This document shows, one piece after another, positions 1 to 64,000 of a stretch of DNA of 64,000 nt. The stretch is from Antennarius striatus. Taxonomy: Eukaryota; Chordata; Actinopteri; Lophiiformes; Antennariidae. How positions within the stretch are numbered: position 1 is the first letter of the stretch; each line of letters begins with the position of its first letter. The notes under the pieces are model-generated. The model saw only the letters and a list, made by a program, of their open reading frames with translations. It ran no database searches and was not told the DNA's origin. The position numbers and the translations under genes were made by a program. The stretch covers positions 3,141,501-3,205,500 of the forward strand of contig NC_090783.1 in NCBI RefSeq assembly GCF_040054535.1, in the 5' to 3' direction.

Positions 1-11
1 GAACCGCCTCA

Positions 12-6646
<6,635 letters not shown>

Positions 6647-7838
6647 TACCCCCGAACCTGCTTCTCCTCAGGCTCGAAACAAACGGACGGTTGAAGCTAA
6701 TGAGCTAAAAACAGAGGTCGAACTCTCTCTGTCTTCACATTACGAGTGTCCATTTGTCCGGAAGTGAACACTGGCGGTTAAACGTCACAAAATCCACGCG
6801 ACGAGTTGACAAACACGGTGAAACGTAGAGAGGAACTACCGCTTTAACTCCACAACAACGGCAAACAACTGTTTCCTGACAGGGTTTCAGACTTCCGTGT
6901 TGGGTTGTGACGTCTGACGTCACGTACGAGGAGTCAAGGGGATAGGCGGAAGTTTTCTGCTTCATGTGATGGACGGTAGGCTCGACCAATAGGCTTACAT
7001 ATCCGGGATACAAAGGGGCGGGGTGATGGAAACAGCTGGAACACGTGGAAACATATAAAGGGACAGTTGTTGGTGGAACAAGAACCAGTTTTTGTGCTAC
7101 AGAAAACACTAGAGGGCATATTGTGTGTTGTTGTGTTGTGTGCTCCACACAAGCGCATGCGCATACCGCTCCGCCATCAGACAGCTGTTCTTGAGGATTT
7201 ACACTCATATAACTGCTGAATTTTTATGTTACTGAAGTGGCATGCTTGTCATAAAACGTTTATAGCTTTAAGTGAGCTAATCCAGCTATTATGAAACATT
7301 ACATTTTCATTCAGTTCATGACAGAATCAAACTAGTAGATGCATTTCATAAGCAATGGGCTGTTTTTATATTGTTGGAACTGTTAAAACAGGAAATAAGA
7401 ATGTGAATACTTTGTCCACCTTCACAGTACAATTAGAAAAAGAAAGTCAATCATCTTGAGAAAAACTTTATTCCTCTGCAACACATTCTCCATCAAAATG
7501 TCAGTCACCAGTGAACATACTGTATGTCCTTTCCTTATGACTAGCTGCGCCAGAATACTATTAACATGGTTTAATTCAAAGTGCCTCTCAAGTATGGAAA
7601 ACATACAAGTATATTGCAGATTGTTAGCAGATGTGCTTCAGATAATGCAATGAAATAGTTAAAATTAAATAAGAAAAATAACACTGGCAGGCTTGTTTCT
7701 CATTTGAGGTATGATAAAAAGAAATGACACAAACAGCATCATAGATCGGTCTTCAAAGGCATTCACTGGCTTTGCATAGGGGGAGGAGGAGTGGGCTGCA
7801 CATGGAGAGCTGAGCCCAGGCCTTTGGCTGCATATGGT
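6647..7838. other. Intergenic: ern2 5' flank and downstream flank of chst12-like copy 1
   Basis: About the first 500 bp left of 7200 is moderately GC-rich and should hold the ern2 promoter and 5' UTR. From about 7230 to 7720 the sequence is AT-rich. From about 7740 it matches the 3' flank of the other chst12-like copies (GGGGGAGGAGGAGTGGGCTG and the bases around it). No coding gene is supported here. A 157-codon minus-strand frame at 6735-7208 has no recognisable content. Confidence 0.6.
6915..6922. promoter_or_regulatory. CRE-like palindrome upstream of ern2
   Basis: The palindrome TGACGTCA lies about 270 bp upstream of the ern2 start codon. A second TGACGTC begins at 6908, so two sites overlap almost directly. 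Sites of this core bind bZIP proteins such as CREB and ATF, and related TGACGTG sites are bound by ATF6 and XBP1. Use at this gene is inferred from position only. Confidence 0.35.
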
Positions 7839-10800
7839 CTACTGGAGGAGCACACTGTCAGGTTTGGGATAGCCAAATAGCCTAAAGTCTGGTTCATACA
7901 GCTGGTACAGTTCTCTCCTCATTCTCATGGGAATCTTGGAAAACCAGTCTCTTTCCCAGCTGGTTGCGGTGCGGTTTCGAGCACCCGATGGGAAGTGTAC
8001 GATATCATCCACTTCCAGAAACTTCAGCAGGTGCTCGGCATCTGTTTCCAGGGTTTCAAGTCGTCCGATGAAGTCATACTTCACCTGACATGGATGGCAC
8101 AGACGATACACCTGAAATAGATAAGAAGCAGGCAGAGGACGTAAAAACAGCATCTCAAAACGTCTTCAATGTGAACATAACGAAGAAAATAAATAGTATG
8201 TGGGGAAAAAAGTAAAATGAGAATTAAAAGTATTCATAACGAGCTACATTGTGTGATTGAAGAAAAATATAATCAAATAAAGTCTCTGATAAATTCTAAA
8301 TTTTGTGGGATGAAAAATCCATGCAGAATTGAACAGTTCAAATTTCTGAATAAGAAGTTCATAAACACTCTTTAAGCACAAATGTTTACAGTACAATTTC
8401 CCTATAAGTTTTTGGTAGATAAGGTTCACTAAAATAGGACAAAATAAATGGTAATAAAGGTGCTGAAACAACAAATGAAATATATGTATTTATAGTCACC
8501 TGGTAAATTAATCATTATAAATAAAGTAGGTAAATCCAGCAGTCCTTTTCCAGATGTAGTCATCCTTGAATCGTTTCTAACTACAAAATAAAATATTCAT
8601 TATTCTGTTGCCAGATATTTCGTTAATGTATAAAGCAATATTTCCTCTATAAATGTGCCCAAAACAGAATTAAATATGCTAAAAACAAGCTACACATCAT
8701 GACATTTACACTGTTTGTTATGATTGCGCTCTTCCGTAGCATTTGGTTTTTTGTCTATCCATCTGACCAATGGTAAGATACTTAAAAACGTCATCTATTT
8801 TGAACGCATTTTTATTGGCCGCCACACCCGTCAATCAAAAGGCAGACACCCTTCTGATCCCACCCCTTAAACGCTGCTTGACAGGTGTCTAAGGAGGAAG
8901 AATGCATGCCGTCGGCACGTTTATTGTTATTTAAAGCAAGAACGTGAACTTAAATGATTTATAAATGTTTGTTAAATGTTATTCTACATGACACCCGTTC
9001 ATATTTGTCATTTACACATTTCAACGTAAGTACGTTAACTTATTTTCGTTCTCTACAACTAAATCCTGTTGGCTAACTGCTAGCTATCATTAGCCGGCTG
9101 ATAAACATCTTTTGATAGTGAATACTAGTAGGTAGCTAACAGTTAGCATTCAGTTGACCTTAGCATTTCTGTCAAGCCAACAACAGGATTTGGTTTTGGG
9201 TTTTTTTACAACCTCTGCTAACGTTTTCTGTATACCAGATGATTTACCAAAATAAGTGCAACTGAAGGTCTGTGCAGGATTAAGTGAATATTGCATGAAG
9301 TGTGCAAAAATCACTGTAAGGTGACGGGAAAGACTCTTCCTATAATAAACGGAATAAGGTAGTCGACCACAATGATCCTTCATTTTGAGAGTGTTATGAC
9401 ATAAGCAGCAAACTGCAAGTTTGGAAGTGCCACGAGGGCACTTAAGGGCTTGCATGATGATCTCTATAAATGGTCCTCCTGTGGCAAAAGTTTCCCTGCC
9501 CGGATGCCTTTGAGAAACTTTTCTGAAAGCCAAGAAAGATGCAGCGGTGAACCACAAACCCTGTGTGCATGAAGCACAAATGTAATGTAAATATTGATCT
9601 GTCGGGTGTTTTTGTACAATGAATATACTTCATTCTGTCATCCCCATCCTTGTGATCACGTTGTTTTAAGTCTTCTTAAATCTCATCCTGCTCACCTCGC
9701 ATCTGGTTTTAGGGGGGTTTTTCAGTGGGAACAACTGGACCCAAATTTTATTCTAGGAGAAACATTGAATATTCATACGCAGAATGACTAAAAAAAAGGT
9801 AAATATTAAATACGAAAACTGTCAAACTTATAAATGTGGTATTAAACGGTTTGTATTGTGCTGCTGCGTGAGATGAATACCTGCCGCCAGTGTTCATTGA
9901 AGATACTCTCCCTCTCTGTCACGGGGTCGAGCAGATATGAGATGAATTGCTGAAATGTTGGTCTGATTCCTGCTGCAAACGCTTCAGCTGCCGTCTCTGG
10001 TAAACTCTCAGACACGTTGCCGTACCTCCTCATCATGACCGACCCAAACTGCCTGTAGAAGTCCTCATTGGGCCTTGAAACACACACAAATGCACTCACT
10101 TTAATACTTCAAGAATGAAAGAGCTTCTGTTTGACCTAAAAGGGAAGTACATTCCTCAGTGCACTCAAACGCACTTTCTCACACACACTTTTCACACACG
10201 TATCCACTAACAGCAGCACACCTTCCGAACTTGTTCCTGAAGGCTGAGATGAGACGAACAAACGGGTCTCGAACAAACAGAAACTTGGTGTAGTGCTGCA
10301 GCTTGAGTTCCATCAGATGGCGAGAGAGAGAGCCATAGTGACGCCAAAACCTGGTAAAACACACACACACGAGCGTTATGGATGCACTCAGTTTCTACTG
10401 ACAAAAGAAAATCATTTTTAACCTATTATTACTTTTCACTTTAAAAAACGAGCCGATCCAGACACAGCATATTGTTACAAGCTGAAGCTTCAGTCAGATC
10501 TGACTGGAGAATAATTCCTGTGATGTTTTCTGTTATTCTTAAAGGCCCAATACTACAATACAGTTCTGGCTTCACACTGATTCATTTATTTTCCATTGCT
10601 GTTATTGTGGGATTGAGTGTGTGGATTGCTTTTGCGTCTAGACGTCTGTTTTCCACGTAGACTTTTTGGGCAAACAAATTACAGTTTACAGGCTTGTTTG
10701 TGTAAAATACATGTTTTCCTGCTAATCCTTTCATTTGCAGATGACTAATTTTTATTTTTAAGCTGCAGTCCTACTAATCATGTCATTGTGGAGACGTATT

Positions 10801-11755
10801 TTCCGGTGCAGCGCTGCCGTCGGACGACTGAGTTTTTATCACACCACTACAGTCACTGCAGTTCAACCTGATGGACATAAAGCTCAGTGGTGATGTCTTT
10901 TGTCATGTTAGCTTCCCTCTTGTGCACCTAAACAACATAGTAGATTACAAATTTGACTCTGTGACAGTTTGTGTGTGTGTGGGTGTGTGTGTATCATACT
11001 TGGCAAAGGTGAGGTGGATGGAGGAGTTGTGTACGAGGTCAGGAGGTACAGCTTCTGGGTCGGTGTAGGGTTTTCCTGAGGAGGGGGAGATGAGGGACTG
11101 AGACAGGACCACCATCACTCTCTTCCAGTTGGTGCATGCTACCTGGACAAAGACGGGAGGAAGGGAAGACGACAAGAGGCACAGTGAACGTGTGTGTAGA
11201 CACACAAACACACACACACACACGGTGCAGCTGTACCTTGGGGACGTAGCAGTAGATAATCCGGTGTTTGTCGTCCACTATGAGGTGATCCAGCTCCCTG
11301 TTGGGGATCTGCTCAAATGCCCGAGTCCTTCCGGGGAATTCTACACCTTCCCTTCCTGAACACGTATCCGTGATCCTCCTCTTCCTCATCTCTTGTTCCC
11401 TTTCTCTGACAGTGTTATGACTACTCTCCTCCTCCTTATCCTCCCTTGTTTCCTCTTTCTTTTGTATTTGTTTGCTCCTCCGTCCCTCCTCTTCGTGCTC
11501 GTCTCCTGCTCCTCCACCCTCCTCGGGGACCAGTGTTGTCCTGGAGGTGGTAGTGTTCACCGTTGAGGAAGAACTGATCTGGGTTCTGCTGGTGAATCTG
11601 GAGTATGAACGGCTTGTAGAGGAAGACTTATGCTTGGGGTCCTGTAGCTGGTCCAGGCGGAGACCCCCAATGTCATCCCAATAGACGATGATCAGAAGGA
11701 TCATAACCAAAGACCCCAGGATGAATGCCGTTCGTAGACCCCGCCATGTTCCCAT
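7839..11755 (-). CDS. chst12: Carbohydrate sulfotransferase 12-like, copy 1, intact, 5 exons
   Basis: Golgi type II membrane enzyme of the HNK-1 sulfotransferase family. CHST12 moves sulfate from PAPS to the 4-O position of GalNAc in chondroitin/dermatan. Exons: 11237-11755, 11000-11142, 10222-10350, 9881-10073, 7839-8111, giving 418 aa against 414 in human CHST12. All introns are GT-AG. There is one N-terminal anchor (about residues 7-26, with [10 protein letters not shown]), then a Ser/Thr- and charge-rich stem. The 5' phosphosulfate loop is [12 protein letters not shown] across the exon 1/2 junction (about 172-183) and the 3' phosphate site is [15 protein letters not shown] (about 244-258). 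The C-terminus has [25 protein letters not shown] and [13 protein letters not shown]. The first of five related units, all on the minus strand. Family membership is firm. The exact acceptor substrate is inferred. Numbering this copy as the orthologue is arbitrary. Confidence 0.9.
9150..9557 (-). other. Unrecognised 135-codon frame in intron 4 of chst12-like copy 1
   Basis: A continuous minus-strand frame that is Cys-, His- and Lys-rich (for example [19 protein letters not shown]). I do not recognise a family, and the start is undecided. It lies in the longest intron of copy 1 (8112-9880), just right of a GC-richer block near 8720-8920 containing ATTGG and CCAAT elements. It may be chance or a decayed mobile element. 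It has no equivalent in the other copies, where this intron is short. Confidence 0.15.
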
Positions 11756-12709
11756 GGTTACGGCAGATCCGGAGTCGCGATCGGTGCAGGAAAGAGGAAG
11801 AGGTTATCTGAGCTCCATGGTGGCCATCTACAGCGGAAGGAGACTCTTCCTGTTCGTCAGCTGCAACTGAAAGAAAGAGGAAGCGTAACTCAGACTAGTT
11901 GTTTTTTGTGAGGGAGGGGCTAAAAATAAGTGACGAAGTGGCAAAAAATATAAAATACATGGACTGTATAACAGATTATAAAAATAGATGGAAAAAGAGG
12001 ATATCCAGTTACTTTATTTTGAAAAAATTCTAATGTTGCAGATTAAAAAGTTAGACGTAATATGCTTTAAAAGTTATGCTTATTTATCAGCCTTGTAATC
12101 TACTGTGAAGCTGGACTGTATAAGAATTGATAACTTCTTGCACCTGATAAGAAAAAGTTTTTAGAAACAGCAGTGATGGTTTTATAAATCAGGAATCCCA
12201 AATCAGATCCCACGTTTGGTGGAGAGATCAGGTTTAAAAAATAAATAAATCTGTAAATAAAAAAGAAGAAGTTTATCTTAAAATGAACTTAAATGATGTT
12301 TCATTATGAATTGAAGGTTTTAGATCACAACATTCTTCCTGGGATTTGATCAAATAAAGCGCAGTGCAGACATTGTTAACGCCTGATTCAACTATTCAAA
12401 GTTAATGGAGTGTTGTTAATTGTGAGAATAATTGTGAACGCGCCCGTGGGTCGTGGGAACCTCCAGGCTCCGCATGAGGCTCTCAGTTATCACGGTGCGG
12501 TGAACAGACGCGGCTGGAGGGGTCCGGACCGGAGAGTCTGCTGGACCAAGAGAGAGGGGGGGGGGGGTAACAGAACCCGGGGCAGGCAGGCAAAAAGTGA
12601 CGCTTCTCTCGCTGTGGTGTTATTTTCCACGAGGTTAGAAATGTGACCTCCGCGCTGAATGGAAGGGACTATTTTGGGAGTTCAGCTTTCACAGACTCTC
12701 CTCTTGCTG

Positions 12710-12766
<57 letters not shown>

Positions 12767-13840
12767 AACAAACACGCGCAGCACAAGAAAACATTAAAAT
12801 TCCTGCGTGGAATTTAAAAGCCGTCCGTGGAGCTCACTGTCAGGTCTGAAAAAAATAAAATTAAAATAAAATAAATAAATAAAAAAGCAAGGAAAAGCGC
12901 GACTACTCAGAATTTCTTTGTTTTACGCAGATACCAGCTCTACATAATTAAAGGTACAAATTGTCTTATTTCCTAATCCCCCACTTTTCCACTGGGGAGG
13001 GGAGGGGGGTTCAGTGACATCCTCCCCCTGCTCATCGGAAAACATCCTTCATTTCTACCAAACGCTGGTTTACAAAGTGGCCTTTGAGCGGCCACGCTCC
13101 ACGGAAGAGCAGTGGAGCCTCCTCTTCATCATCCCCGCTTTGATGGGGGAAGAAAGCCCGCCTCTGTTCCCTCTATGCCCTTCACACCGGGAGCATCACG
13201 GCCGGGAGTAAAACCATTGTGAGCAGGGAGAAGAAAAATAAAGATAAAAATTTAAAATCTTATTATAATTTTTTTTTTTTTTTTCTCACCAGAAAAACGA
13301 GCTCCATCCCGGCGGTCGGTCGGTGTCCGCCTGTCCGACCCGTCTGTCCGCCACCCAGTGATGGGACCCGGTGGGAAGGAGACGACCGTCTGCGAGCTGC
13401 ACAGCCAGGCAAAGTCTCGCGATATTACGGGGTAAACGTGCGTGGAAGAGTGGGCGCGCTCCTCCAGACAGACGCTCCCATGGAGTCACTTCGTGAAACC
13501 GCAAACGTGTCCACGCCCGTGGACAGTTCGAGTTAACATCGCTCAAATAAATGAAATAAACAGCAGCAAAGACAGAAGGTCAGACCCGTCTTGGAAAGAG
13601 GGGGATTAAATGTTTACCTCAGATTTCTCAGAATGACAAATCAATAGAATGAGTTTCAATTTTATTTTAAAGTATTTGGGTTTTTTTTAATAGATGATGG
13701 ACTTACTTTTCATCCCATATTGAGTCTCTGGTGAAAAAAACTCAAGACTAAAGTTAGGTTTTTATTTTTGGAATAAATCATGTTTTTCTTTTGAGGCCAG
13801 AAAAAGACTGTTCCAACGTGCATACTTGTATTTTGCATAC
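11756..13840. other. Intergenic: 5' flank of copy 1, then a GC-rich block near 12.4-13.55 kb
   Basis: The bases just right of 11755 resemble the 5' flank of the other chst12-like copies and probably hold the promoter. From about 12410 to 13550 the base composition rises sharply with many CpG, a G10 run near 12557, and a (CA)n tract. It looks like a CpG-island-type block, but no family is recognisable in its short frames. It may be a promoter or the first non-coding exon of an unseen transcript. Confidence 0.4.
12711..12761. repeat. (CA)n microsatellite
   Basis: Uninterrupted CA dinucleotide tract inside the GC-rich block between chst12-like copies 1 and 2. Confidence 0.95.
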
Positions 13841-14086
13841 TCACTCATTACAGCCACAAGAGGAGCTGAGGATCATGTCTCCCTGCAGTATGCAAGTGGT
13901 TGGCATGTCCAGTCTTTTCAAACGCTCTTTGTATGATAATCCTTCCCAGCCAGGAAGATCTTTGGTTGCACGACACTGAACATTCTGTATCGCATCAACG
14001 AGTTTCTTGACATGTGGAGCCCATACAGCGTAATAGTCGGGAATTAAGGTTCTAGCTGGCAGCCACACTGACCACACAGGAAGCAA
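13841..14086 (-). mobile_element. LINE C-terminal fragment (CR1/L2-type)
   Basis: An 81-codon minus-strand frame has the typical tail of CR1/L2-type LINE proteins: YAVWAPHVKKLVDAIQ, QCRATKDLPG and YKERLKRLDMPT. Only the region after the reverse transcriptase domain is present. It is a dead 5'-truncated fragment. To its right (14.1-14.8 kb) I see no gene. Confidence 0.65.
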
Positions 14087-15787
14087 AGTCCTTTATTGCT
14101 GACACTCTGGATGAGTGCCAGTGACCTATGCTAGTGGTTCTGTGAAGCAGGCCAGTAGTTACCATACTATGTTCAATAAACAATAGGTTCAAACATGAAA
14201 TTAGTCAAATGCGTAATTAAATTACAAACATGAAATGATGTGCACGTGTTCAGTGACAAAGAGGAAGTCCTGCCTATTTTTGCCCGTATTTATAGGGGAG
14301 GCAATGACAGGCAGGAAGAGCTTTCACCACCTTGTGGAGTGGAGGCAGAATGTAGTCTTTCGGTTTTTAGGTTGTTTATAACAGTTTTCTTAGGAGACAG
14401 AAGACGTTAGTCTCTCGATACTGAAATGTATGTTTTATTAATGCCATTATTTGTTCTGTTTACTTTCTCAGCGGTTTTAACCCATTTTAACCCACTGTCC
14501 ACATTTGAGGACAGAATAAAAAACGCTGGAAATAATGATCAAGATGGGTTATAGAGCAACGTTATGAAGTGCGGGTAATAAGAACATATTGATTCATCAA
14601 TATATGATGCAAAATTCTCATTTATATAATATCTTTCTGTCTTAATATCTGTCTATAATATCTTTCTTCTGTCTTTCTTCTTCTGTCCTCTTTAGCTTTA
14701 ATTAAAGTAGTCCAGCTGTTATTAAACAATACATTTTTATTCAGTTCATTACAGAATCAAACCAGGAGAGAACTTTTATCTGCAATGGACTGTTATTATA
14801 TTGTCAGAATAACTGTTAAACAAGTGTTTAAGTAGCTGCACCATAGATTGGTCTTCACAGGCATTCACTGGCTTTGCATAGGGGGAGAAGGAGTGGGCTG
14901 CACATGGAGAGCTGGGCCCAGGCCTGTGGCTGCATGTGGTCTACTGGTGGAGCACACAGTCAGGTTTGGGATAGCCAAGTAGCTGGAAGTCTGGTTCATA
15001 CAGCTGGTACAGCCCTCTCCTCATTCTTATGGGAATCTTGGAAAACCAGTCTCTTTCCCAGCTGGTTGTCGTGGGGTTTTGATAAATCAAAGGGAAACGT
15101 ATGATATCATCCACTTCCAGATGTTTCAGCAGGTAGTTTGCATCTTTTTCCAGGGTTTCAACTTGTCCGATGAAGTCATACTTCACCTGACATGGCACAG
15201 ACGATACACCTGACATAGATAAAGATCAGAATAGAATGTAAAAACAGCATCTCAACAGATCTCCCTCATCAATCATAAGAACATGCAGAAGCAGAAAGTA
15301 AATAGCACATGTGTAAAAAAAAATTCAATCGAAAGAATTTTATTCTTGAACTGGGGCACTTTTGTGTGCAAAAATTTGCGTGCTGAAATTCAGTTTTGTA
15401 CAGTTCCGGGAACCACACCCATTTAACAAATTCCACAATAGAGCGACAAATTATTTTTTTAATCTTATTATTTATGGTAATTTAAACGTTTATGAATCCT
15501 CCCCATACTGATATTAAACCACTTACTATCTGTATCAACTTTTCCCACACTCTGATAGACTATTTAAAGCACTTTTGTGTCTCAAGGAAGTCCAAAACTC
15601 ACGGAATGTAGCGCACGTCCGGATGCGTCAGCGAATAGAATGCGCATTCGGTATGACATGACTGCCTGCCAAAAATTTGCAATGAGGTGAAGTCGCGAGG
15701 TTTGATGCTCGAATGCGCAAAGGCACACTGCAATTACTCAATATCTTAACATTAGTCTATATAGACACAAATGGAATTATTTTAATA

Positions 15788-16537
15788 CAGTGGTACCTCT
15801 ACTTACGAAATTAACTGGTCCTGGAAGAAAATTCTTCACTAGAAAATTTCGTAAGTAGAAAAGCGTTTTCCATGCAAATGCCCTAATCCGTTCCAAGCCC
15901 GCTAAAATTCAGACATAAATGTTTTATATAAAGCATAAAAATGCATTATAACATGTAACAAATACATGTTACGATTAGATTATCACACAATAAATGAGAG
16001 TTGTGCATAATGTAAAAAACAAAGAATAAAGAATAAAAATGATGGTCATTTACCTTTTAACTGGTGTCCTCATTGTTTTTTGCCCTCTTTGGTTCATGCG
16101 CTCCTATCTCACCATGAACAACAGAGTGAATTCCAGTCCTCCTTCTGAACTTCTCCAACCACCCACGCGATGCCTTAAACTCCTTAAACTTCCTTTTGTT
16201 TTAATAACGTGGTGATTGTAGATGCGGCCATATTCTTTGGCGAGATCAACCAAACGCATCCCTTTCTCACACTTTTCTATGATCTCTTGCTTTGTTTGTA
16301 CGGACAAAAAAACTATTTTCTTCATCTTTTATTTTCCTCTTTTCTCCATCACTTTCTTGGGGTCCATAGCAATTACTCAAAAATAAAGTATATTTGCGCA
16401 AAACTATCAGAACACCTCATGGGTCGAGGGCCGATTGACGAGGACGCTTTCGTAACTAGAGGCAATATTTTCCTGTTGAGGCCTTTCACGAGTAGAAAAT
16501 TTCATATTTAGAGACATTCGTAAGTAGAGGTACCATG
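15788..16537 (-). mobile_element. Tigger/pogo-like DNA transposon remnant
   Basis: Inverted ends: CAGTGGTACCTCTACTTACG at the left and CGTAAGTAGAGGTACCATG at the right, next to TA at the left. Inside, a minus-strand frame (16104-16325) starts MKKIVFLSVQTKQEIIEKCE and continues with LAKEYG, resembling the N-terminal CENP-B/pogo helix-turn-helix of Tigger transposases. At 750 bp it cannot encode a whole transposase. It sits within exon 4 of chst12-like copy 2. Confidence 0.75.
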
Positions 16538-16600
16538 ATTCCTGTTGCAAACGCTTCAGCTGCTGTCTTTGGCAAACTCCCACACAAGTTGCCATACCTC

Positions 16601-16681
16601 TATGTGTCTATATAGACATAGGTCAGCACGGGGTTGAATATGGATTTAATTTAATTTAATTTAAATTTAATTTTATACTGT

Positions 16682-16740
<59 letters not shown>

Positions 16741-17047
16741 TATTTATTTTTTATACTGTTTTATATTTTAATTCAATTTTATACTGTTTAGATTTTATTT
16801 TATACTGTTTATATTTATATTTTAATACTGTAATATTTTTAAATTTTATACTGTTTATATTTTAGTTATAGTTTAGTATATAAGTCCTGTTAGTGCTGCA
16901 TGTGTCTGTCTGTTAGTGTAATGTATGTCTTGTGGTATGTCCTGTGATGTCAATGTTTCCTTTTCTCCTGGTGTTTATCCAGTATTATTTGTTATTTAAT
17001 GCCTGAGCAGTGGATATATGCAATTTCCTCCGGGATTAATAAAGTAT

Positions 17048-17104
<57 letters not shown>
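16601..17104 (+). mobile_element. Rex1-like LINE 3' end with (AT)n and (TATC)n tail
   Basis: The segment ends in GGGATTAATAAAGTA followed by a long (TATC)n tail, the same 3' UTR and tail seen in opposite orientation at 18.55 kb and again at 35.5 kb. It contains an (AT)n tract at about 16687-16735. It is flanked by the direct repeat TACCTC (16595-16600 and 17105-17110), which fits a target site duplication. It splits exon 4 of chst12-like copy 2. Confidence 0.7.
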
Positions 17105-17106
<2 letters not shown>

Positions 17107-17224
17107 CCTCCTCATCATGGCCAACCCCATACGTCCTGTAGATGTCCTCATTTGGCCTTGACATGAAGACAAATGCAATCAGTGAAATAACTTCAGTTTG
17201 ACCACAAAGTGCCTGTAGGGCCTT

Positions 17225-18022
17225 ACTGTCATTAAGCAACTGTATCAATCAAATCAATGAATGGATGGATCAAAATTTCCTCCAGCTCAATAAAGACAAG
17301 ACAGAAGTGATTTTTTTTGGCCCCAAAAATGAAAGATCAAAGATCAATGCTCACTTTGACTCCATGTCATTGAAAGCTACAAATCAAGCCAGAAATCTTG
17401 GTGCAGCCATTTAAAAGCTATTACTAAATCTGCCTATTACCACCTGAAAACCATTGCTCGAATTAAGGGGTTTCTGTCTCAACATGACACAGAAAAACTT
17501 GTCCATGCTTTCATTTTCAGTAGGATTGATTACTGTAATGGTGTCCTTACAGGTCTACACAAAAAATCAATCAGGCAGCTTATGAAGCATCCAGACCCCT
17601 TAGGTCATCTGGGACAGGTTTATTCTGTGTCCCCAGAACAATAACCAAACAAAGTGTAGCAGCATTTAGTTATTATGCTCCTCACCTGTGGAACAAACTG
17701 CCTGACTACCTGAGGTCTGCTCAAACGGTCACTTCATTTAAATCAGGGCTAAAGACATTTTTGTTCAATGCAGCATTTTCCTGAATTTGTTTTTTAAATT
17801 ATCTGCATTTTTTAATCAGTTGTTATAATTTCAAAATTTAATCTCCTGTTTAAATGACTTCTCTTTTTCATTGCTTTTTATTGATATTTTATTGTCTTGT
17901 TTTAATCCCCTCTTATCTTTAAAGTGTTCTTGTGTTTTGTTGCCTTTGTAAAGCACTTTGAATTGCCTCTGTATGAATTGTGCTCTATAAATAAACTTGC
18001 CTTGCCTTGCCTTGCCTTACAT
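17225..18022 (+). mobile_element. L2/Maui-like LINE 3' fragment
   Basis: Translating the plus strand gives broken pieces typical of the end of L2-type proteins (LNKDKTEVIFFGPKN; FIFSRIDYCNGVLTG). The 3' end has the family hallmark TTGTAAAGCACTTTGAATTG and finishes in a (TTGCC)n tail at about 18000. It lies in intron 3 of chst12-like copy 2. Confidence 0.75.
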
Positions 18023-18554
18023 TCCCAAGCACACACAAACACACTCTCATACACACACTTTCTAAACTTGCCCCACTAATAGTGGCACACCTTTGAAACT
18101 TGCTCCTGAAGGCTGAGATAAGTCAAACAAATGGTTCTCGAACAAAAAGAAACTTGGAGTAGTTCTTCAGCTTGAGTTCTATCAGTCGGCGAGAGAGAGA
18201 CTTATTGTGATGCAAAAAGCTGGGAACACACAGACATTTGTATATTTGTATTTATGTATGTTCAAACATGTGTAACATAAAACATAATTTTCATGAAAAC
18301 TGGGATTTAATTAAAGAGCAGAATCATTTTTTAGAACATAGAGACAGCAGGCAGTTCAAGTCCACTTGCATTCTGAAAATTCTTTCAATAAAGTCAATTA
18401 TAAAGACAACTATTATTTCTCCTGACAGAATTTAATATGTCCAGCGCAGAGAAGATTTCTGATAAAATTGTGAAATAATTTTTTTTTTTTAAAGTTTTTG
18501 TTTTGGTGACAATCACTTGCACTGTTGAGATTAGGATTTCTTTACATTTCAGAT

Positions 18555-19293
18555 AGTTTGATAGATATATACTTTATTTATCCCGGAGGAAATTGCACAA
18601 TAAATAATAATACATAAATACTGGATAAGCACCAGAAAATAAAGAAACACTGACAAGCACAGGACAGAACATACCACAAGACATATATTACGCTGACTGA
18701 ACATACAGTATACTACACTTGCAGAACATATACTACACTACAGGAAATATACTACACTAACAGACATATATAACACTAACAGGACATATGCTACATTAAG
18801 GTACAAAGTGATAGAGAGCTGCAGCACCACCTGGTGGTTAAGGTACACTCTTCTTACACTGAAAGACACGTCATTATCCCGATGTCACTGTATACTTTGG
18901 CCCCTGTAGCACAGGCTAACATCCTATCTCCTCCCCTACATTCAACCGCTTGCTGACCCCCCCCACGACTGAGAGAGTCATTTTACCCCCTGATGGCACG
19001 GGGCACTAAGGAGGACCTCAGCCTGTCTGTGGAGGCGCTGTGTGACAGCAGTCTGCCGCTGAAGGTGCTTCTCTGCTGGGAGACGGTGGAAGCTTGTTCT
19101 GATGGCACCACTACACGAAGTCCATCACCAATGCCCTGAACTCCCCTTCCTCACCATCCCTGATACATGCCACAATCGCAGTGTCATCGGAGTACTTCTG
19201 TATGTGGCATGTATGCGAGTTGTACTTGAAGTCCGTCGTGAAGAGAATTGGGGAGAGCACGGTCCCCTGTGGAGCCCCTGTGCTGCTGGTCAC
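18555..19293 (-). mobile_element. Rex1-like LINE 3' fragment replacing exon 2 of copy 2
   Basis: A minus-strand frame at 19111-19317 reads STGAPQGTVLSPILF and CHIQKYSDDTAIVACI, the reverse transcriptase motifs of fish Rex1/Babar LINEs. It is followed by the long 3' UTR and a terminal GATAAATAAAGTA. It occupies the place where exon 2 of the sulfotransferase should be. Confidence 0.8.
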
Positions 19294-20239
19294 CATGGAA
19301 GACAAACACACACACACACGGTGCAGCTGTACCTTGGGGACGTAGCAGTAGATAATCTGGTGTTAGTCGTCAACTATGAGGTGATCCAGCTCCCTGTTGG
19401 GGATCTGCTCAAATGTCCGAGTCCTTCTGGGGAATTCTACACCTTCCCTTCCTGAACACGTATCCGTGATCCTCCTCTTCCTCATCTCTTGTTCTCTTTC
19501 TCTGACAGTGTTATGACTACTCTCCTCCTCCTTATCCTCCCTTGTTTCCTCCTTCTTTCGTTCTTGTTTGCTCCTCCATTCCTCCTCTTCATATTTGTCT
19601 CCTGCTCCTCCACCCTCCTCGGGGACCAGTGTTGTCCCGGTTCTTCCTTCCACGATGGAGGAAGAACCGGTCTGGGATCTGCTGGTGGATAGAGAGTATG
19701 AACAGCTTGTAGAGGAAGAATCTGATTGAGGTAACTTCTGTTTGTGGGCCCTTAGCTGGTCGAGGATTAAACTGTCAATGCCATCCCAGTAGATGATGAT
19801 CAGAGAGATCATAACCAAAGACACCAGGATGAAGGCTGGTCGTTGATCCTGACATGTTACCATGGTTATAACAGGTCCAGAGCTGCAATTGTTAAAGAAG
19901 AGAAGATGAGGTCAGTTTGTCATCTGCAACTGATAGAAAGAGGAAGCCTAATTTCAGACATGTTCTTTTTTATTAGGGTGGCTGGAGAATAAATTAGATG
20001 AAGTGATTAAGTGACTATTATGAAAAAATACAAGCGGCTGTGGGTGTTTTTTTCTGCAGGTTTAAATTCTCAACCAGATCTAAATTCCCCTTAAGATTTC
20101 ATATTTGAAAAGTTTGATATTCTGGTTTTACTGTAGTGGGAGCAGTGACTCAAGAAAAATTTTAGCAATCAAAAAAAAAATCTTATTAAGATTTTTGTCA
20201 CAGAAGTTACTTTAAGACCCAAATTTTCTTTATAGTGTA

Positions 20240-20400
20240 CACACCCTCCATCCATCCATTTCCTTCCGCTTTATCCACCGCAGCAGTTCATGGGGAGCTG
20301 GAGCCTATCCCAGCTGGCATAGGGCGTGAGGCGGGGGACACTCCGGGCACGACGCCAGTGCGCCGCGGAGCCACACACAAAGACAGACAACCATGCACAC
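20240..20400 (-). repeat. Fish interspersed repeat fragment (TCCATCCATCC end)
   Basis: Starts with TCCATCCATCCATTTCCTTC and continues with GCTGGAGCCTATCCCAGCTG and GGCGGGGGACACTC, a repeat widely seen in teleost genomes. A short related fragment is at about 36990-37034. The class (SINE or MITE) is not decided here. Confidence 0.6.
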
Positions 20401-20628
20401 ATACACTTGAGTGTACGAACAGGTATTGCAAATTAAATATGTCATAATCACTTTTGGAAATGTTCCAAGGGAGGAATTAAAAACAACAATGCTCAATATA
20501 TTACTGTAGAAACTTGTCACCTAAAGTTCACTTAGTTCTGATGAAGAGTCCTTTAATGTCTCAAAAGATTTTTTTAAAAATCTATTTCTAGAAAAGCCAC
20601 ACCTGAATTTTTTTTTTAATTAAAAAAA

Positions 20629-20833
20629 AGTAATCCCTCGTTTATTTCACCGCATTTAGTAGGTTGTCATGTGATACTGTACTCGCATTCGCATATCAGT
20701 ATAGGGAGGGTTCATAAATATTTAAATTACCAAAAATAATAAAGTAAATAGTTTGTCACTATATCACAGAAATTCATTTTTCATGGGTGGTCCTGGAACG
20801 CATTAACCGCGAGTAACAAGGAATTACTGTATA
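20629..20833. mobile_element. Tigger-type MITE with terminal inverted repeats
   Basis: Left end TAATCCCTCGTTTATTTCAC and right end GCGAGTAACAAGGAATTACT are imperfect inverted copies. The interior has GGGAGGGTTCATAAATATTT. Related copies are at about 15410-15530 and 33440-33640 (reverse orientation) and 27034-27185 (same orientation). It is non-autonomous. Confidence 0.6.
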
Positions 20834-21424
20834 GCTTATATTTGTAAGGCTATAACTTCCGAGAAACGGCTATAGAACTGCTACAAGACAAAACCTGACA
20901 AATTTGTTCCTTGGGCTGTTGGGCTCAGAAATGGTCTCTTTATGCATTATTAAAACATCTGATGGAAAAATGTTTATCACACCCAAACTGCCTTCTGATC
21001 GGTAGATAACTTACATTTCATGATAAATTCAGGTTTACAGAATCTTTCAAATGTGTGAGAAATAACAGCTCACAAGGTTTATTTCTGAAAATCTTTTGTA
21101 GACTCCCTTGATGCTCAGAACTGGCAATGATTAGCTTTAACAACTGATGTTCTGAATACATTGTGAATGAGTGGACTAACAAGTCAGTCAGAATCCTGCC
21201 CCAACTCCTCCGTGTTGTTCCTGTCCTCTTTGGTATGTTTCAGTCACACTGTGTGACAACACCCAGTACAGGTTTCTTGTCTGCTTTGTAACAAAGAGGT
21301 TCTGCCTCTTAACCCTATAGGACTCTGAAGGAAATACTGTACTCTGAATTTCAAAGCTTCAACCTTGCAGTCTTATTGGAGGACATAACAAAAAGTATTT
21401 TCTTTTGTAATGTTTTGCAATATC

Positions 21425-21610
21425 TGTGTAGGTTCTCAGTTATCCAGGTCATGGTTATCCAAAGCTGTTTAAGTCAATCCACTGGACGTTAAGAAAGTTC
21501 TTGAGGACGTTTCGTCTCTCATCCAAGAGACTTCTTCAGTTCTGAAGGTGGCTGATCATGTCCCAGCTTATTAACCCTGTGGGGTGTGGTCAGTGCTATT
21601 CACATTTGCA
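21425..21610. repeat. Unclassified fish interspersed repeat
   Basis: A block containing GTTATCCAGGTCATGG, GACGTTTCGTCTCTCATCCA and GAGACTTCTTCAGTTCTGA, which I know only as a common interspersed motif in fish. Its class is not resolved. It lies directly left of an LTR retroelement fossil. Confidence 0.35.
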
Positions 21611-21638
21611 CGACCATCGTTGAAACCCGTCTGGCTCT

Positions 21639-22603
21639 TTAACGATTGTTACTGCGAGGCAGTATGGACAGTGGGGACGCAGAGTCGACAATCAGGTCCA
21701 TAGCATGGGCTGGTGAGTCTGAGGGTTGGATCTTGACATTGCACTTTATTTTATCTGGCGTACAGGCAGTCTCTTGAATGCGCAGAACAGTCAATTCAGG
21801 AACCTCCACTTCCCTCACTTGATGGGTAGAAGTAGAGCGGCAAACACGGGCGAAATGTCCCTTCTTGTGACATGATTTGCATGTAGCTTTAGCAGCAGGA
21901 CATGAGGGAGCATTTGCAAGGTGACAGTCAGATGCACGGGAGGACTTTCCAGTAGCAGCAGTAGGTGAAGGTGCATGTGTGGATGGTTTGCTCTGTTGCC
22001 GTGGTCGGAATGATTTCTTTTGCACTGCTTGTACTTGTAGGCTAGGTTTATCTCCAGCCATGCATTTAGCCTGTTTAGCTGCAGACTCAATCTGTGTAGC
22101 AATTGTCATGGCCCTGTTTAGAGTAAGATTAGGCTCCAGTAGTAATTTCTCCCTAATATGGACATTTGTGACATATTGAATAAGCTGATCGCGCAGCATC
22201 TCATCAGCCTTATCCCCAAAGTCACATGTGGGCCTTGTGTTCTTTTTCTGAATGTGTGGCGTTCCACTACCACATTAGTCATCGGTATGAAGTGAGCTTT
22301 CAATGCTGTAACAGCAGAATCATATGTATCACTTATATCCAGCAGTGAGTGAAAGATCCTCTGTCCTTCTGTTCCAATGCAGTGAAGTCGTACAGCTCTC
22401 TTTCTGGCAGCAGGCCATGCATTCCCTGTTGCATTTATGACCAGCAGATAGTTGTCAAAAACTCGCAACCATGTCTTGAATGGCAGGTGGGTTACCTCGT
22501 CGCCAATTCGTAGAGGTGGACGGTTAGAATGAAGAGACTGTAGACATGGTTCTATTTCAATCGACAATTCTTTGTTTTTCGTGTTAGCATCCCTTCCCAT
22601 CAT
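21639..22603 (-). mobile_element. Gypsy-like LTR retrotransposon fossil, gag and start of protease
   Basis: Minus-strand frames encode a retrotransposon gag with a CCHC zinc knuckle (CKSCHKKGHFARVC), and at the left end the beginning of an aspartic protease (DLIVDSASPLSILP). No reverse transcriptase, integrase or LTR pair is recognisable around it. It is an old, broken, internal fragment. Confidence 0.75.
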
Positions 22604-22828
22604 CGCATGACTCTCACTTTTCCTCTCTTTTCTTCACGTCATCCCATAGGACCCCTACAGGCAGGCTTCCCACAGGGACACCATGTGGTGCAAAACAGTA
22701 GTGCACGCATTCAAATACTGTGTAGCCTAAACAGTATAACGGGACACAACAGCATTCATTCTTCATTCCGCACTGACTCCGAAATAAATAAAACAGAAGT
22801 AATATCAATTATTTTTTTATACTGTGTG

Positions 22829-22892
22829 GCCCGGTACCAAATGACCCACGGTCCGGTCCGCGGCCCGGGGGTTGGGGACCACTGTTCTAACG
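22829..22892. mobile_element. hAT-like element terminal fragment
   Basis: Carries GGCCCGGTACC, GTCCGGTCCGCGGCCCGGGG and GTTGGGGACCACTG, the terminal sequence of a hAT family common in fish. Only one end is visible. The other end and any transposase were not found. Confidence 0.5.
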
Positions 22893-23021
22893 GGTAATAT
22901 TAGCTTTGCATATGGTGACAGCTCATAACACACCCTGATATAAATGCACTGACTATGGGACAGCTAAGAACTGGGGTTTTTAGTTTAGTTTTAGTTATGG
23001 TTCACCATGCTTCACCATGCT

Positions 23022-23335
23022 GCACAGTGGTGCAGTGGGTAGCGCTGTCTCTGCGCAGCAAGGTGGTTCCGGTTTCGCGTGTCTACGTGGATTCTGAAGA
23101 GCAAAAACATGTTCTTTAGGTGAATTGGCTACTATGAAATTGCCTGTAGGTGTGAGTGTGTGAGTGAGCATTTGTTTGTGTCTGCATGTGGTCCACGGTT
23201 CACTGGCGTCCCGCTGGAGTCTATCCCCTGCTTCACACCTCCAGTCGGCTAGGATGAGCTCCAGCACCCACGCGACCCGGGACAGAGGACAAAAAGCGGG
23301 TATAGAAAATGAATAAACGGAGAAACAACTGAAAC
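23022..23335 (+). mobile_element. tRNA-derived SINE-like repeat
   Basis: Begins with CAGTGGTGCAGTGGGTAGCG, similar to an A-box. Continues with CAAAAACATGTTCTTTAGG, AAATTGCCTGTAGGTGTGAG and GGATGAGCTCCAGC, and ends GAAAATGAATAAACGG. This is the layout of a very common teleost short repeat. It abuts the 3' flank of chst12-like copy 3. Confidence 0.6.
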
Positions 23336-23436
23336 AAACAATATCATACATCGGTCTGCAAAGGCATTCACTGGCTTTGCATAGGGGGAGGAGGAGTACA
23401 TGGAGAGCTGGGCCCAGGCCTTTGGTTGCATGTGGT

Positions 23437-24461
23437 CTACTGGAGGAGCACACTGTCAGGTTTGGGATAGCCAAATAGCTTGAAGTCTGGTTCATACAGC
23501 TGGTACAGCTTTCTCCTCATTTTTATGGGAATCTTGGAAAACCAGTCTCTTTCCCAGTTCATTGTCGTGGGGTTTTTGTAAATCGAAGGGAAGTGTATGA
23601 TATCATCCACTTCCAGAAGCTTCAGTAGGTGCTTTGCATCTGTTTCCAGGGTTTCAACTTGTCCGATGAAGTCATACTTCACCTGACATGGATGGCACAG
23701 ACGATACACCTGACATACATAAGAAGCAGACATGGGATATAAAAATAGCATCTCAAAACATTAATCATTAGAACATGCAGAAGCAGAAAGAGGCTAAAAA
23801 GAAAGAAGTTAAAAAGAGAAGGCAAGTCTTCATAATCATACAGTCTGACACATGCCAACATTTGTGAGCGAGAAAATCCATGGACACCTGAATGGTTCAA
23901 ATGTCTGAATGAGAAGTTTGAACGTAGTACATGGAAAAAAGAAATTAAATCAATAGAATTTTATTCCTGAACTGAGAAACTTTTTTGTGTCATGTGCTAA
24001 AATGAGTATTCTGAAATTTATTCTTATTTTTTTAATGACTAATAATACAAAATTGTATTATTGCGTCATATGAAATGAGTAATCTCAACAGACTCATGTA
24101 TCACTCATAACAATAATGGGTGTGACATTTAGCTATTTGTATTGTGCTGCTGCGTGGGATGAATACCTGCCGCCAGTGTTCATTGAAGATACTCTTCCTC
24201 TCTGTCACTGGATCGATCAGGTATGAGATGAATTGCTGAAAGGTCGGTTTTATTCCTCTTGAAAACGCTTCAGCTGCCGACTTTGGTAAACTCCCAGACA
24301 CGTTGCCGTAACGACGGATCATGTCCAATCCAAAACTCCTGTAGAATTTCTCATTGGGCCTTGAAACAGAGACAAACACATCTACTTATTTCAAGAATGA
24401 AAGAGCTTCAGCTCTACCACAAAGGGAAGTAAATTCCCCAGCATGCACAAACACACTCTTA

Positions 24462-24506
<45 letters not shown>

Positions 24507-24860
24507 GCACACACGTTCTACCCATCCCTTAAAAGCAGCACACTTTTCAAACTTGTTCCTGAAGACTGAGATAAGTCGAACAAACGGGTCTCGAACAAAC
24601 AGAAACTTGGTGTAGTTCTGCAGCTTGAGTTCCATCAGTTGGCGAGAGAGAGAGCTATCATGATTCCAAAAGCTGGGAACACAAAGACATATATATATTC
24701 GTATGTATATATGTATGTATGTTTATACATGTGTAACATACATACAAATATAATTGTCATGAACACTGGGATTTAATGAAAAAGCACAATCAATTTTAGA
24801 ACATAGAGATAACAGGCAGTTCAAGTCCTTTCGCATTTTGAAAATTCTTTCAATAAATGT

Positions 24861-24905
<45 letters not shown>

Positions 24906-25108
24906 GTACTTGGCAAAGGTGAGGTAGATGGAAGACTTATGTACGAGGTCAGCAGGTACAGTTTGTGGGTCGGTGTAGGGTTTTCCTGAGGAAGGGGAGA
25001 TGAGGGACTGAGACAGAACCACCATCACTCTCTTCCAGTTGGTGCATGCTACCTGGACAAAGACGGGAGGAAGGGAAGACGACAAGAGGCACAGTGAACT
25101 TGTGTGTA

Positions 25109-25197
<89 letters not shown>

Positions 25198-25727
25198 TGC
25201 AGCTGTACCTTGGGGACGTAGCAGTAGATAATCCGGTGTTTGTCGTCCACTATGAGGTGATTCAAGTCCCTGTCGGGGATCTGCTCAAATGCCCGAGTCC
25301 TTCCGGGGAATTCTAGACCTTCCCTTCCTGAACACATATCCGTGATCCTCCTCTTCCTCATCTCTTGTTCTCTTTCTCTGACAGTGTAATTACTCCTCTC
25401 CTTCTCCACATCGTCCCTTGTTTCCTCTTTCTTTTGTTCTTGTTTGCTCCTCCGTTCCTCCTCTCCATGTTCGTCTCCTGCTCCTCCACCCACCTCGGGG
25501 ACCAGTGTTGTCCTGGAGGTAGTAGTGTTCACCGTTGAGGAAGAACTGGTGTGGGATCTGCTGGTGAATCTGGAGTATGAACGGCTTGTAGAGGAATAAT
25601 TCTGTTTGGGGTTCCGTAACTGGTTAAAGTTCAGACCCTCAGTTTGATACCAGTAGACGATGATCAGAGGGATTGTAACCAAAAACCCTAGGATGAATGC
25701 TGTTCGTAGACCCTGCCCTGTTACCAT
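23437..25727 (-). CDS. Carbohydrate sulfotransferase 12-like, copy 3, intact, 5 exons
   Basis: Exons: 25209-25727, 24910-25052, 24544-24672, 24167-24359, 23437-23709. The lengths (519, 143, 129, 193, 273) and phases equal those of copy 1, again giving 418 codons. It keeps the membrane anchor (FLVTIPLIIVYW), the 5' phosphosulfate loop [12 protein letters not shown] and the 3' phosphate site [13 protein letters not shown]. It differs from copy 1 at the start of exon 3 (NFWNHDSSLSRQLM against [14 protein letters not shown]) and in the stem. Intron 1 is 156 bp and mostly a (GT)n tract starting 14 bases after the donor. No lesion was found, so it is probably a working paralogue, with substrate unknown. 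The promoter-side sequence right of 25727 matches that of copies 2, 4 and 5. Confidence 0.88.
24863..25194. repeat. (GT/CA)n tracts flanking exon 2 of chst12-like copy 3
   Basis: A (GT)n tract at about 24863-24904 lies just downstream (in gene sense) of exon 2, and a (CA)n tract at about 25110-25194 fills most of intron 1. Equivalent tracts are present at the same places in copies 1 and 4, so the repeats predate the duplications. Confidence 0.9.
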
Positions 25728-25861
25728 GGTTATGTCACGTCCAGAGCTGCGATTGGTGCAGAAAAGAGAATGAGGTCAGCTTGTCATCTCCAACTGTAAG
25801 AAAGGGGAAGCCTAACTTCAAACTCGTTCTTTTTTACTAGGGCACTTGGAGAATAAGTGAA

Positions 25862-26673
25862 ATGAATAGACTTTCCCCCGGAGGCTGAGGAGTATGATAC
25901 CCCTATAGTTGGAACACACCCTCCGGTCCCCCTTTTTGAAGAGAAGAACCACCACCCTGGTCTGCCAATCCAGTGGCACTGTCCCTGATCGCAATGTGAT
26001 GTTACAGAGACGTGTCAACCATGCATTTCGTGTCCCTGCATTTCCAGAGACTTGAGCTACTCAGAGCAAATCTCATCCACCCCTGGTGCTTTACCACCAA
26101 GGAGTTTGGCAACCACCTCAGTGGCTTCAGCTTGGGTGATGGACGAGTCCACCTCTGAGACCCTAGCATCCACTTCCTCTGTGTGAGACATGGTAGTGGG
26201 ATTGAGGAGTTAATCAAAGTATTCTTTCCACCGCCCAACAATATCCTCAGTCGAGGTCAGCAGCTCTCTGCCTCTACTGTAAACAGTGTTGGCTGTGCAC
26301 CGCTTTCCTCTCCTGAGGTGCTGAACGGTTTGCCAGAATTTCTTTGAGGTTGACCGATAGTCCTCCTCCATAGCCTACCCGAACTCCTCCTAAACCCGAG
26401 TTTTTGCCTCCGTGACTACTTGGCCTGCAATATGCCTGGCCTAACTGTACCTGTCAGCTGCCTCTGGAGTCCCACAATTCAACAACATTCAACAAGACTC
26501 CTTCTTCAGCTTGACAGCATCCCGTCTTCCAGTGTCCACCATCGTTTTCGGGGGTTACCAACTCAACAAGCACCACAGACCTTGCGACTACATTCCTGAG
26601 CAAACATTTTGACAATGGAGTTTGAGAACCTGGTCCACTCTGACTCAATTTCCCTTGGGATCATTAAAGTATA

Positions 26674-26705
<32 letters not shown>

Positions 26706-26990
26706 AATGTCCCCCAGCCTCCTGTAGGGTCTGGGAGAAGCTCCCCCAGAGGCGGGAGTTGAAGACTGCACTGACAAAGGGTTTTGACAGACGTTCCCAA
26801 CAGACTCTCAAAATATGTTTGGGCCTTCCAAGTCTGTCTGGCCTCCTGCTCTGCCAGTGGATCCAGCTCACCACCGGGTGGTGATCAGTCGACAACTTTG
26901 CCCACTCTTCACCGGAGTGTTCAAGACACTCGGGGAGGTACAGACGCAGCGCACTTCTGGGTATTAAAGAAACACTTTTCTTTAATACAA
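25862..26990 (-). mobile_element. LINE fragment with reverse transcriptase motifs, family not assigned
   Basis: Minus-strand pieces read TDHHPVVSWIHWQSRRPDR with PKHILRVCWERL (linker after the endonuclease) and RSGTVPLDWQTRVVVLLFKK with SNYRGIILLSL (start of the RT domain). It is interrupted by lesions and by a short insertion at 26650-26703. Shorter pieces of the same element lie at 34.79 and 38.93 kb at equivalent places in the neighbouring units, so the insertion is older than the last duplications. Confidence 0.75.
26650..26703 (+). mobile_element. Severely 5'-truncated LINE tail nested in another LINE
   Basis: A 54-bp insertion of only TTCCCTTGGGATCATTAAAG plus a (TATC)n tail, flanked by the direct repeat TCAAT (26645-26649 and 26704-26708). 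The tail resembles that of the Rex1-like copies in this window. Confidence 0.6.
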
Positions 26991-27033
26991 TAGTATTTGA
27001 AAGCATGGGAAAAGGTAATACATATACAGTATA

Positions 27034-27185
27034 AGGTGGTTTAGTATCAGCATAGGGAGGGTTCATAAATGTTTAAATTACCGTAAATAATGAAATAATT
27101 TGTTGCAAAATTGCAGAATTTCGTTTTTCCCGGGTGGTCCTGGAACTCATTAACCGAAAGTAACAAGGGAATACAGTGCTGTAGT
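27034..27185. mobile_element. Tigger-type MITE copy
   Basis: Matches the element at 20.63-20.83 kb, including GCATAGGGAGGGTTCATAAA and CGGGTGGTCCTGGAACTCAT, truncated at its left side. From here to about 28090 I see no gene; the sequence is AT-rich unit flank shared in part with 20.9-21.1 kb. Confidence 0.55.
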
Positions 27186-28090
27186 GGTTTTTACATGTGA
27201 TTGCAATAGTACACATAAACACTGAATCCATCTGCTGCTCCTCACCTGTCAAATTTTAGAACTCTATCATCCACCAGTTTAAAATTTCCCCTCCCCTACT
27301 ATAGGGGAGGAAAAGCAACAAACACTCCACTCACGGTTGTCTAACAGGTTTGCCTCACTTGGGCTTGGGCTTATATTCAAATTTTCATGTATCTCCACTT
27401 GATATTTTGTTTGGATTGAGAATGCATTCCACCTTAGCAACAAATGCTTTGGGCTGTTGATAAATGTCATTTTGGTATGTGGATGAATATTTCGTATGTT
27501 GTTAGATCACTTCATCTGACTGTACAGTGTCCTGTAGATTTTATACACACCAGGAAATGTTCAGTTCCAGTATTTTTTTTGCATGCGAAGCTCTAATCTG
27601 TAACTGGCTGAAACACTTACTCCAAACCCTTATCGACGCACAATCTGACCTTTCTGGCCTCATTAAATTATAAATCTCAATGAATGACACAAGACTTTAT
27701 TTTGGTACGAGAAACACCATCTACAGACTTTTGCTGAGACATTTCTGATTCCAATCGATCAACTACAAGTTAAGTTTTTACTTGTTTTTTAGACAACTTG
27801 GATAAGCAACAAACTTTTGTCAGGGGCTGTGTATGGATAATAAATCTCCTTTACTTGTGTCACTATTTTAACATGTATTTCTATTTTTATTTCTATTCCT
27901 ATTTCTATGCCTACTATTATTTCTATTTGTGGCTGGCACTGGAATCTTGATTGTTTGAGGGTGCAGGAGTTGACTCTTTATGCATTTTTAAAGCATTTGA
28001 TGGGAAAATGTTCAGCTCACCTAAACTGCCTCTTGATAGATAACTTAGATTTTATGATAAATTCAGGTGTAAAGAATCTTTCAAAAGATT

Positions 28091-28416
28091 GAGGCCCCGT
28101 CCACACGGTGCCGGAACTTTTTGAAAACGCAAATTTTTCCACACGACAGCATTTTCAAAAAGATCTCCATCCACACGTATCTGCATCAGTGCGTTGATCA
28201 ACACACAGGGATACAATTCCCGGATAGAAAAAATTACAGATACACCGTCCACACGACAACAAAGACCCAGCGTTTTCAAAAAATTTCACCTCGGCCAGCG
28301 TTTTCAAAAACTTGCATTTTCGTCCGGGATATCAGCGTTATCGTGTAGACGGGAGGCATAAACACAACAAAAAAGTCGCGTTTCAAAAAGCTCTGGCATC
28401 GTGTGGACGGGGCCTC
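28091..28416. mobile_element. MITE with long terminal inverted repeats
   Basis: The left end GAGGCCCCGTCCACACGGTG and the right end, read on the other strand as GAGGCCCCGTCCACACGATG, match over about 27 bp with few differences. The interior has repeated CGTTTTCAAAAA motifs in both orientations and can form a long hairpin. No coding capacity. Probably hAT-type. Confidence 0.75.
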
Positions 28417-28839
28417 AGAATGGACACTTTACCAGCACATGACACACAAATAACAGTTCACAAGTTATATTTCTGATGATATTTTGTAGACTCCCTTGAT
28501 GCTCAGAACTGGCAATAATCAGAGTTTAACAACTGATGTTCTTAATGTATTGTGAATGGGTCGACTTACTGATCAATCAGAAATCCTGTCCTGACTCCTC
28601 CGTGGTGTTCCTATCCTCTTGGGTATGTTTCTATCACACTGTGATCCGACACACACATCGGGTTTGTTACGAGTTTGTAGAGTCAGTTTTTCTTGTTTGC
28701 TGTGTAACACAGGTCCTGCCTCTTAACTCTTTATAGGACTCTCATTAAAATACTCTGAAATTCAAAACCTCAACCTTACAGTCTGGATTCTCGTGAAAAG
28801 AGGCTGGGATTAGAGAGTGTATAAATATATTTGAACTTT

Positions 28840-28985
28840 AATATTTCTTCAGATCCTTCTTCCTCATCTGAAAGAGGCAGATGGATGTACAATGAAAAAG
28901 ATGATTCTACAGAATCAGAATCAGGAGCTGGAAAGGAGCGGTCCTACGAGGTGTCAGAAAAGATTTTGGACATGATGGAAAAATG
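28840..28985 (-). pseudogene. Relic of eif3b exon 16 and flanking intron
   Basis: The stretch TATTTCTTCAGATCCTTCTT followed by GAGGCAGAT matches the end of eif3b exon 16 at 41757-41796, and the next about 100 bp match eif3b intron 15 (AATCAGGAGC, TACGAGGTGTCAGAAAAG). The rest of the exon and gene is absent. It therefore marks a duplication boundary inside the chst12-like array. Confidence 0.75.
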
Positions 28986-29059
28986 CATAACATAACATCA
29001 CATAACATTTTAACACAGTTGATGACAGAGTATACTAGGATATAAGAATCTACATCTGC

Positions 29060-32000
29060 AATGTAGCCGCAAGAGGACACAAGCCAGTGTCTTATTGTGC
29101 CGGTCCCAAGCCCGGATAAATACAGAGGGTTCCGTCAGGAAGGGCATCCGGCGTAAAACTTTTGCCAAATCAAAGATGCGAATCAAACCTATGACTTCCA
29201 TACCGGATCGGTCGAGGCCCGGGTTAACAACGACCGCCATCAGCGCTGTTGACCTACATGGCGCCGGTGGAAATTGGATTACTGTTGGTCGAAGAAGGAG
29301 AGGAGGAAAGTGCGTTCGCACGAAGAAAGAGAAGAGGAACACCAAGAGTATAGGACTGAGAGTAGGGACGTTGAATGTTGGAACTATGACAGGAAAAGGT
29401 AGAGAGTTGGTTGACATGATGCAGAGGAGGAAGGTAGACATACTGTGTGTCCAGGAGACCAGGTGGAAAGGTAGCAAGGCTAGAAGTTTAGGAGCAGGGT
29501 TCAAGTTGTTCTATCATGGTGTAGATGGGAAGAGAAATGGAGTAGGAGTTATCTTGAAGGAGGAGTTTGTTAGGAATTTCCTGGAGGTAAAAAGAGTGTC
29601 AGATAGAGTGATGAGTCTGAAGCTAGAAATAGAAGATGTGATGTTCAATGTTGTTAGCGGGTATGCTCCACAGGTAGGATGTGAGCTGGAGGAGAAGGAG
29701 AAATTCTGGTCGGACCTTGATGAAGTGATGCAGAGCATGCCTAGAAGTGAGAGAGTTGTCATTGGAGCAGACTTCAATGGACATGTTGGTGCAGGAAACA
29801 GAGGTGATGAGGAGGTGATGGGCAGGTTTGGTATCCAGGAGAGGAACGCAGAAGGACAGATGGTAGTTGACTTTGCAAAAAGGATGGAAATGGCTGTAGT
29901 GAGTACTTTCTTCCAGAAGAGGAAGGAACATAGAGTGACCTATAAGAGTGGCGGTAGGAGCACACAGGTAGACTACATCTTGTGTAGACGGTGTAACCTG
30001 AAAGAGATCAGTGACTGCAAAGTAGCGGTAGGTGAGAGTGTAGCCAAACAGCATAGGATGGTGGTGTGTAGGATGACTCTGGTGGTGAGGAAGATGAAGA
30101 GGGCAAAGGCAGAGCAGAAGACAAAATGGTGGAAGCTGAAAAAGGAAGAGTGTTGCATGACTTTTAGGAAGGAGTTAAGACAGGCTCTGGGTGGTCAGGA
30201 GGTGCTTCCAGATGACTGGACAACTACAGCTAATGTGATCAGGGAGACAGGTAGGAGAGTACTTGGTGTGTCATCTGGAAGGAAAGTAGATAAGGAGACT
30301 TGGTGGTGGAATGAGGAGGTACAGGAGTGTATACAGAGAAAGAGGTTAGCCAAGAGGAAGTGGGACACTGAGAGGACTGAGGAGAGTAGACAGGAGTACA
30401 GGGAGATGCAGCGTCAGGTGAAGGTAGAGGTAGCAAAGGCCAAACAAGAAGCTTATGATGACTTGTATGTTAGGTTAGACAGTAAAGAGGGAGAGACTGA
30501 TCTATACCGGTTGGCAAGACAGAGAGATAGAGATGGGAAGGACGTGCAGCAGGTTAGGGTGATTAAGGATAGGGATGGAAGTCTATTGACAGGTGCCAGT
30601 AGTGTGATGGGAAGATGGAAAGAGTACTTTGAAGAGTTGATGAACGTGGAAAATGAGAGAGAACAAAGACTAGAAGAGGTGACTGTTGTGGACCAGGATG
30701 TAGCAAAGATTAGTCAGGATGAAGTGAGGAGGGCATTGAAGAGGATGAAGAGTGGAAAGGCAGTTGGTCCTGATGATATACCTGTAGAGGTATGGAAGTG
30801 TCTAGGAGAGGTGGCGGTAGAGTTTCTGACTGGGTTGTTCAACAGGATCTTAGATAGTGAGAAGATGCCTGAGGAATGGAGGAGAAGTGTGCTGGTGCCC
30901 ATTTTTAAGAACAAGGGAGATGTGCAGAGTTGTGGCAACTACAGAGGAATAAAGCTGATGAGCCATACAATGAAGTTATGGGAGAGAGTAGTGGAAGCTA
31001 GACTAAGGGCAGAAGTGAACATTTGTGAGCAGCAGTATGGTTTCATGTCAAAAAAGAGTACTACAGATGCAGTATTTGCTTTGAGGATGTTGATAGAGAA
31101 GTACAGAGAAGGCCAGAGGGAGCTGCATTGTGTTTTTGTAGATCTGGAGAAAGCTTACGACAGGGTGCCCAGAGAGGAACTGTGGTATTGTATGAGGAAG
31201 TCTGGAGTGGCAGAGAAGTATGTTAGAGCAGTGCAGGACATGTATGAGGACTGTAAGACAGTGGTGAGGTGTGCTGTAGGTGTGACAGAGGAGTTCAAGG
31301 TGGAGGTGGGACTGCATCAGGGATCAGCTCTGAGCCCCTTCTTGTTTGCCATGGTGATGGACAGGCTGACAGACGAGGTTAGACAGGAATCTCCATGGAC
31401 TATGATGTTTGCAGATGACATTGTGATCTGTAGTGAGAGCAGGGAACAGGTGGAGGAGAAGCTAGAGAGGTGGAGGTTTGTCCTGGAAAGGAGAGGAATG
31501 AAGGTTAGCCGCAGTAAGACAGAGTACATGTGTGTGAATGAGAGGGACCCAAGTGGAAGAGTGAGGTTACGGGGAGAAGAGATCAAGAAGGTGGAGGATT
31601 TTAAGTACTTAGGCTCAACAGTCCAGAGCAATGGAGAGTGTGGAAAAGAGGTGAAGAAGCGTGTACAGGCAGGATGGAACGGGTGGAGGAAAGTGTCAGG
31701 AGTGATGTGTGATAGAAGAGTTTCAGCTAAAATGAAGGGAAAGGTGTACAAAACTGTGGTTAGACCAGCGATGTTGTTTGGTCTAGAGACAGTGTCACTG
31801 AGGAAAAGACAGGAGACAGAGCTGGAGGTAGCAGAGATAAAGATGCTGAGGTTCTCTCTGGGATTGACCAGGAAGGATAGGATCAGGAATGAGTACATCA
31901 GAGGGACAGCACATGTTAGAGGTCTTGGAGATAAAGTCAGAGAGGCCAGACTGAGATGGTTTGGACATGTCCAGAGGAGAGATAGTGAATATATTGGTAG

Positions 32001-32194
32001 AAGGATGCTGAGTTTTGAACTGCCAGGCAGGAGGCCTAGAGGAAGACCAAAGAGGAGGTTTATGGATGTAATGAGGGAGGACATGAAGGTAGTTGGTGTG
32101 AGAGAAGAGGATTCAAAGGACAGGGCTAGATGGAGGAAATTGATTCGCTGTGGCGACCCCTGAAGGGAAAAGCCGAAAGGAAAAGAAGAAGAAG
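29060..32194 (+). mobile_element. RTE-like LINE with one intact 1022-codon frame
   Basis: The open frame 29095-32163 encodes an endonuclease plus reverse transcriptase polyprotein. The AP-endonuclease-like domain begins at about residue 82 (LRVGTLNVGTMTGKGRELV, VDILCVQETRW, GADFNGHVG, STQVDYILCR). The reverse transcriptase follows ([49 protein letters not shown] at about 770). The C-terminus ends KLIRCGDP. The 3' end is short and finishes in (GAA)n. The 16-bp direct repeat AAGAATCTACATCTGC at 29044-29059 and 32195-32210 is a clear target site duplication. The intact frame and perfect duplication suggest a recent insertion. It landed in the 3' flank of chst12-like copy 4, antisense to it. Clade is from motif memory; the true translation start is uncertain. 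Confidence 0.9.
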
Positions 32195-32303
32195 AAGAAT
32201 CTACATCTGCTCCAACGATCGGTTGTAAAAGGCATTCACCGGCTTTGTATAGGGGGATGAGGAGTGGGCTGCACATGGAGAGCTGAGCCCAGGCCTTTGT
32301 GGT

Positions 32304-33955
32304 CTACTGGAGGAGCACACTGTCAGGTTTGGGATAGCCAAATAGCTGGAAGTCTGGTTCATACAGCTGGTACAGCTTTCTCCTCATTTTTATGGGAATC
32401 TTGGAAAACCAGTCTCTTTCCCAGTTCATTGTCGTGGGATTTTTGTAAATCGAAGGGAAGTGTATGATATCATCCACTTCCAGAAGCTTCAGCAGGTGCT
32501 TTGCATCTGTTTCCAGGGTTTCAACTTGTCCGATGAAGTCATACTTCACCTGACATGGATGGCACAGACGATACACCTGACATACATAAGAAGCAGCATA
32601 AGATATAAAAACAGCATCTCGAAACATCTTCCTCATTAATCATTCAAACATACAGAAGCAGAAAATAAACACTACCAAGGAAATCATAATTTTATTGTCA
32701 TTTACAATCATAAAGTTAAAGCTAGCAGGCCCTTTCCCAAAGTACACTTATACTTGAAACTTGTCCATTGAAACAATGAAATATTCATTCATTCGTATCA
32801 ATTACTAAACGTGTCAACATTAGCCCAAGTATAAATATGAAATAAATGAGCTCAACAAACCCAGTTAAGCATCTGAGGTGTGTCATTAAACCATTTGTGT
32901 TGTGCTGCTGTGTGACATGAATACCTGCCGCCAGTGTTCACCGAAGCTCGTCCTCCTCTCAGTCGCTGGATCGACCAGATATGAGATGAATTGCTGAAAC
33001 GTTGGTTTGATTCCTGCTGCAATCGCTTCAGCTGCTGTCTTTGGCAACGTCCCAGACACGTTCCCATAGCGACGGATCATGACTGATCCATACCGCCTGT
33101 AGAAGTCCACTTTGGGACTTGACACACACAAACATACCCCGCTAAATGAACGAAACAGCTTCAGTTTGTCGACAAAGTGAAGTATATTCCTCAGGAAAGA
33201 CAAACACACTCTCACAAAACACACACATTTGCCACCCATCCATTTACAGCAGCACACCTTTGAAGCTTGTTCCTGAAGGCTGAAATAAGTCGAACAAATG
33301 GGTCTCGAACAAACAGAAACTTTGTGTAGTTCTTCAGCTTACGTTCCATCAGATGGCGAGAGAGAGAACTATTGTGATGCAAAAAGCTGTGAACACACAA
33401 ACACACAGGGTTAAACAACATGGATAAAGTTTTACACAATAATCCCTCTTTAATGCGATCCAGGACCACCAGTGAAAAACAAAATTCCACGATTTAGTGA
33501 CAATCTATTTAATTATTTATGATTATTTAAACGTTTATGAACCCTCCCCATACTGATATTAAACCACCTTGTTTTCCCACAGTCTTATAAAAATTTTAAA
33601 GCAGTTTTGTATTATGTATTATGTATGTATTTTGGTGAGAAATGATTGTACTGTACAGATTAGGATTTCTTTATCTTACACTTACAAAACAAAATTGTTG
33701 ATGAATATGACTCTGTGACACTGTTTATGTGTTTGTGTGTATGTATGTCATACTTGGCAAAGGTGAGGTGGATGGAAGACTTGTGTACGAGGTCAGCAGG
33801 TACAGTTTGTGGGTCGGTGTAGGGTTTTCCTGAGGAGGGGGAGATGAGGGACTGAGACAGGACCACCATCACCCTCTTCCAGTTGGTGCATGCTACCTGG
33901 ACGAAGACGGGAGGAAGGGAAGATGACAAGAGGTACACTGAATGTGTGAGTGGAT

Positions 33956-34003
<48 letters not shown>

Positions 34004-34533
34004 TGCAGCTGTACCTTGGGGACGTAGCAGTAGATAACCCTGTGTTTGTCGTTCACTATGAGGTGATTCAAGTCCCTGTCGGGGATCTGCTCAAATGCCC
34101 GAGTCCTTCCGGGGAATTCTACACCTTCCCTTCCTGAACACGTATCCGTGATCCTCCTCTTCCTCATCTCTTGTTCTCTTTCTCTGACAGTGTAATTACT
34201 CCTCTCCTTCTCCACATCGTCCCTTGTTTCCTCTTTCTTTCGTTCTTGTTTGCTCCTCCGTTCCTCCTCTCCATGTTCTTCGCCTGCTCCTCCACCCTCC
34301 TTGAGGACTAGGGTTGTTCTGGAGGTGGTAGTGTTCACGGTGGAGGAAGAACTGGTCTGGGTTCTGCTAGTGGATTTACAGTATGAACTGCTTGCAGAGG
34401 AATAATTCTGTTTGGGGTCCTGTATTTGGCCAAAGTTTAGACCCTTGATGTTGTACCAATAGACGATGATCACAAGGATCATAACCAAAGACAACATGAT
34501 AAGTGCTGTTTGTAGACCCTGCTTTGTTACCAT
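32304..34533 (-). CDS. Carbohydrate sulfotransferase 12-like, copy 4, intact, 5 exons
   Basis: Exons: 34015-34533, 33754-33896, 33258-33386, 32925-33117, 32304-32576, with lengths identical to copies 1 and 3 and 418 codons. It keeps the anchor (SLVMILVIIVYW), [10 protein letters not shown] and [15 protein letters not shown]. Exon 3 starts NFLHHNSSLSRHLM, so the Trp of the FWRHYG motif in copy 1 is Leu here. Exon 4 starts SPKVDFYRRYG where the others have RPNE(D/K)FYR. Intron 1 is 118 bp with a long (GT)n. The LINE at 29.06-32.19 kb sits about 110 bp beyond its stop codon and may truncate or alter its 3' UTR. Probably functional; substrate unknown. Confidence 0.88.
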
Positions 34534-34789
34534 GGTTAGGTCAGGTCCAGAGCTGTGATCAGTGAAGAAAAGAGAATGAGGTCAGCTTGTCATCTGCAAA
34601 TGGAGAAAAGACTAAGCCTAACTATAGACTTGTTCTTCTTTTGTGGAGAATAAAAGAGGTGTGATTTACTGAGTCATGATAAAATACAAGTGGTTGTGGT
34701 TGTTTTGGTCTGCACCCCTGCAGAGTTCTGTGAGGAACACAGCTGTATGCCTACACAAATTGCCTGTAGACTGGTTTGGCAAACTCCTC

Positions 34790-34960
34790 AGCCCCCTCTA
34801 GATCTTCCCGGGGGAGTGTGACTTCATGATAATCTGAACACGACGTTTGGTCCCCTCAGAAAGAGAAACCACCACATTAGCCTGCTAATCCCAAGGTCCT
34901 ACTCCCAACGTCCACATCACGTTACAGAGGCATGTCAGCCAGTAGCCCTTCATCACGCAG
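34790..34960 (-). mobile_element. LINE fragment, copy of the one at 25.9 kb
   Basis: CCACATTAGCCTGCTAATCC and CACGTTACAGAGGCATGTCA align with the left part of the LINE fragment at 25.86 kb. It lies at the same distance from exon 1 of its sulfotransferase copy. It is a duplicate carried by the tandem duplication, not a new insertion. Confidence 0.55.
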
Positions 34961-35519
34961 AACTTCCTGGCACCGGCCAGAGAACAGCAAAAAAGAGAAA
35001 TATTAGCTTGCTTTATCAAACCTAAGATACTTGAGTTTCTCTCAAAGGCTACAGTCCCTGACAAAAGTCTCATCACTTATCTAACTTGTAAGAACAACAA
35101 ATAATAAATTGCTTTGTTAGAATTGATTTGGGCGCTTAGAAGCGAGAACGAGGAGGAAGAGAATGACGGCACAACAGAAACTAATATTGTTCTTAAAGGA
35201 GGCCAAGCAGGCATACATTAAGAAGTTGGAGAACCGGCTGGTCCATAGCCACGTGTGGGTGGTATGGAATGAAGACCGTCGTTGAACGGGAGGCATTGAC
35301 CCCTCCATTGCAGTGGAGAGGAACACAGAGTGAGCTGATGAATTAAACACCTTTTTTAATAGGTTCAGCTTTTATAACAGCTGATTGAAAAATGTTCAGC
35401 TCACCCAGACTGATCAGTATGACATGAAAAATTCAGGTATAAAATATCTTTCAAAAGTGTGAGAAAGAACACCTCCCCAGCACGACAAAGAAATGACAGT
35501 TGACAAGTTTCTTGTGTTG

Positions 35520-35750
35520 ACTGTTTTTATACTGTATATATTATACTGTTTATATTTTAATTTTATACTGTTTATATTTTAATTTTTTAGTATATGTACT
35601 GTTAATTGCTACATGTGTCTGTTAGTGTAGTGTATGTCTTGTGGTATGTCCTGTTTTGTTTTTGTTTTTTCCTGGTGTTTGAATGAGCAGTGGATATGTG
35701 CAATTTCCTCTGGAATTATTAAAGTATCTATCAATCTACCGATCGATCTG
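35520..35750 (+). mobile_element. Rex1-like LINE 3' UTR fragment
   Basis: Contains CTGTTAGTGTAGTGTATGTC, TTGTGGTATGTCCTG and ATGTGCAATTTCCTC with AATTATTAAAGTA and a degenerate TATC tail, matching the element at 16.6-17.1 kb. Confidence 0.6.
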
Positions 35751-36161
35751 TAGACTCCCTTGTTGCTGTGAACTGGAAATAATAAGTCCTAACAACTGAT
35801 GTTCCTAATGCATTGTGAATGGCTCGACTTACTGATCAATCAGGAATCCTGTCCCGACTCTTCCGTGTTGTTTATGTCCTCTTCTGTATGTTTCTATCAC
35901 ACTGTGATGAGACACAGCACAGGTTGGGATGAGTCTGTAGAGTCGGTTTTTCTTGTCTGTTGTTTTACAACAGTTCTGACTCTTAACCCTTCATAGGACT
36001 CTCATTAAAATACTCGGAAATTCTAAACTTAAACCTTATAGTATTATTGGAGGACATAACAGAACTTTATTTCTGTTGTGACGTTTTTTAATGTCATGCA
36101 GAAAATCACATTACCAAAATTTGCCTGATTAAAGGGTAAAGTTTATTAATATTAATGGTTC

Positions 36162-36296
36162 TATTATTCCACAAGGTAGCACCACGGGGTGTGACGTAGC
36201 ATCAGCTTTTATCAATTTCAATTTAAAGTTTTCTAATTGAAGCTATTCCCCAATTTAGAAGAAGTGTAAGAGTACCTGACGGAGCAATAGCAACAA
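36162..36296. repeat. About 135-bp near-identical repeat, first copy
   Basis: From TTCCACAAGG through GGTGTGACGTAGCATCAGC to GACGGAGCAATAGCAACAAA. The second copy is at about 39066-39201, in the same orientation with only a few differences. Part of it overlaps the LTR element fossil to the right, so it may be mobile-element sequence. Confidence 0.75.
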
Positions 36297-36490
36297 ATAA
36301 TTACCACAGGCTTTACTCTGGAAACATGAAAAGTGTGATGAATCTTGTGCATGGTTGGCGGGAGCTTCAGTGTAATAGTTGTAGGACTAATCACACGAAC
36401 AATTGGAAAAGGGCCAGTAAACTTGGGGAGCAGCTCAAGAGTACACCCCCCCCCCCAGCTAGGAATGTCCCTGGCAGACAGCCACACTCT
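36233..36490 (-). mobile_element. Gypsy-like LTR retrotransposon fossil, integrase C-terminal fragment
   Basis: The minus strand encodes the end of a Gypsy-type integrase (LLPKFTGPFPIVRVISP, HHTFHVSRVKPV). No other parts of the element are identified next to it. It is an old, broken fragment. Confidence 0.7.
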
Positions 36491-36715
36491 TTGTCCTACC
36501 CGATGGCCTCAGGTGAAAATGACAAACTAACTATGGGGAGAACTCAACACAGATTGGCTAAACACCAAACAAAACAATCAGGCAAAACAAACCATGTGCA
36601 GCAAATCACTAAATGTGGCGGAAACAGAAAAGTACAAGAACTGAACCCATAAAATAACATACACGAGCAAGACAGACACAGACCATCACAATTTCATCAT
36701 TTTTTAAATGTTGTA

Positions 36716-36880
36716 TACTAATGTGCTCCCCGAAGGGAAATTAATAGCACACTCCAGTTAGTGAATACTTCAAACACATGCATACATGTTAGTTTGTACA
36801 GGCCCCTGCAGCACATGCATACATACACAAGGGGGCCTGTAGGTATGCAGGGGGAGGTAGAGCGGCCCAGTATGCCTGTC
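36716..36880 (-). mobile_element. Truncated tRNA-derived SINE
   Basis: Matches the body and 3' end of the SINE at 39.7-40.1 kb (CCCCGAAGGGAAATTAA, CAAACACATGCATACA, GGCCTGTAGG) without its tRNA-like head. Confidence 0.6.
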
Positions 36881-37110
36881 CTGCTGTGTCCAGCCTTCCT
36901 AGCAGTGCTACAGTGTTTTGTACTCATTACCCGTACATTAGCTGAAGGTGTTGTATATTTACATCTCATCCCTAGCCTCGTGATTAACGTGAGGCGGGGG
37001 ACACTCCGGCCACCACGCCAGTGCCACCGCAGCAAAGAATAAAGAATTATTTTTATTTTTTTTAAGAATACAATTTTATTTTTTTTCTCCAATTTTTTTT
37101 TTTGTAGATC

Positions 37111-37797
37111 TAGATGTACTCATTCCTGATCCTATCCTTCCTGGTCACTCCCAGAGAGAACCTCAGCATCTTCATCTCTGCTACCTCCAGCTCTGTCTCC
37201 TGTCTTTTCCTCAGTGACACTGTCTCTAGACCAAACAACATCGCTGGTCTCACCACAGTTTTGTACACCTTTCCTTTCATTTTAGCTGAAACTCTTCTAT
37301 CACACATCACACCTGACACTTTCCTCCACCCGTTCCATCCTGCCTGGACACGCTTCTTCACCTCTTTTCGACACTCTCCATTGCTCTGGACTGTTGACCC
37401 GAAGTACTTAAAATCCTCCACCTTCTTGATCTCTTCTCCCTGTAGCCTCACTCTTCTACTAGGGTCCCTCTCATTCACACACATGTACTCTGTCTGACTG
37501 CGGCTAACCTTCATTCCTCTCCTTTCCAGGACAAACCTCCACCTCTCTAGCTTCTCCTCCACCTGTTCCCTGCTCTCACTGCAGATCACAATGTCATCTG
37601 CAAACATCATAGTCCATGGAGATTCCTGTCTAACCTGGTCTGTCAGGCACACCTCACCACTGTCTTACAGTCTTCATACATGTCCTGCACCACTCTAACA
37701 TACTTCTCTGCCACTCCAGACTTCCTCATACAATACCACAGTTCCTCTCTGGGCACCCTGTCATAAGCTTTCTCCAGGTCTACAAAAACACAATGGG
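37111..37797 (-). mobile_element. Internal fragment of the RTE-like LINE
   Basis: The minus strand encodes MMFADDIVICSESREQVEE through RKDRIRNEYI, nearly the same as the full copy at 29-32 kb. Both ends are missing and about 115 bp is deleted internally near 37647, upstream (in element sense) of the FADD region. Its right edge abuts the exon 1 relic of chst12-like copy 5. Confidence 0.85.
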
Positions 37798-38405
37798 GTC
37801 CTGTAGCTGGTAGAGCTTGAGACCCCCAATGTCATCCCAATTGTCACGTCTCTGTCCTATGATTTTCCTGTTTATTTTCCTACCACTAACAACTCATATC
37901 ATTCCAGATCCTGTCTCACCCTCAATCAGTTCATCCCCTGCACCTGCTGTGTCTCCACACACCTGCAGCCACTCCCTAATCCGTCTCCACTCTACATATA
38001 CCCAGCTCTGCCCTCAGTACTCTACCAGATTGTTTAGTCTTCGCCCTGACTCTCCAGCCTTCGTATCCTGCTCGCTTTGGTGACCGTGTATGAATCCCGT
38101 TTGCTCTCTCGACCCAGTCTGCTCCTCATCTGATTCGTCTGCCTGGTTTGTTGGCTGTTTCGTGCCTGACCCTGCTGGATTCTGGACTCTACCTTTAGCC
38201 TGTCGTTTTTGGATACCTCTGCCTATCGGACTGATTATTTGGTACCTGACCTCTATTAAACCTGCTCTTAACCTGCCCGTTTGTCATGCTTTTGGGTTCC
38301 CCATGCCAGTCGTGCTCAGCCATGACACCAATAGTTGAGGATGAGAAGGATCATAACCAAAGACCACAGGATGAATGCCATTCGTAGACCCCACCTTGTT
38401 ACCAT
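37797..38405 (-). pseudogene. Carbohydrate sulfotransferase 12-like, copy 5, exon 1 relic
   Basis: The minus strand from 38405 matches the start of exon 1 (start codon, anchor with LVMILLI, then the stem up to QLQDP), but the remainder of exon 1 and exons 2-5 are gone, cut by the LINE fragment at 37797. A solo LTR is inserted in the piece that remains (37842-38327). The 5' flank right of 38405 (GGCAGGTTCAGAGCTGCGAT) matches the flanks of copies 2-4. Confidence 0.85.
37842..38327. mobile_element. Solo LTR, 486 bp
   Basis: It begins TGTCACG and ends CATGACA, the TG...CA ends of an LTR, and is flanked by a 5-bp direct repeat CCAAT (37837-37841 and 38328-38332). Without it, the two sides join into sequence matching exon 1 of the other chst12-like copies. 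Gypsy-type is likely from the 5-bp duplication. No internal element sequence is left. Confidence 0.8.
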
Positions 38406-38929
38406 TGTTATGGCAGGTTCAGAGCTGCGATTGGTGAAGAGGATGAGGTCGGCTTGTCAACTGAAAGGGGAAGCCTTACTTCAGTCTTGGGGTTTTTTTT
38501 AGATTAAGTGATTTCGTGAATATTATAAAATATTCCAAATATTACATGGAATTAATCAATGGATGTGGAGGAGCAGCATAACGCCAGCAAGGTCGACAAC
38601 TAGCTGTCCATCACAAGCGCAAGACCACCAGATCCTACACCAGCATGGACATCTTCACGCCATGCAAACCTCTCAGTCATGCATAGGATGAAATTCTCAA
38701 AGCACGTTTTGTGTTTAATTTGTTAAATAACAGTGCATTGGTAAACTTCTACACATTCTTGCAGACAACAGTATTTAATGTTTGGCCAGACTGCTTCACC
38801 AGTCGGTACAACTCTCCTTGTGTGAGGCTTTTTGGTTCCATGTTCCCCTCAGTCCAGATTTCTGTATTGTTCCTCCTGAGTCTGATGTTCATCTAACGGA
38901 CATGCTTTCAACTCCAGTACCTTGGTATA

Positions 38930-39060
38930 GGCATCCCCAGAGAGAATGCAACCCCATGATCATCGACAAGTGACCTTCAGTCCTGTCTCTTGGAAAAAGG
39001 AACCACCACACCAGTCTGCCAATGCCAATCCCAAGAATGGCAGTGCGGATTGCCATTCTT
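38930..39060 (-). mobile_element. LINE fragment, third copy of the one at 25.9 kb
   Basis: AGGAACCACCACACCAGTCT and neighbouring bases match the LINE pieces at 25.86 and 34.79 kb, again about 0.5 kb right of a chst12-like exon 1. This supports copy 5 being a unit of the same array. Confidence 0.5.
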
Positions 39061-39065
39061 TTCTA

Positions 39066-39201
39066 TTGTTCCACAAGGTGGCACCACGGGGTGTGACGTA
39101 GCATCAGCTTTTATCAATTTCAATTTAAAGTTTTCTAATTGAAGCTATTCCCCGATTTAGAAGAAGTGTAAGAGTACCTGACGGAGCAATAGCAACAAAT
39201 A
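39066..39201. repeat. About 135-bp near-identical repeat, second copy
   Basis: Same orientation and nearly the same bases as 36162-36296. The two copies are about 2.9 kb apart and bracket the copy 5 relic. Confidence 0.75.
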
Positions 39202-39424
39202 ATATGATTGAGATCCGGGCAGTTTGAAGATGAAAAAAGATGACATCTTCATCAAACAACTTTACAATGGATGGATTGAGAAATATTCTGTATAAACTTG
39301 TGTTCACTGAAGACGTATTTACCGCCAGGCTGTCATCTTAGTTCTGTGGCATATCTCATTATTTTTCAACAAAATCAAACAGCTGAGTCCAATGAAAGAG
39401 GAGGCTGGGATTAGAGAGTATTGA

Positions 39425-39612
39425 ATATATATTTGAATATTTCTTCAGATCCTTCTTCCTCATCTAAAAGAGGCAGATGGATATTTACTGAAAAAAGACA
39501 CTCTCCCAGCCACAAATCAAAAGCAAGACAAATACAACAGCTTCAGATCAGAATCAGAAGCAGCACTCATACATGGTGTCAGAAAAGACATGATTTTGGA
39601 CATGATGGAACG
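39425..39612 (-). pseudogene. Relic of eif3b exon 16 and flanking intron, second copy
   Basis: Matches eif3b 41755-41940: TATTTCTTCAGATCCTTCTT, GAGGCAGATGGA, then intron sequence with CCAGCCACAAAT, CAACAGCTTCAGATCAGAAT and GGTGTCAGAAAAG. The upstream block (39380-39424) also matches 40905-40945 just beyond the eif3b stop codon, so this copy joins eif3b 3' flank directly to intron 15. Confidence 0.75.
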
Positions 39613-39705
39613 ATGCAATGATTCTTTATTCTTTTTTTATTCTTTACCATCGAGCCCTCCTTGTGCTGTAAAGCGAAAGATAGCATTTCATCATTTTTTA
39701 AATAT

Positions 39706-40087
39706 ATACTAATGTGATCCCCGAAGGGAAATTAAGAGCACACTCCAGTCAGTGAATAATTCAAACACATGCATACAGTACATGTTAGTTGTTACAGGCC
39801 CCTGCAGTACATGCACACATACACAAGGGGGGCCTGTAGGCATGCAGGGGGAGGTAGAGCAGCGGGAAGCCCCTTTGTGGAGCGCCCCAAATAAACAACT
39901 TGTAAAGCGCCTTGCTCAAGGGCACCTTGGCAGTGCTCCAGAGGAAAGCTGACGCCTCCCATTGTCACCTCACACTCCACTCTGGGTGTTTGTTTTTTGT
40001 TTTTTGGGGGGGGGTCGAACCACCAATCTTAAGAACATTGAACGACCGGCTCGACTGCCCACTCTACCACTGAGCCACTGGCACCAC
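39706..40087 (-). mobile_element. tRNA-derived SINE, full length
   Basis: Read on the minus strand it has a tRNA-like head (GTGGCTCAGTGGTAGAGTGG) and ends with CATGCATGTGTTTGAA-type sequence and TTTCCCTTCGGGGATCA. It forms an inverted pair with the SINE at 40187-40513. Confidence 0.7.
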
Positions 40088-40186
40088 CTTGAGGTTTTAT
40101 ACTCTCTTGCAAATGCTCAGCTCACCTAAACTGGCTCCTGATTGCTAGATAACTTACACGACTAGTATAAAAAAAATTTCCCAAAG

Positions 40187-40513
40187 TGGGCGGCAGTGGC
40201 TCAGTGGTATAGCGCGTGGTAGAGTGGGTCGTCCTACGATTTAAGATCGGCGGTTCAATTCCCACTCCCGCCCCAAAAAAACCCACTTGTTGTGGGAGGT
40301 GCCAGCTCACCTCCAGAGCACTGCTGAGGCGCCCTTGAGCAAGGAACCGTCCCCGTTACAAAAATTGCTCATGAGTGGCGCACCGTGAAGCAGCTGCCTG
40401 CCACTGCCTCCCCTTGCATGCCTACAGGGGCCTGTACTCATTAATATGTATGCATGCGTTTGAACTGACTAGTGTGCTATCTTATTTCCCTTTGGGGATC
40501 AATTAAGTACAGT
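40187..40513 (+). mobile_element. tRNA-derived SINE, full length
   Basis: The head GGGCGGCAGTGGCTCAGTGG and GCGGTTCAATTCCC resemble the A and B boxes of a tRNA promoter. The body has GCGCCCTTGAGCAAGGAAC and the 3' end TTTCCCTTTGGGGATCAATT. Same family as 39706-40087, in opposite orientation. Confidence 0.75.
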
Positions 40514-41320
40514 ATATAAAAAAATGATTTTTAAATTCAAATTAACAAATGACTCATTGAAAAACTATGAAATTCAAAGCTTCAACCTTAGTCTTATTGG
40601 AGGATATAAAGTTTAATTTCTGTTTCTGTTCCCTGTTTAAAAATAAAACAGTACGGTAGACTTGTGTTAGAATGTTTATTTAAAGTTATTCCCACAGCGA
40701 ACCCCCTCCCTGTGTGAAATCCTAGTCTGAATGGAGGAGGATACAGGCCACTGTAGTGCCCCATCAGCACATTTAACAACAAGGCTTCTTGTTTAGTTGC
40801 AGCATCTACGCCCCCGGGTGGTATGGCACTCTGTGCTGCCCGGTGATAACACGCTAGCATGGCGAGGCTAGTACCTAAACAACCTCGGAGGGGGGGTTGA
40901 GAGTCCAATGAAAGGGGAGGCTGAGTTTAGAGGGTATGTCCAATAAAACCGCTGGAGGCGGTTTCAGTAAATATTTAGTTCCACAAGAAAAAAAAGATTG
41001 GGGGGGCGCAGATTTTGAGAAACAAATAGGAAATATTCAATAGGAAGTATTCTCTCTTGTCCCTCGGCGTGGCCGCGGATCCGCAAGGCGCGCTTTGATG
41101 ATGACACTAGAGATGAAAAGGTGAATGTTGAGGCCCGTGAACCAATGAGATTCGCAGCGTGGTCGTTGTCCTCCAGTCGCTGACGCAGCTCTTCTCTTCC
41201 ACGACAAAACAGGCGAACTGAAAGAGAGGAGAGACGAGCTGAACACTCCCGTTCTGGAAGCGGATCTTAAGGGGTGGGGGAATCCACAACTGTCCGTGAA
41301 CGCCTCACCTGCGTAGGGGA

Positions 41321-44300
41321 CTACAGATCTCCGAGAGGAATGATTTCTTCGTTGATAAAAAACTCAATGGTCTCCTCCTCCCAGTCGTCCACGTTGCTGT
41401 CCAGCTCGTCGGTGTCCACCCCTGGAGGACAGAAAGCCATGTCAGCATTTTGCAGTGATGAACAGCTAAAACTGACGACTGAACAAAAGACGTCCAACAG
41501 GCTGACCTTCTCTAAGCTCCAGACGGATGCTCTTTTGCTCCAGGTAGTTCTGCTGCGTCGTCTCCCTGTAGCGACGATAGTCCTCCATCATGGACCTGCG
41601 CTTGTCAACCAGCTCCTGCTCACACAGGAGAGCATTCAGAGTCAACAAAACACTGAAAGACGATTAAATAAGAGGAGTAAGACAGGAGAATATGAAGAAG
41701 TCGAACCTTGGAGGCCTTGGACTGGCTCAGACGATCCTTCTGCTCAAAGATCTTTGAGTATTTCTTCAGATCCTTCTTGATCAGCTGAAGGAGGCAGATA
41801 CATTTTTAATGCAAACGAAACTCCCCACGCCACAAATTTAAATTAAGACAAACACAACAGCCTCAGATCAGAATTAGAATCAGGAGCCGTGGAACAGCTC
41901 TCATACGAGGTGTCAGAAAAGTCTTTAAACTTGTCTTCACCGGCTTTGCACCAAATAGCTGCTTCTGGTAGAGATACCGCACCTTGATCTGGTCTGCGCT
42001 GAGCAGGGTGGGAGGTCTGGGCCTCCAGAGCAGCTGACAGAAGCGGTCCTTGTTGTTCTTCTGCAGGAGACGGCCCTGGAACGTCCATAGCCAGTATGCG
42101 TTGTCCACCTAGGTGGGAACAGGTGGAGAGAACATGATGAGCGAGGAAGCCTCGGCGAGGGTATCTCCGGTCTGACGGAGCGCCGCCTACCTTGTGGCTC
42201 CACCAGGAGACGGAGGTGACGACGTAGCGACCCGTCGGATCCCACTCCACGTCAGACGCCATGTAATGCTCTGCTATGTTCATCATGGTGCAGTCGGACG
42301 TGTCCACGAAGGCGAGAGCTCCGTTCATGCTGCACAGACACAAACAGGAAGAGAGATTACGACTCCCGCAGCACGCGAGGGGACATCCATCAGAGAGGAC
42401 ATGCTAGTGCAGACACGCAGCCTCAGAGTAGAGATAGAATCAGGAGCTTAGCTCTCATACGAGGTGTCAGAAAAGTAATTTAGTTCGTCATCAGTGGCTT
42501 GTTGTGTCTCACACTCTCTCACACATGCACATACACACCTCCTGAGTCCAGCCAGCACCAGAAACTGTCCCTGGGGGCTCCAGAAGATGCTGTTGGCCTG
42601 CTGCTTGTCAAACATCTCTGTTGAAAAACAACAAAACATCACGGTCAGTGGAGGTTTATTCAGAACCACAGACTGTTGATCCATCAGCATCAACAGGACG
42701 GCTGGTGTTCATTCTTTTGTCGACTCACTTATGATATCGATCTTGCCGTTGTTGTTGACATGATAGAACGATGCGCTGATTCGGGGAGTCTCGCCGTGGA
42801 GAACGGCGAACTTGCTGCCATTCGGCTCCCAAGCAAACGCTAAGATACTTTCTGAGACGGTTAAAAAGCAAAATATTAAAATTAGGTTTTTAAACTTTAA
42901 GACTGATTTAAGTCTGTTGCTTTCCGTCTTTTTGACATTCTTACCCTTCATCTCCACCACATCTACAGGAACCTGCTTTTCTCTCATACGGAAGATTTCA
43001 AAGTTGGTAACCACGCCCTGAAAGAGGATTAGAAACATGAATTTATTTCTTTTTTAACCAAGGGGTTTTTTTTCACCTTTTCCCCTCCTTTCTCTCCGAT
43101 CTTGTACCTGTGTTCCTTTGGGAGTTCTGTCCACTTTGACACAAAGGTAATCTCCATTTCTCTGCCAGTGCAGTTTGCAGTCGACGACGTTGAAAAGATT
43201 CCTGACCCTGATCTCCTGACGGGAAGGCATTTGCATCATAGTCACTCTGGCTGGGATGTCTTTGTCCTCTGGTACCCAGAATGCTATGATGTTGTCACCA
43301 GGAGACCATGAGAAGTCTCTGCAGACACACAGATTAATGTTAATGTCTCTATACAGACATTGAGCACATGTTTAAGACTAAAAGAATGATCAGACTCTTA
43401 CTTGATCCCATTGATCTTGAGACTTTTCTTGTCAAGCAAGCCCATCGACTAAACGGAGGAGAAAAAAGGCTTAAATATCACTTCAATATCAGGTTAAATT
43501 CAACTATATTCATCATCAAGTCTGCTCACCGGAGTCTCGTAGATGCTCAGCGTGTCTGTGGTCATCCTGGCGAAGAACTTCCCATCGTGGCTCCACCTGA
43601 GAAACAAAACGATATATTTGACACATCCAACACTTGACGCATGACAAGAACACTGAAGAACGATGGGTTTGAAAAATAAGCGGATAACAGCAGCAAAGCA
43701 AGCTCACTTGAATATGGGCCAGTGAGCAGAGTTCTCGCAGTGGAAACCTCTCTTCTTCTGTCCGGTCAGAATGTCCCAGATGATGATGGCCTGCGGGTCC
43801 TCCTTGGTGTCCATGAGTTGACTGAAGGTGACGACGTATCTGGAAGGAATTACGAAAAAAAAACAGTCAATACTTGCACCTGGTTTCTATCACAGCTGGG
43901 AAAGGCACCGTAAACGCGATCGTAGCTTTGGTTGGTTACCTCTCACAAGGCGAAAAGTCGATGAGGGACACGCCCTGATGGCTGAATCTCTGAATCTGTT
44001 TGAACTTCTCGCCTCCCCACAACGCAATACCGCGCTGGTGGAAGGTTGCCAGGTAAGTGCCTTTAGGGGACCAGCGCACGTATGTCTCCGTCCAACGCTG
44101 TAGGAAGACACAAAGACATTAGGTCTCCAAGCCAACCAGTGACAAATGAAGCTCAGCATGACCTCATCAGCCCTGCGTGATCATCAGCTACTGACCGCTC
44201 TTTCTTCGGCTGTGATCGGGTCCTTGGCGTCATTGTTGAAAATGGCGGTCCTCTCTCCGGCTTCGTAGATCACGCTGTACTGGTCACGGCAGTCTGAGTC

Positions 44301-45796
44301 CTCGATCCAGTGGCGCATATTTCCCTGAACATGGAGAAACACAGAATTCGCGGAGCTCGAAGCATTTTGACCCATCCCACGAATGTCTAACTGAATCAGT
44401 ACAAAAAGTCATTTACTAACGCAATAATTAAAACGCTCACAAAATCTTTGAAAGGCTGCTTCTCTGGAGTTTCCCACTCATCACTGATGTTCATGTACCT
44501 GCGACAGGAACCCAACAGAATTAACCAACGAGTCGCACACAACCGCAGTTGCTGTCATTCTTTTGACCAGTTTGCAGACTTACTTGTCAAAATCAGTGAA
44601 GAGGTTAACCCGAAACGTGTGTTGTTTGTCAAGTTTGTATCCATCTGCATTCTTCACCGCCTCCAGGGCCTGGGTGGGGGCAGCATACTCCAAGAATATG
44701 TACCTGCAAGGGGCGAGAGTATTTACTTAATTCAATATTGGCACATTAAAGATGCACACAACTGTAACAGAACAAGAAGCAGAACACACACCCTTTAGTC
44801 AAACCATCAGCTTCGGGATAGAACTCAGTGGTGATCTTGCCAAACTTGGAGAAAATCTTGTGTATGACGTTTTTGAGTTTCTCCAACCGTTCCGGCCCCA
44901 CCTGAGGGACGTTGTCCACCACCACGACAGAATCTATGCCATCAGCCTCCTGGGGCTTCTCCCTCAGGATGTCATCCAGGAGCTCTGAGGAGACATCGGG
45001 GGGGGGGGGGGGGATGAGAGAGGGAACCAGCAACAGCATTATTACCAATGCTACCAAATAGGACACGTTTTTGACCTTCACCTGATTATACAGCTGGAAT
45101 TTGTTGCACAAGGAGGTGCCTGGTATGTTATTATACTCATAGGAAAAAAAAAAGACACCATGTTTAATGTATGATTCGAATGATCGGTTACTATGACCGC
45201 AATGTGAGACGTAATAATGCCGTTATAACGCCAACTGCTAACGTGGCGCAGCGAAGCTAGGCAGCATTTTGTGGTTGACGTGGATTTTACTGACCAGCTC
45301 ATCGATAGCAATGGTTTTTCCACATTAATGGTCCTTGGTTTTCTTTATACAGTCAATAACAATATTTTAATTTTCTTTCCTCAGTTTAGTCTATTACGTC
45401 GTTTTTACCTTTCATAAACTAGCAACGAGGCCACAGAGCAGCTGGGTGGGCTAGGACCGGCGAGCCACAAATCTGACTGGTATAGCATCCGGTAAAATTT
45501 ATGTATTAATGGTTTGGATGATATAAATGTCGTAAACAATCGCAATTTTATTCGTTTGATTCGTCGTTATTACTCCTAAATGAGTATCCATCTAGCTAGC
45601 CCAATAGTACCCGCCTGTGAGGCCGTTAGCTCCACGTATATTCGCTAGCTGTTAGCAGTAGGCCAGAAAGCCTCGGGTTTTCCTGATGCCGCTCACCCTC
45701 ATCTTCGATGTCATCCTCGTAATCCTCCGGATCGCTGAAAGAGGGCTCCTCCTCTTCATACTCAGGGTCTTCCACCATATCCACCGTTTCTTGCAT
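41321..45796 (-). CDS. eif3b: Eukaryotic translation initiation factor 3 subunit B, complete, 18 exons
   Basis: Scaffold subunit of eIF3, which binds the 40S ribosome in cytosolic translation initiation. Exons: 45697-45796, 44792-44984, 44584-44703, 44441-44498, 44196-44324, 43940-44097, 43708-43839, 43530-43596, 43402-43448, 43108-43318, 42945-43017, 42729-42851, 42539-42617, 42191-42329, 41983-42108, 41707-41784, 41507-41615, 41321-41421. Phases join without a break into 680 aa. There is an acidic N-terminus ([17 protein letters not shown]), an RRM ([20 protein letters not shown]), a beta-propeller ([48 protein letters not shown]) and a C-terminal helix ([20 protein letters not shown], ending EEIIPLGDL). 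The N-terminus is shorter than the human one, as usual in fish. A poly-G run at about 45000 lies in intron 1. Confidence 0.96.
42410..42480. repeat. Intronic duplicate of eif3b intron 15 sequence
   Basis: The bases CAGCCTCAGAGTAGAGATAG, AATCAGGAGC and CTCTCATACGAGGTGTCAGA in eif3b intron 13 repeat the block at about 41855-41925 in intron 15. The same block occurs at 28.9 and 39.55 kb in the array. Confidence 0.7.
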
Positions 45797-46607
45797 GTAT
45801 CGGGCTTATGAGACGGATTTTTCGCTACAAAAAAGCAAAATCCTCCAAAAATTTAGAGCTTACGGTCCTCCGCCGGTGCGGCACCATGTGCGATTCAGTG
45901 AAAATGGACGTTTGGGGTTGTGACGTAGGCGTAACACCGGAACTACTTCGACGACGTTCGTTTCCCCAGAAAATGGGGAAGGTTTTTTTTCTATTCAAAA
46001 AACTTTATTTGTTCCCAGGGGTTAAGTGAAGGCACATACAACAGCCGTATTGGTGCAAAAGACAAGATTGGTGCACGAAAAGGAAAGGCAAAGTGCAAAA
46101 ACCAGACTCAATACACAGAAAACCAACACTAACACTAAAATACACAATAAACACAAATTTACAATATAAACAGTATTTGCAATGGAGTAATAAATATATA
46201 CATATGTATATGCCTATACTACATGTACAGTATACGGTCAAATAAGTAGCACTTCCTGAATCAGTCACGTGGTGTCAGCCGGCCAACCAGGCTTTCATAC
46301 GTCATCATTTACAGCTCCTCCCCCTAAACGACCCAAGCCTCGATACCGGAAGCGCCCGCTCCGCCACTCGGCACACGCTTCGAAGTCTCAATAACGGAAC
46401 GTCATGTAATTAGTTACAGACGAGAACTGAAATTATGTCCCGCGAGAATAGTTTAATCAAAAGGAAAACAACAACTTTATGTCGCTACTTGTATTTTAGC
46501 ATCTAGCTACAGCATGCACCACCTAGCATACTTCCGCCTGACTGGCTGTAACGCTATTAGCTGTAATGTGTCCTGGGAGCTAATGTAAACACACACATGC
46601 TAACAAC
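45797..46607. other. Divergent promoter interval of eif3b and brat1, with a LINE/SINE-like tail
   Basis: The two start codons lie 811 bp apart in opposite directions, so the promoters share this interval. CpG-rich sequence flanks eif3b (45880-45960) and continues at 46330-46390. Between them, 45990-46265 is AT-rich and begins with AACTTTATTTGTTCCCAGGG, which read in reverse resembles the end of a retroposon (CCCTGGGAACAAATAAAGTT). No gene is supported. Confidence 0.5.
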
Positions 46608-49600
46608 ATGGACCGTGAGTGTTTGTCGCTGCTGCCCGGTGTGTGTGAGGTACTGGCGGACTCAGGGAGGCCTCTGCTCGACGACACCAGCCTGGAGAAA
46701 CTGCTGGACTGGTTTACAGGACTCACCCAGTCTGGTTAGTACTGAACCAGTTGGGGGTGCTGGGGGTTCAGGTCATTGTTTCCTCCAGTCTGTGATTTAT
46801 TATAATAAAGCTTTCTCTTTGTGGATTAATATTCTGCAGCTTGATGTCAGAGGAGTTTCAGACACCGGTCCTCACAGTGAATAAATAAGGAACATCTAAC
46901 CTTCTCTCCAGGGGGATCTCTGCTGAAGGCTTGTCCATGTCTGCTTGAATTGATATCCGCTGTGATCTCCAACGCATCATCTGACCCCGGTGTCCTTTCC
47001 TTCACCCTTAAACTCACCGGATTACTAGCTGCCTCTGAAGATGGCTTCAAAATACTGCAGGTGAGAGTTTATGACACTTTACATTTTTACTGCATTGTTG
47101 TTTAGAATTTCTGATTTGGTGATGGTGATGGTACTGGTGATGTCCCTCCCTGCAGGAAGCCTCCGTTCTGGACGTGGTTTTTAGTATTCAACACTGGAAA
47201 GAAGCTGGGCTCTGGGAGGATCCCTGTGTAAGGATTGGTTGGATCCAGGGCTTAAAGAACTTTCTGCAGCATCCAAAGGCCTTGAGGTTCTTTGTAAAAT
47301 CAGGTGCAAATTTTTTTTCATGCTATTGTATTGATTATGATGGAAGAGACTTTGCTTAGAGCGCCACAGATGATGACTTACCACCTGATAATCGAAATCT
47401 GCCTTCTTAACTCTCCAGAGTTCATCGAACCGCTCCTACAACTCCACACAGACCCCAGTTTATTCGTTGCCTCGGCTGTCAATCAGACGCTCGTCCACAT
47501 CCTGCTCTCCTTTCAGCCCGACTCACCTGCAGGATGTCACGGCGTGAACGGCGATGACGACAGCTGCACGCAAACCTCCATCCGCGCCGATATGTTTGTG
47601 GCGATCTCGGCGTACCTGAAGGAGTCCCTCGTTCCCACAGCGAACACGGAGCTCCAGCGGAGTCTGCAGACCCTCAGGCTGCTGGCCCAGCTGCTGGCCC
47701 AAGCCAGACCGCCTCTCCGGGACGAGCTGCTCCAGACGGTTTCAGACACCCTGGAGGAGCTGGTGACAGCCGGCTACAGTCGGCTAACTCTGCCAATGAT
47801 GGACGTCATTCTGGCTGCTTACAGGTAGACCGGATCTATCAGGCAACTGTACTAACAGAATAGAAAGAGAAGGAAAGAGGGAGATTAAACTTTAATTCAT
47901 GTAAAGCGTTGGTTAGAAATTGTCATTTTATTTTCTGCAGCTGCGGCACCGACGAACGCTTCCCAGACCGACGTGTCGACCGTCTGCTGACATCTATGCT
48001 GAACCTTGACGACCCGTCTGACCTCATTCACGCTGCAGCCGCTTGTCTTTGCAGAGGCCTCCGGTGGGCATCCGAGTTCTCACTCTCCTGTTGAATTTAG
48101 CTTCACCCTCACTTTGTAAAAGAATCTCTGACATCAAGTAATGAAATCCAGGATTTATTTGACCTTTTAAAACGGGTACTACCTTCGTTTTATGCGTCTA
48201 GTCATCCTCCCCACGCAAGCCAAGCTGTGAGAATACTGCTGCTGCCACTTGAAATGACATCCGGCCAGACTCTCCTAGAAGCATGCGGCGATGGTAAAAC
48301 ACAAAGACACACACACATGAAACGAATGACAAAGAAAAGAGCCTGATCTTAGTTGTAATGTCCCTACAGCAGACGAGCGGCGACGGTCCTCGATAATGGC
48401 ACATCTAAAGAGAAAATCATCTTGCATCTCTATGCTCTGTGTCTGTCTGATGAACCTACAGCAGATCACACTCATGGTGAGGCCACAACCACAAGAGAAA
48501 CGGAGAAGAAGAAGCAGTGTTTATTTTACAGAGCTAAAGCCTCTCTCTTCTCCTTTAGCCTCCAGATTTCCTCCCGTGTCCTCCGGATGTGATCGTAGCA
48601 GCAGTCCTGTCGCTGCTGAAGATCTGCAGAGGCGTCTCCTCGTCCTCTGGCTCCAGCGAGGTTTGCAGAAATATAATCGGCAGCGTCAAAGTTCAGAAAT
48701 GTGCTCTGATGGCTCTCAGCAGCAGCGCAGGTAAACCTGTGTTTGAGCATTAAAAGCACCAAATAGAAAATCATTTCTTTTTCCAAATGACTTCAGATGA
48801 TGGTGAACATTTTATAAGAATAAATATCATGTGGGACAGAAATCGAGGGATGTTTTGGTTTTCAGGGTGAAATATTTAGCGTTTAGCCTCCATTTTTTTC
48901 CTTTCAGGTTTGAAAGAGAAGACCAGCGACGTGCTGACAGTCCTGATAGGATACCTGGATGACCCTGATTCTGACCCGACTGTCAGTCTGTGTGATCTGT
49001 CAATGCAAACATGGAAACAACTTCATATGAACTGCTTCTGCTTTTAATTATAAATTAGCTGATTTTTATTTGAATTAATATTAATCGGATATTTTTTTTA
49101 AGTTTGGGGGTGTAGATCGGACAGAATAAATTATTTCTGGACATATAAATGTGGTATTATCAAAATAAACAGTAAAATTGTCTTCAGATTAATTAAGAAT
49201 AGTAATAATTGATGTTCTGTCTGGTTTTCATCTTTGTATTCTTTAACTTTTTCTCTCATCTGTGTCTTTCAGGTGCTCCACAAGTCCTACCAGGCCTTTG
49301 TTAAGTGGACGGCTGTCCTCACAGATGCCTGTTTAATAACCAACCAGCTGAGACTGGGTAAAACCCACGACAGCCTCCTCTTTAAATCTAATCCTTGGGA
49401 TTAATTCCGTCCGATCTAAACTCCACTTCTCCTCCCATCAGATCTTCTCAGGGTGGTGAGGAAGCGCGTGTGCGACATGCGGTGGGAGGTCAGGGACTCC
49501 ACGGTGGAGTTCCTGGGACACCTGGCAGATGTGCGTCTCCCCCCGAACCCGGCCCAGAATGCTCATGACGCGTCTGAGGCTCTGCTAGGAAACTCCTGCA

Positions 49601-51131
49601 CCGCCCCCCTCATCAGGAAGGCGCTTGAAGACGCAGAGGGTTACGTGAGAGCCAGCGCCGTCTCCGCCCTGGTCAGGACTCTGGAGCCCAGCTGGCAGCA
49701 GGGGGCAGCGCTGAGCGCACAGGAGGTCGGTACAGATTTCAAACGATTTCTCCAAAAGCACAACAGGGTCAGATCACATCCGCGGAGCTTTCAATACAAT
49801 TAATGCAAATTTAAATGACGCTGTCAGTTTGATTAAAGCTCCTTTAGAGATGAACTAGTTAGACTGATGCAGTGGAGCATCTTCCTGCTTCCCCTCCACA
49901 GAACTCGTCTCTAATGAGGCCCCGAAGCTCACGCCCATGTCGGCTTTGACACTTTCTTGGAAGCCTCCGTCTTTCATGTCTGCTTTCTGATCAGACTAAT
50001 TTTAACTTCACTCAGACATTCTCATTTATGCAAATCCTTTCCATCTTTCTGGTGATGTCGCCGCTCGTGACTCTTAATCTGGTGTTTATTCAGATACAAT
50101 CATCAGACTCACACGCTTCGTGAAGTAAGGTTTTCTTATTTTCAAACATACAAGAGAAAAAAGTGAAATCGTTCCTGCAGAAGGAGGATGTCGGTGTCCA
50201 GGCGTGAGAATAACGTCTTTAGGATCAATGTTGAGACATTATTTTGTGTGTTTTTAGGGTAAAAGTGACCCGTTTTGATGAAATGAAGCTGATGTTCTGT
50301 GTGTGGAACTTCTCGCCGTGTCTAACTTGTCCTTCCATCTCCTTCCAGACTGAAACTGTGGACCAGCTGCTGGAGATTCTTTCCCAGGACACGGAGGGAT
50401 TCTCCAGGAGGGCCGTCGTGCGATACTTCACCTCCTGGTTCTCCTCGTGCCCCTCGCCCCCTCCTCCTCTCCTGATGGAGTGCGTTCGCACCGTCCTCTC
50501 TCTGGGGAGCGCAGACCTGGACTGGGAGGTCAAAGTTCACACGCTGGAGCTGGCGGAGCTGCTGCTAGATGACGCCCTTCAGGGTCACGCCGAGCCCTCA
50601 GAACCGCTCCGCACCTCGTCGCACCCTTACGGTGTCGTGTCTGACCGGGTGCACACGCCTCACACCCACAGTGACGCTCCAGCGGGGGGTGTGGAGTGGG
50701 ACGCGGCGGGGGTGTTGAGCGATCTGGTGGAGGGCGGCGTCGTGTCGGCGCTGCTGAGCGGTCTGGTCGACTGCGACCGACCCGTGGGCCTGAAGGCCTG
50801 TCGCCTGCTGATGAGACTCAGAGACGCCATCCGTCCTTTGTCGCTAGGGCGACCGGATGCTTCCGGGGTGACCTGTAAACTTCCTGCTGGAGGATGGGGA
50901 CGGGAGATCAGAAGGATACTGGGGACAAAAAGGAGCTGCGAGGGCAGCGGCGCCGCCGCCGGGTTGCAGGAAGTGTTGGCGTGTCTGGATTTAGACGAGA
51001 GGCTGGACGTCTTGACTCGGAGCAGCGACCACGTCCACAATTCGCCCCTGTCGCTGCTGCAGGACATACTGTCCACTCACAGCGATCCTGACACACAGGG
51101 GGGTCAGGAGGTCATATCGGACTGTTACTGA
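46608..51131 (+). CDS. brat1: BRCA1-associated ATM activator 1 (HEAT-repeat protein), complete, 12 exons
   Basis: BRAT1 binds BRCA1 and ATM in the DNA damage response and binds the INTS9/INTS11 endonuclease module of Integrator. Exons: 46608-46734, 46912-47060, 47156-47303, 47419-47824, 47941-48063, 48202-48293, 48370-48476, 48559-48730, 48908-48981, 49273-49357, 49442-49725, 50349-51131, joining to about 849 aa (human 821). The start MDRECLSLLPGVCEVLADSG matches MDPECAQLLP of human, followed by DDTSLEKLLDWF, IGWIQGLKNFLQHPKALRF and PSLFVASAVNQTLVHIL. The protein ends in Cys-Tyr, the residues reported to reach into the INTS11 active site. Exons 6 and 7 are least certain, because the sequence there is weakly conserved and the acceptor of exon 7 has a CAGCAG choice. 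Confidence 0.92.
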
Positions 51132-51168
51132 CGAACGCACGGTGCGAAATGTTTGTTTTTGTGTATGA

Positions 51169-51174
51169 AATAAA
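51169..51174 (+). terminator. brat1 polyadenylation signal
   Basis: AATAAA lies 38 bp after the brat1 stop codon, implying a very short 3' UTR. From here to 51650 there is no gene; this is the 5' flank of the next gene. Confidence 0.7.
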
Positions 51175-51649
51175 CGATAAAATGAAGATGCGTCGATGCA
51201 TTTTTAACATCAAGCGTGATGCTCCAGTGGAGATCCAAGCAGATTAATACAGATGCGTCGCCAGGATCTTTTATTATTGTATCAGTTAAAGAAGCTGAAG
51301 CTAACTGGAGATTTGAGATTACTCATTTCTGCACTTCTACGGTACATAAATGAGTAAATGTGACTGATTTCTCATGTTGAAGCTCCAGAGATTAAAAGGT
51401 GGAAGTCGACGGAGAGGTCGCCACCTCCGCATGTTCACACCCCCTCCATCTCGCTCACATGGAGGATCAGAGGGACACACGAGAGGAGAAAACTCCTCAT
51501 TAACTAATGAGCAGGATGTCCACGAGTCCTGCTCCGTCAGACGTCCTGTCATCGCCCTGCTGTGCTCCAATCACACGCTGGCGTTCTCCTCCCCTTCATT
51601 CATGACTAGAAGCGACTTTCCAGCCCCCCCCACCACCACCATGTTCAGC

Positions 51650-54819
<3,170 letters not shown>

Positions 54820-55712
54820 CGCAGACGACGTCGTCTTTTTTTTATCATATGGAATAAGTACTAAAAATAGAGTGAAGCACAACTTAAATTATCTTCTTTA
54901 ACAACCGAACATTTGACATAATAATTAAAAGTGAAATATAACTTTATTCTCTTTGTTCCACCCTTTTGTGTTAACGCTGCTAAATGTAAGCAAACACTAC
55001 CGACGATAAATAAAGAGTGATTTTTATCAGCTCATGAAAGCTCTTGAGTTTATTTGTACACAAACACTTTTAGATTTTATATATTTAACTTTACTTGAGA
55101 TAAGGACAAAAACATTTTCTATGAAATTCTTCGCATTCTAAAATCTAAACTAAAATCATTCCAACAATTAAATAAATGAATCAAACAGAACAGAACAGAT
55201 TTATCACCTGTTAAGTTGTCAAAAAGGTTATTTTTTTTCTGTTGTGATGAAAAACAATATATTTTTAATAATAAAAAAAAAATCTTATTTTCGCAGTTGG
55301 GTTCACTTTGAGTTCTGACTGTGTTGTAAATACGTAACACAATTTTTTTATTTTACTTAAACAGACACAATGATTTAGCCAGAAAAAGATGACGCAATTC
55401 AACTTTATTTATATTCATATGTGAGCTAAATGTCATGAAATTAAATAAATTAAGAACTGAAGCTACAAACAGACCTACAACATGTTTATCACCATGAACA
55501 CACATTAAATGGCACTGAGGCGCGTTTAAACTACATGAATCACAATACAGGATGTATTACATATTAAATCAGCCATAAATTCAGAGTGAATGAATCTGTT
55601 TGACCTCAAATTAAAACACGTTCATGTTAGCTTGTTACAAGCCACAAGCTTAATCGTAATTTCTCCGTCCCCTAATGTTCGGTCAGGTAGGACATTAAAT
55701 CTGACCTTCGAC
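54820..55712. other. Convergent 3' flanks of grap and slc5a10
   Basis: AT-rich sequence between the two stop codons. AATAAA at 55009-55014 is a candidate poly(A) signal for the plus-strand grap gene. TTTATT near 55404, which is AATAAA on the other strand, is a candidate for slc5a10. No further gene is visible. Confidence 0.6.
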
Positions 55713-58700
55713 TCAAGCGAAGTATGCGTAGAGAAAGATGTTGAGGCCGACCACCAGGAGCGCGTTGACGCAGCAGAACCTGGACCAGAAAACGCTCTCT
55801 CTGACGCTAAGAACTCTGGGAGCCGGAGTCTCTTCTGATCGCCGCACCGCTGCCACGCACAGGCCCGTCCCGTGGCTGCATCTCACCCGCCTCGTGGGCT
55901 CGGAGCCTGAAAAGTCACCCACACGGGGTAGAAACAAGAAGTTGCCCCCAACAAAAGCAGCTCCAACTTTTTCACACATGACGGCTGAGTTTTAGTTCCA
56001 AATGTTCAGTCTTACCCTGGGAATTACGGTGGCCTATAGAGGACACTTTTTGTAGAGGGATTTCTCTTTGTGGATCTTCGGTCAGAGTCCACCAGGTCAG
56101 GTTGCACACCTGAGAATAAAATATAGACTTATTTATAGAGATCCTGGAGGTGGATTGAGTTCTGTCTGAGCTTCCCCTGTTTCCAGTCTTTATCCTTAAG
56201 CTAAGCTAATTAGCTGGGTATAGCAGCTTATGCATACACAACATGAAAGTGGTATCAATCTCTACTTCATGTTGGGTAAGAAAGCAGGTAAACACTTCCT
56301 GAAATGGATCATTTATGTCACATGTCAAACTCAAGGCCCGGGGGCCAAATGTGGCCCGCCATATCGTTTTATGTGGCCGTTCACTCAGCAGCAGGTTTTA
56401 AAGTCCTCACAGATTTTACGTGATAGGCAAAAAATGCAGATTTCCTACATTTTCAACATGACACGGTGCAAGAAAGTGGCGACAAATAGGCTGACAGGTG
56501 AGTTTGTTGATCGTTTTGGATTTCGACAGGTGAAGCTGATAACACGACAGGTGCATCAGTGGTTGTGTCACCCCACTTCCCCTAATGCTCCTGTTAATTT
56601 CCTGCGTCGGTGTGTGCACACCTGTTCCAGCGTGGGCGGCGGCGTGAGCAGCGACACCACGGTGATCACCACGACGGTCAGCCCGCAGAGCAGGATTGCG
56701 AAATGGAGGTAGTGGACGCGGCGCAACACTGCGGGGGCCGAGTCCAACACGCCACATCTGGGAGGCGGGAAGGCAAACTCCAGCACCATCCTGCACACGC
56801 CCACCACCAAGCCCACCATCAGGCCCCAGAATGCACCCTGAACACACACACACGAACACAAAAGAGGTCACGACACGTGTCGGGCGTGGCCCCGCCCTCA
56901 CTTTCCCACCAGTCTTCATATTTTGTCTTCCTGTCGTGTCTTGTTGAAGTGCGCGCACGTGCAGCGACTCAAATATCTCCTTCGCCGCTCGCTCCTTCAG
57001 GCAGGAACGTGATCCGAGCAGTCCGTCCCACCACGCATGGAGCTAATCGCCTCGGCGTAGCGCACAAAACAAACGCACTGCACCTCTATTTGCTTTACAA
57101 TTATCTCATTATTATGTTTTTTTTCCTTTCTGTTGTGAATATGTGGGTTAATAAGAGTTTCATGAGCAGCGGGTGAAACCAGGTCACGTCTCCAGGTGAG
57201 CGTATCCGTGTTGTTCGCTATCTGCAGTGTGAGATTATAACACTCTGCTGTAACTCGTGCCCTTTGACCCCCCCTTCCCCAGAGTTAACATTATCAGGAT
57301 TCTTGCAGAGATATGACTGATGTGTTTATATGAACAAATAAAAAGTGTGCAGCTTTTATGTAATAGTGCTGTTGATGGATAACAGGTCCAGGGGAAAAGT
57401 CAAACAAAGGGACGGTGGTGAGGTTACGACCCGGAATCAAGGGTTTAGTCTTTCATATTCAATGCAGATGTCAGCACGCTATGCACAAATAATGCTAACA
57501 TGCTATTGCTTAGTATGTTTGTCCTGTTTGCTCGTATATCATGTAGCATGCAAACTTTTGGGAACTAGAAAGGCACTAGGAGAGTGTATACCTCCGCCAG
57601 GGTTGCAAAAACACTTCCTGGATCTGTCTTGAATTAAAACAGCTTCCAATGGGAATCACTTCTTCCTCATTTTAAGAGCCAGCTCGCTCATAAATATGAG
57701 TCAATTTTTTTTTTCAAGATGACCCCTGTACATATAAGAGGAATGTCTTTGAAATCCGCTGCAAATATATTATAAAGTAAAACAGCCTCGTTCAGAGTCT
57801 GACAAAAGGAATATTTACAGTAAAGGGTGGAAATCCTTCACTTGTGACATTCCTCTTTACTTTTGGAGTCAAACAACACGTCCTCCGACACACCCAGGGC
57901 TCCAGCGATCACTATTCAAAGGGCTGGTCTTTACTTGCTGTGGGAAGATGTGCCAACACACGTTTTTATTCGCTCCGAACTGCAACACATTCTCACGTTA
58001 TCTCTGTTAATCAAAACGTTCTCTCACACGACTTATCAGCCTGAAATAATCGCTTTCTTTTCTAACGAAAGGGAAAGCGATATCCACGGCGGCGGCTTTT
58101 GCACAAAGCGGAGAAAGGATGTTGGCAGCTGGATCCCATGTGAGGACAATAAAAACGCACAACAGGATAGAGGAAGGGAACGCCAGACGAGGCAGAAGTC
58201 TAGAAAGTTTTCAGGTGGTTTTGTATCTAGGCAAATTCACACATTTTAAACAATTCCACACAAACTGCTCGACAGATTTTCATGAAACTTGGCAGAAGAA
58301 TGGAAAAGGAGTTCAAACTTTTTGGACATAAAAACATGTTTCGCAGCTCTAGATGTATCATGTAGATTCTTGGCATCACCTGCTCATTCGTCCTCTTCCA
58401 GAAGACGGCCAGGGTGAAGACGGCGGTGACGGGCGGAGCCAGGTAACTGGTCACCGCCTGGATGTAGACGTACAGCTGGCCACTGTTGGCCGACTGCAGG
58501 ATGGGGATCCACACCACGCTGATCACCACCAAGATCACCGTCACAATCCTGGAACACAGCACGCCTCTTTCACCTTCTTTGAACACATCGCCACGGCGTG
58601 AAGCCTGTGGGCTGTCATACCTTCCGACCAATAGGAGCTCTTTCTCCGAAGCACGCGGCCGATGTTTCTTCCAGATGTCCATGGTGAAGAGCGTGGAGCT

Positions 58701-58776
58701 GCTGTTAAAAATGGAGGTCAGGGATGACATCAGAGCAGCCATCATCACCGCAATCATGAGTCCACGCAAACCTGAA

Positions 58777-58816
<40 letters not shown>

Positions 58817-58994
58817 GAATAAAGTTCATCCTATCATAATATAATTAGAAATAAAAAATTATATGAAAGGAGGGATGCATTCTCACCATTTGGCATGAGC
58901 TCAATGACCAGTTTGGGAAAGGCGATGTTGGAGCATCCTACTTCTGCTCCACACACTTTCACACACTCCTCTGGATCCACACATCCTACAGAGT
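55713..58994 (-). CDS. slc5a10: Sodium/sugar cotransporter, SLC5A10-like, C-terminal six exons
   Basis: Plasma membrane Na+-coupled hexose transporter; human SLC5A10 (SGLT5) carries mannose and fructose. Exons, right to left: 58887-58994, 58621-58771, 58380-58548, 56622-56837, 56016-56109, 55713-55906. They encode [20 protein letters not shown], then the SSS-family core [20 protein letters not shown] with [14 protein letters not shown], then [20 protein letters not shown] with [10 protein letters not shown], then [19 protein letters not shown], and a last membrane segment ending in [10 protein letters not shown]. The N-terminal exons are not found up to 60.1 kb and must lie beyond fam83g or outside the window. 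SLC5A10 rather than SLC5A1/9/11 is chosen by neighbours (grap, fam83g) as much as by sequence. Confidence 0.85.
56312..56400. mobile_element. hAT-like element fragment in an slc5a10 intron
   Basis: CATGTCAAACTCAAGGCCCG and GGGGGCCAAATGTGGCCCGC are the terminal sequence of a hAT-type repeat common in vertebrates. The other end is not seen. The rest of this large intron region (56.84-58.38 kb) shows no gene. Confidence 0.55.
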
Positions 58995-60165
58995 CTGAAA
59001 TGTGAGAAGTTCAAGGGTCATTCTCACACAGACACAGAAGACTAACAACACATCCTCACGCAGAATTAATTCCTTTACTTCAGCTTCTATGGCAGAAGGA
59101 GTTCACTTCAGAAGAACACAGGAAAACATTATTACACTACTTTCATTTTACACGTTTTTTAATAAAAAATCTGTCTTTATTTTGCAATGAAAATGATTTC
59201 TGTATATTTTAAATACGTTTCATCAACCTAGTTTTATTATTTAAACACATCAGATACCAAACTAACAACCTTCTTCCTAATGCATCCACGTCACTGTTAC
59301 GGGAAGTGTTGTTATTAATTAATTAAGTCATAAAAATAATCATTTTTTAGTTCCTAGGACGATTGGAGTCATTAAAACTCCGCAGCAACGCAATTAAATT
59401 AAACTAGTCAGAAAACGTTTGTTTTGTCTGTGCGCGACTCCCCGCCTGCTCGGGTACGAGGGCGGAGTTTAGAGCCTGTCTTTCCCAACAGACTAGCGGA
59501 CACCCCGCCTTCCTGGCCCCGCGGGGTGATGCAGCTTCCTGCGCCGAAATTCCTGGGTCAGATTCCCGACAGTAGCTCCCGGACTCGGCGAACTCTCCTT
59601 CCGCCGGAGGAACTTTTCTATTTTTTTTCCCCCCCCAGGGGGAAGAATTGCCGACGTGGATTCGAACCGTGTGAAAGTAGCGTCGCGTAAAGGAAGTTTA
59701 CAACTTTTTTCACGCTTCGTGGAGCTCGATAGTCCCCGTCTTTGTTTAACAGCTGTGAGCGACACGGACGGATGAGGCGGCGGCGGAGGGATATTTTTTT
59801 TTTTTTTTTGGTCACCGAGTCACTCACGGTTTGAAGCGGGCGCGTGACTTCCGTCCGACTCGGTTCCGGGTTCCACCGGCAGGACACGTCCACGTCTGAC
59901 CGGGTGACACCCGGAGTTACCCGTCCGCCGCTCGGGTCAGGTGAAGGGCGTGGCTTCCCCGCCTCGACGCTCTCTTTCTAACGCCACCTGTGTTTCAGTA
60001 ACCGCTTACCTGAGCTGGAGGAACTATTTATTTCGCCCCACGAGCCCACGGACCAATTATGGATTGACCGCATTTAAAAAAAAAAAAAAAAGTTAGTCCC
60101 TCCGGACCGACAGATGGAAATTGTGTTTTTAACTATTTGCTGACCAGGTGGACATCTGTGACGTC
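58995..60165. other. Promoter and 5' flank of fam83g within slc5a10 territory
   Basis: 59.0-59.4 kb is AT-rich without a gene. From about 59430 to 60000 the sequence is GC- and CpG-rich with homopolymer runs, as expected for a CpG-island promoter and 5' UTR of fam83g. No slc5a10 exon was found here. Confidence 0.5.

Positions 60166-64000
<3,835 letters not shown>

Follow-up and report, generated by a model that had tools for sequence, protein, structure and literature searches.

A tandem cluster of chst12-like genes with apparently derived introns in Antennarius striatus

Three intact genes beside an eIF3B-like gene

We analyzed a window of 64,000 nucleotides from Antennarius striatus (GCF_040054535.1, NC_090783.1, positions 3,141,501-3,205,500 of the forward strand), and all coordinates below are positions within this window. 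The minus strand carries a tandem array of five chst12-like units (7839-38405), of which three are intact and two are relics. A preliminary description had reported this array, with three intact genes of 418 codons and equal exon lengths, and our splice and frame check agrees. Copies 1, 3, and 4 have identical exon lengths (519, 143, 129, 193, and 273 bp), GT-AG boundaries at all 12 introns, and spliced coding sequences of 1257 bp each, which encode 418 amino acids with no internal stops.

Copy 1 lies at 7839..11755 (minus strand; exons 11755-11237, 11142-11000, 10350-10222, 10073-9881, and 8111-7839), copy 3 at 23437..25727 (minus strand; exons 25727-25209, 25052-24910, 24672-24544, 24359-24167, and 23709-23437), and copy 4 at 32304..34533 (minus strand; exons 34533-34015, 33896-33754, 33386-33258, 33117-32925, and 32576-32304). 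Besides the splice and frame check, each intact frame is supported by a match to Sulfotransfer_2 and by conserved invariant sites.

The array adjoins a gene that we take to be eIF3B-like. Part of it, at 41937..43053 on the minus strand, matches eIF2A domains, and these matches start about 3.5 kb from the edge of the array. The one exon of this gene that we tested occurs a single time in the genome, beside the array. The earlier view of a local cluster of chst12-like genes, adjoining an eIF3B-like gene, is supported. Human CHST12 is presumably linked to EIF3B as well.

Relics and transposons

Copies 2 and 5 had been described as relics, and their structures confirm this. Copy 2 (14941..19863, minus strand) is a pseudogene. 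Its exon 1 (19863-19333) and exon 3 (18219-18091) each contain a stop; no exon 2 was found by similarity search at E ≤ 0.001; exon 4 is present as two partial pieces (17156-17105 and 16600-16536); and exon 5 (15209-14941) has a net 4-bp deletion. Copy 5 (37794..38405, minus strand) is a scrap of exon 1 that was broken by transposons: only bases 1-121 remain, as bases 1-78 (38405-38328) and bases 74-121 (37841-37794). Between the two pieces lies an insertion of 486 bp, made up of 481 bp and the 5-bp target-site repeat ATTGG; it has TG...CA ends and resembles a solo LTR.

A LINE fragment starts where copy 5 ends (37113..37795, minus strand; identified from inverted repeats and sequence). It is 97% like parts of a LINE on the opposite strand, which has an open frame of 1045 codons (29026..32163, plus strand; RVT_1, E = 1.6e-37; Exo_endo_phos, E = 4e-8). 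That LINE is antisense to copy 4 and lies 140 bp from its stop codon. With three intact genes and two relics, both the birth and the death of copies can be seen within 30 kb, as the preliminary description had it.

Family membership and relatives in the genome

All three intact copies match Sulfotransfer_2 (PF03567) far above the curated cut-off of 22 bits: copies 1, 3, and 4 score 233.4, 232.9, and 232.6 bits and cover positions 1-252, 2-252, and 2-252 of the 252-position model. With E values from 6e-69 (copy 1) to 1.1e-68, these matches are not due to chance. Among 49 sites that are constant across seven paralogs from the same genome, copy 1 keeps all 49, and copies 3 and 4 keep 48 each (the changes are A257V in copy 3 and F262L in copy 4). 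An FWRxYG-like stretch after intron 2 is altered in both copy 3 and copy 4.

Like vertebrate CHST12 (C4ST-2), the window copies combine Sulfotransfer_2 with an N-terminal hydrophobic segment, both PAPS-binding-type motifs (including one that ends in [AV]FRNK), and, apparently, an eIF3B-like neighbor. We presume that these motifs have PAPS-binding roles in the window copies. Similarly, the 4-O specificity, the motif names, and the CHST12 label (as opposed to CHST11 or CHST13) follow published knowledge of the family and are putative here. Human CHST12 is a single gene with its coding region in one exon, whereas the window has three intact copies with five coding exons each. Against PDB sequences, copy 1 had only two weak matches (E = 0.14 and 0.35).

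A search of the whole genome with the copy 1 protein gave 55 matches at E ≤ 0.001, none of them on the same contig outside the array; this search overlooked the scrap of copy 5 and may also overlook equally small scraps elsewhere. The best match outside the array is on C16 (64% identity over residues 234-416). Two further chst12-like loci, absent from the preliminary description, thus occur in the genome: the C16 locus, with a single gene, and the C23 locus, with another array. One exon upstream at the C16 locus yielded neither a Pfam match at E ≤ 0.001 nor a PDB sequence hit at E ≤ 1, and so did not help to name the locus by its neighbors.

Our seven comparison paralogs are the C16 gene and genes that we take to be CHST11-like (one), CHST13-like (two), CHST14-like (one), and CHST8/9-like (two); family members on C10, C12, C17, C18, and C24 were left out of the comparison. 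Among the paralogs compared, the intact window copies form one clade (support 98/99 and 97/99) with C16 as its sister (97/94 and 96/93); within this set, the nearest relatives of each copy are the other copies, in line with the preliminary description. The window copies, C16, and four C23 copies group together against the CHST11/13-like sequences with support of 100/100.

Constraint and gene conversion

Coding constraint on the intact copies is weak to moderate. In the catalytic part, dN/dS for the three pairs of copies is 0.57, 0.48, and 0.40, with 95% bootstrap intervals (0.35-0.96, 0.32-0.73, and 0.23-0.73) that are below 1 in every pair, although conversion between copies can imitate such values. 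In the stem, dN/dS is 1.03, 0.66, and 0.56, and every interval includes 1. Nonsynonymous divergence is higher in the transmembrane and stem part (dN of 0.13-0.18) than in the catalytic part (0.06-0.09). For copies 1 and 3, the interval for the whole gene (0.49-1.09) includes 1.

Divergence is uneven along the genes. Exon 5 of copy 3 (23437..23709, minus strand) and its counterpart in copy 4 (32304-32576) share 98.9% identity, with differences at 3 of 273 bases, while the remaining exons of these two copies differ by 3.5-18.7%. Synonymous changes between copies 3 and 4 number 13/43 in exon 4 and 2/56 in exon 5 (p = 3.6e-4, Fisher exact test), and exon 5 also differs from the rest of the gene (p = 8.8e-6). 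A longest-run test for conversion was significant for one of the three pairs (p = 0.0054; the others gave 0.053 and 0.22). In the 160 bp upstream of exon 3, copies 2 and 3 are 87% alike, while copy 2 is unalignable to copies 1 and 4 (49% and 46%). The stretch upstream of exon 3 pairs copy 2 with copy 3, and exon 5 pairs copy 3 with copy 4, which argues for conversion. Judging from these patterns, there was apparent gene conversion between copies, and exon 5 of copy 3 is a putative conversion tract. Because uneven divergence points to conversion, simple ages of the copies are unreliable, and exon-based dates for clusters like this one may come out too young.

Introns

Three of the four introns of the window genes look derived, a feature that the preliminary description does not mention. 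They lie inside codon 221, inside codon 264, and before V329, at positions where neither C16, nor the six other comparison paralogs, nor C23 has an intron. Copy 4 intron 3 (33118..33257, minus strand) is one of these, as are introns 2 and 4. Between PK and VACTNWK, an intron occurs in the window genes as well as in C16 and C23, and also in one of the two CHST13-like genes. The intron before KLK is common to C16 and C23 and is absent from the window genes. These two are the introns that we count as common to C16 and C23; we dropped a third, before EQRRK, as the C23 acceptor is likely about 17-18 bases further upstream.

A mobile "introner" seems an unlikely source of these introns, judging from the three that we searched with. 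Copy 3 intron 4 and copy 4 intron 3 matched only the array when the genome was searched at E ≤ 0.001, with simple repeats and very frequent words skipped. Copy 4 intron 2 (367 bases) had many genome matches, within bases 140-321 (40 of 1118 candidates were scored). Since the 160 bp upstream of exon 3 in copy 4 is unalignable to copies 1, 2, and 3, this repeat looks like a later insertion rather than the source of the intron.

Origin and role of the cluster

We think it probable that chst12-type (chondroitin 4-O-sulfotransferase 2-like) genes multiplied here by local duplication beside the eIF3B-like gene and that the resulting tandem cluster provides extra, partly redundant dose. Each intact gene would encode a type II membrane protein of the Golgi, which moves sulfate from PAPS onto the C4 position of chondroitin GalNAc, and the stem would drift freely. 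Chondroitin 4-sulfation is important for cartilage and nervous tissue. Through conversion between neighbors, the copies would stay similar in exon 2, exon 5, and the 3' part of exon 1 as their introns 2 and 4 drift apart, and copies would be lost to transposon insertions and stop codons. Any intact copy could be silent.

A duplicate assembly of one gene, which the preliminary description had raised as a possible refutation, is extremely improbable: coding sequences of the intact copies diverge by 9.1-12.5%, most of introns 2 and 4 cannot be aligned across copies, and the relics have insertions of their own. A more serious alternative, which we hold to be possible but rather doubtful, is that there is one working chst12 gene, most likely copy 1, and that copies 3 and 4 are passengers that are open by chance and homogenized by conversion. 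Copy 1 does keep every invariant site, its branch is shorter than those of copies 3 and 4, the stem dN/dS of 1.03 is for copies 1 and 3, and two of the five copies are already dead. On the other hand, copies 3 and 4 have no stops or splice-site defects, and their catalytic dN/dS of 0.40 (0.23-0.73) suggests constraint, though conversion from a constrained donor could imitate this. It is unlikely that the copies diversified in function, with divergent stem and transmembrane segments directing them to differing tissues, partner proteins, or acceptor chains. Amino acid change is fastest in just those segments, but in none of the three pairs is the stem dN/dS above 1 by more than its error, and relaxed constraint likewise predicts a fast stem. 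The "dose or substrate diversification" proposed earlier is one of several possibilities: a conserved core and a fast stem are as compatible with redundancy or relaxed constraint as they are with a new function.

For the introns, the alternative is that the family ancestor already had the three unusual ones and that the other paralogs lost them. Introns are known to be lost, and the intron between PK and VACTNWK does extend across the window genes, C16, C23, and a CHST13-like gene. We nevertheless consider ancestral origin quite unlikely, as our trees require three or more independent losses at each of the three positions as opposed to one gain. Instead, the founder of the cluster apparently gained the three introns before the duplications and, on the best tree, lost the one before KLK. 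In a fuller scenario, which we view as about evenly balanced, the founder was rebuilt beside the eIF3B-like gene, with three introns gained at new positions and at least one relative-shared intron lost, and then multiplied and was homogenized by conversion.

Comparison with other fish genes

Tandem expansion of chst12 is already published for zebrafish, and this array adds one more case. PMC4368567 describes a zebrafish chst12b tandem group on chromosome 1 (chst12b and si:dkey-26i13.3 to.7) and variable chst12 copy number among teleosts. As in the window, the function of the extra zebrafish copies is unproven, according to the same paper. The main text of PMC4368567 contains neither the word "exon" nor "intron." The zebrafish copies and the reported variability among teleosts weaken the earlier attribution of the expansion to "this fish lineage," as does apparent gene conversion, because it hides the true age of the copies.

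To our knowledge, intron gain is rare in vertebrates. Our literature search found no paper on intron gain in fish sulfotransferases. PMC12357937 (teleost slc26a1/slc26a2), PMC2746811 (serpins), and PMC3151243 (MC receptors) report intron turnover in other gene families of ray-finned fish, which is similarly limited to certain lineages. Unlike in those families, gain in the window genes would precede tandem duplication and leave new introns side by side in diverged copies.

The locus combines gain, loss, and apparent conversion of copies in 30 kb. Its larger value may concern intron evolution: if our reconstruction is true, then the cluster offers a natural experiment: three apparently young introns occur in parallel copies, where drift of introns can be told apart from homogenization of exons. 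A paralog with different introns is available in the same genome for comparison with the window introns.

A cluster of chst12-like genes

The array on the minus strand at 7839-38405 is a genuine cluster, of an ordinary kind. The preliminary description proposed five chst12-like units with three intact genes, and exon-by-exon comparison gave the same exon lengths for copies 1, 3, and 4 (519, 143, 129, 193, and 273 bp). All 12 introns of these copies are GT-AG, and each copy has an open frame of 418 codons. The other two units are relics, as had been proposed: several lesions kill the frame of copy 2, and only bases 1-121 of exon 1 are left of copy 5. An insertion of 486 bp interrupts this remnant; it consists of a 481-bp segment bounded by TG...CA and a duplicated ATTGG. 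Copy 5 stops at a fragment of a LINE. This fragment lies on the strand opposite to the LINE next to copy 4 and is 97% similar to parts of it. We searched the genome (548 Mb in 42 contigs, with the window at C8:3141501-3205500) at the protein level. Among the 55 matches with E ≤ 0.001, none was on C8 outside of 3149342-3176030; the scrap of copy 5 was itself missed, so very small relics could escape this search.

The proteins of copies 1, 3, and 4 match Sulfotransfer_2 (232.6-233.4 bits) and, as read from the sequence, start with a hydrophobic segment, as type II Golgi enzymes do. Of 49 sites that are invariant in seven paralogs, copy 1 keeps all 49, and copies 3 and 4 each keep 48.

Relationship to other chst12-like genes

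A family search of the Antennarius striatus genome gave 42 matching stretches, in which the chst12-like genes form three sets: the window array; a single gene on contig C16 (four coding exons at 7753016-7753384, 7753952-7754104, 7754270-7754449, and 7754861-7755409); and a second array at C23:7987130-8187447, which has copies on both strands and is more diverged than the window array. We analyzed 200 kb of C23 (7980001-8180000, which is transposon-rich) for exon matches. Seven copies match all four of the searched exons (in one of the seven, two matches are shortened), exon 5 fragments are present at four further places, and one more copy lies beyond this stretch, at 8185880-8187447. Two of the C23 copies, about 46 kb apart, are 92-100% identical across the searched exons.

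In trees with 14 and 11 rows, the window copies group as a single clade (support 98/99 and 97/99), and the C16 gene is their sister (97/94 and 96/93). Grouping the window copies with C23 was disfavored (AU test, p = 0.022), as was grouping C16 with C23 (p = 0.040). These p values are modest, we defined the groups once the first tree had been seen, and the trees included four of the at least seven C23 copies.

One report (PMC4368567) describes a single chst12 in gar. In zebrafish it places chst12a on chromosome 3 and, on chromosome 1, chst12b together with five tandem copies, whose functionality was not established. It also states, as data not shown, that chst12 copy number differs among teleosts.

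Apparently derived intron positions

Of the features of the window array, its apparently derived intron pattern most merits further study. We name intron positions by the adjoining protein letters. The only intron that the window genes have in common with C16 and C23 is PK/VACTNWK, which is also present in one CHST13-like gene and is absent from the other CHST13-like gene and from the CHST11-like gene. The C16 gene has three introns: one before EQRRK, one at PK/VACTNWK, and one at HLMK/VKLKK. The C23 copies have introns at PK/VACT and K/AKLK, plus one inside the K codon before YDF; because their first acceptor lies some 17-18 bases upstream of EQRK, their first intron and that of C16 occupy different places. 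The window genes, at the positions checked, have no intron at KLK or near EQRRK. They do carry introns within codons 221 and 264 and before V329, and these positions are uninterrupted in the C16 gene, the C23 copies, and six other paralogs that we read (family loci on C10, C12, C17, C18, and C24 lie outside this comparison).

With C16 as the sister of the window copies, these patterns imply that the window lineage gained three introns and lost at least one. Were C16 and C23 each other's sisters, the KLK intron could instead have been gained in their lineage. Intron 4 of the window genes has a CAG/GT context on both sides, which is a usual site for intron gain. Genome searches with intron 4 of copy 3 and introns 2 and 3 of copy 4 found no source for the introns of the window genes. 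Intron turnover is described as high in teleosts (PMC12357937; PMC2746811; PMC3151243), and in the literature that we searched, we found no report of intron gain in a fish sulfotransferase.

Selection and probable gene conversion

For copies 1-3, 1-4, and 3-4 respectively, dN/dS was 0.68, 0.54, and 0.46 across the whole gene; 0.57, 0.48, and 0.40 in the catalytic part; and 1.03, 0.66, and 0.56 in the stem. Synonymous divergence varies along the gene: it is 0.28-0.39 in exon 4 but 0.03-0.09 in codons 119-173, and 0.036 in exon 5 between copies 3 and 4. Tests for such variation returned p = 3.6e-4, 8.9e-4, and 8.8e-6, for contrasts that were picked after the values were known, and a run-length test for conversion was significant for one of the three pairs. 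Among the intact copies, most of introns 2 and 4 cannot be aligned, while intron 1 aligns at roughly 85-98% and intron 3 at 69-79% (in alignment windows covering each intron). The 160 bp before exon 3 are 87% alike between copies 2 and 3. The simplest reading of these sequence comparisons is repeated gene conversion within the array, with exon 4 and intron 3 probably nearer to the true age of the copies.

Neighboring elements

In copy 3, a long GT/CA microsatellite (25110-25195) begins just within intron 1; its counterparts in copies 1 and 4 are shorter. Open frames at 21639-22633, between copies 2 and 3, by eye resemble a retroelement gag and are zinc-knuckle-like; the part at 22118-22633 had no Pfam match with E ≤ 0.001. 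A LINE frame at 29026-32163 is open for 1045 codons and has endonuclease and reverse transcriptase domains, and by eye, similar frames are also present in the C23 region. Beyond the eIF3B-like gene that adjoins the array is a FAM83-like gene (60133-61632), named by recognition, with matches to the SACK1 domain.
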